Source: Lineus longissimus (taxonomy: Eukaryota > Nemertea > Pilidiophora > Heteronemertea > Lineidae). From it: a DNA stretch of 64,000 nucleotides. The translations under genes and the position numbers were made by a program. Each line of letters starts with the position of its first letter. The first letter of the stretch is position 1. The notes under the pieces are model-generated. The model was not told the DNA's origin. It did no database searches and saw only the letters and a program-made list of their open reading frames with translations. Below are positions 1 through 64,000 of this stretch, one piece after another. The stretch is from positions 18,795,292-18,859,291 of the forward strand of contig NC_088312.1 in NCBI RefSeq assembly GCF_910592395.1. The letters run 5' to 3'.

Positions 1-752
1 TATGAGGCTCCAGTGGTGAGTGACATCTAATAAACTAAAAGGTCAAGATGATTTTAAGACCAATTGGGATGAGTTGAAATGATAATCAAGCACCTGATAA
101 TCTGTCTTACACCATTTCATGAGGAAGACCTGATACGTGTTTCCTTCACAACAGAGTTGGTACGCTCACCTAGGCTTCCTTTTGAACGAACAGGATAGGT
201 ATCATTTTCAGAGGCCAAAAATAAACTTTGGTGACAGTTTTGATATTGGTCCTCTGACATTTGTTTGTTTTGTTAGGTTATAGACCATAGTTGTTCCTGC
301 ATGTTCTCTCGAAAGACTGCATAAGGGTGTACCATGAAATACTTCTACATATGTCTTGAGGCTTGTTGTGTTAAAGGGTAACTCATGTCAAATTTCACCA
401 TATAATGTTTTAGCTGTTTTTGACAAATGACTACGTCACTTTCTCATAAATCGGTAAGGTTTTCGAATCGAATTGCACATTTTCTAGAAATTGATGGTTT
501 AATCCCGACCGGACGGCTCGCTTTGATGCCGTTTTCGTTGATGTCGTCACAATATGAACATTTTCGCGGTCGCGGTGGTTTACATTCAGCGATTTTATAA
601 TAAATCTAATCAAAAATGGAAAGTTTGAGCTTTACATTTGTGATCAACAATTAAAAACGGATGTATTTCCGCAAAGTTGTAAATCACATCATAGTATCAC
701 TTTAAGATTTCTACTCTGCTGTTTCTATGACACCTTAGGTGACGGACTACAG
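1..752. other. Non-coding DNA upstream of the first recognised exon
   Basis: I see no convincing exon here apart from the decayed exon copy at about 291-350. The first recognisable exon begins at 753 in an internal codon phase (one base completes a codon), so the gene almost certainly starts beyond the left edge and this is intron sequence. Confidence 0.5.
291..350 (+). pseudogene. Decayed copy of the 753-903 exon
   Basis: After an AG, the sequence TTGTTCCTGC and then a TCGAAAGACTGC stretch followed by a TACCATGAAAT stretch mirrors the start of the exon at 753. There the corresponding blocks are TTGTCCCTGCC, TCGAAAGACTGC and TACTATGAAAT. About 30 bases between the blocks are missing, and the reading frame meets TAA soon after. 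This looks like a partial exon duplication that has decayed. Confidence 0.45.
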
Positions 753-1214
753 TTGTCCCTGCCTACCTGACCATGCCATCCTCGACGTCCACTCGAAAGA
801 CTGCGTCAAGTCGTACTATGAAATCTGTCCCGAGTTGTCATATCGGACTCAAGATGGCCGCTGTCTTGATTCAACAAAGTGGGAGGCTTACTGTAAGATG
901 CAGGTCAGTTGACTTTGGTCATTTACTTGTTGATTTTGTTCTGTCTGAAATCTTTCCTCTTTCTGTGATTGTTTAGACAATGTGCAATGAAAATGATGAG
1001 ACTGACGGTACTTTGTCCTATTCAGGTATGCGACACCCCTGACGACTACGAGTCCTTCGATAAAAAGCTTGGACTCTGTAAATGCCGTTCAGAAAAGCTG
1101 GAGGAGATATGTAACCTAGAGTGTCGCAGACTCCAGAAGAAGCTGCTAAAGCTGATCTGTAACCCAGAGGCAAAGATGATGATAGGGTTTGGAACAAAGG
1201 ACAATGATGAACAG
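753..1214 (+). CDS. Cys-rich ectodomain exons of the large gene
   Basis: Two exons (753-903 and 1026-1214) encode a segment rich in paired cysteines: CPC near the start, then KDC, EIC, GRC, AYC, VCD, LCKC, EIC, EC and LIC. The spacing suggests a disulphide-stabilised extracellular module, loosely EGF-like, but no standard family pattern is clear. The second exon is exactly 63 codons in phase 0, and its donor follows a CAG. The first exon starts one base inside a codon, so more of the protein lies upstream. Confidence 0.75.
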
Positions 1215-4200
1215 GTCAGCGGAAGTTTTTAATTTTGTAAATGCCTTTATATTTTAGCATCCTCAAATTTTAGCAAAAATGTCCTCTTCAGATTTTACTA
1301 CCATCAATTTCGCCGAGGCACTCTTGGGAATAAAGGAGCTTTGCTTGAGCTCGACCAGTGAGGGACAAAGTGGTGAGCAGACGTGGGCTCAGCCATTACC
1401 CATGGGTTTAGAATATGAGACACCTTGTCCAGTGAAGTAACCTGCTGTGGTCCTTGTGGGGACCCTCTTAGCTGCAATGTGCCTGTTTAAAGATCCCAGT
1501 GAAAGACCGCCTGATGTATTTCTCGCTGCTTCATGAGGAGATCCACCAACTATACATCTTCTTTGTATTCTTCCTGCAATGTTGCAACCTAGGTTGAAAT
1601 CAGTGCGATCTAGTGATCCCTACTGATTAAGTTCAGCTCCGTTGATGGATAGATAGCTGTTAGACTATGGCACTGCCTCCTTTGAGTCCCACATCACCAA
1701 TACCTGATTTCATATCAGTGTTTTCTCTCTTAGACACCTGGTGGCATGGGATTTTGTCTCAGAGTTTTCTATCTCCTAGATGCCTTGCTGGGGCTGATGA
1801 AGTGACATTCTAAAATACCTTGGTACCGTAAAGTCAACTTTTAAATGGAAAATGCATAAGCCTCGTTCTGAGAGCGGAGTGTTTTGGACACGCAACCAAG
1901 ATGCTCTACCAAAGTTCCCTCGGGTTGCACTAAAATGTGGAAACCATGCACACAGCTCACTTCAGAAGTTTGAGGCTCTCAAAACACTGCTTCAAACACA
2001 AATCAGCCAAGGAAGCATCAACCACCCTAAGTTTTTTAATGAGCACTACACATATTTGTCGAGAAAAACGCTCCAAAAAGCCCATTCGCGCGGATTTTAG
2101 CATCACTGGAGCGAGCCGATGCGGACTTCCTATGCGCGCTGTACAAAATGTACATGTCTCATTTTCTGTAACGTTGCCGTAACATAATGTAAACAACGGC
2201 GCTACTGGCGCTCCGGGCCGGCGATGGATGGAATTTGCCAAATTCGCACATATTCAAGTTATTTTCGTGGCCTATCTTTTTAAGTTTGAGGTATTTTAGA
2301 ATAGAAATTGAACCCTCGGCTTCGGACCTTGGTTGATTTACCCTCGAGTGTCTTGGTAACTCAACCAAGGTCCTCCGCCTTGGGTTCAATTCCTTAAATC
2401 TACTCGAATTTGTGTTATGGTTTTCCATCAATAAATCTGTTATGGAAATGAACGAACGAATGTTGCAACATGCTTCCATTTCAGTTTGAGCTTCCTGCAG
2501 ACCAACTGAAGCCGTCGATACTCGCAAAGGACATGATCCTCGATGATTACTGCCATCACCATGCCAACCAATCCCTACCGATGTTCATTATCGGGGTGAC
2601 GCCTATTGGCTTCCAGGGGAAGTACAATCCCGATACCTCGGCCATCTATGCGACACTTATGGACAACGCCAAAGAGAAATATAGGAATTCTTCCCAGGTG
2701 TTTATTCCCGAGTTCATACAGAAGCGCCGCCTGTTGAATGTGCCTATAACTATTGGAGGGCGTAATTTAAAGAATCCTACGACATGTCTGAATCTTGGTG
2801 AATCCATCTTGTTCTCGATATCAAAAGACAACTACCCAGTTTATGACAGGTAGGGATTCTGGGAATGTTTTAATCCACTGAAAAAGTCTGAAGTGTATTT
2901 TCAGAAAATTGAAAACGACTGCAAATAACAGTATAACCTAAACCCTTGGGACATTCTTTATCGGAAATTGAAAGAAATCCTGTGTCTGTCAACAGGGCAC
3001 ATTCCGTAGCCACCAGGGCTGTTGAACTGAAACGCCTGCCCAATTGTCGGCTTCAGAAGTAAACGTCACTGTCCTTTTGGGCCGCTGTGCATAACTTACT
3101 GGGCCAATTTTTTCGATATTTGGTTTTTCTTCAATTTAATTTCGATTTCTTTAAGGTGCAAGTTGTCTTTTTTCAGGTTCAACCTTTACAACAGCAATTA
3201 TAATTTCGATGCTGGCGACTTTGAGCGGCTCAACGAGGTACTGCCCCAGACTGACACCGACATGACAGTCTTCACGTACCAGTTCAAGGAACCAGGGACG
3301 TACGTGTTTTATCTCAGCAGTGATTCTCACAAGAAGTTGGTAAGTTGTCATTAGTTTTGAGGTAAATGGCAGTTGCTCATCAGCAGTGAGGAAGACTGGC
3401 CACCACAGTCTTTGCCCGTAACCAGTCTGGGAGAAGGAGCACATGGGTAAATGTTGCTCATTAGCCTTGTGTGGCAAGACATCTAGGGGGAGGCTGAGAC
3501 TCCAAAATCAAACCCAACAATCAAAATTGGCTAATTTGGCATAAAAATCATTTGGAATAAAAGTCGGGTCCTTGCACATACCCACAGAATAAGATGCACC
3601 AAATGACTCTAATAGTTTTGGCATATGACTGTGGAACAGAGCAAGGTATCCACATTGTCAGGTGCCCAGCTCCAAAGGGGCAATCCCAAGCGATGGCGCC
3701 TGAAAGAGAGAGGCTTGTCAACAGCAGAGAGGAGGAATGGTGCAGCTGTTCCCAGCTCCGGAAGGGCCAATCCCAAGCGACTGGTGCCTGAAAGAGAGAG
3801 GCTGGTCAACAGCAGAGAGGAGGAATGGTGCAGCTCTCCCCAGCTCCAAAGGGGCCAATCCCAAGCGACTGGCGCCTGAAAGAGAGAGGCTTGTCAACAG
3901 CAGAGAGGAGGAATGGTGCAGCTGTTCCCAGCTCCGAAGGGGCAATCCCAAGCAACTGGCACCTGAAAGAGAGAGGCTGGTCAATAGCAGAGAGGAGGAA
4001 TGGTGCAGCTTTTCCCAGCTCCGGAAGGGCCAATCCCAAGCGACTGGTGCCTGAAAGAGAGAGGCTGGTCAACAGCAGAGAGGAGGAATGGTGCAGCTCT
4101 CCCCAGCTCCAAAGGGGCCAATCCCAAGCGACTGGCGCCTGAAAGAGAGAGGCTTGTCAACAGCAGAGAGGAGGAATGGTGCAGCTGTTCCCAGCTCCGA

Positions 4201-7200
4201 AGGGGCAATCCCAAGCAACTGGCACCTGAAAGAGAGAGGCTGGTCAATAGCAGAGAGGAGGAATGGTGCAGCTTTTCCCAGCTCCGGAAGGGCCAATCCC
4301 AAGCGACTGGCGCCTGAAAGAGAGAGGCTTGTCAACAGCAGAGAGGAGGAATGGTGCAGCTGTTCCCAGCTCCGAAGGGGCAATCCCAAGCAACTGGCAC
4401 CTGAAAGAGAGAGGCTGGTCAATAGCAGAGAGGAGGAATGGTGGAGCTGTTCCTAGCTCTGAAGGGGGCAATCCCAAGCGACTGGCGCCTGAAAGAGAGA
4501 GGCTGGTCAACAGCAGAGAGGAGGAATGGTGCAGCTGTTCCTAGCTCAGAAGGGGCAATCCCCAGGGACTGGCGCCTGAAAGGAGAGGCTGGTCAACAGC
4601 AGAGAGGAGGAATGGTGCAGCTGTTCCTAGCTCAGAAGGGGCAATCCCAAGGGACTGGCGCCTGAAAGGAGAGGCTGGTCAACAGCAGAGAGGAGGAATG
4701 GTGCAGCTGTTCCCAGCTCCAAAGGGGTAATCCCAAGCGACTGGCGCCTGAAAGAGAGAGGCTTGTCAACAGCAGAGAGGAGGAATGGTGCAGCTGTTCC
4801 CAGCTCTGAAGGGGCAATCCCAAGCAACTGGCGCCTGAAAGAGAGAGGCTTGTCAACAGCAGAAAGGAGGAATGGTGTAGCTGCCATGGGTGCAGAATGG
4901 TTATAATTCGAGTCGATGACAATCTGTCACAATGGTTATACCGTTATCTTCCAGTATGTCTCCGTCATGGAAGGAAACACCTCTTGCCCAATGACTGGAC
5001 CGTTCTTTCCCACCTCGAGTCAGAACCTCGTCCACAATCGTATTCGATGGCGCAAGGACCTCATTTTCAACCTGAACTGGATTCTGATTGGTTATCTCAT
5101 CGCGATGCTCGTTTTTCTCATGATCTGCGCTTTTATCGTTATGGTAAGTCTGAATCTACCGTAGAACCTCTCTACCAAGGACACCCTTGAAACTGACCTA
5201 TGCTGTCCTTGATAGAGAGGTGTCCTGATAACAAAGATGTAAATGTAAACATCATTCCTTTCTTATGAGTTGACACTTTGAGGAGCCTTGGTAGCCTGTG
5301 AATAGATAAAATCTAATAACTTTTGGAAAGTTTGTTAAATTTCGAAAGTTCAGACTAGTAGTAAAGTAAATCATATGTATCTTTTTCAGGGAAAATTTTC
5401 CTACAAAATGTGGTCTCGTCCAATATATGTGAATCCTTTCTTCCGCCGTCTTGCCTTGGAGTACAACTTTGATGTGTATTCGAGTCGTGGATCCGCATCT
5501 AAAGAAGGCGACTCAGCAGCACAGCCGCCTGGTCAAAGTGAAGGTGAGGAGTTGTGAGGGAATACTGTTGGAACGTCTTGGCAAAGACTTCATTTCTGGC
5601 CTGTGTGTGCATGGTCAGCTGTGGAGGAAGCTGTATGTGCTGAATCTTTGATAACATGCTCTAAAAATGAGAAAATTTGTCAGTACGTCTCATGGCCTAG
5701 TGGTTTACACTACGCCACCACGCAATAGGGCCCGGGTTCGATCCCGGGGAGAACCCATGATCGTATGTCTGGATGAACCGGCGTGGCTTTCAAGGAACTA
5801 AAATTCCTGGCTCTTCACAGTCCTTCGAATGAGACTCAAAACCGAGGTTCCTTGTACCTGGTGTCTATGCCAGGGGAAGCTAAGACCCCACCAAGTGAGA
5901 AACGTGAGTAGCTTGCGTGGACTCTATCTCTCTCGCCAAAGTCGGACCACTAGGCCAATAAACCCAATTGGCGCCTAACCGTAGTGGCATGCAGGATACG
6001 CTCATCCCGCCTTGGAGGAGGATTACTCCTAGGAGAATGACCTCTCCAAGTGCAGAGCGAACGCTGAAGAAGAAGAAGAAGTCAGTACGTCAGTACGGAC
6101 TCGGTACACTTTGTGCCAGAAGCGAACACCGGTCTTCACTTTAATTTTTTTTCACAAATAGGTGCATTCTCTAATGATAAAACCAATATGTTAAACATTT
6201 TTGCATCCCCAAAGTTTCTCTTCGTACCTGCTCCCCTGAAGATAATAGGCTCACAAAAATAAGAGGATATACAGTATCTAGCTTTGATAGTGTTTAAATA
6301 GTGTTTAAAGTATCATGATTTACCAGTACACAGCAGTTGGAGGAAAACAGTACAGTAGAACCTCTCTATTAAGGTCACCCTCGGGACTGACAGGTACTGT
6401 TCTTGATAGAGAGGTGTCCTGCTTAGAGAGGTCAAATTTTTTTGGAAACAACCAATTATGGACCAAACCTAGTGTCCTTAATAGAGAGGGTGTCCTCATT
6501 AGAGAGGTATCCGCTAAGGGAGGTTCCACTGTATTTCGCAACTACTGAGGCCAAAGGTTTTGTATTTCTTTTATAATGGTCATTTTTCAGCGACCTTGCT
6601 ACGAGATGAGTTCTGGGATTATGCCGGGCAGCAGGATGCAGAAACGTTCAGTGTGGGCACCCTCAACCAAATCTTGAACAAACAGTCCGCCCATGTCCGT
6701 AAGGAAGTCAACAAGACGAATATACAAGTGAGTACTAGAATCGGTTGGGCCAGGGCACTTTTGACCCGACGGTCATTGGTTCAGCACTCGGTTGAATCAT
6801 AAATGATAAAGTGTCCCTTGGCCAGACACTTGGCCCTGCAGTTGCGTCTCTCAACACACAAGTAAAAATGGGTAGCCGGGTGGAAAAGATCAATAATGTA
6901 GCCCTGTATGACACCACCCCTGGAAAGTTTCTGGAAAGATCGGTAATGTCGGCTAGCTGAGGCCTTAAATGTGATGTTTTTTGAAGGGGGGTTCTGGTAG
7001 ATTGGTCGAAATTGAAGTCAAAATTATATCACGTGACAATATCGTCCCTGAAAATGTCTCGAGTTGTTTTAGACATGTCTTTATTGCATTTAGGCCATTG
7101 AACACTACAAAAAGATCGAACGTCACCTGGACACCCTGAAGGGATTCTGGATCGCCAAGCTAAACGTGTCGAGCACGAACACGTCAAAGGTCACCGAAGG

Positions 7201-10200
7201 TCAAGTCGATGACTATGTAAAGAAGTCAGAGGAGTTGGATCGGGAACTGGAGCGGAGGAAACGATTGGGGTGGGCGTTTGCTAAACAGCTGTCGTACCAG
7301 AGGAGGGTGATGTTGGAGGAGTGGAAGGAGTGGGAGAATCATCAGGTATGAGCATGGGAATTTTTCAATTAATACTCAAATTACTTGTGGTCAAAAATTA
7401 CTCAAAACTACCCGGTGATGTGTAAAAAGATGCCTCTGGACACTCCAATTATGATCATACTCTTGCAGATTACATTCCATGCTTCGATATTAGAGGTAAG
7501 GCGTCTCCTACAAAAATACTCAAATTACTTGTGCTCAAAAATTACTCAAAACTACCCGGTGATGTGTAAAAAGACACCTCTGGATGCTCCAATTATGATC
7601 ATACTCTTGCAGATTACATTCCATGCTTCTATATTAGAAGTAAGGCGTCTCCTACAAAAATACGAAGACCATCTCCTCCAGCAGAGGCAAAAGAGTGATG
7701 CGGAGAAACCCCAAGATGTCGGGCCAATCCACCAAGCTAACGACCTGATCCAGAATGCACTTGCCGACGTGCTGGAGGCATGTGAACACACAGGATGTTG
7801 GGGGATCATCGGGAAGCCGATGGGAGGACAGCTGACCAGGCCTGGGAAGATTGAGAGGCTGGAGAAATATGACCTCATCGGTACGTATGGTTTGGTCATT
7901 GCTCTTCTGCTATTATAAGGCATCTTTTAAGTTGCATTCTGTCCGGCTCAGAATCCAAGGATTATAACATTATAAGCAAAAGATATCATTAGGTCAGGTC
8001 AATTCACTCTGACCTCGGTAAACACAACACCTCCGTATTTGTCAGTTCCAAAATTAAGGGTGTCCTTTATATCTAGGGGATTCAACTGAAATGATGTTAA
8101 CATTGCTTTACTCCTCAGGTACGAGTGAAGGAAAAATCATTGCACCTGATTTGCTTTACATCGACAAGGCAACAGGCCTGATCAGGCCACGTCAAGAGGC
8201 AACCATGGTCACTCCAAATGGCTCCTTACAGAATGTGCCGAATGATGCGTTTGTCCACCCGCAGACTGGACATGTTCTCCCTGTGGCTGGGAATGTTGGG
8301 TACGCCCCTATCAGCGGGAAGCTTGTACCCATGCTGGACTACGTTGCTGGTGGGTGTTGAAGTCAGTCGTCAGTTCCCTTAACTTTCATGTCGTTGCCAT
8401 CATCATCTGGCTGCAAGAACTTCCTCACAAACCAGGGCCTGATTGTTAAAGACAAATCTTGTCACTAACACTGGGTTTATATCCTTCAAATGACCCATTT
8501 TAGAGTTGACACCAAGTTAAGTTAAGGCCAGCATCAGTGACCTTGGGCCAGTCGCTTCACTTTGGATGTCTTGTTAAGCCGCTGTGGTGCAGTGGCTTGG
8601 ACTCTTGACCAGCGGTCAAGAGGTCCCGGGTTCGATCCTCACTGTCGGCGTGAGACAGTAGCCTGGTCTCTCTGTCTTACTTGCCTCTCTGCACCCAGGT
8701 GTATAAATGGGTACCGGTCAGAAATGCACAGATTATAGCGCTGGTTGAGCAGCTGATCTGTGGTCTACTGAAAGGTTTCAGGACAGACCGGGGTTAAACT
8801 GAAAGTCGGATGATAACCTATATCGTAGTTGATATCAGACTATAAACCCTAAACTTTAACTTTTAACTTTAAGCTTTGGATGTCTTGTTTAGCTCATTTT
8901 CTCTTTTAGCTGAGAGGAGTATGCTTGACGAACCTCCCATTCCCTTCGTGTCCTACCCCCTTAATCATCAGACAGGAAAACCGGTTGCAACCGACCTAAA
9001 ACCTATCAGCAGCTTCGCCAGCCTAAAGTACGGAAGCCTGATCGCCGACCCTGAAACCGACCTCCTGGTCCCCATTGTCGCTATGACCATCCACCCAAAG
9101 TCTGGCCTCCTCTACCCTGTGGGTGGATGCCATAAGGATCCTATCACTGGCCTCTTGGTTGCCATAGACATAGGCTCCATGATGGAGGACCCAGTGACTG
9201 GGAACGTCTGCCAGATACTTGGGGTCACTATCGATGAAAATTCCGGGAAAGTCATTCCAGTCGGCGAACTTCCCAAAGAAATCGGCCATGATGAACCATT
9301 GGTGAGAGGAAGCATGGTTTACCAACACATGACGGACAAACTGGTGAAACTGCGCACTGCAGCCTTTGATGGTGTAACGGTGGTGCCATCATGTGGCAGC
9401 TATCATACACTACTGGAGAACGTCATCTTCAAGACGGAGCAGGAACTCCTGGACGTGTTGGCAAAGTACAGTCGAACACTAAAAGGTAAGACTTCAACCA
9501 AACTGCTTTGGTCATTGAAAGTTTCGACAGTTTTGTTCAAAGGAGATAGAATGAATATTAAAATACAATGAAATAACCTTTAAAGGGAACTGGAACCGCC
9601 GAGCGATTTATTCAACTTTTAGACTTTCACCGCCCGAGAAAGTCAAACTTCCAACTTCCTATTCGAGTTCAGATTTGTAGCTCCGCCTCCAGTGCCCGAG
9701 CATGCGCAGTTCAATTTGTTATTATTGAGAATCATGTGAGAATCACATGAGTCATGCGATCTTTTATTCATGAGTTTTCGTAGTAAATTCCATAGTAGTG
9801 ACGTCACTCAATGATTGACAGCTAGGCGCCATGTTTCATTCATGCCTCGTTCTGATCACCCGATACGCGGGAAATGAAAACGAGGTCATACGAACTGGCT
9901 TGGCGGTTTCAGTTCCCTTTAACATAATCCCCCTTGAGAATCAGTTTACCAGCTTGCTGAGAATTAGACAGATGTCCCAACTTACCAAGTTGGACTGCCG
10001 TGGACTACTCTAGATTGGAAGCAAAATACATGAAGTCATCTAGTAATGAGGTTTAGGCCGAAAAGGAGTGATGTGTGAAAAGATTTTGTGGGCAAATGAT
10101 GTTCTTATCATGATGAATAAGCTTATCTCATCGCATAAAAAAAGAATTTTCCCACAAAAATTGCTCTTCAAGAAAGATTTCCATGAGATGTAGAGAAAAA

Positions 10201-13200
10201 TGCGGGTACTCCATTTTCTCTGTCATGATATCAGAAGACCTCACCCCTTGATGTTGTGGTGAGAGGTTCATATCATTGTAAAAACAGGAAGGCATCCAGT
10301 GTCATTTCTAAGTATATCAGATTTTTCAAATATTTTTGCTTCAGAGCCGAGTAAATCCACTGAACATTTCACATCAAGTCTTACGATGTTGAAAGTGAGC
10401 ATTGAAACAATGCTGCGTAATCTTGAGAAGGCTGAGGAGAGATACGTCATGGACCTCATCCATGAGGAATATGTCAACAACACGAGGCTCAAGAAGGTGA
10501 AAAACCTGTCAATTAATGGAGGCTCCCCAGGTATGTTTATTTTTAGCTCACCTCTGGGGAGCTTATACAATACCGCACTGCAAATGACATGCATTACATT
10601 ACCCGAGGTGAGCAAACGGTCCCTTGACCATTTCATTAAGTTTCAATATTGTTTAAATTTTCTGGTACCGAGCTACATAGGATTTAAGATGTCACTTTTC
10701 ACCCTAAAATCATTTTATGTCATGTTTTCAAGCCTTGTCAATTAACAAACATGCTCGTGACAAGTGCCTAAGAGACCCTCTTTTTTTTTTAAAAGTCACC
10801 CAGTTTTATGTCTGTTTGCAAATCTTCCACTTTCCAGGACTGTATGAGTACACCAAAACTGGTCAACTTCTGCCCATACTTGTTGGAATGACTATGGACG
10901 ATCCTACCGGGACAGGTCTTGAGCTACCCATTCTGAGCGCAGTCAGAGACCGAGGCAGTGGCCAAGTGCTGCCTCTTGCTACGTCAGTGAAACATCCTGA
11001 AACCAATGGTAAGTATGTAGTGTCAAGTTGTTAATTATGCTTTTAAAAGTCTTCGGAATGTTTCCTAACATACAGTATAAATTTTGAGTGTTAAAATGGG
11101 TTTTAACGTCAAGAAACACATCATTTGTCTCTTCATTAATGACATAATCTCCACACATTTCCAGATCCTCAACCGATCACGATTGGTCAAGAAATCACTG
11201 ACGAGTCTTCAGATGACATCAGTCATGTGACAGGTCTCTCAATTGACCCGACGACTAAAGATATCACCCTGGTTACGACAAAGGACGATAGGCCCGCTCC
11301 AAACGTTCAGCACCTGGCGCTAATCGAAGATGAAATCGTGTCGTGCGCGAGTTTCCTAAGACGGATGTTTAAACAAGAGTCATATCTCATCCAAGAAGAG
11401 TTCGAGCTAGCCAGATCAGTTTTACACAACTCTGACAACATATCGTTGGAAAAATTAGACGCTGTTGTGTTCAGTCTGTGCGAGCAGACGACAGACCTGG
11501 AAAAAATGGCTGAGCGGGAATGGGCACGGGAAAATACCACCAGGAAAGATATTGGGAACTTCTTGCCAGTAGGCCTGGCTGCAATGGTCGTTGATTCTGA
11601 TGAAGCATTGCAGAATTCCGTCAAGGTGTGTCTGCAGGCCCATGGAAAGTTTGCAGCTGTTTTGCCGAAGTTGTATGTTAAGATTAAACAAGAAGAAGAG
11701 AAGTTCCAGAATCGTCTGTCAGAGGTCGCAGAGATCAAGGACAAAGAGACGATAAAGATGATGATGAGGCGGCATAATAAGGTCAAGGGCAGCCTCCAGA
11801 TGGAGCTACGTGATCACGTCATCATGAAAATGGAGGCGATAGACTTTGTTACGTCCGCTGTAGACAGAGCGGCCCAAAGAAAAGTCGCAGTCATGAATTA
11901 TGCAAAATCGCTCCTGAATGATTCTGACTCAAGGAGTGGCGATGTTCATTTTGACATGTCTGGAGTCTTCGGGGGTGATGGTTTGCCAGAGGTGACATTC
12001 AGCAATGAACTTGTTCCAGTTCTGAAGGACTTCATAGCAATGCTTGAACAAGACCATCCCTTCATTCTTCAGGTTGATGCCGAATTGGTAAACCCTAAAA
12101 AAGACTCCAGTGTGATCAAACGTGTTACAACACATCAAGTCAAAAACGGCACTTATCCTGATGCACCGAAGAGTTATGATCGTAATTTTTGGGTTGTTTC
12201 GGATGTCAGAAAATCCGATGATGTTGATTGCGATACTACCCAGAGGATGCTGTATCAGAAACATCTGTTTGAAGTTTCCAGCCTCGAGCAGACGACAAGA
12301 CGACAAGCCATGGATACAATCAATGGGTTACTGGCCTCGTACCATGAGGAGAAATGCAAAGTTATAAATGTCTTGAAGAACAACATTGCAAGCAGATTCA
12401 AAGACTTATTACCAAATATCGTCTCGAACATGGAAAATGCCGGAGCAGAAGTCGATCCAATGGTCACAAAAGAATTTAAAGATTTGCATCAGAAACTTAC
12501 AAATTTGAATCAGACCATGTCAGAGGAGATGAGGATAAAATGCAATGAGTTAGCAAAGCAGAGGCAGACAGAGGTTCAAAATCTGCAGAAACTGCATGTT
12601 ACGGAGGCACTTTCGAAAGAAGTTTCACCGGCGACTCTTCCTTGTGTTGTGACGCCCTCTTTAGAGGAGATGGAAAAAGATACGGCAGCTCTAGCAGTGC
12701 AGCAGGCGGACTTCTTTAACGAAGTGGATGAAACGTTGCGCCAGTCCGTGATCTTGAGCTATGACGAGAAAATGAAGACGTATCAAAAACCGTTAAATGT
12801 TGACCAAGAAAAGAAGATCCATGCACAGGACTTGATGGAAAATGCAATCGATTCCATTGAAAGGTTGCAGACGACTGTTGAGAAACACTTGGCAGCAGAC
12901 GACACCGTTGTTGATGGTGATGGTGATGCACCAGTGTGGGAGTTCTGTGCTCTGCAGTCAGAGATGAATCAGCATGTGGTGTTGTCTCTCCTTGGCGATG
13001 TTTTCAATGACCTTGAAAGGGTAAGTTTAAACATACTTCAAAATGAACAACACGAATGAGGTTATGAAACAGTTTTAGGACCATTTTAGGACAGAAGGAG
13101 CATATTTGGTGTGTTTGGTTGCAATAATGATGTAGAGGAACAGTTGTCCAATCAGATCAGTCTAACATCATCCCCCATTTTCGTTTCGTGATTGTTCTGA

Positions 13201-16200
13201 TTTCGCATTCCAAATGTTCAATCAAAAAGCTGAAGCAAGCTAAAAACTGGCATTCATGATCCCTTCCTCACGTAATGTCAACAAAAGGACAAGTTTATAA
13301 TATTGCTCAGACCAGTTCTTCTTGGTCATCATTCTGTGGCGATTCCATATTTCAGCAATGGATGAGAGAAATTGGCATCCATGTTTTATCTGACGACACA
13401 ACTAGTGACGAGCAGCAGAAGGAGGCCGTCAAATACAAAGAGTTGGTCCAAAACGGGGAATATGGTCTCTATAAGGAGAACGCCAGGCAACGGGAGATGT
13501 TGGTCTCTAAAGTTGCAGCTCATAAACACATGGCGGAAGTCCTGGACAAGGAGGGGTTCATCTGCAAGGCTGTTGACAGAGTTTGCAAGGTAACTTACGA
13601 CAAACTTCTGATTAACCTTTTTGCTGCGGCAGCCATTTTTTGGCCGTCGGCATCTTGTAGTCTTGTAATCTGATAGTGGATACCAATAATGAACAATAGT
13701 ACATACTTTTATCTGAACCCACAACCTCCTGATTATGACCTCTACTCTCTGTACTAACCACTGATGCCACTGATCCACTTCTACACTCGAGCCTTTACAG
13801 CTTCACCAGCAATGAAACGCAAGCACTGGCACTGCAGATTTTCCAAGAAAGTCAAGAAACTTATACTAACTCTGTCTTTAAATCCTACTTTCAGGCCTCC
13901 ACCAGCGACGATGTTCAAGCCATCCTGTCTGTAGCGAGGGAACTAGCAGGCAACAAAGACTTCCAGAAACTTGTCACGTCCCAGGTGCAGCTCTTGGCTC
14001 AGTTGGAGACAAAACAGCACAAACAAGAGAGTGAGTTAGAGTTGGAGATCGAGATCAACTTGGATGAGGGATGCAAGATGCTTGATGAGAAACATGAGAA
14101 AAACAAGAAGCAGGTGAGATTTTGACTTGAGCAGACGACATTTGTTTCAGACACTTCTCTTGGTCCAGTTGGAGACTAGACATCACAAACAAGAGAGTGA
14201 GTTAGAGTTGGAAATCGAGATCAAATTGGATGAGGGATGCAAGATGCTTGATGAGAAACATGAGAAAAACAAGAAGCAGGTGAGATTTTGACTTGAGCAG
14301 ACGACATTTGTTTCAGACACTTTCTCTTGGCTCAGTTGGAGACTAGACATCACAAACAAGAGAGTGAGTTAGAGTTGGAAATTGAGATCAAATTGGATGA
14401 GGGATGCAAGATGCTTGATGAGAAACATGAGAAAAACAAGAAGCAGGTGAGATTTTGACTTGAGCAGACGACATTTGTTTCAGACACTTTCTCTTGGCTC
14501 AGTTGGAGACTAGACATCACAAACAAGAGAGTGAGTTAGAGTTGGAAATCGAGATCAACTTGGATGAGGGATGCAAGATGCTTGATGAGAAACATGAGAA
14601 AAACAAGAAGCAGGTGAGATTTTGACTTGAGCAGACGACATTTGTTTCAGACACTTTCTCTTGGCTCAGTTGGAGACTAGACATCACAAACAGGAGAGTG
14701 AGTTGGAGTTCGAGAGCGAGATCAACTTGGAAGAGGTTTTGCAAGATGCTCGATGAGAAACATGACAAAAGTACAAGTTAAACTTGTCTTCTGCAGTGTG
14801 ATTCGGGTAAAATAGACAATCGACTGTCAGGACAGACCACAGTACCCTGGGTGGCACATTGGGCTCCCCCCTGAGTCCTAAATGGCACTATTTGTTTTGC
14901 AGGCCCTTGATTCCCAGAAGGCAAAGTTTGAGCGAATGCTCTCCGAAGGTGACGAGAGCTTCAGTACAGAAGAAAAGGAAAAGTTTGCAGCCACACATCA
15001 GATGGTCGTGGAATCGACCATCTGTAACATTGAACTGGAAAGCGAGTTGCAGAAACAAGAACTGCAGTCAAAGGTTCGTCATCTGTAATTTTTCGTCAAA
15101 CACCAGGTTTTGTCACCCGCCATTTTTGTGGCTCACAGTTTGAATAAAAATCTGGTGGCAGTTAGTTTCTTTTCTACTTTAATGGATAGATATCTGACGA
15201 AAATTGTTTTTTAAATTTTGCTCATGCACCATCAGTGCTCTTCAACAATTGGTTTTTGTTGAGGATAAGCTGTGAAGAACTGTTGTCCTGTAGATATTTC
15301 TCTCAATAAGATAATTAACTCATGGTGTACAGTTTCTTTCTGTCCAAAATTGCATTTATTGGCTACATTGCGTACTAGTTTAGGTCGAGGTGGTGAGTGT
15401 GGCTATGTCCAGTTCCTCTCAGCGTTTTTCGTCCGTAGGTCTGCTACTAAAGAACTACATTCTTAAACATAGATGATGCATTACAAGATACACAATGCAC
15501 TTAAAGATACACAATGCATTACAAGACCACTCATTTATTAAGAGATGAGTCCTGTAACATCAACAACTGGCCGGATATAACATAGCCGAAGATCACTGAC
15601 CTAGGTCTTACTTTGCAATAATTATCGACGATCTTTGAAAATTTGCCTCTTTTCAGATTGCAAGGCAGAAAACAGTCAAAGATGAACATTTGAAGAAAAG
15701 CCATCGATTAACACTGGTAAAGAAACTATTGCTTGCTCAGAAAGAGCGAAACAGATTCTTGTACAACTACCTGAAAGAAGATGTTCTCGACAGTATCAAG
15801 CAGATGGCTGAGGTAAAGTTTAAGGACCTTTTAGCCTGGCCTCTATTGTCACACTGGAGAATTTATTCCCCAGATTTTGGAGAATCGGGCCAGCTTTCCA
15901 ACTTACCAAACTGACCTGGCCTGGAAAGCAGAAAGTTTTTTTTAATAATTTTTTGAAAAATTGTGTTGTTGGAGTCTACCAACTAAATAACATTGTGATT
16001 ATCTGGTAAGAATTTTCTTCAAGCATGAATTGCATCACAAATAGAGAGAAAAATGCATCGCTGCGTGGTTTGTCCTGTGCATGCATTGCAAACAATTTTC
16101 AAGTTATGCATAAACTGATTTGTGTGTGCACAAAATAGGAACGGGTGGTTTATTCACCTCAAATTTTAATGCATATGACTTCCAAATGACCTAGCTAATT

Positions 16201-19200
16201 ACCAGATGCACACGTTATTTTGGAAAATTTAACAATGAGCGCACATTTTGGCTTTTTTGTGATGCAGGCATGTTCCCAGGCCTCTTCCAGGCACCACTGT
16301 TCGGTAAGTTGGAGCGCCTGCCTTGAGTACACAAGATTTAAGTAAGATTCTTGGCAAGCTGGTGAATTGATTCTCTTGGGGCAGCCAATTTCGGCTGGTG
16401 CCATCTTGTCCTTGACACTGGATACCAATACCAAACAGTAGAGCATACTTATCTGAACAGAAGAAACTATTCAAAAGTGTCGCCATCTATACTATTAGGA
16501 TGAACTAACATTGCTCGAGTGCATTTGGCATGTTTATAGACCAAGTGCTAGTGAACAGAAGTTTAGTGGGGCATGAAGTGCTTTGCATGTCACTAGCACG
16601 ACATGGGGCCATGTACATGACGTGCTATGCACGTCACTGGCATCAAAAGGGTTAATCAGTATGTTTAGTCACATCTATAAACCTTGATTGTCTGACCACA
16701 GGACATGACAATATTGTAGCCATCTCTTGTAGAGATTCTGGCATCCAAATCTGCCCTTGTCACAATTTTCTGAATTGTTTTAGACTCGAAATCAGTTGCT
16801 TGATCAATAACATATATATGCACTACACGCCCATCTTCATCCACAACATTGATCTGAGTCCGTTCCTCTTCATCTCTACCAAGGATGACATACTCCTTGA
16901 GAAGAGTTACCCCCAGTGACAGTGGCTGAATGGCAACACCAATATCACGGGTGGATCGGATGTACCCAGCCTCTGCATCAAACAACTTGATACTGCAGGT
17001 TCTGAACCCCTTTCCATCAGAGAGTACAGCCAGTTTACCATCAGGGGTGGAGGTCATATCATACAATGGGGGGACTTTGTATTTCAAAGTGAATTTCAGT
17101 ACTCCAGGAAATTCATAGAAGTCAACTGCCTCTGCTGGTTGTTGGAATTTCACTGGATGAGCAACTGCATAATACTTTGGACCAAGGACAGCAACACATG
17201 GAATGAACATTTTACTTGAATAAACTGGCATTTCATGCTTGAAGATTTCCCTTGGTTGAAATCTGTCCGACTTGGGAAAATCGCGAATTTTCCCATAAAT
17301 ATGATTAGGTTGCAGAGCTCCAAGATCAAATTGGTAGTCATTTGAGTTCAGGTCAAAGAGTTCCTCCCGAAACTGCCTGCCTTTAACATCATCACCTACA
17401 GTTGCAGTGGCTTCAAAATCCCGCTGCATTGTCTTAAGTTTGTTAAGGTATGCTGGATGATGCTCTGTTTTGGAGAGCAATTGAGGCGCTTCGTTTATCT
17501 GTGGCTGCAGTTGCTGGACTGCCTCTCTCACCCTCTCCAAACACTCAGGAATTTCCCTGACAATTTGGTAGTCCGTTTTGACTTGTGCCTTCAAGTCTTC
17601 CTTCCAATTCATGATCTGGTCGACGCATCTCTGCGCATGGTCCTCAATTTCTTTAATCAAGGTGTCTTGCTTGTCAACGATTGGTGCCATGGCTTTGAGA
17701 ATAGTCAACTCTTCTTGTAGGTCTTGCATTTCCTTCAACTTCCTCTCTCTTAGCAGTAGAGCAACCCTCATGACCTTTACGTTTGACCGAATTGTATCTC
17801 CAAGTCGTTCAATGTTGTGATCTCCATGGTAGATAGAAACACACACGTTGCAAGCTTCTACTCCACAGGTTTGGCAGAAACTAATCAACAGCTTCTTGTG
17901 TGTTTTGCACTTCATGTTTTTCTCTACTCTGACCACTGGTGTCAGTAAATGAGAACAAGTAGCTCTGTTTTTGCCATGTGTCTTTGAACAGTCAGCACAG
18001 ATATTAAGATTATCACACTCGAAACAGGTATTTGCTGCTTCAACCTCTATGTTTTGGACAACACAAATGTCACAGATGACATCAACTGTGGTCTCTGTGG
18101 TGTGTCGTTTCTTTTCCGTCTCGTTTTCCTTGGGTATGACTACAGGATCCATGTCTTCAGCATCTACACTTCTCCCCCTGTAATCCACCAGTCCCTGTAA
18201 ACCATCCCATGGCCGTGGACAGTCCACTTTACAGGTGGGACATTCAAACACCTCGCTCCCACTATCCTGGCTCTCGAAGACCGTTGACAGGCATTCTGTA
18301 CAGAAGCAGTGCTTGCAGTTACCTACGATCTTCAGGACTCTCGTCTCGTAGCATATCAGACAAGTCGATGTTACGTCTGGAGCTTGAGATGCCATCTTCT
18401 GGCGTTGACCTGAAATGGACGAATGACCAATAAACGGTTTTGTCTGGAGACAGAAGGAATATGGACGAGCCTGATAGCTGCTAGTTACCATGCAATACGG
18501 CCTGAGTCTGATCCCAGGGAGACCCGGGATTGTATTTATGCAAGACCTGAAAGTACTTGCTCTTTGCAACAAGTTTGATTCAAAATATGAGATTAATTAA
18601 TGAGGGTCTGTCGGATACGACAAAAAGCTGTGGTCCCTGTACTTGAGTAGCTATGCTAGGGCAAGTCAAGATCGCTTAGAGGTGGACAATAGCCAATTTT
18701 GGAACCCATTCCTCCGGTGTCAAATCGACTAAGTCATAAGATCGAAAAATCAAGACACGCACTGTATCTGAATAGTACATGTACAGTAGAACCTCTCTAT
18801 TCAGGACTGCCTAGGGACTGACAAGGGATGTTCTTAATAGAGAGGTGTCCTGGTTAGAGAGGTCAAATTGAATGAAAACAATCAATTTGGGACCAAACCT
18901 AGTGTCCTTAATAGAGAGGTTCTACTGTACACTTTGTCTGCTTTATTCTAATAGATAGAGGCTTGAAATAATATTGAGGAGGTCTGTATACAATGAGCTT
19001 TTGATATAAAATTAGAATAGTTTTGATTGATACTTCCAGTTGGCGTTACTGAGCTAAAATCTCTGTTGACCAAGTTTTAACTTGATTTGAATTTCCCGCT
19101 CTTTTTTAAATCCAAAGGTTGTGGGTTTGATCCCACCTCAGGGCAACTTTAACATTTTTTTCTCATTTTTTTCTTCATTTTTTCACTTGTAAAGCTTATA

Positions 19201-22200
19201 TTGCATTTTCTTTTTTTTTTTAAATTTCGCACACGGCCATCTTGGAAATCATACTTTGCCATTTTAAAGCCTTTTGCTGTAGCTAGAGTGACTAAATGGT
19301 TGGTGTATCTGAAAGTCTCCATCATATATAATTTTCGATTTGACCTACTCTTCATGGTCATAGGGCTCAAGCTCTTTAAAGATTTCACTAGTAGGTAGTA
19401 CGTTTTGCCATTATTTGTCCAAGAGTCTTTTGACTTTGATATATATATGTGATATAGGCACATCACAAAACTGATGCTGAAAAAGACCTACCAGGTGTTT
19501 TCCATGATTTGAACATTGTAGGATACCCATGTATTTCAGCTGAGTGCCAGGCCCTTGAGCCTCCTGTTGGGATTTGTAGGAATTCCAACCCCAGGTCTGT
19601 GTGTCTCGACTCTTGTTGATCATAAGGTTGCTACCTGACGAAAGCTCCGCTATTGAATCTCTTCACGGCATAGATTAGAGGTTGTATTGGTCTAAATATT
19701 ATCTGGGTCACCCTATCCTGAGCAATAAGCTAGAGCAGAACCTCTCTATAAGAACCACCCTTGGGACGTAGAGTTGATGTCCTTTAGAGTGAGATGTCCT
19801 GTACAGAGTTCAAATTGAACGAAAATGACTAATTTGGAACCAGAATCATATCCTAATAGAGTGCATGGGTCCTGCTTACAGAGGTGTCTGCTAAGAGAGG
19901 TTCCTCTGTAAAGGTGATATTGAAAAATATATAATGTGGCCTTAATTTATTTATGGTAAGTGGGCACTTCCAGTCAAAAAGAGGTAGTAAGTTATTGGCA
20001 TGGGCTGACAATGCACAAATTACCTTCAAAATGATATACACGGTGAAGACGCTATTAAGCAGGGCCGACCGAATCGAAACACCGATAGCGCTAACAGGGC
20101 CTAATAAAGCATTTAACCATTACACTATACTATGTTAGGTCCTGTCAGCACTATCAGAGTTTCAATTCGGTCGGCCCTGGTCGAAAGGTGCCATAAAAGT
20201 CCTTGATTACGTGTAATAGGCCTATGAAAATGAATCAAATATGACCCAGTGCCGCTACTGTGCCTATTAGTCACCCTAAGGTGGCCAATTTACCTCACGC
20301 CCTGCTTCTACCTTGCTATAGTCCCCCCTTAAAGGGTAGGTACAATGAAAATGTCAAGTTGCCTTTTATTGACAATTTTTGATAAGATTAACTGAAGGAG
20401 ATACATCTTTAAGGAGACTTAACGTAACCATTGGGGGGGGGGGGGGGATAAGGTGAAGTGTGTACTTTGAAAAAACGGGCCCAGGGTGAAGATTTGGACA
20501 AATCTTGTGAAATTGTCTCAAAATCACCACAGCCCTTCGAGGGTTATTGTGATCTCATAATTATCCTTTCATGACACATTCAGGAAAAATGTCCTGACGA
20601 GATTGAGGACTTGCTGCTGGACGTCCTGGACCAGGCATTCATCCAGGAAGTGGTGAATCTGGATGGGCTGCTACAGGATGAGAGAGAGGCTGCAGCGGCG
20701 GAGGTTGAGGCCAAGGTCGTCAAGAACCGCCAACATCTGCTGGAGAGGATTGAAGCAGCGTATGAAAAGGTTAGCAAATTTCCATATCTTCACCTTGGAA
20801 TATGTTACAGTGGAACCTCTCTATTAAAGACACTCTTGGGACTGACAAGTGTTGTCCATAATAGGGAGGTGTCCTGACTAGAGAGGTTAAAATGAATGAA
20901 TACAACCAATTTGGGACCAAAAAAGTGTCCTTAATAGAGAGGGTGTCCTTAATAAAGAGGTGTCCACTAAGGGAGGTTCCACTGTATTTGGATTTGGTTG
21001 GTGGTCTGAGAATTTTCTTGGCAAATGTCTTGATGGAACAGACATTGTAAGAATTATACAACTTTTTTCACAAGAAATGCCATCGATATTATGTAAGATC
21101 TCTGTTGCAATTGCAGGAATTTGAAGATCTTCTGCACCGTGAGTTCTTGAGTGGTTCTGATATAAGAAGGGAAAAAGAAGAACTGGAAGCCAGGCATGAG
21201 GTGAGTTTATCCATAGGTACTCCCTGCGGTATTGAGGAGCAGCTCATACTGTGCTGTATCCAAGCGCAACTGGAGACTCCACTGGTTACCAATCCTTGAG
21301 CGTATAGAGTTCAAGACAATGCTACTCGTATACAAAGCAAGAAACTGACTCGCCCCTGTTTACGTATCTGAGCTCCTCCCATCCTTTGACCCCGGGCGAT
21401 CCCTGAGGTCTGAAGACAACTGTCTACTGAGGTTCCCCAGGTATCGCCTGGAGACTACGGTGGCAGGAGCTTCCTTGTGCAGGTGGCCAGACTTTGGAAC
21501 GAACTCAGTCTTGATATTTAAAAGGCTGAGACTGTTGCCATTACTATTTTCAGGCGTGGGCTAAAAACCCATCTATTCAGACGATATTTTGAAGCACCGC
21601 ATTAGAGCAAATCATTTTGGATTTTGGGGTATACAAGTGTAAATTTCATTCATTCATTTATTCGACTGGAGGAAGTATGAAGCGGTGAAAGTGTTGAAAC
21701 AATGAATTGTCACCGAGTAACTTAAAATGACACTGTTTTCATCTCTTTCAGAACGAGCGTCAAGCTTTCAACAACCTGACGACTCTCCTTGCTCTGGATG
21801 CCAAGAACATGCTGCAACAGGACTTGGACACGTCAAAGAAACATGAGATGCTGGGCCTGAGGAAGAAGCAGCTGAGGTTACTGTATGAATTCATGGACGA
21901 AGTACTGCATGATGAAGGAAAAACCAAGGTTACTTTAAGGCCCTTTGTGACCCACACACTTTTATGCTGTAGCAATTCACATGCCTGCTATGTAGTTTTG
22001 ACAGGTTTGAGATGCTGGGCCTAAGGAAGAGGCAGTTAAAGTTACTGCAATAGTTCATGGAGGAAGTACTGCATAGCACGCATGTGAAGTGCTACAGCAC
22101 AAAAATGTGTGGGTTAGTGTCTGGAAGTTGCATTTGTGAAATTGCAATTTCTTGAAATCAGTGCCAATGCAGCTGTGCAAGTACAAGACCCTACGAAAGT

Positions 22201-25200
22201 GAGACACGCTGGGTGCCAGGGGAGGCTATTTCCATGACCTCGGGGGAGAAGTCACGTCAAACTTAACCACCCAGGTCAAATCTCTGTGGAAACAAAACCC
22301 ATGGTGGCCTGGGACCAGCCTAAAAACATGTTTTGGCAGCAAAACATGACACACAGGATTTCCATAGGTGAATTTTTACTCTTCATTTTTCTCACAGAAA
22401 TATGCCGATAAACTAGCCCAAGCCAAGGAGGAGTATCAGAGGTTTTATGATGAAAACGTTGTCAAGATGCATCATGGCCAACAGCAGAGGCTCAAGGAGG
22501 AGGAGCAACTGCAGGATGAGAGATCCAAGAGATTGGCCAAGAGGCTCAGGTTTGAATTTGTTATTGTGTCCTTGAGCATGTCACTTAGGTTGTAGAGGTA
22601 GTTGTCTATCATGGCCAGCAGCAGAGGCTCAAGGAGGAGGAGCAACTGCAGGATGAGAGATCCAAGAGATTGGCCAAGAGGCTCAGGTTTGAATTTGTTA
22701 TTGTGTCCTTGAGCATGTCACTTAGGCTGTAGAGGTAGTTGTCTATCATAGCCAACAGCAGAGGCTCAAGGAGGAGGAGCAACTGCAGGATGAGAGATCC
22801 AAGAGATTGGCCAAGAGGCTCAGGTTTGAATTTGTTATTGTGTCCTTGAGCATGTCACTTAGGTTGTAGAGGTAGTTGTCTATCATGGCCAGCAGCAGAG
22901 GCTCAAGGAGGAGGAGCAACTGCAGGATGAGAGATCCAAGAGATTGGCCAAGAGGCTCAGGTTTGAATTTGTTATTGTGTCCTTGAGCATGTCACTTAGG
23001 CTGTAGAGGTAGTTGTCTATCATAGCCAACAGCAGAGGCTCAAGGAGGAGGAGCAACTGCAGGATGAGAGATCCAAGAGATTGGCCAAGAGGCTCAGGTT
23101 TGAATTTGTTATTGTGTCCTTGAGCATGTCACTTAGGTTGAAGAGGTAGTGGTCAGGGTTATCAATTTTGCGTTTGCAGATAACTGCAAAACTAAAAGGC
23201 TGGAATAAAGTAAATCTAAATAAAGTTACTGCTGTATTGTCAAAGCGCAAAATTAAAGGTTTGCTCAAGTTGTGATTTCTCAAAACTGCGAAATAAAATG
23301 GCCTTGTGGCATTCAAGGACTAAAATCCCTGGCTCTTCACAGTCCTTCCGAATGAAATGTAAAAACGAAGATTCCTATATATGCCAGGGCATTCTGAGGA
23401 CCCGACCTAGTGAGAAACAGGAGAAGCTTGCATTGACTCTACCTTTGGCTGAAGGTGGTGTTGACACTAGGCCATTGAGCCCTATTGGCGCCTAAGCATA
23501 GTTGCATGTAAAACACGCTCATCCTGCCTTGCAGGAGGTATACTTCACGTGAATAACACCTCCAAGTGCAGAGTGAACACCGTGGATTATTAGGAGAACG
23601 TGGTAAAATAATTTTTGAGTTTTTTATTTCAGATGTGTCCATGTCGAAGTTCTGGATGAGGAGAAGAACTTATACAAGCAGGAAGAAGACAAGTTAAAAG
23701 CCAGCGAGCAGCAGAGGAAGCTGCAGGTCTTATTCAGTGAGGAGGCTGGACAGAATCATGGCGAGAGGGAGAAGGCTTTGGAGGAACAGCTGAGGTGAGA
23801 GCCTGTTCTATTCTCGATGGATATTTCTGTTGTTAAAGGGGAATGCCGTTCATGATAACAGGTGGTCCAGGAAAATAGAAATGCTGTTACACAGTGCTGT
23901 AGTGCCGTTATTATGCATGCAAATTTGCTGAAACTTGGTATTTATAGTATTTGTATATCTGTCTTCACAATGGCAATGCTGACATTTATATTCAATATGT
24001 GTTTATTCAAATAAGAACTTTTCAAATTCAAATACAAATTTCAACCAATGGCATAGGCCTTTAAGTATGTCGGAACTAAACTCAGGAGTGTGGGTTGAAC
24101 TTTCTTTTTTGTAGGATGAACAATGGTTGGCCTATGTCTTAACATATCATATCTTTCAGGAGCTTCTTATGACCCAGTTGGGTCGATCAAGGCTTGGATA
24201 TTTTTGGTCTGCTAAATGTCACACTCTTACCCCCGTGTAGGATCTTTTGCCTGCGCAGGCACAGACCCCTAGGTACAAGGGACCACAGCTCTAAGTCTCA
24301 TCCTTATAAGATACAAACATTGAGTCAAGGGCACAAGAGCTGAAATGGCAAATTATTGTCTCTTAGAAAATATTTGTGCGATTTGTACTGTAGGAGGAAA
24401 CCGGACACGCAGGAGGAAACCTGCGCAGTTGTTGGAAAGATGATGATAAAATCGGACGTTCCTTTTTAGGTCAGAAAGAAAACAGCAACTTGGGGAGGTG
24501 AAAGCAAGACTGGACATCTGGCGAGATGCGCGATTGGTGGCACTGCGGATCCAAGCGGAAAAGGATGTGATCTTGGAGCAGGAGGCAGACGTGAGGCTCG
24601 AGATCATGAAGAGGCTACAAGATGGGGACTTCACGGAGAAAAATCTTCTAGAAAGTGTGCAGAAGGAGGTAAATATCATTTTGATGTTGTTTTGGTGGGG
24701 AAATGCTGCGTGAAGTATTATCTTCTTTGAGAAGTATGGACAGGTCTGGGCTCCTTGATACTTACCTCATGGTCCTCCTCATGGCTAGGAGTCGCATAAG
24801 GCTTCAATCACTTGGGTCAGCAGCCAACCCTTTTATTTTGCGAGATTTGTTGTCTTCTTCTGCTTATGCTGTGGGTATTAATTGGGTGCCACTACAGTCA
24901 GCCTACTAGTTACTAGGTAGTTCACCTAGTGACTTTTCCATCTTCAGCCAAAGATTTGGTTAAATAACTGACTGTGTATCTTTTCCAGATGAAGTTGATT
25001 CAGAAGGTTCAAGCGCCGTCCAACAAAGAGACAGAATGGAGCGGGTTCCTTCTCTCCTCCCCTCTCTTTAAACAGCTCTCCCATATTGAGGAGCATGTGG
25101 GAAAATCATTTGCGTTGGATGATAAAGGTACCAAAAAGATATGCATTTTTTGAAGTGTTCAAAATTTATCTGAGTACCTTGCTTCATGGTGATTGCATAC

Positions 25201-28200
25201 TTGGTTTGGCATGTACATACAGTTTGACTAGGTGAAACAATCTCTTATGTTACAGCTAAATCACAGTAGCAGACTTTTCTCAGAGTCACAACACCCTTTA
25301 AAGGCTGCCCAATATTTCGCATTCACTGAGTTTAGAAATTTATGTGTTCGTCAAATACAAACACAAAGAAAAAGATGAATCTAGGATTAAGGCGAAATAT
25401 TTGTATATTTGGAGATGATAGCGATTGCGGTACTCTCTTTCATTTTCACTTCAGGGCACACCAGTGGCGTACACATAACAGACGAGCACCTCCACACCAC
25501 GAAGGGCGATCAGCTCACCCCAGTGGAGTTGGATCATCTCAGCCCAAGCACGTTCGTCGTCTACCAATATGGCGTCAACATCATGAGATTACTGCAGAAG
25601 GCGGCCGGTGCACCCGTGGTCGAGATATTAATAGCATCAAACCTCCCCCGAAACAACTTCACCCGGAATGCCTTCCGGAACTCGTTCTTCTACCAGTATT
25701 CCGGAAACATCCTCTGGGTTCGCCAGCAATGTTTGGATTCCGTAGGGGATTTCGTGCTGTTGGTGTTGCACTGTTTGGCTCATATCAAAGCTGGCGACTT
25801 CGTTGACGATTCACACACCAGGTTCCTGAGAAACTTTTATAAGGTAGGTGTTATTTGTGCCCTTTGGCAAGTTACTTACTTTATGCCTCGTCTCTTGAAA
25901 TGAAAGAGATGTAACATTGAGATTCCTTATATGTGACGAGTCATCAAGATGGGTGATGTGTATCAAGCCATCAAATTCTGGTAGATAAGTCAAATACATT
26001 AACCACAAGATGAAAACAGCCCTCTATGCTGTGGTTGTTCTGAGGCATTCAAACTCAACTCAAGACCTTGGGCTCAACTCAAGACCTCAGACACAGTTCA
26101 AGACCTTAGACTCAACTCAAGGCCTTAGACTTGGCTCAAGGCCTTTGATGCAACTCAAGACCTCAGGCTCAACTCAAGACCTCAGACACAACTCAAGGCC
26201 TTAGACTCAACTCAAGACCTTAGACTTGGCTCAAGGCCTTTGATGCAACTCAAGACCTCTGGCTCAACTCAAGACCTCAGACTCAGCTCTTGTTTTCTCT
26301 GTATCCAGTACCTGCAGGTTGTGTGCAATGAGATGTTCCAGCTGAAGCGAGCCAACATGGTGGAGACGGGCCCAATGCTGCATGCTGACGTCTTCAAGAG
26401 CGGACTCTCCCACATGGTAAGTTGCACGACGTAACATCCTTCGGAGACCAGCTCAATAGAGCAAGCTGGAAATTTTGTGTCAAAGTTTAAGCAAGAGTTG
26501 AATGGGGAATGCAAAAGAGAAGACTGTTTTAAATCTGTGTGGATGGCTGATCACTTCTCTTCAAATTCTTCAGATTGAGATGACCGTAATTCTGTCTCAT
26601 TAGCAGAGAATAAGTCGAAGTAAGAAATTCATCTTAACCTCTCTATTTGTTGCAGACTCCAAAGGTCAATGTTCAAAAGTACAAGTTCCACCTAGGGACT
26701 TGGCTGTCTGGTATATCAAACGTTGCAGTGTCGTCTTGTCCCTCGTCAAGTGATGCTGGCGTTGTTGCTTTGAGGAAGGCACTGCAGCTGAAACAACAAA
26801 AGGTGGAATCTACGAAAAGGTACGACATTCAAACAAACGGTGATTGCAATGAAGCACTGGTTTGCCTTTTAAATACCTAGCACCTGCTTTTTGTAGCAGC
26901 AGTCTAAAATGTCTACCTGCCACTGACTGCTCAGTTTTAAGGTGGTTGAAGTTGCACTGTCATTTCTGCCGCTGTCCATCCAACTCTGGGTAATCTTATT
27001 TTGATATTTCTGAGACCGTAGTTAAAACTTTGGCTCTGGGAACTTTTGCCAGTTGATGGACCTGTTTTTGATCATGGATAGTGTCAAAACGTGAGGCTGT
27101 GGTGTTTACTGTTCAAGTTGTATAATACTATTATAGGAATTGTGTGTTCAAGGTTGAATCTCAACCATTGGTTTTGACAAAGTGTTGAATGAAGTTGCCT
27201 TGTGTTTCCTGGGTTTGGATGCCATGCCAATGATAACCATGCGTCGATGTCTGGTTTTCAGTGTGGTAAATGTTAATTCCTCAAATGATAATGAAATGAT
27301 CTCTGACTTGAGTTTCTCACGTTTTCAAAATTTAGCTCCGAGTTCAAGATTGGACGAACCACAGAGCCCTGTGGCCAACAGAAAGCTTTTCTACAGAGGA
27401 AGCAAGATATCTTGAATGAAGAGCTTTCAAAGGTAATCTGTCTGCTTTGGTTTACTCATATCATACGGTAGAGAGGAGCCTCATAGCATTGTGGTTAACA
27501 CCAGGGTTTCCGCCAGAGGGGGGATGGGGGGATTCATCCCCCCCTAAAATATTTCAAGGGGGATATCCCCCCCTTAATTTTGAGCACTAAAGTTTGTTTT
27601 ACTGTCAAATGAGTAATTTTCATGATTTAATATGTAAAATAAGAGCATTTGGGAGCCAATTGTAGCGGTTTTAGGGCCAAAAAACGTCTCAGGAGGGGTC
27701 ATATACCCTTTTTAAGAAAAAAAAAATTTTAGAAAATTTTTTTTTTGCTCCCCCTCAAATTTAATCGTGGCGGGAACCCTGAACACCACTGGCTACCACA
27801 CAATCGGGCTTGGGTTCTATGCTGGGGCCGGGGCAGGGGTAAACCCTGGATTGTATTTCTGGATAAACTAGTCTGGCTTTCAAGGAACTATACTTATGGC
27901 TCTTCTTAGTCCTTCGAATGAGACTTAAAATAAGTTTCCTTGTATCTGATGTCTATGTCTGGGCAAACTAGGACCCGACAAAATTAGAAACATGAGCAGT
28001 TTGCGATGTACTCTCCCTGACTGACCAAAGACGGAAACACTAGGTCTATAAATGTAATGGTACAAAAAAACTCATCATGTCTGAAAGGAGGATGCTCCCT
28101 GAAGAATAACTGCCCCAAATGCAAAGCAAATGTGAAGAAGACATACATGTATGGTAGAGGACTAGTCTTGTTGTTAACACATGCTTTTGCTCCTTGGTAG

Positions 28201-28389
28201 GTTTTCTGCGATGAGCTTACCCTGACTGAAACGTTAAAGGATTTGGAGAGATATCCAAAGAAAGATGGCGCTGAGAAGTTAAAGAAGATAAAGAGGCAAG
28301 TGATGCTGGTCCAGCGGAGGAAGTGTGATCTCTCGGGTCAGATCAAATGTCTGCAGGAGCTTATCGAGGAGAAAAATGCCCGTCATTGA
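753..28389 (+). CDS. Very large transmembrane/coiled-coil protein (3' 30 exons, 5' end missing)
   Basis: I do not recognise a named family. Thirty exons join in one frame with GT-AG borders and end at TGA 28387-28389, giving about 2570 aa. Exons: 753-903, 1026-1214, 2485-2849, 3177-3339, 4955-5143, 5390-5543, 6591-6727, 7094-7345, 7613-7880, 8119-8349, 8910-9485, 10345-10530, 10838-11008, 11165-13020, 13356-13589, 13895-14113, 14903-15073, 15657-15812, 20584-20769, 21117-21200, 21752-21928, 22398-22549, 23633-23794, 24470-24668, 24989-25127, 25455-25843, 26309-26416, 26656-26819, 27336-27432, 28201-28389. All phases match, which strongly supports the model. Order of parts: Cys-rich ectodomain, beta-sandwich-like segment, one membrane helix, cytoplasmic repeats, coiled coils, C-terminal globular region. 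This suggests a membrane-anchored scaffold. Function is unknown. Confidence 0.85.
1215..2484 (+). other. Intron with old interspersed repeat remnants
   Basis: This intron of the large gene has no exon-like stretch with splice sites in phase. Sequence at about 1310-1700 reads like old degenerate interspersed repeat, but I cannot define its borders. Confidence 0.4.
2485..5143 (+). CDS. Beta-sandwich-like segment and transmembrane helix exons of the large gene
   Basis: Exons 2485-2849, 3177-3339 and 4955-5143. The first two encode a beta-rich region with motifs such as LGESILFSISKDNYPVYDR and EPGTYVFYLSS; the latter is the edge strand typical of cupredoxin-like or Ig-like sandwiches. The third exon continues with YVSVMEGNTSCPMTGPFFPT and then a clear membrane span of about 21 residues beginning at WILIGYLIAMLV, followed by the cytoplasmic side. 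The topology therefore appears type I. The fold assignment is inference from pattern only. Confidence 0.75.
3653..4890 (+). repeat. 87/88-bp minisatellite with a 263-bp higher-order unit
   Basis: Roughly 14 tandem copies of an 87-88-bp unit recognisable by GAGAGGAGGAATGGTGCAGC. Near-identical triplets recur every 263 bp: the block at 3737 matches the block at 4000, and 3825 matches 4088. Blocks from 4430 on are more divergent. The array lies inside the intron between exons 3177-3339 and 4955-5143. Both strands stay open over long stretches only because unit lengths happen to avoid stops; these are not genes. Confidence 0.9.
5154..5230 (+). mobile_element. Partial copy of the 'GAACCTCTCTA' MITE
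   Basis: It starts with TACCGTAGAACCTCTCTA and continues to GATAGAGAGGTGTCCTGATA, matching the left half of the family whose full copies are at 6351 and 20806. The right terminal inverted repeat is missing. Confidence 0.7.
5390..7880 (+). CDS. Juxtamembrane and first coiled-coil exons of the large gene
   Basis: Exons 5390-5543, 6591-6727, 7094-7345 and 7613-7880. They encode a short basic/aromatic juxtamembrane stretch (MWSRPIYVNPFFRRLALEY) and a low-complexity Ser/Gln patch. Helical charged segments follow, with heptad-like spacing (YVKKSEELDRELERRKRL and VRRLLQKYEDHLLQQRQK). The last exon lies in the second copy of a 144-bp tandem duplication; see 7373-7660. Confidence 0.75.
5690..6080 (+). 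mobile_element. tRNA-derived SINE with perfect target-site duplication
   Basis: The head resembles a tRNA with an A-box-like TGGCCTAGTGG and a B box GGTTCGATCCC (about 5735-5745). A long body follows, then a GAA-rich tail (AAGAAGAAGAAGAAG). It is flanked by an 11-bp direct repeat, GTCAGTACGTC, at 5679-5689 and 6081-6091. The intact duplication suggests a fairly recent insertion. Related, more decayed copies lie at 18470-18720, 23297-23600 and 27475-28142. Confidence 0.85.
6351..6533 (+). mobile_element. MITE, full-length copy ('TACAGTAGAACC...GGTTCCACTGTA')
   Basis: A 183-bp element with inverted termini TACAGTAGAACCTC and GAGGTTCCACTGTA at its ends and internal AGAGAGGTGTCCT motifs. Further copies of the family are at 18782-18929, 19731-19910 and 20806-20985. 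Confidence 0.8.
7373..7660 (+). repeat. 144-bp tandem duplication spanning an exon border
   Basis: Two copies with a period of 144 bp (anchor TTACTTGTG at 7381 and 7525). Each contains an acceptor CTTGCAG and the exon start ATTACATTCCATGCTTC. In copy 1 the exon piece is followed by GAG|GTAAGG, a good donor, making a possible 27-nt in-frame microexon at 7469-7495. In copy 2 the same site reads GAAGTAAGG and translation runs on into the long exon 7613-7880. Confidence 0.8.
8119..11008 (+). CDS. 'DPxTGxxxPV' repeat region of the large gene
   Basis: Exons 8119-8349, 8910-9485, 10345-10530 and 10838-11008. The protein carries short degenerate repeats of the form D/H-P-x-T/S-G-x-x-x-P-V/I, for example HPQTGHVLPVAG, DPETDLLVPIVA, HPKSGLLYPVGG, DPITGLLVAID, DPVTGNVCQILG, DENSGKVIPVGE and TKTGQLLPILVG. 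Spacing is roughly 20-30 residues. A helical insert is encoded by 10345-10530. Such runs suggest a beta-hairpin repeat domain; I cannot name the family. Confidence 0.75.
8578..8874 (+). mobile_element. Second tRNA-like SINE type
   Basis: The head carries an A-box-like TGGTGCAGTGGCTTGG and a B box GGGTTCGATCCTC (8628-8640). The body differs from the SINE at 5690, and the tail is made of CTTTAAC-like repeats (AACTTTAACTTTTAACTTT). It lies in the intron before exon 8910. Confidence 0.7.
9580..9922. mobile_element. piggyBac-like MITE with TTAA duplication
   Basis: The element is bounded by TTAA at both ends (9580-9583 and 9919-9922). Its termini are inverted: AGGGAACTGGAACCGCC on the left and GGCGGTTTCAGTTCCCT on the right. 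It has no coding capacity. A TTAA duplication is the hallmark of the piggyBac superfamily; that assignment is inference. Confidence 0.7.
9923..10344 (+). other. Rest of intron, nothing specific seen
   Basis: This is AT-rich intron sequence between the MITE and exon 10345-10530. I see only a weak interspersed-repeat remnant around 9940-10015. Confidence 0.4.
11165..13020 (+). CDS. Giant 1.86-kb exon of the large gene
   Basis: This is the longest exon, open for 618 codons and preceded by a CCAG acceptor. It is mostly charged and alpha-helical (for example LPKLYVKIKQEEEKFQNRLSE and MKTYQKPLNVDQEKK), consistent with long coiled coils. Exon phase is 1 on entry and 0 on exit, matching both neighbours. 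Its size contrasts with the 80-580-bp exons around it. Confidence 0.85.
13356..24668 (+). CDS. Coiled-coil exon series of the large gene
   Basis: Exons 13356-13589, 13895-14113, 14903-15073, 15657-15812, 20584-20769, 21117-21200, 21752-21928, 22398-22549, 23633-23794 and 24470-24668. All are rich in Glu, Lys, Gln and Leu with heptad-like spacing (for example LKEEEQLQDERSKRLAKRLR). The early ones are exact codon multiples in phase 0, which would let exon duplication or skipping preserve the frame. Two introns in this series contain tandem copies of the preceding exon end (14114-14790 and 22601-23150). The 4.8-kb intron after 15812 hosts an antisense TRIM-like gene. Confidence 0.8.
14114..14790 (+). 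repeat. 166/167-bp tandem amplification of an exon end plus intron
   Basis: The donor sequence GTGAGATTTTGACTTGAG recurs at 14114, 14280, 14447 and 14614. Each unit therefore contains the 3' part of exon 13895-14113 plus the first intron bases. The second copy, 14151-14279, has a good acceptor (TTTGTTTCAG) and donor, is 129 nt long and stays open in the correct phase, so it could be a real extra exon. Later copies carry one extra T before the repeat and would meet TAG if spliced. A last, diverged copy ends near 14790. Confidence 0.85.
14151..14279 (+). CDS. Possible duplicated in-frame exon of the large gene
   Basis: It encodes 43 codons nearly identical to the tail of the preceding exon (LEIEIKLDEGCKMLDEKHEK). 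AG precedes 14151 and GTGAGA follows 14279. Its length is a multiple of three and both flanking phases are 0, so inclusion or skipping preserves the frame. It would lengthen the coiled coil by six heptads. Transcript evidence is needed to call it an exon. Confidence 0.45.
15813..16664 (+). other. First part of the 4.8-kb intron
   Basis: This stretch is non-coding. Degenerate interspersed-repeat pieces (for example CAGGCACCACTGTTCGG near 16286) resemble fragments near 29400 and 33785. Nothing else is supported. Confidence 0.4.
16665..18395 (-). CDS. TRIM-like RING/B-box/coiled-coil protein, intronless
   Basis: Probably an E3 ubiquitin ligase of the TRIM class, 576 aa. The N-terminal C3HC4 RING uses C12, C15, C27, H29, C32, C35, C52 and C55. 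Two B-boxes follow at about residues 108-149 and 163-193, then a coiled coil from about 200 to 310. The C-terminal part (about 400-576) has short beta-strand repeats such as MTSTPDGKLAVLSDGKG and INVVDEDGRVVHIYV, resembling an NHL or beta-propeller tail. I chose the ATG at 18395 because the RING starts just after it, and because an acceptor-like TTTCAG lies just upstream on this strand, suggesting a spliced 5' UTR; the in-frame ATG at 18572 would lie in an old SINE. The gene sits antisense inside an intron of the large gene. Confidence 0.88.
   Translation of the reverse strand: MASQAPDVTSTCLICYETRVLKIVGNCKHCFCTECLSTVFESQDSGSEVFECPTCKVDCPRPWDGLQGLVDYRGRSVDAEDMDPVVIPKENETEKKRHTTETTVDVICDICVVQNIEVEAANTCFECDNLNICADCSKTHGKNRATCSHLLTPVVRVEKNMKCKTHKKLLISFCQTCGVEACNVCVSIYHGDHNIERLGDTIRSNVKVMRVALLLRERKLKEMQDLQEELTILKAMAPIVDKQDTLIKEIEDHAQRCVDQIMNWKEDLKAQVKTDYQIVREIPECLERVREAVQQLQPQINEAPQLLSKTEHHPAYLNKLKTMQRDFEATATVGDDVKGRQFREELFDLNSNDYQFDLGALQPNHIYGKIRDFPKSDRFQPREIFKHEMPVYSSKMFIPCVAVLGPKYYAVAHPVKFQQPAEAVDFYEFPGVLKFTLKYKVPPLYDMTSTPDGKLAVLSDGKGFRTCSIKLFDAEAGYIRSTRDIGVAIQPLSLGVTLLKEYVILGRDEEERTQINVVDEDGRVVHIYVIDQATDFESKTIQKIVTRADLDARISTRDGYNIVMSCGQTIKVYRCD
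18470..18720 (+). mobile_element. Decayed SINE of the 5690 type
   Basis: It retains recognisable pieces: GGCCTGAGTCTGATCCCAGG (B-box area), GTACTTGCTCTTTGCAAC and GTCCCTGTACTTGAGTAGC, in the same order as in the intact SINE at 5690-6080. It is strongly diverged and lies next to the 5' end of the TRIM-like gene. Confidence 0.5.
18782..18929 (+). mobile_element. MITE copy of the 6351 family
   Basis: It begins TACAGTAGAACCTCTCTATT and ends GAGGTTCTACTGTA, 148 bp. It is slightly shorter than the 183-bp copy because the right-hand repeats are deleted. Confidence 0.8.
19731..19910 (+). mobile_element. MITE copy of the 6351 family (diverged)
   Basis: It begins TAGAGCAGAACCTCTCTATA and ends AGAGAGGTTCCTCTGTA, 180 bp. 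It is the most diverged of the four long copies. Confidence 0.7.
20060..20179. mobile_element. 120-bp MITE with 15-bp perfect inverted ends
   Basis: The termini are CAGGGCCGACCGAAT and ATTCGGTCGGCCCTG, and partial complementarity continues inward (GATAGCGCTAACAGG against CCTGTCAGCACTATC). This is a typical small non-autonomous DNA transposon fold. I do not see a clear target duplication. Confidence 0.75.
20433..20447 (+). repeat. Run of 15 guanines
   Basis: An uninterrupted G15 tract lies in the intron just before exon 20584-20769. It could form a quadruplex and is a likely site of sequencing or assembly length error. Confidence 0.9.
20806..20985 (+). mobile_element. MITE copy of the 6351 family
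   Basis: It begins TACAGTGGAACCTCTCTATT and ends GGAGGTTCCACTGTA, 180 bp, with both inverted termini well kept. It inserted about 36 bases after the donor of exon 20584-20769. Confidence 0.85.
22601..23150 (+). repeat. 137-bp tandem copies of an exon end, with alternating subtypes
   Basis: The anchor GTTGTCTATC recurs at 22601, 22738, 22875 and 23012. Each unit repeats the 3' end of exon 22398-22549, including its CTCAG|GTTTGA donor, plus intron. Odd copies read ATGGCCAGCAG and even copies ATAGCCAACAG, so the array grew in 274-bp dimers. Confidence 0.9.
23297..23600 (+). mobile_element. Decayed SINE of the 5690 type, head deleted
   Basis: The body from CATTCAAGGACTAAAAT through CCTGGCTCTTCACAGTCCTT to CACCTCCAAGTGCAGAG follows the intact SINE at 5690-6080. 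The tRNA-like head is reduced to ATGGCC and the GAA tail is lost. Confidence 0.7.
23836..24078 (+). repeat. Dispersed repeat, also at 40828-41065
   Basis: The two regions share blocks such as GGTGGTCCAGGAAAATAGAA and AAATTTGCTGAAACTTGGTA, then GGCATAGGCCTTTA near the end. It is non-coding; the class is unknown. Confidence 0.75.
24989..28389 (+). CDS. C-terminal globular and terminal helical exons of the large gene
   Basis: Exons 24989-25127, 25455-25843, 26309-26416, 26656-26819, 27336-27432 and 28201-28389. The 25455-25843 exon encodes a compact, less charged segment with motifs PSTFVVYQYGVNIMRLLQKA, ILIASNLPRNN and VLLVLHCLAHIKAGDF, which looks like a folded alpha/beta or helical domain. 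The last exon is again charged and helical (LKKIKRQVMLVQRRKCDLS) and ends at TGA 28387-28389. I found no close AATAAA behind the stop; the first is near 29300. Confidence 0.75.
26040..26290 (+). repeat. Minisatellite of 'CTCAACTCAAGACCT' units
   Basis: A run of roughly 20-bp units built on ACTCAAGACCTCAGACT and ACTCAAGGCCTTAGACT, with a longer-period pattern. It ends just before the acceptor of exon 26309-26416. Confidence 0.85.
27475..28142 (+). mobile_element. SINE of the 5690 type split by a nested MITE
   Basis: The tRNA-like head (CATAGCATTGTGGTTAACAC) is separated from the body (ACCACTGGCTACCACACAAT onward to AAATGTGAAGAAGAC) by the element at 27502-27781. The body follows the 5690-6080 SINE but is diverged. 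Confidence 0.7.
27502..27781. mobile_element. 280-bp MITE nested in a SINE
   Basis: The termini CAGGGTTTCCGCCA and TGGCGGGAACCCTG are inverted. AACAC lies directly on both sides as a probable 5-bp target duplication. The interior has runs of C, G, A and T and no coding capacity. Confidence 0.75.
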
Positions 28390-31300
28390 CATTCGCATCC
28401 AGGAATTGAGATTGAAACTTTCAGCACCATCTGGTGTAGATCTATGACAAGTTTCTGGCCAGAAATTGACCTACCCTTCAGCCACTTATTAGTTCTCTAA
28501 AGGCTTCAATGTTAAACACAAGCGCCATTATCAGAGTGATAAAGGAACTGACTCGTTCAACGCTTTAAAACCAGTTGCAAAGTGATTCTGACATTAGAGT
28601 TTATCCCTGATTGCTTTTTCCCTCGAGGTCAGAAAAGGGGGGGAAATGTTGGCGGAAAGTGTTAATGACTTTTAATGAATTGTTTTGTCCATTCCCTTTG
28701 GAAATACATGTATGACTTGTTTCTCTCGTTTGATTAGTTTCCGCTTGATTTCAACACAACTTTTCTCAAGTGAATCTTCAAACCCGGTCCACCATTAACT
28801 TAACTGAGATCACAAACGCTCCTGAAAAACCCCAGGTTAGCTGGATATGAAAAGTGTTAACCAATCGTTTTTCCCGATGCAGCTCTAACAGACTACAAGA
28901 TACACTATGAGCTGAAGTACAATTCCGGTCTCATAAGAACAAAGTTTCAAGTGCACCAGATATCATCATATAGGATTTATGGAGTTAATTCCAAGCACAT
29001 ATGAACAAGGTTTCAAGTGCACAGAATTTCGCCTAAGATTAATGAAGCTTATTACGAGCTCATGTGAACCAGGTTTCTAGTACACCAAATTTCACATACG
29101 ATTTATGAGCTGATGCTGCCCCCAGTCTATCTATTTTCGTTCAAAACTCCTGATTTCTCATGAGGTTTTTTCTCTACCACTCTCAACCATTATTGCTGGC
29201 ACCATTTATTAATTCAAAAGATGAGAGAAAAAACTTTGCTTTAGTGTATGCATGTACTTATGCCTGTATTTGTTATAAAATTCTTCTGCTGGTCAGAGAA
29301 TAAAGAAAAGTTTTCAATATGTTCAATATCGTTTGCTTTAATTTGTATAAGGGAAAACCTGGGAGAATCAGTTCTCCAACTGACCGAGAATCTTGTGGCT
29401 CTCCAACTTGCTGAGCAGTGGTGCCTGGACAAGGCCTGGTAAAGATGATGATAGTACTTCTTTGCTCCAGCGGGAGAAACAAAAAATTCCGATTGATAAC
29501 CAACTGGAAGAGTGACAAAAAGTAAAGATAACCAGCTGGAAGAGTTATATTTCAGCCCTGTGACCATAGCAATTTGCTTTTCTTCTTTCTGACCATATAG
29601 TTTTGTGATTGAAATGCCTTCCTGGAAAAGTAATGGGATTACGTGTATATAGCAATTCAGAAGGTGAGAAAATCAAATGGTGGAAGAGTTCAAATCCTAA
29701 ATAGAATCTGAACTTGGCAATCGAAGGAAGTGACCAGTATTAAATAGGCCTACCAAGGGCGGGATGAAGGGTCACAAAGTGATGCGTTGGTCAACTGCAG
29801 GAACCAGGCCACGCTACTTACAGCTAGCTTGTTTTGAATCCTCTTCTCTGATGCCATTTTATTCCCTTTTTCAATTGGCTTTACCTCCCTTTTTCAGTTT
29901 ATTTAATCACATTATTTTGACTCATCCAGTAAGTTGTAGCTTTTTACTCTGCCAGCTGGATATCACGAGCCGTTTGCCTCTTTTAGCTGGTTATCAATTG
30001 TTGACTAGTTCGTCGGATAAACCAACGTGGCAGTGCAATCGCATTCAAATACATAGGAGAGGACTGACGAGCTACCAGATGACGTCTGCCAGGTTGGGCC
30101 TATGTCCTTACATTGCCTTAGCAAGAATTGAAGTTGTGAGAAAAAGTACTGATCACTTATTATAGATTGTGAAATTGGTGTTGCTTCTTTTGTCCTTGGC
30201 AAATGTAGGTGAGAAGTTCTCAGAAATTCACCCGAAATTGAGATCGTATCATCCCAGTTCCATCTATGTAGTTTCAGCTCCGGATGTGATTTAAAATTAG
30301 TGCTTTTTATTCATTATTTGTATACTGTATTTATAGAATAAAAATTTATTGTCGTTTGTTTGCTTAAGTGTGTGGCATAACATTGCAGGAGTTCAAGAAA
30401 TAATTTCTTTTTCGCTGACGCTCCAGAGAAACTCTCCCTAAAGAATACTTGGGAGTTTTGCCATGCAATTTTGGATGTAGAATGCCAAAAAAATGTATGC
30501 TCCTCTCCTGAATTGGTTATGAATAGGTGTTTTTTATGGCTTTGCCATAGGCCTGATAATTTCAGTGGTCTGCCAAAACTCTGCCAAATTTTTTGTATTG
30601 CCAGGGACAATGTCACAATCTGACTGGATACTCCAGGAGGGACGTCAAAGTCTGGCATTTGCCTGGTACTCCAGCAGTGAAGCCTTTCATGCAGATTGTG
30701 ACGTCCCAGCTGCAACTGATTGCATGAGACCAAGTTGGGCCATGTGCCTATGTTCCTGAGACAGTCTGTGCTGCCGCCTGTTGTATTAATATTACACTGC
30801 GGGACTGGGGAGGGAGGGTTGCTTATTCCCAATCCCATCCTCCCTGGATGCAATAATCGATCTTGTAATGAAGGATACTCCCAGGTTTTTATTTCTACGG
30901 TTTTCGGCACGAGCTTACAATTGACTATAATCTATCAGCGAGCGATTTACAAAAACTGTTTAAATCCATGTCCAGCCATTATTTGATATCGGATAAGGCA
31001 CATGTCTTTTGTGTCTCCCTGTGGGGACCATGTCACAACCAAGTCCATATCCGTTGCGTAGCGGAGGGTCGGAGGCCTCGTTGATTTACCCGAGGCGAGC
31101 CACAGTCGTGCATACAGACACCCCGTTGATAAGTGGGGACCATTCATTATTTTTTCCAGTGTTTTAACTGGGAGTTTTGAACAGCCTGGTTGAAACCTAA
31201 GGCTGAAATAAGCTTCCATTGATAAATGTTAGCACATTCGAGTTCCCCTCGGGTAATAGATTACTGTAGAACGGAAAATCTTCGCGGCAGAATATTTTCG

Positions 31301-33474
31301 CGAATTAAAATATTTTTCTAATGAAATTTAAATTGTCTGGTAATAAGGCCTGCCCAATAGAGCACACAAAGATGGGTATTTATTACTAGTAATTATGCAA
31401 TAGTCATTCAAGAGGTGTGGAATTTGTGTTTGTTAGGGGTAATTATCACACGTGCTAATTGACAAGACTTTTCTTGAAATTGATATTTAGATGAGGTGTT
31501 TGTAAAGGTCGATTATGTTTACATGTACATGTGGCGGATGTGTTCCCAAACTTCTTTGAGGGTAGTATATTTTAGGAGATATCATGTGGAAATTTCAAGC
31601 GGTCATTTACTTTTGACCAAGGTGTGCACTATGCAAAAATACCACAACACAGAGCAAACGCCTACGTGCGTGAACCTGTTTCGCGTCAAGTTGTTCAAAC
31701 TTGTATGATCATGCATCGCCTCAATAGACATAGGCCTACCTCAATCTGACTTATTATACCATCCTCGGCACCCAGTGGTTTTCCATATGCTCCAGCTCTC
31801 GCTATTACAATTATTATTTGTATGGGACGTAGGAGTATCAAAAACCTGAAGCTCAGGATGTATTATACAGACGGTTGACATGCTGTTCTATAGAGGAAAA
31901 CAAATGCAAATTCTCAAAAAAATCTTCTTAGTCTTGTTATAGTCGTCTGATAGATCATTTCATCTATTGATTTCTTTGACATATTTGACATCACACATAC
32001 CAAGCATGACGGATATATGCCAACATGAAATTATCTTCATTGTAACAAAAATAGTCACCGCGTTCACATTCACAAATCATAAACTTTAATACAAGTCGTG
32101 TATTTCAAAAAGTTTAATAACAGAACGTATTCATCGTTTATGGCTCCACATAAAACCGGTCGATATATACATGCTATTAGTATTATCTCCAGTCATAAAG
32201 GCTGTCAACGGGAAATGAGAGGAATGACCTCTTATCTGTTCTCGAATACAACAGACCATTCTACTGGATGTCTCACTGGAATGAACGAAATGATAAAGAT
32301 TTAAGAACGATCTAAAAGAATGAGTTATCAAAACAGGAGTAAACATCCATGGATGGAAAAATACCAAGACACTGTAAATGATTTTGAAAACAAATCATCA
32401 TGACAGCCATAGTAGCTTGACGAAGCCGATAATGTCTGCTTAAAATAGACATTCGTCTGGGTGTGGTAAAAAACGAGGTTTTCGCTGCAGATTATTTTCG
32501 CGAACGTGACCTACTCGCGAAAATAACCTTCACGCGAAATTTTTCTGTTTTACAGTATGTAGCCAACCCGGTAGCCAATGAGCTGCATAAGAAGTAATCA
32601 CCAATTTATTTATTTTACCACGTTTAGCCTTGTGCCACGACTGGATCTCTTTAAACTGTAACCTTGATTCTAGGTAGTTACAACATACGCAAATGGACTA
32701 AGAAAATTCAGCGACTTCCAGCACGCAAATTAACAGCCTCGAGTTCGTACATCGATTACATTACATGTACTGATTTCTATCTGTATCCAGTGGTGAGAAG
32801 ACTTTGACATGGTGTACCTGACATGTGTCATTGCTGGAATGGTGGGATGAGTTCGTTAGGGGATTTTGTTCCATGCCAGACACCATTTCGTGCCAAGCTC
32901 AGTCATCAATGAATGCTCCCTATTCCGCTGAAAGCTTTGGTCCATATCCGCGCAGCAGAGGGTCTAGGAGGCCTCGTTTATTTATTGGAGGCGAGCCGTG
33001 TATACAGTAGATGTACTGCCAATACCGAGTTCGCTGGTATTCCTTGGCTCGAGGTTGCCCATCTGGTGAGAAACACGTGACCCGACACCGGAAGCTTACG
33101 CCCCCAAATCGAGTTCGTGTCGAAATTAAAAAATTGAAATCAGCGCCTCTAGTGTCTAGATTGGACGAGTGCAGCAACTAAACGATTTAAAAAAGGAAAG
33201 GTAATTTTTTCCTATTTAAACCATTATCCTAGTGATTCATTTTTTTAAATTAGGTATTCAGAGAAGAGTTTATGTCCGACAGATTCAACGTAAAGTGTTG
33301 ACATTGTTTAGGAGCTTTTATAAATTCATTCGGGCTGGCATTTTACCATCATTAAATTAATGATTATAGGCCTACATGTAATATCATAGACATAGGCTAC
33401 ATTAGTTACATGATTACATGCATACAATGGCTGTGCATTGAGTGACTGAGGTCACCCTTACTAAAAAAAACACA

Positions 33475-33546
33475 TTGGCTAGGGTACTGTAGTGTATTCT
33501 GTAAGGTATTCGTAGGATATTGCTAGTGCTACAGTACCCTAGCCAA
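33475..33546. repeat. Foldback with 18-bp perfect arms
   Basis: TTGGCTAGGGTACTGTAG at 33475-33492 is exactly complementary to CTACAGTACCCTAGCCAA at 33529-33546, with a 36-base loop. It may be a short MITE or a structured site. Confidence 0.85.
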
Positions 33547-33751
33547 GGGTAGGCCTAATTTTTTTTAATAGGGAATTGTCCCACAGGACAGGCCTGGTTA
33601 GGCCTAGGGTGTGTTTTTTGTGTATTATATGGTATGGAGGCTTTGGTCTTTGTTTACCCATATCTTGACCCAACCTCTGACCTGTGTGCAGTGTATAGGC
33701 CCTTTCCCTTTGCCAGATAACAAACTACCCTTACATGTAATAGGTTTTGGA

Positions 33752-33960
33752 ACGAGTTTAGAATCCCCGATCACACCCCAAAAAAAGTTCATCGGTTGAC
33801 TAACCAAGCACCACTGTTCAATGGATAACGAGTTTAGAATCCCCAATCACACCCCAAAAAAAGGTCATCGGTTGACTAACCAAGCACCACTGTTCAATGG
33901 ATTTATAGTTGAATGCGATCAAACTACGTCATTTCCGATCGGGGATTCTAAAGTTTAGCC
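33752..33960. repeat. 76-bp tandem duplication followed by an inverted piece
   Basis: ACGAGTTTAGAATCCCC starts two near-identical 76-bp copies (about 33752 and 33828), each running to CACCACTGTTCAATGGAT. GATCGGGGATTCTAAA near 33939 is the inverse of the copy-1 start. The whole could be a foldback element. Confidence 0.75.
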
Positions 33961-34370
33961 TAGGTTTTTATGGTCATTGACGCCAGACAATGCCTCTGGA
34001 GCAATTGTCTAGCACCTTTTACCGTGAAGATCTATTGGGCTGACCCTACTGGTGTATCTGGCAAAGGGCCTATGACCTGGTGAATCACTGATTGTGACAG
34101 CAGTTTTGTACAGGCAGATTTATAAATGAATAGGCCTACACCACAAGTACCTGTAAGTCGGCAAGCACGGGATCCTTTGTTAAGATGTTCCTTGTTTCCC
34201 AACTCAAGGTGGTGTATGCCTATCAGCCAAGGGGTCTACCTTTATTTAGTCGCTACCATTTACTAAGATTCTAGTTGCAACTATAAGTATAATCTTTCTC
34301 TCAAAATTTTGTCTTTGGATTCGTTTGTCCTTGGGCTACCAAACCACGCTAAGTATCTTTCCTCGGGTAA

Positions 34371-40572
<6,202 letters not shown>

Positions 40573-42465
40573 GGATCGCTTAAGGAACTGAATCACATTC
40601 ATATCGGAACAGCTGGGTTTTATAAGCTCTGACTAATCAGGACCAACATTCTATCTTTTAGTGACATTTTTAGTTCTCTGGAAGGCTTGTACGGATTCAT
40701 GGATTTAAGAGAACTTTTTCTCTGGCAATATTTCCCCACAATTTCTTGTGGCGTGTCCACTGTTCACAATTCTGGAAATCAACACGCAGTTCTGAACGTG
40801 TTTCTTTAGATTTGGGTGTTGATTTTAAAGGGACCGCCGTTCGTCATTACTGGTGGTCCAGGAAAATAGAAATGCATTATACACAATGCTGTAGTGCAAT
40901 TACTATGCATACAAATTTGCTGAAACTTGGTATTTATAGCTCTTGTGAATCTGTCAACACAATGGCAATGCTAAAATTTATTTGAGTACGTGTTTATGCA
41001 ATTGGAAATTTTCAAATACAAATACTAATTTTAAACGGCATAGGCCTTTAGTTAGTTCGAGAGACCTGAGGATGCCTCTGGGAACGGTGGGCAAACGCTG
41101 TGAGAGAAAAAGTTACTGCAAATTGCAAAACTTTTGCTGGCATTTTGGCAGCAAGGTGAGGCCCAGAAATATTTTGAATAGGGGTATTAGAATCTCCGGA
41201 TATGAGTCCAGGATAGGAACCGTAGCTCCAAAAACTATCCTTTGACAGCAATTGAAAAACCTTTATTGAAAAAGATTATTCGAATGTTAAAATCAGCTGG
41301 ACTGATACATGTATGATTTCAGTATGACGATGCCGAATGACGTCAGAGGTCGTCTCTAAATAGACTCTAACATTTAGATTGGATGTAGTTAATTTGTTTT
41401 ATGCCTAAATATGCTTATAGAGGGGCAAGGGTCGTAATGAATTTTTTTCTCCTGTTAATGGTGCCTGTGCTGGCTGGGCTTGGTAAGTGGTTTACTAGGA
41501 ATCTAGGAAATGTTATATTTTATAAAGTGAACTCTGGACGCTTTCACACGAAGTGCACCCTAGGGTGTCTGCAGAGAATGCCTCGCTTTTGATTTGCGCT
41601 TTGGGGGTAGTGGGTTTATTCAGTAGAAGATCCAAATGCACAACACGAAAATTCCCGTGAGCTCCACGTCAATCTTACTCGGGAATTTATATTTGACCCG
41701 TCGGCTTTAAGCTGCGTATCATGTATATAGGTGACAACAGCCCTGATGAGTTATGTTATTCATGTATGTGCATGTTTATTTTAACATGTTTAAGAAATAA
41801 TCGTTTATAATGTACTTTGGCCGTGTACGTTAACCCTTCAGATCCTGGAACATTTTTATGTGTTTCCCTGTATTTCCCTTGAGCATTTCATAAATTTTCA
41901 CCCAAAAAGACCTTACAAAAGCTCCCCTGTACAGGACAGCTACTAAATTTCAATGATTATTTCATCAATAGATTCCTAAACCACCGAAAACCAACCTTAG
42001 TTTCATTGCTTAAGTAAAGATGGCGATGGTGTCGCTTGAGATTAGGTACGTACTGGTGGCTGGTCAGGGATATATAGACGAAAATCTGTGGCCGGATATC
42101 GGCCGGTTAGGATCTAAAGAGTTAGAGAGACAGAAACATCCTATATTGCATTTACATTATTTACATGATTAATAATACTGGTTAATGAATCATGTACATG
42201 TGTATTTGAAGAAGAAATGTTTGTAATGTATTTTGGCAATGTACTCAAAAGAGAGAATCATCCTATATCACAGAGTGTTTTCTATTGTGAATTTTTAATA
42301 CTAGTCACTGGATTGGAAGTATAAATCAGTTCTTGAGGTCGAAGCAATCAAATTTTAACCACGTCACTGCAAGTCGTTCTGTGATGTTATTCTATTAACT
42401 ATGTGCTGATTGAACTACCAGGTTATGTCAGGCTACTTAGGTCAAGTAGGTTACTTGATGTGACT
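40573..42465. other. Intergenic region after GFUS
   Basis: It contains the 3' UTR region of GFUS and a dispersed repeat at 40828-41065 shared with 23836-24078. I see no gene. Confidence 0.5.
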
Positions 42466-43960
42466 TTTTGGCCAGCAGGATGGGTCTACTAAAGGCTGTA
42501 CAGCCCAGATGTTGCCCCAGGGATGTGATGTGTGAATGGCGAATCGATAACCAGCTCTGGGAGGTCTTCAAGATGGACACATTCACGTCTCTAACTCAAT
42601 GTGATGGACGAATTAATAGCCAATTCAGGGTGGCCTTCGGGACAATCACATTCATGCCCCCATCTGAAAGCGATGGGGGGGAATCAATATGAACTTCTGG
42701 GAGGTCTTCAGGACTGTCAAATCCCCGTCTCCATCTGAATTTGATGGGAGAAGCAAGTCTTCGAAGCGGTCACATTCATGTCTCTATGTGAATCCCCCGA
42801 CTGTCTCGAAGACAAGAATTCCCAGAGCTGGTTATTGATCCACTCATCACATTCAGATAGAGACGTGATTGTGACCGTCCTGAAGACCTCCCAGAGCTGG
42901 TTAATGATCCACTTATCACATTCAAATAGAGACGTGATTGTGACCGTCCTGAAGACCTCCCAGAGCTGGTTATTGATCCACTCATCACATTCAGATAGAG
43001 ACGTGATTGTGACCGTCCTGAAGACCTCCCAGAGCTGGTTAATGATCCACTTATCACATTCAAATAGAGACGTGATTGTGACCGTCCTGAAGACCTCCCA
43101 GAGCTGGTTATTGATCCACTCATCACATTCAGATAGAGACGTGATTGTGACCGTCCTGAAGACCTCCCAGAGCTGGTTAATGATCCACTCATCACATTCA
43201 GATAGAGACGTGATTGTGACCGTCCTGAAGACCTCCCAGAGCTGGTTAATGATCCACTCATCACATTCAGATAGAGACGTGATTGTGACCGTCCTGAAGA
43301 CCTCCCAGAGCTGGTTAATGATCCACTCATCACATTCAGATAGAGACGTGATTGTGACCGTCCTGAATACCTCCCAGAGCTCGTTATTGATTCCCGGTCA
43401 CATTCAGATAGAGACGTGATTGTGACCAACCTGAAGGCCTCCCAGAACTGGTGTTATTGTGCCAGCACCAAATTGAGATATAGAGCGTGAATGTGATCGT
43501 CTCGAAGACCTCCTAAAGCTGGTTATTGATTCGCCCATCGCATTCAGATAAAAAGCGTGACTGTGATGTTCATGAAGGGCGAATATTAAGGCAGCCAGCT
43601 CCGGGAGGTCTTCTGAACTGGCGCATTCACGTCGCTGTATGGATGTGACATGTGTGATCAGCGAATCAATAATCAGCCGTGTATTGACGTCTCTGTCCCA
43701 ATGCGATGAGAGAGAGTTAATAACCGAATCTGTGAGGTCTTCGAGACTCATATTCGCGTGTCATATCTGAATGTGATGGCGAAGTCTTGTAGACCAGCCA
43801 GCTCCAGGACGTCGTTTGAAATGGTCACATCCACGTATCTACCTGACGCAAGTGTGATGGAAGAATCAACCAGCTCTTGGAAGTCTTCGAGACTGTCACG
43901 TACACATCTTTATCGGAATTCACCATCAAATTCAGAGGGAGATACACCTGCACCCCTGGC
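42466..43960. repeat. 69-bp satellite array with inverted flanking segments
   Basis: The core, about 42800-43430, has about nine copies of a 69-bp unit recognisable by GACCGTCCTGAAGACCTCCC. Because 69 is a multiple of three, both strands stay open for over 200 codons; these are not genes. Diverged units continue on both sides: segments at about 42540-42780 and 43590-43900 read CAGCTCTGGGAGGTCTTC, the reverse orientation. The array has therefore been broken by inversions. Some core units alternate ATTGATCCACTC and ATGATCCACTT variants. Confidence 0.9.
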
Positions 43961-44189
43961 CTATACTCCGGACAATCCTTTCCACGTGATCTTATCCCGA
44001 CATTCCTATTGTAACTTTGTCTTCAGGAGGCCATTTGGGATGATTGCAGGTTATAGGCCTAATGATACACTACGGAATCTCTCCATGCAACTGAGGAATG
44101 GTGAGGTTGATTTCTTTCAATACTATAAACAGGAGTCACAATCGACCCGTCTGACGGTGATGTCTATTATCAAAGGAACATTATGAAGT

Positions 44190-44311
44190 CAAGGTGCAGA
44201 CGATGTCGCGAAAACTAGCTTGCTCAGACGATATTTTCCGATTTTGCAGACGATACATTGGTTTTGCAGACGATGTCTGGCTTTTATGCAGACAATGTCT
44301 AGACATGTACA
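44190..44311 (+). repeat. Degenerate 'GCAGACGATGTC' repeats beside the insertion site
   Basis: GCAGACGATGTC, CAGACGATATT, GCAGACGATACA, GCAGACGATGTCT and GCAGACAATGTCT occur in quick succession. Related words (GGACGATACG, GGCGATGTT, TAGACGATACC) continue at 62403-62450 on the other side of the Polinton. The element therefore split an existing short-repeat tract. Confidence 0.7.
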
Positions 44312-44317
44312 TATTAT
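44312..44317. repeat. Left target-site duplication TATTAT
   Basis: TATTAT immediately precedes the AG terminus of the left inverted repeat and is matched exactly at 62390-62395. Six-base duplications are characteristic of Maverick/Polinton integration. Confidence 0.95.
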
Positions 44318-44516
44318 AGAATATATGTATTGTGGTGGTAGGAATCTAGGTAATTCTAAGCTATTTTAACAAAAGCCCTTACAGGCCTTTTTGTCTCAAA
44401 TTAGCTTAGAAACCCCTAAGAACCAGACACCACAATACATATATTCTATCATTCATGAAATGGTCAGTGAAGCGTTGCAATGAAATGGTGAGGGAATACT
44501 AGAGTTCAATGGGTTA
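44318..44516 (+). repeat. Left terminal inverted repeat of the Polinton
   Basis: 199 bp, matching the reverse complement of 62191-62389 except for two substitutions (near 44467 and 44490). The outer 130 bp (44318-44447) are themselves bounded by a 20-bp inverted pair, AGAATATATGTATTGTGGTG and its complement, so each end can fold into an imperfect hairpin. Confidence 0.95.
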
Positions 44517-44588
44517 TTTCATTAAAATAAATGGCCTTTTTACTGTCTTCATTAACCAAAATTCAAGGAAAAGATTCAAGTAAATTAA

Positions 44589-45980
44589 ATGTATTATCCA
44601 ATAGCAAATCAACATAAAAGTAAATTCACCTATGACTTCTTTAATTTAGAAGTAACTGTTAATACTAATAACTTCTTCCGCCTACAAGAAACTAAGATAA
44701 CACCTGGGTTTTTGAGCCTGAAAAATAAGAAAGACTGTCTGCGACTGGAAAAGAATCCATTATCGTTTTACCAGAACCAATTTAACATGGCTGTTTGGTT
44801 TGCTACAACAGGTTGTGGTATTTCAATAGACGATCACTTGAATCACAGTGACCCATTGTTAAGGTCAATTTACAGGTTTCATGTTTACTATCAAATATTG
44901 AAGATCATGAAGAATCTAGAGATACCAATTCCAGGTGAAAATGATTTTAATGAGACAAACAATAACATTAACCGTAGGAAACTAGGAGGGTTATTGAGTG
45001 AATTTGGTTTAAAAGACGAGTACGATTTCTCGGTGTTTGAAAATAACGGTGGTTGGAGGTCATGGAATGTACCGGATTACAACCCGAACATAACTGATCC
45101 CGGATATTACATCAATGATTCTAAAATCAATTTCTTCCTCATGCAAGTTCATGAAAATAGAATGCCACCGATGTTCAGTAAAGACTGGGATGCTGGAATG
45201 GCTAATTTCAAATATCCAGATATTTTCATCAAGGATCATGTCAGGAGACACAAGAATGTATTTGATGTAATTACACAAAATGAATGTCAAACCTATCAAC
45301 AATTCATGATATTTAAATCAAATGGTTTCTCTAATCCTGGAATAGAGAGGTTAAATGATACAATAAGAACATATGTTTACTGTATTCTGGGTGCTCAGGC
45401 GTTGACCAGAACACCAATAATTGGAGTACCGGGTACAGAATTGGATGCACAGAAGGAATTTAACAAACTATTAAAGGATTCGATTAATCAACATCCTGAT
45501 ATTCCCACTTCAATTCAAAGATATCAAAAAGCAGTGAGTGACACTCATACAAGACTAGATTATGTAATATCACCAGGATTGTATGTCATACGATCAAATA
45601 TGGTACTCGTTATTGGTAAGCTGGATAACTACAATAATAACATTTTAATAGCGCCAAAAAATGCTAAACCCGGTAAGAATGACATTAACCACAAAAAGAC
45701 CTTACCACCACCACTGATGGAAGGAAATAGTTCTAAGAAAATAAGAGGTAAGAGTAGCGTTGGTACATCAATGACGGACAAAGTCCCGAGAGCAAAGCTC
45801 GAGACCAGTCATAAACCAAAGAGTAATGTTGATACACCAAAAACAACTGAAACCTCAAAGAATATTCCTATTACTACTAAACTTGACACCAAAGTTGAGA
45901 AGGAGGATGATACTCATGAAACAATTAAATTCATGCTTTACTCAGTTGTTGGTACATTGATTGTTTTTATGGTTAGATAA
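44589..45980 (+). CDS. Polinton protein with C-terminal membrane anchor (463 aa)
   Basis: Function is unknown. It is the first gene after the left repeat and starts at ATTAAATG. The N-terminal half contains a conserved-looking block, MAVWFATTGCGISIDDHLN followed by LLRSIYRFHVYYQ, and the middle has GWRSWNVPDYNPN. I recall similar sequences in other Polintons, but this was not checked. Residues from about 350 are low-complexity, rich in Lys, Thr and Pro. The last 20 residues form one hydrophobic helix ending VFMVR, suggesting a tail-anchored protein. A hairpin element lies in the linker (45776-45800). I do not see a protease triad. Confidence 0.85.
   Translation: MYYPIANQHKSKFTYDFFNLEVTVNTNNFFRLQETKITPGFLSLKNKKDCLRLEKNPLSFYQNQFNMAVWFATTGCGISIDDHLNHSDPLLRSIYRFHVYYQILKIMKNLEIPIPGENDFNETNNNINRRKLGGLLSEFGLKDEYDFSVFENNGGWRSWNVPDYNPNITDPGYYINDSKINFFLMQVHENRMPPMFSKDWDAGMANFKYPDIFIKDHVRRHKNVFDVITQNECQTYQQFMIFKSNGFSNPGIERLNDTIRTYVYCILGAQALTRTPIIGVPGTELDAQKEFNKLLKDSINQHPDIPTSIQRYQKAVSDTHTRLDYVISPGLYVIRSNMVLVIGKLDNYNNNILIAPKNAKPGKNDINHKKTLPPPLMEGNSSKKIRGKSSVGTSMTDKVPRAKLETSHKPKSNVDTPKTTETSKNIPITTKLDTKVEKEDDTHETIKFMLYSVVGTLIVFMVR
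45776..45800 (+). repeat. Double-hairpin element, copy 1
   Basis: GGAC-aaa-GTCC, spacer CGA, GAGC-aaa-GCTC; both stems are perfect. It is in frame inside the 463-aa protein (peptide DKVPRAKLE). Confidence 0.85.
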
Positions 45981-45990
45981 ATAAGTAATT

Positions 45991-47604
45991 ATGGCTGAAG
46001 GAGGTGAAAATTATGAAATGGATGATTACGATTCACAATCATCATCATCATCATCAGGAACTTTTGAACAAATTCTAGAAATGAGAAAGGATGATTTAAT
46101 TAATCAATATATTCACGCAAGATACAACACAGGTGAAATCAATAGAACTTTTCAAGATGACGGCACAACATACAACACAGGAGGTGAATATATCCAAATG
46201 GATGAGATAGATCCTAATACAGGTGAAATCAATAGAACTTTTCAAGATGACGGCACAACATACAACACAGGAGGTGGAAATCTTACTACTGAAACTTCAT
46301 TCAGTACACCAGAAAGAGTAAGAGGTATTGTCCCTGAATTGATGGAAAAGGAGTTAAGTTACGATACAATAGAGGATAAACTTGATAAAGCATTGGGAGT
46401 ATCAATCTGGAATTATGACAAGAAAAAATTGAGTAATCTTTCACCACACATTAGTTACAATGGAAACAAACTTTATTACAATCCGAGAAATTCTGAATTT
46501 GATTTGATAAAAGATAAACGAGGAAACAAAAATTTATTTGAATATTCTGATAAAAATGGAGAAAAGATAAAGTTAATTCCTTTAACTAAGGATAATGGAA
46601 GCTTCTATGCTGAAGGCACATTAAAGACTAAGTTTGGTACTAGATTTGTTGACATGATTAGAGGTATGATTGCACCTGACCCACCAGTAAGTCAACCTAC
46701 ATTAGTAACCCCTGAAACACAGGCAGTAATTAATGAGGTAAACAGTTCAAACCAACCAATAGATAAATTAATTGATTCTAATGATGATGAACTTAAAACA
46801 CTGGGTTTTACTGAATCTGCCTTGAGAGAACTTAGAGGGTTAAAACAGGCTGGTGATGATCTAGCTGCAGTAAAGAGGGATAAGGACATGCAAATAGAAA
46901 GCCTAGAAGAAGAACTTAATAATTTAACAAGAGACTATGTAAAGTATGTAGAAGAAGGTTCTAAAGATACGGGGGAGTTGAAAAAGCAAATAGATGAACT
47001 AAATGACAAATTGTATGAGGAACAGTCAAAGGTATGGAGGTTAGACAATGACAGGGAGTCACAAACTAGAAGAATTAAACGTTTAATTGTTGATGTTCTA
47101 AAGAAACCAGATTCAACTATTCCTCTGAAGGACAGAATAAAGTTACTTTTTAAGACATATGGTGTAACTATTAGCGCCATAATAACAGCTGTTGTAATGA
47201 CATTTACAACTCTAGGTCTTAGTATCAGTAGTGCTTTAAGTGGTGCCACTAAATCTGTAAAACCAACTCCAGGACCAGGACCATCTCCAGGACCAGACCC
47301 AACTCCAGGACCTACACCAGAACCAGGACCAAAACCATCAATACCAGATAAAGTAAAAGAAGGTCTCAAGAAGTTTGCTGAATGGCTAAAAGAACTAGCC
47401 AAGAAATCAGCTGCGGCTTTACCGGGAATCATCGGTTCTATCGTATCATTTCTCCTGAAAACAATTGGTGCAGTTGTTGGCTTTCTAGCCGAACATCTGA
47501 TCATAGCAGTTATTGCTATTGTTAGTTCCATAATTTATGGTTTAATTGGGGGTGTTAAAGCCTTAAAATCACGTAAAACAGTAAAATCACGTAAAAGGTC
47601 TTAG
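45991..47604 (+). CDS. Polinton coiled-coil membrane protein (537 aa)
   Basis: The order of parts is an acidic Ser-rich start, a directly repeated block (GEINRTFQDDGTTYNTGG twice, near residues 47-64 and 77-94), a globular middle, and a coiled coil at about 285-370. A hydrophobic segment follows near 390-412, then a Pro-Gly linker (about 425-450), amphipathic helices (FAEWLKELAKKSAAALPGII) and a second long hydrophobic region ending in a basic tail. This plan suggests a virion membrane or internal protein that inserts into bilayers. No named family is certain. The gene follows the previous one by 10 bases in the same direction, probably transcribed with it. Confidence 0.85.
   Translation: MAEGGENYEMDDYDSQSSSSSSGTFEQILEMRKDDLINQYIHARYNTGEINRTFQDDGTTYNTGGEYIQMDEIDPNTGEINRTFQDDGTTYNTGGGNLTTETSFSTPERVRGIVPELMEKELSYDTIEDKLDKALGVSIWNYDKKKLSNLSPHISYNGNKLYYNPRNSEFDLIKDKRGNKNLFEYSDKNGEKIKLIPLTKDNGSFYAEGTLKTKFGTRFVDMIRGMIAPDPPVSQPTLVTPETQAVINEVNSSNQPIDKLIDSNDDELKTLGFTESALRELRGLKQAGDDLAAVKRDKDMQIESLEEELNNLTRDYVKYVEEGSKDTGELKKQIDELNDKLYEEQSKVWRLDNDRESQTRRIKRLIVDVLKKPDSTIPLKDRIKLLFKTYGVTISAIITAVVMTFTTLGLSISSALSGATKSVKPTPGPGPSPGPDPTPGPTPEPGPKPSIPDKVKEGLKKFAEWLKELAKKSAAALPGIIGSIVSFLLKTIGAVVGFLAEHLIIAVIAIVSSIIYGLIGGVKALKSRKTVKSRKRS
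46129..46276 (+). repeat. 90-bp-period direct duplication inside a Polinton gene
   Basis: Two copies starting ACAGGTGAAATCAATAGAAC (46129 and 46219) are identical over about 58 bp, implying a recent in-frame duplication of 30 codons. Confidence 0.9.
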
Positions 47605-47651
47605 GTGACCTTCTATCAAAACAATGTTTAAAAAATAATTATTATGTAAAT

Positions 47652-48824
47652 ATGAATAAATACATCTCATTAAAAGACTATTATTCTAGTGAGTCGGACT
47701 TCGTCCTGAGAGCAGAGCTCGAGTGGAACAATGAGAATCTTAAAGGATACATTCGTCCTAGGGTCATGGATAGAAATTTTAGTGAAGAAAATGTCAGCAA
47801 GAATTATGACAGTGGGAAATTTGATAAGCCTACTGAGACACACAAAGTAGTCCTGCCAAGAATGAAAGAATATGACGTCAGTACCAACACTAATGCTCAA
47901 TTCTGCCGTAATTGTAAAAGGTGGACACTTTTTGAGTATCAAAAAAACTTGAATTCAGCAAGGTACGCAGCTAAAACTGTGAAGTATCAATTCTGCACCA
48001 ATTGCAATTCGACTACTTACGATGATGATTTTAAAACTCTTGAGATCAATATTGACAACAAGACACGTTACTTTGACAGTATTCTAAGGAAACTTGGATG
48101 GAGTCGGCTGTCCGAATCGGCAGTTAAGTATTTAAAGGACTTTGTGGAAGGGTATTTACAGTGCTACTTTTCAATTCACAGAAAATGTCTTAGTAAGCAG
48201 AGATATGAAAGTACTCTTCAGTCAGCCCTAAAAATGGGTATTAACACTCTCCCCTCTAAGTTATGTAACAAAGGGTTACATGGTGAAGCCATGCTTTTTA
48301 AATTTCACTGTGGGGAATATGATTGGTTTCTTGCCATTGAATTTATTAACAGGGCAATTGGTAAACCGCAATTAACCGATGAGAATATCACTGACCTTAG
48401 ACTAGTGTACTATGCTTTCCTTAGATTTCTGCATTACTGTGGTGTCAAGGTCACCATTAACTACAAGGTATTTTTACACCAAGCCTTTAAAACGCTGAAA
48501 ATTGATTATGTAATATTTACACCTTTTTTAACCAACAAGGAGCGAGTAAATGATTTGGAGAGATTATGGTATGATTTCACTCAAAGTATTTTCTTCCAGA
48601 ATTACAAGGTTGAGAAGGAATATGACCAGGATATTGACAAGCAGTTTGACGTTTTACTGAGTGCCAGTGCAGGTCGAGACATTAACTGCATCAGTAATAT
48701 TAAGTTTACACCAGCCGGACTTCGTCCTGAGAGCATAGCTCGAGCCGGACTTCGTCCTGAGAGCATAGCTCGAGCCGGACTTCGTCCTGAGAGCACAGCT
48801 CGATCTAGTGTTAAGATGCAATAA
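47652..48824 (+). CDS. Zinc-ribbon protein with histone-fold-like stretch (390 aa)
   Basis: A zinc ribbon is formed by C85, C88, C115 and C118 (FCRNCKRW and FCTNCNS). Residues about 140-196 (for example LRKLGWSRLSESAVKYLKDF) have the spacing of a histone fold: helix, RLS-type loop, long helix with acidic-aliphatic pattern, K/R loop, short helix. The resemblance is by eye only. The remaining 190 residues are helical with no motif I know. A DNA-binding or transcription role is plausible. Double-hairpin elements add residues at the N terminus (SDFVLRAELE) and a triple GLRPESIAR-type repeat at the C terminus, where loss of function would be least likely. Confidence 0.8.
   Translation: MNKYISLKDYYSSESDFVLRAELEWNNENLKGYIRPRVMDRNFSEENVSKNYDSGKFDKPTETHKVVLPRMKEYDVSTNTNAQFCRNCKRWTLFEYQKNLNSARYAAKTVKYQFCTNCNSTTYDDDFKTLEINIDNKTRYFDSILRKLGWSRLSESAVKYLKDFVEGYLQCYFSIHRKCLSKQRYESTLQSALKMGINTLPSKLCNKGLHGEAMLFKFHCGEYDWFLAIEFINRAIGKPQLTDENITDLRLVYYAFLRFLHYCGVKVTINYKVFLHQAFKTLKIDYVIFTPFLTNKERVNDLERLWYDFTQSIFFQNYKVEKEYDQDIDKQFDVLLSASAGRDINCISNIKFTPAGLRPESIARAGLRPESIARAGLRPESTARSSVKMQ
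47696..47720 (+). repeat. Double-hairpin element, copy 2
   Basis: GGAC-ttc-GTCC, spacer TGA, GAGC-aga-GCTC, in frame near the N terminus of the zinc-ribbon protein, read as DFVLRAELE. Confidence 0.9.
48717..48801 (+). repeat. Double-hairpin element, three tandem copies
   Basis: Units at 48717, 48747 and 48777 with a 30-bp period: GGAC-ttc-GTCC, TGA, GAGC-nnn-GCTC with loops ata, ata and aca. They are translated as three ten-residue repeats (AGLRPESIAR) at the end of the zinc-ribbon protein. Confidence 0.95.
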
Positions 48825-48875
48825 AGTTGTGAAAACAGCATTTTGCACTTAACAGTCATTTTTCCATAATTTTAA

Positions 48876-49697
48876 ATGAATAATCAGCAAATGAATAGTC
48901 AGACATCTGCAGTGATTGAACAACAGATGAAACAGATTGGTGTTATGAGTCCTGAGAGCTTAGCTCGAGTTGGGGCTTCTAACCAACAGAACACTGGTAG
49001 TTACCAACAAAACAGAACTAACTTTCAACAGAACTGCTCTACAAATCAACAAGTTTCAAACAAGCAGTTGAATAGTTCAAATTTTGTTAATCCTAGTCAA
49101 GGAATAGTTAATCCCAGTCAAGGAATAGTCAATTCTAGTTGCCAACTAGGCTCAACTAGCAATCAACAAAATTTGAACTATTTGACTGATAGTGGCCTTA
49201 AAGCCAAACAAGACTTAGAGATTCTAGTTGCAACTGGTAAAAGCAAGGATTTCCTTAATAAACAAATAACTTTTAATGACTTAGATAATATGACTGAAAA
49301 AGAAATCTTAAAACATCATAGAATGTATGAAACAAAGATGGCTGCCAGACTTAATGATTCTTTGGGTAAGACAGTAATTAAAGCTTACACTAAATTATCA
49401 AGGTGGTTATTACCAATAGATGATGAAGATAATCTTTATCATGATCTTAGAAATGATTATTTGATAACTAACGAGTTGGATAAATGGCTTGGATGGTTGA
49501 GTTTGAGAATGGGTGCACTAACTGCACTTGCTTCAACAACACTTATTACTTTAGGTCATTGTCATGAGGAATCATCTATGACTGCATCGAGTATGACTGC
49601 ATCAAATATGAATACACCAAATATGACTGTCTCTGAATTTGATAAAACCATACATGAAAGTACAGATATCACAGGTAGTGATGATAAAGAAGACTAA
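48876..49697 (+). CDS. Gln/Asn-rich Polinton membrane protein (273 aa)
   Basis: The first 100 residues are dominated by Gln, Asn and Ser, with NPSQGIV repeated. A helical domain follows (DLDNMTEKEILKHHRMYETK, then LGKTVIKAYTKLSRWLLP). One hydrophobic segment (MGALTALASTTLITLG) comes next, then a Met/Thr/Ser-rich tail with SMTAS-like repeats. It starts at TTTAAATG. A partial hairpin element gives the peptide MSPESLARV near residue 24-32. I recall relatives in other Polintons; the function is unknown. Confidence 0.8.
   Translation: MNNQQMNSQTSAVIEQQMKQIGVMSPESLARVGASNQQNTGSYQQNRTNFQQNCSTNQQVSNKQLNSSNFVNPSQGIVNPSQGIVNSSCQLGSTSNQQNLNYLTDSGLKAKQDLEILVATGKSKDFLNKQITFNDLDNMTEKEILKHHRMYETKMAARLNDSLGKTVIKAYTKLSRWLLPIDDEDNLYHDLRNDYLITNELDKWLGWLSLRMGALTALASTTLITLGHCHEESSMTASSMTASNMNTPNMTVSEFDKTIHESTDITGSDDKED
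48948..48966 (+). repeat. Double-hairpin element, partial copy
   Basis: GTCC, TGA and an intact GAGC-tta-GCTC hairpin remain; the left arm of hairpin 1 is missing. It lies in frame in the Gln/Asn-rich protein. Confidence 0.75.
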
Positions 49698-49699
49698 AT

Positions 49700-49724
49700 T
49701 AACCTGGTTATGAGAACATAGTTC
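49700..49724 (+). repeat. Double-hairpin element with both stems changed
   Basis: TAAC-ctg-GTTA, spacer TGA, GAAC-ata-GTTC. Both stems differ from the common GGAC and GAGC versions, and both are still fully paired. It sits between the 273-aa and 168-aa genes. Confidence 0.85.
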
Positions 49725-49745
49725 GAATTAATTTGAGCAAGATAA

Positions 49746-50252
49746 ATGGAACTTGAAACTGTAACTGATACTACTAAAGTTTCAGTGTCTAAGAAACCTA
49801 GATCAGAGAAACAATTAGCATGGTCTAGAGAACTGGGTAGAAGATCTAAGGAATTTAAGAGGATAAAAAAGGATAAGACGACATTTAAAGTACAGGACTC
49901 CTCACCAAACAACAGAGTTGTGGAAAAGGAGGAAGAAGAATTAGAGGAAGAAGAACCACAATCTCAAAATACTGATGTATCACTGCGTGAATCTAGTAGT
50001 AATACTTGTGTCTATGTACTAGGTTTAGGTGCCGTTATTTTAGCAGCATTCATTATGTTTAAGAAACTTCCTAAAAAAGTAAGTAAAGGGCAGCGATCAG
50101 GCTTGAATCGAGCTATGCTCTCAGGACAAAGTCCTAATCGAACTTTGTTCTCTGGACAAAGTCCGAATGAAGCAGTCATGAAGGGATCAATTAACCCTCT
50201 TGTTAAACCTGTAGTTAAAGAGAAGAAATGTACTATTCCTTTAATGGAATGA
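49746..50252 (+). CDS. Small single-span Polinton membrane protein (168 aa)
   Basis: A basic N-terminal region (KQLAWSRELGRRSKEFKRIK) is followed by an acidic run (EKEEEELEEEE) and one transmembrane helix at about 95-112 (VYVLGLGAVILAAFIMF). The basic tail has been expanded by two hairpin elements, read as AMLSGQSPNRTLFSGQSPN. The last 20 bases overlap the end of the opposite-strand 332-aa gene. Likely a virion or host-membrane component. Confidence 0.8.
   Translation: MELETVTDTTKVSVSKKPRSEKQLAWSRELGRRSKEFKRIKKDKTTFKVQDSSPNNRVVEKEEEELEEEEPQSQNTDVSLRESSSNTCVYVLGLGAVILAAFIMFKKLPKKVSKGQRSGLNRAMLSGQSPNRTLFSGQSPNEAVMKGSINPLVKPVVKEKKCTIPLME
50110..50164 (-). repeat. Double-hairpin elements, two tandem copies, minus orientation
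   Basis: The unit at 50110 is GAGC-tat-GCTC, TCA, GGAC-aaa-GTCC. The unit at 50140 is GAAC-ttt-GTTC, TCT, GGAC-aaa-GTCC. The period is 30 bp, and the second copy has the compensated GAAC/GTTC stem. Confidence 0.95.
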
Positions 50253-51231
50253 TCTCATCAGGTGGTCGAGCAGAGCTCTCAGGACGAAGTCCGTCTAGGA
50301 CAAAGGCCAGAGAGCAAAGCTCGATTCTTAACTCTAAAGAAACCTCTGTTCCTCTGAAATTAACTAGCTTACCATTCTTATCAGTGATTTCGAATTTTAT
50401 GTGATTAGTACACTTATTTATCGTTTTCTTACAATTCGGTTCGTATCGCTGCATTTTTATTTGGTCACCATCTTCTACAGGTATGATGCAGAAAATGTTA
50501 GATGGTTTATTGTTGTAGAGGGTCTTAGCTTTGTCAACCAAATTAGCTTGCAGGAATAGATATTTCCTGTAAAAGTTGAGTGGTCTTGTGGAGTAGTATT
50601 TTCCTTTCTTGGTAAATTTAGTTTGCTTAAAGCCAAACCACTCATTCACCACTGTGAGCTGTTTTTCTATCACCTCTCTTATGGTTTTGCTTATTTGAAA
50701 ACCTTCTGTGTTTCTCTCAATCTTGATTTTTTCATTTTTATCTAACTTGTCTACTTTCAGAGGGTACTCTTTATCCTCTGTAAGTTCAAGGGTTATGTAA
50801 TTATTGTTATCACAGTAAATTTTCACATGGCTTATTCCAATTTCTTTTATGTATTTTTGCCATACCTCACAAAACTCACTTAAACTAAAATGTCGAGAGT
50901 ATGGAAATGTGTATTGAGTAATGGTGTCTTTAGTTGTGGTAGAATCATTTTCCAAATGCCGTTCGCAAATTTTCATGACTTCCTTTTCAAGTCCAGGAGC
51001 AAATAATGTCCTACACCATAATTGTTTATCTAAGGGCTCATGTGTTGTAATTCTGGTTATTTCGACTAGAAATGAGAAAATCCTGACTCCCTCTGGTAGA
51101 AAATCACCTGTCCACCATGAATTGTAAAAGGTTATCGATTTCAAAGTAATGGATTTTATGTCTAATTGGTCTGTTAAGTAGTACTCAAATTTGGCTTCAT
51201 TACATTCTTGTTCATTGATTATGAAGTCCAT
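50233..51231 (-). CDS. Penton-like second minor capsid candidate (332 aa)
   Basis: The C-terminal segment FEITDKNGKLVNFRGTEVSL has the same layout as the end of the penton protein encoded at 59630-60397 (IRLTDEKGEIIDLNGHNVQY). Its start (SITLKSITFYNSWWT) likewise resembles the penton's SITLTFAVIPCTFYN. This suggests a paralogous vertex or fibre-type structural protein, but it is inference. Two hairpin elements in opposite orientation sit in its last 30 codons. It diverges from the polymerase gene with only 56 bases between the starts. Confidence 0.8.
   Translation of the reverse strand: MDFIINEQECNEAKFEYYLTDQLDIKSITLKSITFYNSWWTGDFLPEGVRIFSFLVEITRITTHEPLDKQLWCRTLFAPGLEKEVMKICERHLENDSTTTKDTITQYTFPYSRHFSLSEFCEVWQKYIKEIGISHVKIYCDNNNYITLELTEDKEYPLKVDKLDKNEKIKIERNTEGFQISKTIREVIEKQLTVVNEWFGFKQTKFTKKGKYYSTRPLNFYRKYLFLQANLVDKAKTLYNNKPSNIFCIIPVEDGDQIKMQRYEPNCKKTINKCTNHIKFEITDKNGKLVNFRGTEVSLELRIELCSLAFVLDGLRPESSARPPDEIIPLKE
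50268..50322. repeat. Double-hairpin elements, inverted pair
   Basis: 50268-50292 is in minus orientation (GAGC-aga-GCTC, TCA, GGAC-gaa-GTCC). 50298-50322 is in plus orientation (GGAC-aaa-GGCC with one mismatch, AGA, GAGC-aaa-GCTC). A 5-base spacer separates them. Confidence 0.9.
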
Positions 51232-51287
51232 TTCTATTTAATTCAAGATATTTATTGAATTTAATAAATTTTAATCTAATAAATAGA
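51232..51287. promoter_or_regulatory. Divergent start region between polymerase and penton-like gene
   Basis: Only 56 AT-rich bases separate the two start codons. Both directions show TAAATAGA just before ATG (TTAAATAGAAATGG on the minus strand, AATAAATAGAATG on the plus strand), suggesting a shared early-type promoter. Confidence 0.5.
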
Positions 51288-54200
51288 ATGACTGATAAGA
51301 ATCAGAAAATACTTTGCACTACATGTGACAAGTACATATCCTACAATAATATGGCTATTCACAGGAGAACCAAAGGTCACTTAAGTAAATTAAATCCGGA
51401 TTATGTCCCTATTGCTCAACCCCGAGCCCAATCACTGATCCCTAAAACTATGGATAAGAAACTTGCATTTGAGGAAAATGAGCTAGATGGCATAAAGAAA
51501 GTGAGTGGAATAGAAATAGTAAAACAATTTGGCAAGCCTGTAGTCACCATTAGTTTGAAGATTGACAGAGAAGCTAAACAAGTGTATGAATACAGAGATA
51601 AATTAGAGGAGGTATTATTTCAACTCAATGATTACCATCACAAAATTAGCATATCAGTATTTGCTCAGTTTGATCGTCAGGGTGAAAGTGTAACACACCC
51701 CATACAGTCTCCAATGGAAAGCATAATTTCAAGGAACCAGGCAATTTATGCCATAACCAACCAGTTAAACTACATTAAGACACAGATTGAGGAAAGGTAC
51801 TTTCAAGGTTCTGGACTTACTTTAAATAAAATAGAGTCTTGTAACATGACCATCTGTTCTTACAAGAGGTGTAAAGGTGGTCATTACACTAAATTACCAT
51901 TTAAAACAAAAGCAGTAATAAATGTGGAATCAAATGACAATAAATGTTTTCTCTGGTCTTTATTGGCCGCTAAATATCTGAAAGAAAATCCAGAGACGGA
52001 CTTTGTCCTGAGAGCAGAGCTCGAGAGTACATTCAATATCACTACCGATATGCTAGAAATGACTTCGTCACGAGAACAGAGTTCGAAAACTACTGATATC
52101 AAAATCAAATCATTTCCTGTATGTATTCAAAAGGATATCCCTAAGATAGAGAGTGATAATAATCTCAAAATTAATGTGTTCAAGTTAGAGAACGAATCGG
52201 CTAAGAGCACCTGTGAGGCAAAACTAGAACCTCTCTACCTGTCCAAGAATTATGATGATGATGATGTCATCGATCTGTTGTATTTCAAGGACCATTTCAT
52301 GTACATAAGAGACATCAATCTTTTCTTCAGGACACTAGCTCATAGAGTGTATCTTTGCAGGAGATGCATGAATTACTTTTACAGGAAGTCAACACTAGAT
52401 AAACATAAAAAGAAATGTGGAGAACACGATTACTGTAAGATTACTTTGCCTCCACCTAACAGTAAATGGTCACAAATTAAATTTGAAAAACACTCATTCA
52501 AAAATAGAGTTCCGTTTGTGATCTATGCTGATTTCGAAGCGATAAGCGAACCTTGTTCTTCTGCCGAAGGCAACATACCAGTAGTATCAGTAGAGCCACA
52601 TATGATGAAAGAACCGAGTTCAAAGAAACTTTTTAAACAAAATGCATCAGCTGTTGGTGTTTATGTTCACTCAGACTACACACACCTTTACAGTAGCCAG
52701 TATGTGTCTCACAGGGGTGCTGATGTTGTAGATGTGTTCTGTAATTGGTTAATCAGGATGGAAGAACAATTCTCTAATTTATTGAACTGTAACTTTCCTC
52801 TAACAATGACAGATGAAGACTGGCATAAATATCAATTAGAAACACATTGTTACTATTGTAATCAACCTTTGGGATATGACAAGGTCAAGGATCATGATCA
52901 CTACTGTGGTAGATATCGAGGTGCTGCTCACAACTCGTGTAATTTGAATGAAAAGAAAGCTATGTTTGTTCCAGTGTTTTTTCACAATCTCAGTAATTAC
53001 GATTCTCACTTATTTATTAAAGAATTAATGAATAAGCTACCGAAGTACAAGAAACTGAAAATACTTGCCAAAACATCAGAGGAATACATCTCATTTCAGT
53101 TCGGTTGTTTCAGGTTTTTGGACTCGTACAGATTCCTGCAGTCCAGTTTAGACAACATAACCAAATCAATGTTGGATGATGATTTTAAAATTACCAGACA
53201 GCTGTTCCCAAATACCACTGACTTTAAGCTATTGAGGAAGAAGGGTTCAGTACCTTACTCTTTTTACACATCACATGAAAGCTACAATGTTACTTACCTA
53301 GAAAAGTCTATGTTTTTTGACGAATTGAAAAATGAAATGGCACCTGATTCTGCCTATGATGAGGCTAAGGTAATATGGGATCATTTCAAGATCAGGAATC
53401 ACGGTGAGTTCATTGACCTCTACCTCAAAACTGATGTGATCCTTTTAGCTGATTTATTTGAGAAATTCAGGGATGTCAATTTGAACTACTTTCAGATAGA
53501 TCCCTGTCACTGTTACTCGGCACCAGGCCTAACCTGGCAAGCTGGTTTGAAGTACACAGGAATAAACCTAGAACTACTGACTGATACCAACATTTTACTT
53601 ACTTTTGAGAAAGCAATACGAGGTGGAATTTCGGGTGTTATGGGAACAAGACATGTCAAGGCAGATGAACACCACAAACTACTCTACGTAGACGCAAATA
53701 ATCTCTACGGCTGGTCCATGATGGAACCTCAACCCTATGGTAGTTTTGAAATGATAGATATTGATCCACTCGAGCTATGCTCTCAGGACAAAGCTCGACT
53801 AGGACTACGTCCAGAGAACAAAGTTCGACTTAACATGAATGTTATCAGTAAAGAGCAGATTATGGCAATTCCAAGTGATAGTGAAGTAGGCTACTTCTTA
53901 GAGGTTGATTTGGAGTATCCAGGAAATATTAAATTTAAGTCAAGGAACTTTCCATTCTGTCCCGAATCTCTCTTTATTGAAGATGATGAATTAAGTCCTT
54001 ACCAGAGAGAGTTACTGGGCGATGATAAAAGATCAAATGTAGAGAAACTAATACTAACACAAAAGGATAAAACTAATTACATAGTGCATTACAGAATGCT
54101 ACAATTTTACCTAAAGCACGGAATGGTACTTAAGAGGGTTCATTCAGTGATAAGCTTTAAACAATCAAAGTGGTTAGCACCATACATTGATTTTAACACT

Positions 54201-55079
54201 AAAAGACGTATGGATTCTAAGACTGATTTTGAGAAAGATTACTTTAAATTAATGAACAATGCGTTCTATGGAAAAACTTGTGAGAATGTAAGGAACAGGG
54301 TTGAAATTGAATTTGTATCGGACGGGGAGAGAGCCAGGAATGTAATGGCCAATCCCAGGTTTTCATCGATATGCGTATTTGACGAACATAATGCTGCTAT
54401 TAGCATGAGGAAAACATCAATGAAATTCAACAAACCAATCTACATAGGAGCTTCAGTACTTGAATTGTCTAAATTATTAATGTATGAATTCTATTATGAA
54501 GTTCTTCAACCGTACTTTGGTGAGAAAAATATTGAACTGCTGTATCTAGATACAGATTCCTTTGTACTTAACATTAATACTGATGACTTAACTAAAGACT
54601 TAAAGGAGTTGAAACACTATTTTGACTTCAGTAATTATCCAAAAGATCATCCACTCTATGATACCAGTAAGAAGAAGGTACCAGGCTACTTTAAGGATGA
54701 GCTAGGAGGAGTAGAGATGACTGAATTCATTGCCCTGAGAAGTAAGATGTACGCTTACAGGACCAAGACTATGTCTGGAGAGCAAGGCTCGACAAAAGAT
54801 TACGATTCTAAGAAATTGAAGGGTATTGCCAAGAATGTAGTAAGGAGAAATATCTCATTTGATGACTATGTTGATTGTCTTGAAAAGAGTAGGTCATTTT
54901 ACCACAAGATGAGACACTTAAGATCAGATAAACACCAAATCTATTTGGAAGAAGTTGACAAAAAAAGCCTCAGTCCTTTTGATGACAAGAGGTTCATACT
55001 TGAAGATGGAATAAGCACCTTACCATTTGGAATGTATTATGAAGGCTACATAGATTACAGCGATTCAAACTTCGCTTGA
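51288..55079 (+). CDS. POLB: Protein-primed family B DNA polymerase (Polinton POLB)
   Basis: It replicates the element from a protein primer and should act with the terminal repeats. Length is 1263 aa from the ATG at 51288; the open frame extends upstream only to a TTG. An N-terminal C2H2-like finger (C10, C13, H25, H31) and a second near residue 355 precede the exonuclease motifs YADFEAI (about 413), HNLSNYDSH (about 566) and LYLKTDVILLADLF (about 711). A zinc/HNH-like insert, DHDHYCGRYRGAAHNSCN, lies at about 535. Polymerase motifs are DANNLYGWSM (about 802), MNNAFYGKTCENVRN (about 988) and YLDTDSF (about 1086). All catalytic acidic residues are present. Five hairpin elements or fragments are carried in frame, one inside the polymerase domain between motifs A and B. 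Confidence 0.97.
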   Translation: MTDKNQKILCTTCDKYISYNNMAIHRRTKGHLSKLNPDYVPIAQPRAQSLIPKTMDKKLAFEENELDGIKKVSGIEIVKQFGKPVVTISLKIDREAKQVYEYRDKLEEVLFQLNDYHHKISISVFAQFDRQGESVTHPIQSPMESIISRNQAIYAITNQLNYIKTQIEERYFQGSGLTLNKIESCNMTICSYKRCKGGHYTKLPFKTKAVINVESNDNKCFLWSLLAAKYLKENPETDFVLRAELESTFNITTDMLEMTSSREQSSKTTDIKIKSFPVCIQKDIPKIESDNNLKINVFKLENESAKSTCEAKLEPLYLSKNYDDDDVIDLLYFKDHFMYIRDINLFFRTLAHRVYLCRRCMNYFYRKSTLDKHKKKCGEHDYCKITLPPPNSKWSQIKFEKHSFKNRVPFVIYADFEAISEPCSSAEGNIPVVSVEPHMMKEPSSKKLFKQNASAVGVYVHSDYTHLYSSQYVSHRGADVVDVFCNWLIRMEEQFSNLLNCNFPLTMTDEDWHKYQLETHCYYCNQPLGYDKVKDHDHYCGRYRGAAHNSCNLNEKKAMFVPVFFHNLSNYDSHLFIKELMNKLPKYKKLKILAKTSEEYISFQFGCFRFLDSYRFLQSSLDNITKSMLDDDFKITRQLFPNTTDFKLLRKKGSVPYSFYTSHESYNVTYLEKSMFFDELKNEMAPDSAYDEAKVIWDHFKIRNHGEFIDLYLKTDVILLADLFEKFRDVNLNYFQIDPCHCYSAPGLTWQAGLKYTGINLELLTDTNILLTFEKAIRGGISGVMGTRHVKADEHHKLLYVDANNLYGWSMMEPQPYGSFEMIDIDPLELCSQDKARLGLRPENKVRLNMNVISKEQIMAIPSDSEVGYFLEVDLEYPGNIKFKSRNFPFCPESLFIEDDELSPYQRELLGDDKRSNVEKLILTQKDKTNYIVHYRMLQFYLKHGMVLKRVHSVISFKQSKWLAPYIDFNTKRRMDSKTDFEKDYFKLMNNAFYGKTCENVRNRVEIEFVSDGERARNVMANPRFSSICVFDEHNAAISMRKTSMKFNKPIYIGASVLELSKLLMYEFYYEVLQPYFGEKNIELLYLDTDSFVLNINTDDLTKDLKELKHYFDFSNYPKDHPLYDTSKKKVPGYFKDELGGVEMTEFIALRSKMYAYRTKTMSGEQGSTKDYDSKKLKGIAKNVVRRNISFDDYVDCLEKSRSFYHKMRHLRSDKHQIYLEEVDKKSLSPFDDKRFILEDGISTLPFGMYYEGYIDYSDSNFA
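51998..52022 (+). repeat. Double-hairpin element in POLB
   Basis: GGAC-ttt-GTCC, TGA, GAGC-aga-GCTC, read in frame as DFVLRAELE, the same peptide as in the zinc-ribbon gene. Confidence 0.9.
52060..52084 (+). repeat. Double-hairpin element in POLB, both stems compensated
   Basis: TGAC-ttc-GTCA, CGA, GAAC-aga-GTTC. Relative to the common unit each stem has a paired change. Read as MTSSREQSS. Confidence 0.9.
53772..53826. repeat. Double-hairpin inverted pair in POLB, one chimeric
   Basis: 53772-53796 is in minus orientation: GAGC-tat-GCTC, TCA, then GGAC-aaa followed by GCTC instead of GTCC, as if the second arm came from another hairpin. 53802-53826 is GGAC-tac-GTCC, AGA, GAAC-aaa-GTTC. The insertion lies about 25 residues after polymerase motif A. 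Confidence 0.85.
54780..54790 (+). repeat. Single hairpin fragment in POLB
   Basis: GAGC-aag-GCTC preceded by TCTGGA, in frame as MSGEQGS. Probably a decayed double-hairpin copy. Confidence 0.55.
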
Positions 55080-55082
55080 GTA

Positions 55083-55107
55083 CGACTACGTCCAGAGAAC
55101 AAAGTTC
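55083..55107 (+). repeat. Double-hairpin element just after the POLB stop
   Basis: CGAC-tac-GTCC (one unpaired end), AGA, GAAC-aaa-GTTC, starting four bases after the stop codon. Confidence 0.85.
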
Positions 55108-55215
55108 GATTAAACTAATGAATAGGGTGGTGCTGATGGTAGTGTTACTTGGTGAAATTCATCCCTAACACCGAAGTCATGATAATAGTGATAGTGATAC
55201 ACCACATTAGGATTA

Positions 55216-55256
55216 GGACGTAGTCCGGGTCCGACTTCGTCTTGAGAGCATAGCTC
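55216..55256 (+). repeat. Single hairpin plus double-hairpin element
   Basis: GGAC-gta-GTCC at 55216-55226, followed by CGAC-ttc-GTCT, TGA, GAGC-ata-GCTC at 55232-55256. Confidence 0.85.
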
Positions 55257-55270
55257 GAGTCCTGTTTGAT

Positions 55271-55930
55271 TTACTGAACTTTTAGTTTTTCTAGCATCTC
55301 TGTCTGTGCTAGTTTTTTTCCTTCTTCTAAAAAAGTCTTCTTTAAAGACTCTACATCAACAGCTGAACTTGCCTCCCTTTGTTTTTTCCTAATGGCATTT
55401 TTCATCGAAATGTATTTCTCCTTCTCCTTGAGAATCAAAGTAAACTCATCTGTAGATATGTGAGAATCGGTTAAGGCTTTACTAACCAAATCATTGATTG
55501 TGTTCAGTTTTGAAATTGCCAACATTCTGATATTCTCATGTTTTTCAATTTTCTTAAGAATATTCTTTTTCTCCCAGCCTAAGGCTGATGAAATAATGGC
55601 ACTACCTATTGTTACGCCACCCAAAGCTAAGCCTATCGGTGCCGTGATGACACCAGCTAGAGCGAAAACACCAACAGATCCGGCTGCTACGCTAGTTAAA
55701 TTAAGGAAGTGGCTAATGCCAGTAATTACGCTAAATGCTTTTTTGTACTTTGAAAATATCTTTCTTCTAAATTCAATCTCGCTTTCTAAGAAACTCTTAA
55801 CCTCACATATTTGTTGTAGTCTGAAAGCCTGAGGGTTACTTTCTGTATGCTTTTCAGACCTTTCATAGTTCAAATGACTTTCAGAGTTTAAATTACTTAA
55901 ATCTGGATAAACCTTATTGTCTCCATCCAT
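55271..55930 (-). CDS. Polinton membrane protein with two hydrophobic helices (219 aa)
   Basis: A hydrophobic core at about 70-115 (GISHFLNLTSVAAGSVGVFA, then ITAPIGLALGGVTIGSAIIS) is flanked by charged helices. The second half contains SKLNTINDLVSKALTDSHIS, which I recall in other Polinton proteins; this was not checked. The arrangement suits a membrane-remodelling or pore-like role, which is inference. It starts at ATTAAATGG and follows the 89-aa gene by four bases, so the two are probably expressed together. Confidence 0.82.
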   Translation of the reverse strand: MDGDNKVYPDLSNLNSESHLNYERSEKHTESNPQAFRLQQICEVKSFLESEIEFRRKIFSKYKKAFSVITGISHFLNLTSVAAGSVGVFALAGVITAPIGLALGGVTIGSAIISSALGWEKKNILKKIEKHENIRMLAISKLNTINDLVSKALTDSHISTDEFTLILKEKEKYISMKNAIRKKQREASSAVDVESLKKTFLEEGKKLAQTEMLEKLKVQ

Positions 55931-55934
55931 TTAA

Positions 55935-56204
55935 TTAGTGGGAATAACTAGAATCAGTTGTTCTGTCATTTCTAGTGTTTAGTGTTGATCCTACAGACAC
56001 TACAGGTTTTTGAAGTACATTAAATTTTAAAGGTTTTTCTGACGCAACAGGTTTTTCTGTCCCAGCAGGCCCAGCAGGTTTTAAAGGTTTTTCGGGACCA
56101 GGCTCCAACTTTGACTCTACTTCTGCCTCTAATTCTCTATGAAATCGTTCTAATCTTTCTTTCCAATTACGTGGTCGTTTTGTGTAACCCCAAGTTCTAT
56201 TCAT
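55935..56204 (-). CDS. Small Pro/Lys-rich Polinton protein (89 aa)
   Basis: A basic-aromatic start (NRTWGYTKRPRNWKERLERF) is followed by a PxKPLKPAG-type low-complexity tail. It starts at ATTAAATG and ends only four bases before the next start on the same strand. It could be a small basic DNA-binding or core protein; there is no recognisable family. Confidence 0.65.
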   Translation of the reverse strand: MNRTWGYTKRPRNWKERLERFHRELEAEVESKLEPGPEKPLKPAGPAGTEKPVASEKPLKFNVLQKPVVSVGSTLNTRNDRTTDSSYSH

Positions 56205-56223
56205 TTAATTAAGTAAAATAAAA

Positions 56224-57240
56224 TCAATTCACTGCAAAGAGTAAATTTCTTTCAAGTCTATTATTCAACTTAATCATCTCGTTTATGATTTCTGTCTGAC
56301 TACATATGTTAATGTTCTGGTTCATTCTCATGTTATTATTTAAATTCGATAATCTATCAAGCAGAATCATATTTTCATCACGAAGATAATCCCCGAAATG
56401 CTGTGATATCACTATTTTCCAATTTGGTATTACATCCTGGTCTCGAAAGACAAACCAGTTTTCACTTCTCATTTTTACCATGAAATCCATTGACCTATCC
56501 AATTGATCCTTAAATAGTGTGTAGTCTACTTTAGCACTCTTCTGTCTGTTTTGTGTTTTAGACATTGGTCTCATGTTAAACCAAGCAAAGCACAGTTCAG
56601 GTTTATCTTTGAATTCCTTGATTGGTAAGACATGATCCAACTCTTCTTCTACTATTCGAACTCTGTTCTCGGGACTTTGTCCTATTGGAGATAGACTCCT
56701 CTGGTACTTTAACCACTGTGAGAAGAAACTGTCTGTACATCCTAGATTGAATGATGAATTACCGGTCGAGCTTTGCTCTCTGGACTTTGTCCTAGTCGGA
56801 CTTCGTCCTGAGAGCAGAGCTCGATTACACTCTCCCTTAGAAATGCGGTTTAGACCAACTCTAATTTTGTGTCTGTCTCTATTACCATTTTGGTCAAGGT
56901 AATCCTTTTTGTAATATGAATTAAAACATGATCTACAGTTACCTCTATTTCCGTCTTTACCAAATTCACCATCACTTAGTAATTTATTTTCATAACATTT
57001 ATTACATCCCTTGATTTTACTTGAACCACATTCTTTACAGTAATCAAGTAGTTTATTACGCCTGTTCTTTTCAAAATTAATTTCAGGTTTCTTTTCACAG
57101 CACTTAACACAATAAATTGTAGGTCCTGAAATTACTGGTTGTTGCTGATACATAGGTTGCTGCTGAAACATAGGTTGCTGCTGATACATAGGTTGTTGCT
57201 GATACACATTGACAGTAGCATTAAATATTGCTCCATCCAT
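56224..57240 (-). CDS. Zinc-finger HNH endonuclease (338 aa)
   Basis: It opens with a five-residue repeat (QQPMY, residues 14-34). Four CxxC pairs follow (C44/C47, C68/C71, C79/C82, C102/C105), making two zinc-binding modules of the kind found in phage recombination nucleases. An HNH-like core follows: LDHVLPIKEF (D202, H203) and CFAWFNMRPMSKTQNRQK (N222, N231). Hairpin elements expand the region between fingers and nuclease (about residues 139-195). Likely cleaves DNA during replication, packaging or resolution. The classification is by motif. Confidence 0.8.
   Translation of the reverse strand: MDGAIFNATVNVYQQQPMYQQQPMFQQQPMYQQQPVISGPTIYCVKCCEKKPEINFEKNRRNKLLDYCKECGSSKIKGCNKCYENKLLSDGEFGKDGNRGNCRSCFNSYYKKDYLDQNGNRDRHKIRVGLNRISKGECNRALLSGRSPTRTKSREQSSTGNSSFNLGCTDSFFSQWLKYQRSLSPIGQSPENRVRIVEEELDHVLPIKEFKDKPELCFAWFNMRPMSKTQNRQKSAKVDYTLFKDQLDRSMDFMVKMRSENWFVFRDQDVIPNWKIVISQHFGDYLRDENMILLDRLSNLNNNMRMNQNINICSQTEIINEMIKLNNRLERNLLFAVN
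56658..56682 (-). repeat. Double-hairpin element in the HNH gene
   Basis: On the plus strand GAAC-tct-GTTC, TCG, GGAC-ttt-GTCC; stems perfect. Read on the minus strand as GQSPENRVR. Confidence 0.9.
56768..56822. repeat. Double-hairpin inverted pair in the HNH gene
   Basis: 56768-56792 is GAGC-ttt-GCTC, TCT, GGAC-ttt-GTCC (minus orientation). After the 5-base spacer TAGTC, 56798-56822 is GGAC-ttc-GTCC, TGA, GAGC-aga-GCTC (plus). All four stems are perfect. Confidence 0.95.
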
Positions 57241-57327
57241 TTCTTTCTTTATTTAGTAGGACATTTTTTTTTAAATTACGTTTTTCGAACTTGTTCTTGT
57301 GACTTAAGTCACTTTAGAGACTTTATT

Positions 57328-58479
57328 TCATTTCAATGATTTGATATCAGAAACTGGTAACCATTCATTGAACTTATCACTGTAACCCTTCCACTTCACT
57401 AATCCGTATTTCTTGCCTTTACTGGTCTTGTACCTTAGGATTTTCTCGATCTTGTACTCTAGCTGGTCAGGATTAGGAACATAGCTCAATTCCTCTTCAT
57501 AGAAATATCCTTGAATTTCTTCTTTGTGGTAATCCTCAAGCTGGTAGACGATAGGGTGAGTAAATATGATCTGTTTGATTTGGAACACCTCCTCAGTGTA
57601 GTTGGGCATGTAACCTTTACCGAAAATGGACTTGTACTTTGAAATTCTTACACTGTCACCTACTTTGTACTTTGGATCACCAAATGTCTCTTTGAGGTGA
57701 AGACCGTAAAGATTGTACCACACTGTTCCTTCGTTTTCCATCTTTCTGGCGTCTACAGGTTTCATACCTATTGATGAGTGAAATGTGTTATTGTAGCTGC
57801 TGACCAGGTCATCCAGAACGTCAATCCACTTGTCAGTCTCCTTAGCGGTGAAATAACGCCACATTTTTTCTTTAAGGGTTCTATTGAATCTCTCTACTAC
57901 TGCTGCCTTCTTATCAGATTTTGTGGAGAACCATTCTATGTCATTTTCTGTTAAGAGTTCCTTGAAGTGTTTGTTGTAAAATTCTTTACCGTCATCAAAC
58001 TGGATTTTCGTTGGTTTTGCTTCCTCAAATATCACTTTAAATGCATCTCTGATTTCTTCTCTCCTCTTACTCTTAACTGCTAGAGCCCAAGAAAAACGAC
58101 TAAATAGATCTATGACTGTTAAAATGAATCTGAAACCCTTATTCTGTTTCTCAAATTTTTGCATGTCAACCAGATCTGCTTGCCATTGTTGATCGATGTA
58201 CGATACCATTGTCTTCCTGAAGGTGAATTTCTTAATGGCCGGTTTGTGTAGTTGGTGAGTTGGTAGTGTTTCTAGAAATTCTTTCACTTCTTTTTTTTTA
58301 ATAAGTTTTCCTGAGCGGGAATTTGTCCCTAACAACGAAGTTGTGCTCTGCTCTCGTGACGAAGTCATATCTTCCTTGACCTGTTTCCAGATTTTACTCA
58401 AAGAACTGTAAGCCACGGGACTCTCGGGGTTGTAGTACAAATCCCTTAGATACTGCTGTTTGTCATCCTTTACATTCAT
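57328..58479 (-). CDS. INT: Retroviral-type integrase with chromodomain (Polinton INT)
   Basis: It inserts the linear element into the host chromosome, making the 6-bp duplication. 383 aa. The rve catalytic core carries D102 (WQADLVDM), D162 (QFDDGKEF) and E196 (VVERFNRTLKEKM). An SH3-like stretch follows (YKVGDSVRISKYKSIFGKGY), and a chromodomain occupies about residues 340-383 (LVKWKGYSDKFNEWLP), which may steer insertion to histone-marked chromatin. The catalytic residues are intact. Hairpin-derived sequence (MTSSREQSTTSLLGTNSRSG) lies before the core. Its start codon is four bases from that of the ATPase on the other strand. Confidence 0.97.
   Translation of the reverse strand: MNVKDDKQQYLRDLYYNPESPVAYSSLSKIWKQVKEDMTSSREQSTTSLLGTNSRSGKLIKKKEVKEFLETLPTHQLHKPAIKKFTFRKTMVSYIDQQWQADLVDMQKFEKQNKGFRFILTVIDLFSRFSWALAVKSKRREEIRDAFKVIFEEAKPTKIQFDDGKEFYNKHFKELLTENDIEWFSTKSDKKAAVVERFNRTLKEKMWRYFTAKETDKWIDVLDDLVSSYNNTFHSSIGMKPVDARKMENEGTVWYNLYGLHLKETFGDPKYKVGDSVRISKYKSIFGKGYMPNYTEEVFQIKQIIFTHPIVYQLEDYHKEEIQGYFYEEELSYVPNPDQLEYKIEKILRYKTSKGKKYGLVKWKGYSDKFNEWLPVSDIKSLK
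58311..58367 (-). repeat. Double-hairpin element plus extra hairpins in INT
   Basis: On the coding strand TGAC-ttc-GTCA, CGA, GAGC-aga-GCAC (one mismatch), then a compensated five-pair hairpin ACAAC-ttc-GTTGT and a remnant GGGA...TCCC. It is in frame in the N-terminal region. Confidence 0.8.
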
Positions 58480-58486
58480 TTAAATG
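58477..58486. promoter_or_regulatory. Palindromic shared start site CATTTAAATG
   Basis: The minus-strand ATG of the integrase (58479) and the plus-strand ATG of the ATPase (58484) are the two halves of one ten-base palindrome. With only TTAA between them, any promoter upstream of either gene must lie inside the other gene. Confidence 0.8.
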
Positions 58487-59104
58487 AGTGAAGGATTTAT
58501 TTACGAGCCACACAATATGTTAATTTCTGGTGTTACCAATTGTGGTAAGACATATTTTGCCCTTGACCTCTTAGAAAAGGAGTATCGGCACAAGTTCCAG
58601 AACATAGTAATTTTCTGTCCAACATATTTCAACAATAAGACATATGAAAGGAAATGGATTTACCAAGACAAGAACGTCTACATAGTTAATCCCGAAGCTG
58701 TGGCCAGTAATTTGGACCTTGTGCTTCAGTTTGCTACTCTGACCTTTGCTGGTTCTAACACATTATTCCTCATTGATGATTGTGCTAATTTGAGAGACAC
58801 CAAAAAGAAGGTGTCCGAGTTATGTAATCTTGCCTTTTCCGGCAGGCACTACAATCTCACTGTTTGGTTACTAGTTCAGAAGTACAATTCAGTTGTTAAG
58901 GACTACAGAGAGAACATAAGAATTTTAGTATTATTTTTTAATAAGGATGAATCAGCCATGAAAGATGCCTTAGAAGAAAACAGTGTTATTCCTAAGGAGA
59001 AAAGACAGTACTACATAGAAGAACTTAAGATAAAAAAAGGATCAAAACTGATCATTAGACTACAACATCCATTTGGATTTACTCTTTCACATCAAAAATC
59101 TTAG
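58484..59104 (+). CDS. ATP: FtsK/HerA-type genome-packaging ATPase (Polinton ATP)
   Basis: It pumps the element's DNA into capsids, as the packaging ATPases of adenovirus-like and PRD1-like lineages do. 206 aa, the usual length. Walker A is GVTNCGKT (residues 16-23). Walker B is TLFLIDDCA with D98 and D99. A sensor-type Gln follows in WLLVQKYNS (about 132). It is convergent with the 152-aa gene; the 44-base gap holds part of a hairpin element. Confidence 0.95.
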   Translation: MSEGFIYEPHNMLISGVTNCGKTYFALDLLEKEYRHKFQNIVIFCPTYFNNKTYERKWIYQDKNVYIVNPEAVASNLDLVLQFATLTFAGSNTLFLIDDCANLRDTKKKVSELCNLAFSGRHYNLTVWLLVQKYNSVVKDYRENIRILVLFFNKDESAMKDALEENSVIPKEKRQYYIEELKIKKGSKLIIRLQHPFGFTLSHQKS

Positions 59105-59118
59105 TACCGCTTCTCATC

Positions 59119-59162
59119 GAGCTATGCTCTCAGGACTGTGTCCGATCATCAGGACTGTGTCC
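59119..59162 (-). repeat. Double-hairpin element and extra hairpin after the ATPase
   Basis: 59119-59143: GAGC-tat-GCTC, TCA, GGAC-tgt-GTCC. A further hairpin GGAC-tgt-GTCC at 59152-59162 repeats the last arm. It lies across the stop of the 152-aa gene. Confidence 0.88.
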
Positions 59163-59607
59163 AATCAGTTGTCTTAGTCTTTCTAACCCTAGTAAAATAA
59201 TAAATTATTAACCCTAAACCACTAAGTCCTAGGATAATCCATAGGTACTCGTATTTCTTCATTTCATCACTAGGTTGGTAGTAATCACTTAATTGTGGTC
59301 GCTGAGGTAGTACAATAGTTCTTTCTGGATGTAAATGATTGTAAACAGTAAGTGCTGAATCAGTATTGTTAAAATCAATAGAAGCGTCTCTTTCTCTCTT
59401 TAATTCAAGATTAACGAAGTCAATGGTACTTTTCCTATGCTCCTCCCATTCGGTTGAAGCTTTTTGTAATTGCTCCTGAGCCAAATCATGTCTTTTCACT
59501 TCAGTCTCATAGCCATTCTTGTCTAGTTTTTTAAAAAGGTAACCGGATCCAGTGAATGCTAATCCATTGATTATTGCAGATCCAAATAACATGCCAATGC
59601 CAGCCAT
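59149..59607 (-). CDS. Polinton two-span membrane protein (152 aa)
   Basis: It starts MAGIGMLFGSAIINGLAFTG, a hydrophobic helix, followed by a charged amphipathic region (RHDLAQEQLQKASTEWEEHR) and LSDYYQPSDEMK. A C-terminal membrane helix (YLWIILGLSGLGLIIYYF) with a basic tail closes it. I recall this plan from other Polintons near the ATPase gene; this was not checked. It is probably a virion or assembly membrane protein. It starts at ATTAAATGG, 22 bases after the penton gene. Confidence 0.82.
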   Translation of the reverse strand: MAGIGMLFGSAIINGLAFTGSGYLFKKLDKNGYETEVKRHDLAQEQLQKASTEWEEHRKSTIDFVNLELKRERDASIDFNNTDSALTVYNHLHPERTIVLPQRPQLSDYYQPSDEMKKYEYLWIILGLSGLGLIIYYFTRVRKTKTTDWTQS

Positions 59608-59629
59608 TTAATTCCAATGAATTTTAATT

Positions 59630-60397
59630 TCAATGATGTGTCCCTGAGAGCATAGCTCGAGTTAATACCAATTGGTACTGTACATTATGACCATTAAGAT
59701 CGATGATTTCACCTTTTTCATCAGTTAAGCGAATATTCAGCTTATTGAATCTTGGTTTACAGGGAATTGCTATTGGTTTCTCAAATGTGTATGCTATTAA
59801 ATCCCCAAAATTAGCTTCCTTTATTGGTCTTGTGGTTAGCACATCAGATGCTTCACCATTACTTAATACACTATTAGATTCGATTATGTCACAGTGAAAA
59901 ACAAAATGGTTAATTGGTCTAAAATTGATGGGTTTCTCGCTTACAACATCATCCTTACTTTTATTGTCTAAAGGGTAAGGCCATTCTGATTTCATGCCAA
60001 ATAATTCATTACTTTTACCAAGAAAATAGATCTGATAATGCGCCTCATTTTTTCTCTTTAGGAAGTGTAAGATGGCCTTACCTGTTGGTTCTTCAAGGTC
60101 AAATCTGACAGCACCTCTACTCATACTATTTTCTTTCAACTTATCCGCAAATACTTTTGAAAAGCTCTGTAGGTCATAGAGACCATCTGGTAGCGTAATC
60201 TCTGCCACATCAAACCCCTTAACTTTGATTCGGTTATTCTCCCTGGCTGCACTTATGTTGTAGAATGTACAAGGTATTACTGCAAAAGTTAAAGTGATGC
60301 TACATGCATCCTGAATTTCAGTCTTGAGGTTGACTGTTAAATCACTTGAACTCTGATCTGGATAGTCACTTGAATCTATGTTCATTACAGTAATCAT
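59630..60397 (-). CDS. mCP: Minor capsid (penton) protein, single jelly roll
   Basis: 255 aa. The predicted beta-rich protein opens with VMNIDSSDYPDQSSSDLTVN and has ITLPDGLYDLQSFSKVFADK, YQIYFLGKSNELFGM and the closing NIRLTDEKGEIIDLNGHN. This matches the layout I know for the Polinton penton protein. It would fill the capsid five-fold vertices. A partial hairpin element forms the last residues (AMLSG) and overlaps the stop region. It starts at AGTAAATG. Confidence 0.9.
   Translation of the reverse strand: MITVMNIDSSDYPDQSSSDLTVNLKTEIQDACSITLTFAVIPCTFYNISAARENNRIKVKGFDVAEITLPDGLYDLQSFSKVFADKLKENSMSRGAVRFDLEEPTGKAILHFLKRKNEAHYQIYFLGKSNELFGMKSEWPYPLDNKSKDDVVSEKPINFRPINHFVFHCDIIESNSVLSNGEASDVLTTRPIKEANFGDLIAYTFEKPIAIPCKPRFNKLNIRLTDEKGEIIDLNGHNVQYQLVLTRAMLSGTHH
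59648..59658 (+). repeat. Partial double-hairpin element at the penton 3' end
   Basis: GTCC-C-TGA remnant followed by GAGC-ata-GCTC; the first arm of hairpin 1 is lost. Confidence 0.7.
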
Positions 60398-60454
60398 TTA
60401 CTTAAGCAAATTTTCGTTTTCAAATTTACCTTTTATCAAATAAGTAAATTATTC

Positions 60455-60691
60455 TTACTTCATAATATTTCTGGGTAGGATTCCTTGATCGTAAAGGTAC
60501 TCTAATGTTCCATTACTAATAGCTACAGTTCCTCCCAGTTTAAGAATTTCCTCTAGGTTGGCCTGACTTGGGGGACCAATATTGATTCTCAAGAACCTTT
60601 TCAGTAACATAGAGTAACCAATTGTTGTTGATGCCAACAGTAAACTTTGATACAGTGTATTTATGATATCTTTCTTTCCTGGTGTATCCAT
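60455..60691 (-). CDS. Small hydrophobic Polinton protein (78 aa)
   Basis: It contains one apolar helix (TLYQSLLLASTTIGYSMLL), then a basic patch and a second weaker apolar stretch (ILKLGGTVAISNGTLEYLYD). It starts at ATTAAATGG and lies between the penton and major capsid genes on the same strand, which suggests a structural or assembly role. Conserved-looking but unnamed. Confidence 0.75.
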   Translation of the reverse strand: MDTPGKKDIINTLYQSLLLASTTIGYSMLLKRFLRINIGPPSQANLEEILKLGGTVAISNGTLEYLYDQGILPRNIMK

Positions 60692-60759
60692 TTAATTACT
60701 TAGAAAATCACTAGTAAAACTCATTTATCTAGTATTCAGTATTTAATTTAGTGTTGTAC

Positions 60760-60793
60760 GAACTTTGTTTCAGTGTTGGAGCGAACTTTGTTC
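60760..60793. repeat. Two single hairpins downstream of the capsid gene
   Basis: GAAC-ttt-GTTT at 60760-60770 and GAAC-ttt-GTTC at 60783-60793, followed by CAGCAC-ctca-GTGCTG. They lie just after the major capsid stop and may act as a terminator or be element remnants. Confidence 0.6.
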
Positions 60794-60803
60794 TTGCAGC
60801 ACC

Positions 60804-62060
60804 TCAGTGCTGGAGTGAAGCAATCTGAGAATTCTGGATGTTTACCTGGGCGTCAGAAACCACGAATATGTGCATTTTGTATGGTCCCTTTCCAGATTTC
60901 TTTGTAATAGATAATTGAATACCATCTTTTGTGTTCTGGAGCTTCTTTCCTGATCCGTGAAGGCGATTATCCTCAGAAGTTCTCAGGTCCAACCATAAAC
61001 CATAGTGATTAGCATCACCATAGTATTTCTCCATGGTCATGTTACAGTCATGAGTTTTCTTCAAATCTTCAGACATAAAATGTTTCTTGATCTCCTCCCA
61101 TTGATCCATCATTCTCATTCCTTCTGGGAACACCTGATTGGCAACACCCTCTATTGTGATCTGCACTTTACTTATGTTAGGGTTTTCAAACTTCTCTGAA
61201 TCTCTAGCTCCATCTACATAGTCAGACACAAATAGTAATAATAATCCTTTAATAGACATTCTTGGAAAGTTGATGTTCTCATTAATTAGTGTTTCATTAG
61301 CAGTAACATTGACTGTCTTAAAATGGTCTACCCAATCATAAAATATTGAGAATCCAGAATTGTACTTGTTACTCAATTGACTAGCAATCATCTTATTAGT
61401 AACCGTGTCGTATTCAAAACAAATATTCTCTAGTTTGTAGCCCATGCTAGCTGTGGTTGTGGTGACTATGATTTCCTCCTTTGGTGCTAAAGTTATTTCA
61501 ATAATCACATCTTCTTGAATTGGAAACTTGTAAAATGGAGCATGATGATGGAATAGTTCAAAATCTAATGGTATTTTGTACTTCTTGTCAAACACTTTCT
61601 TTAAAGTCTTTTCATTAGCTGTTTCTCCAGAGACATCAGCTTCAGCGACTCCTGATCTTAATTCTCTAAGATTTTCTGATTGAATACCCTGAAAAACTCT
61701 ATCATTTCTTTCTTCTTCTGTAAACCACAGATCTTTAAATGTAGAATAATGACTGTATTCGTCAAGGTCAAATATCTGCTCTGTTCCCCACTTAACCACC
61801 ATCTTTGAAATCAGGTTTCTACCAAGATTATTTACAACACTATTTTTAGAATCACCAGAAATGGTTACATCAGCAGACAGATAAAGAGATTTAGGTACAA
61901 AGAATGTATTCTCTCGCAATGCCGGTATTCTAACATACAGTGTTTCTTTGGGGTTAGCAGATGATGGGTTATGAGTAATGATATGATGCTGCCTCTCAGC
62001 TTTCAAACCAAGTGGAATCTTATGTGCCCTTTCAGTATTTAATAAATATCCTGTTGCCAT
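60804..62060 (-). CDS. MCP: Major capsid protein, double jelly roll
   Basis: 418 aa. Polinton capsid marks are the N-terminal region with HIITHNPSSANP, then WGTEQIFDLDEYSHYSTFKD, FPRMSIKGLLLLFVSDY, QVFPEGMRMMDQWEEIKKHF, LWLDLRTSEDNRLHGSG and the closing GPYKMHIFVVSDAQVNIQ. It would form the hexameric capsomers. It starts at AGAAAATGG with TAAATAAATAGA just before. It carries no hairpin element, unlike most other long genes of the Polinton. It appears intact. Confidence 0.93.
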   Translation of the reverse strand: MATGYLLNTERAHKIPLGLKAERQHHIITHNPSSANPKETLYVRIPALRENTFFVPKSLYLSADVTISGDSKNSVVNNLGRNLISKMVVKWGTEQIFDLDEYSHYSTFKDLWFTEEERNDRVFQGIQSENLRELRSGVAEADVSGETANEKTLKKVFDKKYKIPLDFELFHHHAPFYKFPIQEDVIIEITLAPKEEIIVTTTTASMGYKLENICFEYDTVTNKMIASQLSNKYNSGFSIFYDWVDHFKTVNVTANETLINENINFPRMSIKGLLLLFVSDYVDGARDSEKFENPNISKVQITIEGVANQVFPEGMRMMDQWEEIKKHFMSEDLKKTHDCNMTMEKYYGDANHYGLWLDLRTSEDNRLHGSGKKLQNTKDGIQLSITKKSGKGPYKMHIFVVSDAQVNIQNSQIASLQH

Positions 62061-62190
62061 TTTCTATTTATTTACTAGTAAAATTATGTACATGCAGTGA
62101 ACAGTGCCAACATCATATATCAGGTAAAATGCACGGAAAAAAGCTATTGACGTGTACTTTCTGTTGGAATACAGTAAGTCATGATTACAT

Positions 62191-62389
62191 TAACCCATTG
62201 AACTCTAGTATTCCCTTACCATTTCATTGCAACGCTTCCCTGACCATTTCATGAATGATAGAATATATGTATTGTGGTGTCTGGTTCTTAGGGGTTTCTA
62301 AGCTAATTTGAGACAAAAAGGCCTGTAAGGGCTTTTGTTAAAATAGCTTAGAATTACCTAGATTCCTACCACCACAATACATATATTCT
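62191..62389 (-). repeat. Right terminal inverted repeat of the Polinton
   Basis: 199 bp, inverse of 44318-44516 with two substitutions. Its outer 130 bp (62260-62389) repeat the nested palindrome in the same internal state as the left end. Confidence 0.95.
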
Positions 62390-62395
62390 TATTAT
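62390..62395. repeat. Right target-site duplication TATTAT
   Basis: Exact copy of 44312-44317, directly after the CT terminus. Confidence 0.95.
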
Positions 62396-63451
62396 GTATA
62401 TGTGGACGATACGCAGGCGATGTTCAGATTCTGTAGACGATACCTAGTTGTGCATTTTCACAGCCCACAAAAAAGTATTATTGGGAAATATTATTTGCAT
62501 GCCGGAGAACTGATACTTTAGTAATGCAAGTCGATTATATTATGCAGCATGTTTCAATACAAGAGCTAATTCAAAATTATGTGTTTTGATACACTTTTAC
62601 CAAAACTTTCCAAACGTCAATAGATAAACAATCCACAAGGGAACAACTTTATTCTAATTATTCCAGATTATTTTCATAAGTTTTAAAGCTGGTTTTTATA
62701 AGGTGTGATTTGTGTGTTAAATGCATCAGATCAAAAGTTAACAAAACATTAAGAAGGTAAAATTTATGATGAAAGTCCCAACGGGGATATGTGCAGAGTT
62801 AAATCGAATGATTAGGTGGCATATCCGATGAACATGTACCCTGCTAAGGCCTTCTTTTAAGTTTAGTCTTCACGTGGGCTAGTCACAGATGAAGGATCAT
62901 CAACAGAAGGTCATCGTCGGATCGGACAATCTATAAATTCATTCTCAAATGGTGGATGTTCTGGACATAACAAATATACCAATAACGAAAGACCAGAACT
63001 ATCCATTTGGTTTCCAGTTGTGCAGAAGGACATTTTAATTGTCAACGAAAACATCCTATTTCGTTTGACGCTCCTGGTCGTCACAACACAAGCAGGACAT
63101 GTAGACACTTTTGGATATTTCTTCCCGCATCATTTGGACAGTCACCACCGGATACGTTACTTTATTCCGGCTGTGCTTCATCTACAGTATCTTGATTAGC
63201 AGACGCTTTTGTTATGGGACATTTCACGCGTCTATATGACAGTCACAAACAAAGATGATGGACAAGAACCCTGTCCTCTTCATAACTATTGTGCTACCTA
63301 TACATGTTCCAACATCCAGTGTTTTGTGCCATGAATTGTTGTCCTCGTCATGAAATTATCAATTCTGGTGGATGTGACTACCACGCCAAAGGTTCAACCT
63401 TTGTGAAATTATCATAACCATACTCCCTACTCCCGTTGTCGAAGTACCACC
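62396..63451. other. Intergenic sequence between the Polinton and the next gene
   Basis: Degenerate GACGATAC words continue to about 62450. After that I see no gene or clear repeat. The last few hundred bases would include the promoter or 5' UTR of the gene starting at 63452. Confidence 0.5.
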
Positions 63452-63681
63452 ATGGCGAGTCAATCCTATCGCAACAGACAAGAAGAGCAAAAGAATAAGC
63501 GGCCAACTCTCGAGATGCGCTCCCTGAAGAGGTTCGAGAAGATGAAATTCGCCAACCTCCACTTGGAGAGGCAGTGTAGGTCTGAGCTGAGTTCTCTTCA
63601 CTGCTGCCAGGAGAGGAAGCTGTTGGACCTCAGACACGACTGTCATGACCTTATGAAGGAGCTACAGACAAACCAATACAG
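63452..63681 (+). CDS. First coding exon of an unidentified coiled-coil protein
   Basis: ATG in an excellent animal context (CCACCATGG) opens 76 codons of a charged, helical protein with MRSLKRFEKMKFANLHLERQ and RKLLDLRHDCHDLMKELQ. The exon ends CAATACAG followed by GTAGGC, a good donor in phase 2. The rest lies beyond the right edge. The family is not recognised. Confidence 0.7.
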
Positions 63682-64000
63682 GTAGGCCTAATAGGCAGGT
63701 TTCACGACCCAAATACGAACGCCACGTAAGAAGGTCTGTCGTTTACTTAATTAATTCGAGCAACACCCGTAAATGATGTTCTGTACTGAAACGCGGATAT
63801 TTGAAAAGTCGCTTATATAAAGTAAATTTACAATACTCCGTAAGTTGCGTCCGTAGCTCTTCGAAAAGGTTTCGGAACCTCCCTATTATCTCTCAGCGTT
63901 ACGGGACAGCTATTTATTGTTGATAATTAAAATGATTGCCGACAAAATGTTGATAGTTGGAAAGTGGAAGTTCACTAGTATTCTTGGTGTTGCAAGTGCA
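63682..64000 (+). other. Start of the first intron of the right-edge gene
   Basis: No further exon or repeat is visible before the window ends. Confidence 0.5.

Follow-up and report, generated by a model that had tools for sequence, protein, structure and literature searches.

The closest described systems to the repeats reported here are small hairpin elements of organelles and bacteria. The GC clusters of yeast mitochondria are short palindromic sequences that proliferate, are flanked by direct repeats of AG or ACT and vary in presence or absence between strains; they also merge into larger units, with altered bases beside the insertion (PMC4478555). The double-hairpin elements of Allomyces are reported without flanking duplications (PMC2800124). 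Rickettsia palindromic elements have been found inserted in frame in unrelated genes (PMC10969869). For the tiny mitochondrial hairpin elements, the mode of movement is described as undetermined (PMC4478555, PMC2800124).

The units that we describe are very probably copies of a mobile, non-autonomous element, about 28 bp long and comprising two hairpins with 4-bp stems, that inserts into Polintons. With thousands of copies, they make up a nuclear system that has recently been active in an animal. In behaviour the element resembles the GC clusters of yeast mitochondria and the double-hairpin elements of fungi; by its location it is a member of neither. It shares with the GC clusters (GC42 and its relatives) shortness, palindromic form and AG/ACT direct-repeat flanks; however, GC42 is mitochondrial, GC-rich and 42 nt long whereas the Polinton unit is nuclear and 28 bp, a comparison of descriptions rather than of sequences. 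Small hairpins in a dispersed and variable repeat family are likewise seen in the Allomyces elements, whose name implies two adjacent hairpins as in our unit, and in the repetitive hairpin-forming elements of sponges. Those elements are mitochondrial, whereas the Polinton copies with units sit on chromosome-sized contigs, and our unit has a target duplication that the Allomyces elements, as reported, do not. In-frame insertion in ORFs is common to the Polinton unit and the Rickettsia palindromic elements; the latter are bacterial, about 150 bp long and encode a conserved peptide, whereas our insertion of 30 bp occurs in five of six frames. The initial annotation had likened the units to double-hairpin and Rickettsia palindromic elements, which holds for appearance and place of insertion but not for membership. 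Finally, MITEs are also non-autonomous and duplicate their target, but they are far larger; they have terminal inverted repeats shared with an autonomous transposon, and the ends of the Polinton unit are not inverted repeats of each other.

The window, the whole stretch of 64,000 nucleotides that was analysed, contains a Polinton at 44318..62389 (no strand assigned) with a 6-bp target duplication, TATTAT, on both sides and 199-bp terminal inverted repeats that are 99% complementary. These repeats, the TATTAT flanks and the gene set bear out its earlier identification. Of the Polinton hallmarks, PolB, the integrase, a packaging ATPase, the long terminal inverted repeats and the 6-bp duplication are present, and the capsid protein match is weak (PF16903, E 0.002, below the cut-off). 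The DNA polymerase B gene, of the organellar and viral type, lies at 51225..55076 on the plus strand (PF03175, E 2.9e-19) and also has a weak endonuclease VII match (PF02945, E 6e-4, below its cut-off). An endonuclease VII-like gene at 56227..57252 on the minus strand (phrog_1035 endonuclease VII, E 2.2e-7), is a putative helper; its product matches nothing in Pfam at E 0.1 or in the PDB at E 10. The integrase gene with chromodomain follows at 57331..58479 on the minus strand (PF00665, E 4e-12; PF00385, E 1e-7).

In canonical orientation the unit has the 28-bp consensus M-GGAC-nnn-GTCC-n-GA-GAGC-nnn-GCTC-GA, where M is mostly C or A. The 21 units listed by the initial annotation, all of which could be read back in the sequence, are 27-mers close to GGACNNNGTCCNGAGAGCNNNGCTCGA. 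The two-hairpin architecture given there stands; the length of 25 bp does not, and its borders give way to ones that take in the trailing GA and the leading base. For minus-strand units the true start lies 2 bp ahead of the one listed earlier. To these we add a full unit at 54766, as well as two at 48942 and 59634 in which the first hairpin has decayed. The resulting 24 units were found, as had been claimed, in both orientations (16 plus, 8 minus) and both inside and between genes: 20 are within ORFs, where they occupy five of the six frames and both strands, and four are between genes.

We scanned for the consensus at 20 scored positions on both strands of the 18,072-bp Polinton and the 45,928 bp of host DNA. 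At a score of at least 16 there were 23 places in the Polinton and none in the window's host DNA, at 15 the same, and at 14 there were 24 and one. Dinucleotide shuffles of the Polinton (200) gave a mean of 0.02 at 15 or more and none at 16. The reported lack of units in the roughly 46 kb of host DNA is thus confirmed at 15/20 or more, and density is equal neither in host DNA nor in shuffled sequence. Perfect double 4-3-4 hairpins of any sequence number 18 in the Polinton, one in host DNA and 0.54 on average in shuffles. The 22 full units served to build a covariance model, which finds them again at E 6e-12 to 2e-8 (a circular result) and detects the two decayed units at E 9e-5 and 7e-4, while its best match in the window's host DNA has E 0.6. 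The structure of the unit is kept by paired changes: both members of a stem pair are changed in 11 of 160 cells against a shuffled mean of 2.5, although further pair types (5) are not above shuffles (5.3). The hairpins are weak, at -3.4 to -4.1 kcal/mol as DNA; folding was not unusual relative to shuffles in two of three tested sequences (z about -1.2), and Rfam gave no matches at the gathering threshold.

Along the Polinton, the unit in ORF1 (45776..45802, plus) agrees with the consensus at 20/20 positions with 8/8 pairs, and that at 47696..47722 (plus) in ORF3 has the empty site AGT in other copies. ORF3 also hosts a tandem array of 30-bp period (48717..48743, 48747..48773 and 48777..48803, all plus), and ORF4 a unit with a decayed first hairpin (48942..48968, plus; 17/20 consensus, model E 7e-4). 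Between ORF4 and ORF5 lies a TAAC/GTTA variant (49700..49726, plus) with 14/20 consensus positions and 8/8 pairs. There are minus-strand units in ORF5 (50108..50134 and 50138..50164), while in ORF6 a minus unit (50266..50292) is head-to-head with a plus unit (50298..50324). Within PolB are plus-strand units at 51998..52024 (empty site AGA in other copies), 52060..52086 and 54766..54792, together with a minus unit at 53770..53796, one arm of which is chimaeric (6/8 pairs) and for which other copies show the empty site AGT on the canonical strand; it is paired with a plus unit at 53802..53828 that is missing in several copies. Intergenic units follow at 55083..55109 (plus), a hot site with variable arrays, and 55232..55258 (plus), which is empty (GGT) in many copies. 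The endonuclease VII-like ORF holds a unit with AAT on both sides (56656..56682, minus) and a pair at 56766..56792 (minus) and 56798..56824 (plus). Near the N-terminus of the integrase gene, the unit at 58341..58367 (minus) occupies a stretch of variable length among homologues. An intergenic unit at 59117..59143 (minus) is followed by a 19-bp partial duplication, and the second decayed-first-hairpin unit (59634..59660, plus; 16/20, model E 9e-5) forms the C-terminus of an ORF at 59633-60397 (minus).

Between close Polinton copies, single units are present or absent with clean borders and a flanking duplication, repeatedly as a gain of 30 bp. With arrays counted, an unoccupied counterpart was found for 91 of the 163 flank contexts, and in it the anchors almost always lie 3 nt apart. 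The isolated set comprises 29 contexts after merging, a few of which have a flank in common and could represent a single site. For 12 of the 29 an empty counterpart exists, in every case 3 nt long. At nine of these 12 sites the most frequent triplet is the same on the left, on the right and in the empty copies (AGT, ATT, AGA, AGC). Another site is flanked by AGT, with empty copies that read AGT (9), GGT (14) or ACT (3), and at two one flank differs (AGT on the left with empty ATT; AGT on the right with empty GGT). The wider context list has more flanks unlike the empty site (ATC, ACC). Left and right triplets are unequal in 12 of the 29 isolated contexts, six at the first base alone, the other six also in the two bases counted as duplicated. 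Indels between copies comprise 192 distinct strings of 8-200 bp, which are strings and not independent events; 69 are of 30 bp, 39 of 60 and 10 of 90.

Of 89 contexts, 62 and 76 have matching flanks at the two duplicated positions, where permutation reached at most 45 and 65; at the third position 41 match, with no clear excess (permutation mean 35, maximum 47). There is an A at -4 in 75 of the 89. Left flanks (n=207) are most often AGT (80) or ACT (36), and A|GT is the commonest target, then A|CT and A|TT. The best reading of an insertion is that a 28-bp element enters at A|NN and duplicates 2 bp of target, adding 30 bp in all; with the A included, the duplication measures 3 bp. A first parse, made on 22 units with two decayed ones dropped, had 27 bp and a 3-bp duplication directly after CGA. 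We replaced it because, where the left flank lacks an A, the right one still has it; at A-starting sites the two parses are indistinguishable.

Positions are not fixed across Polintons: 30 copies of one 3.2-kb stretch carry 2 to 11 units. Outside the units, the copies L041 and L054 are identical at all but 8 of 2860 bases, yet they have nine and three units respectively. Copy pairs within 0.3% number two of 435, and one of the two has equal unit numbers.

In the 391-Mb genome of Lineus longissimus (Nemertea), within which all comparisons between Polinton copies were made, the pattern occurs at 3634 places at up to two mismatches, and the reversed control at none. The flanks were Polinton DNA at 204 of 204 sampled places and then at eight of eight more, so this context is drawn from at most 212 of the 3634 places, many in loci picked by a Polinton match. 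Together with host DNA free of units in the window, these 212 of 212 places agree with the absence from host DNA first noted, and confinement to Polintons is very likely. The strict pattern has no match in viral contigs, a looser one with 16 fixed and two half-fixed bases a lone match there, and the prokaryote scan a lone match in an Acidobacteriota bin. Both were taken as chance rather than as real units, because no second unit lies within the 8 kb around them; the only other match of the covariance model there (E 0.24) overlaps the first. A single PolB query found no relative in viral contigs and a PolB alignment found two distant ones, L001 and L002, in which the model detects no unit (best E 0.95).

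The empty sites, the Polinton context, the differences in unit number and the inserts in PolB therefore argue that the double-hairpin unit is mobile and lives nested within a virus-like transposon, and of mobility itself we are highly confident. Because the window's host DNA is free of units, the element would be copied into new places at the stage when the Polinton replicates in free, virus-like form, and not from the chromosome. A displaced single strand or cruciform might fold into the two hairpins, a branch-cutting nuclease would make a staggered cut, and the folded strand would be ligated in and then copied. The candidate nuclease is the endonuclease VII-like protein that the Polinton encodes, or the similar domain of PolB. 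Insertion would leave A|NN on both sides, so that new units could settle next to existing ones; this would account for the 30-bp arrays and the head-to-head pairs. Our best guess for the mover is the Polinton's own replication and recombination machinery; the predicted use of Polinton-encoded machinery has about an even chance of being right, and the endonuclease VII step is a doubtful candidate. It is a balanced question whether the full picture holds, namely a 28-bp two-hairpin parasite of Polintons, copied to A|NN sites only on Polinton DNA, during Polinton replication, by Polinton-encoded branch-cutting and synthesis enzymes, as the nuclear, DNA-virus counterpart of mitochondrial GC clusters.

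Template switching without a transposition enzyme is a possible but rather unlikely alternative. A polymerase replicating the Polinton would jump at a short A-anchored match, copy another unit with its flank and return; the apparent target duplication would be shared microhomology or a co-copied donor flank, and the hairpins would merely assist the switch. Flanks unlike the empty site are easier to reconcile with template switching or co-conversion than with a staggered cut, as where a donor-like AGT or ACT left flank stands with a right flank equal to the empty site (ATT, ATC and ACC targets). Units at one site also differ between close copies in the loops and in both arms together, and half units and chimaeric arms (GAGC..GTCC) occur. 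On the other hand, matched duplications at the minority targets AGA, AGC, ATT and AAT follow the recipient, for which a same-flank donor would be needed each time (the AAT case is without an empty copy), and multiples of 30 bp dominate where varied lengths would be expected.

It is very improbable that the units are functional cis elements spread by selection, such as transcript 3'-end hairpins as in giant viruses, or packaging or replication signals, even though the structure is conserved with paired changes and four units lie between genes. The 20 of 24 units inside ORFs, on both strands and in five frames, and the varying number per 3.2 kb speak against this, and we rejected a transcript-end or packaging-signal function. 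An insertion of 30 bp is ten codons and thus frame-neutral. Where covered, the unit peptides of PolB sit in stretches that no aligned homologue has in full (coverage of the three regions being 12, 15 and 14 of 15 homologues), and a motif scan found such peptides in none of 120 PolB homologues. A profile scan of 240 homologues has a clear top match in a Lineus integrase (20.9), followed by 16.4 and 15.6, with a shuffled maximum of 15.5. Integrase homologues differ in length around the unit at 58341, and this site gives no clean insertion comparison. Local tandem slippage and gene conversion of an old palindromic repeat, with no movement to new sites, would suit a seven-unit array and the array states that vary between copies at hot sites. 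It has hardly any claim, since isolated units stand in unique sequences unrelated to one another, where empty counterparts exist and the target is duplicated.

A mobile Polinton unit makes the movement of hairpin elements testable, with matched empty sites, duplications and candidate enzymes encoded nearby. For animal DNA that looks mobile the unit is exceptionally small; it supplies proteins with in-frame inserts and illustrates nested parasitism of a virus-like element at the ten-codon scale. The evidence is compatible with the 30-bp size keeping the element tolerable inside genes. If true, our reading points to a mechanism common to the Polinton unit and the mitochondrial GC clusters, in which hairpins direct copying in replicating DNA.

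The absence of single units could in part reflect precise loss between short repeats. The PolB unit at 54766, a ten-residue insert relative to most homologues, is nearly fixed: it is found in all 30 copies of the 3.2-kb stretch, three with one substitution, and one empty copy was found in a wider comparison.

An apparently intact Polinton occupies 44318-62389 of the window; its terminal inverted repeats measure 199 bp, and its target duplication is TATTAT. Its genes include those for PolB, an integrase of retroviral type that carries a chromodomain (76% identity over 92% to a Lineus longissimus integrase), a packaging ATPase resembling A32 and a capsid protein recognised by a weak match. Within the Polinton we find 22 full and two decayed copies of one double-hairpin unit with the consensus GGACNNNGTCCNGAGAGCNNNGCTCGA; the plus strand carries 16 of them and the minus strand 8. 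The initial annotation had described at least 21 full units of 25 bp, in both orientations and inside genes. The count, the orientations and the location in genes stand, with 20 of the 24 units overlapping ORFs (14 sense, 6 antisense), and the length is revised to 28 bp. At a consensus score of at least 15 out of 20, 23 places occur in the Polinton, where shuffled sequence has a mean of 0.02. The claimed absence from host DNA also holds for the window, as its 45,928 bp of host sequence contain no place at this score and no covariance model match better than E 0.6.

The hairpin loops are drawn from a small set, mainly TTC, TTT, AAA and TAC in the first hairpin and ATA, AAA, AGA and TCT in the second. 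Both sides of a pair are altered in 11 of 160 cells, against 2.5 in shuffles; further pair types in the arms are no more numerous than shuffling produces. In a set of 75 distinct units from the genome, one arm pair is G-C in 55, A-T in 19 and G-T in one. The first hairpin is less strict at its outermost pair, where unpaired combinations occur, CT, CC and AC among them. In the second hairpin the loops TCT and AGA, reverse complements of each other, each make up 28 of 207, and first-hairpin loops include both TTT and AAA. To judge from the sequences, it looks as if hairpins may invert in place. Half units with a single hairpin lie at 59130-59167, 60783-60794 and 55213-55226, one of them a 19-bp tandem pair.

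The units are insertions that vary between copies of the Polinton. BLAST of units and their flanks against other copies reveals clean gaps of 30 bp. In at least three cases, by identity values, the alignment has no other difference: the unit at 55232 against copies L061 and L050, and that at 55083 against L043. Indels of 8-200 bp between copies (L003-L062) comprise 192 distinct strings: 69 are 30 bp long, 39 are 60 bp and 10 are 90 bp, and 18 bp is the third commonest class (31). A 3.2-kb stretch of PolB carries from 2 to 11 units in 30 copies, so not every unit is fixed in position, and the expected presence or absence of single units is borne out. At one site the array states are empty, +, -, +-, -+ and -+-; at another they are empty, +, +-, +-+ and +-+-. 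Copies L041 and L054 have 8 differences in 2860 positions outside units, yet 9 and 3 units respectively. The median divergence of 435 copy pairs, including the outlier L052 (27% median divergence), is 1.1%; two pairs lie within 0.3%, one of which has unequal unit numbers. Another copy, L080 (G000:C1:13017000-13019000), has seven units in tandem at a 30-bp period.

Insertion is accompanied by a flanking duplication. For 22 window units the triplets on either side match at 41 of 66 positions, with 21.4 expected, and other duplication lengths give no signal except a weak one at 2. Of 89 contexts, 75 have A at position -4; matches at the two duplicated positions number 62 and 76, where permutation gives means of 29 and 57. 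An empty counterpart, in each case of 3 nt, was found for 12 of 29 merged isolated contexts, and at nine of these 12 the most frequent triplet is the same on the left, on the right and in the empty copies. One of the 12 has AGT flanks, with AGT in 9 empty copies, GGT in 14 and ACT in 3. The main rival to insertion with target duplication is template switching anchored on A, which draws support from donor-like flanks at some sites (one flank at 2 of the 12). In 12 of the 29 contexts the two flanking triplets are not equal, and in six of these they differ at the first base only, with a non-A base on the left and A on the right (GGT/AGT, GAA/AAA, TGA/AGA and similar). This favours, for the insertion reading, a 28-bp element whose last base is A, with 2 bp duplicated and A preferred immediately ahead of the duplicated bases; so parsed, 23 of 29 contexts have matching dinucleotides. 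The gain per insertion is 30 bp whichever parse is used.

Insertions are therefore neutral to reading frame. In PolB the unit peptides sit in three stretches absent from homologues; these regions are covered by 12, 15 and 14 of 15 aligned homologues, none of which has the full-length stretch. Opposite the unit at 54766, 10 of 14 homologues have a gap of exactly ten residues, and the remaining four have one of seven to nine. A regular expression for the unit peptide matched none of 120 PolB homologues. A profile scan of 240 homologues gave a Lineus integrase (P0133) as its top match at 20.9, and the next matches (16.4 and 15.6) are close to the shuffled maximum of 15.5. One sense frame contains a stop in 45 of 75 unit sequences, assuming C before and GT after, and by reading none of the four window units translated in this frame carries one. 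This fits selection that keeps frames open, with the caveat that openness was also the criterion by which the ORFs were picked.

We scanned the genome (391,118,348 bases, 30 contigs; the window is G000:C5:18795292-18859291) with the unit pattern, allowing up to two mismatches. This gave 1822 + 1812 places, and the reversed control pattern gave none. Flanks with units masked match the window's Polinton at 204 of 204 distinct unit places, a partly biased mix of loci found by unit pattern, loci found by PolB and chosen stretches. A rare-loop variant has 93 places spread over the genome, 29 of them no more than 13 kb from a PolB match, and eight fetched from six contigs were all in Polintons. Six rare-loop units fall within 267 bp at C4:9467076-9467342. 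Among the matches listed (about 100, all exact), those on contig C1 form about nine clusters, all at 8.6-14.7 Mb of 29.4 Mb, which suggests that Polintons occupy the middle of this chromosome.

At 28 bp the element cannot encode an enzyme. We propose that it would be copied during free-DNA replication of the Polinton. Phage endonuclease VII cleaves branched DNA, and an endonuclease VII-like protein encoded by the Polinton (phrog_1035, E 2.2e-7) would therefore be a natural candidate for cutting the hairpins. A Pfam search with this protein gives nothing at E 0.1 and, up to E 10, only matches of chance level; PDB gives none. In PolB, endonuclease VII is matched weakly, below the cut-off (E 6e-4).

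By behaviour, the nearest known system is the GC clusters of yeast mitochondria, which are reported to have AG or ACT flanks and altered bases next to insertions (PMC4478555). The suggested likeness to double-hairpin elements is supported by architecture, which sponge and Allomyces elements share, but the Allomyces elements are said to lack duplications (PMC2800124), in contrast to the Polinton unit. The likeness to Rickettsia elements extends to in-frame insertion and not to size, about 150 bp in Rickettsia (PMC10969869). In the literature covered, with most subscription papers and bioRxiv preprints outside its scope, titles and abstract openings of the papers listed held no description of double-hairpin units in Polintons, and we found neither Polinton literature on nemertea nor literature on palindromic hairpin elements with target site duplication in nuclear genomes.

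Some further features of the Polinton were observed. Both terminal inverted repeats hold an imperfect palindrome (44313-44452 and 62260-62389; arms of 57-62 nt, 75-76% complementary, 16-nt gap) that sits right at the element's extremity, and the termini could on this basis fold into long hairpins. A partial integrase that is 94% identical to that of the window (P0121) is filed under Bartonella sp. CL29QHWL, a name with no hit in the literature covered, and is probably animal DNA contaminating that assembly. In ORF2 (46126-46281) a 66-bp stretch recurs 90 bp onward at 95% identity, and the endonuclease VII-like ORF has an 18-bp coding tandem repeat at its start (57137-57206).
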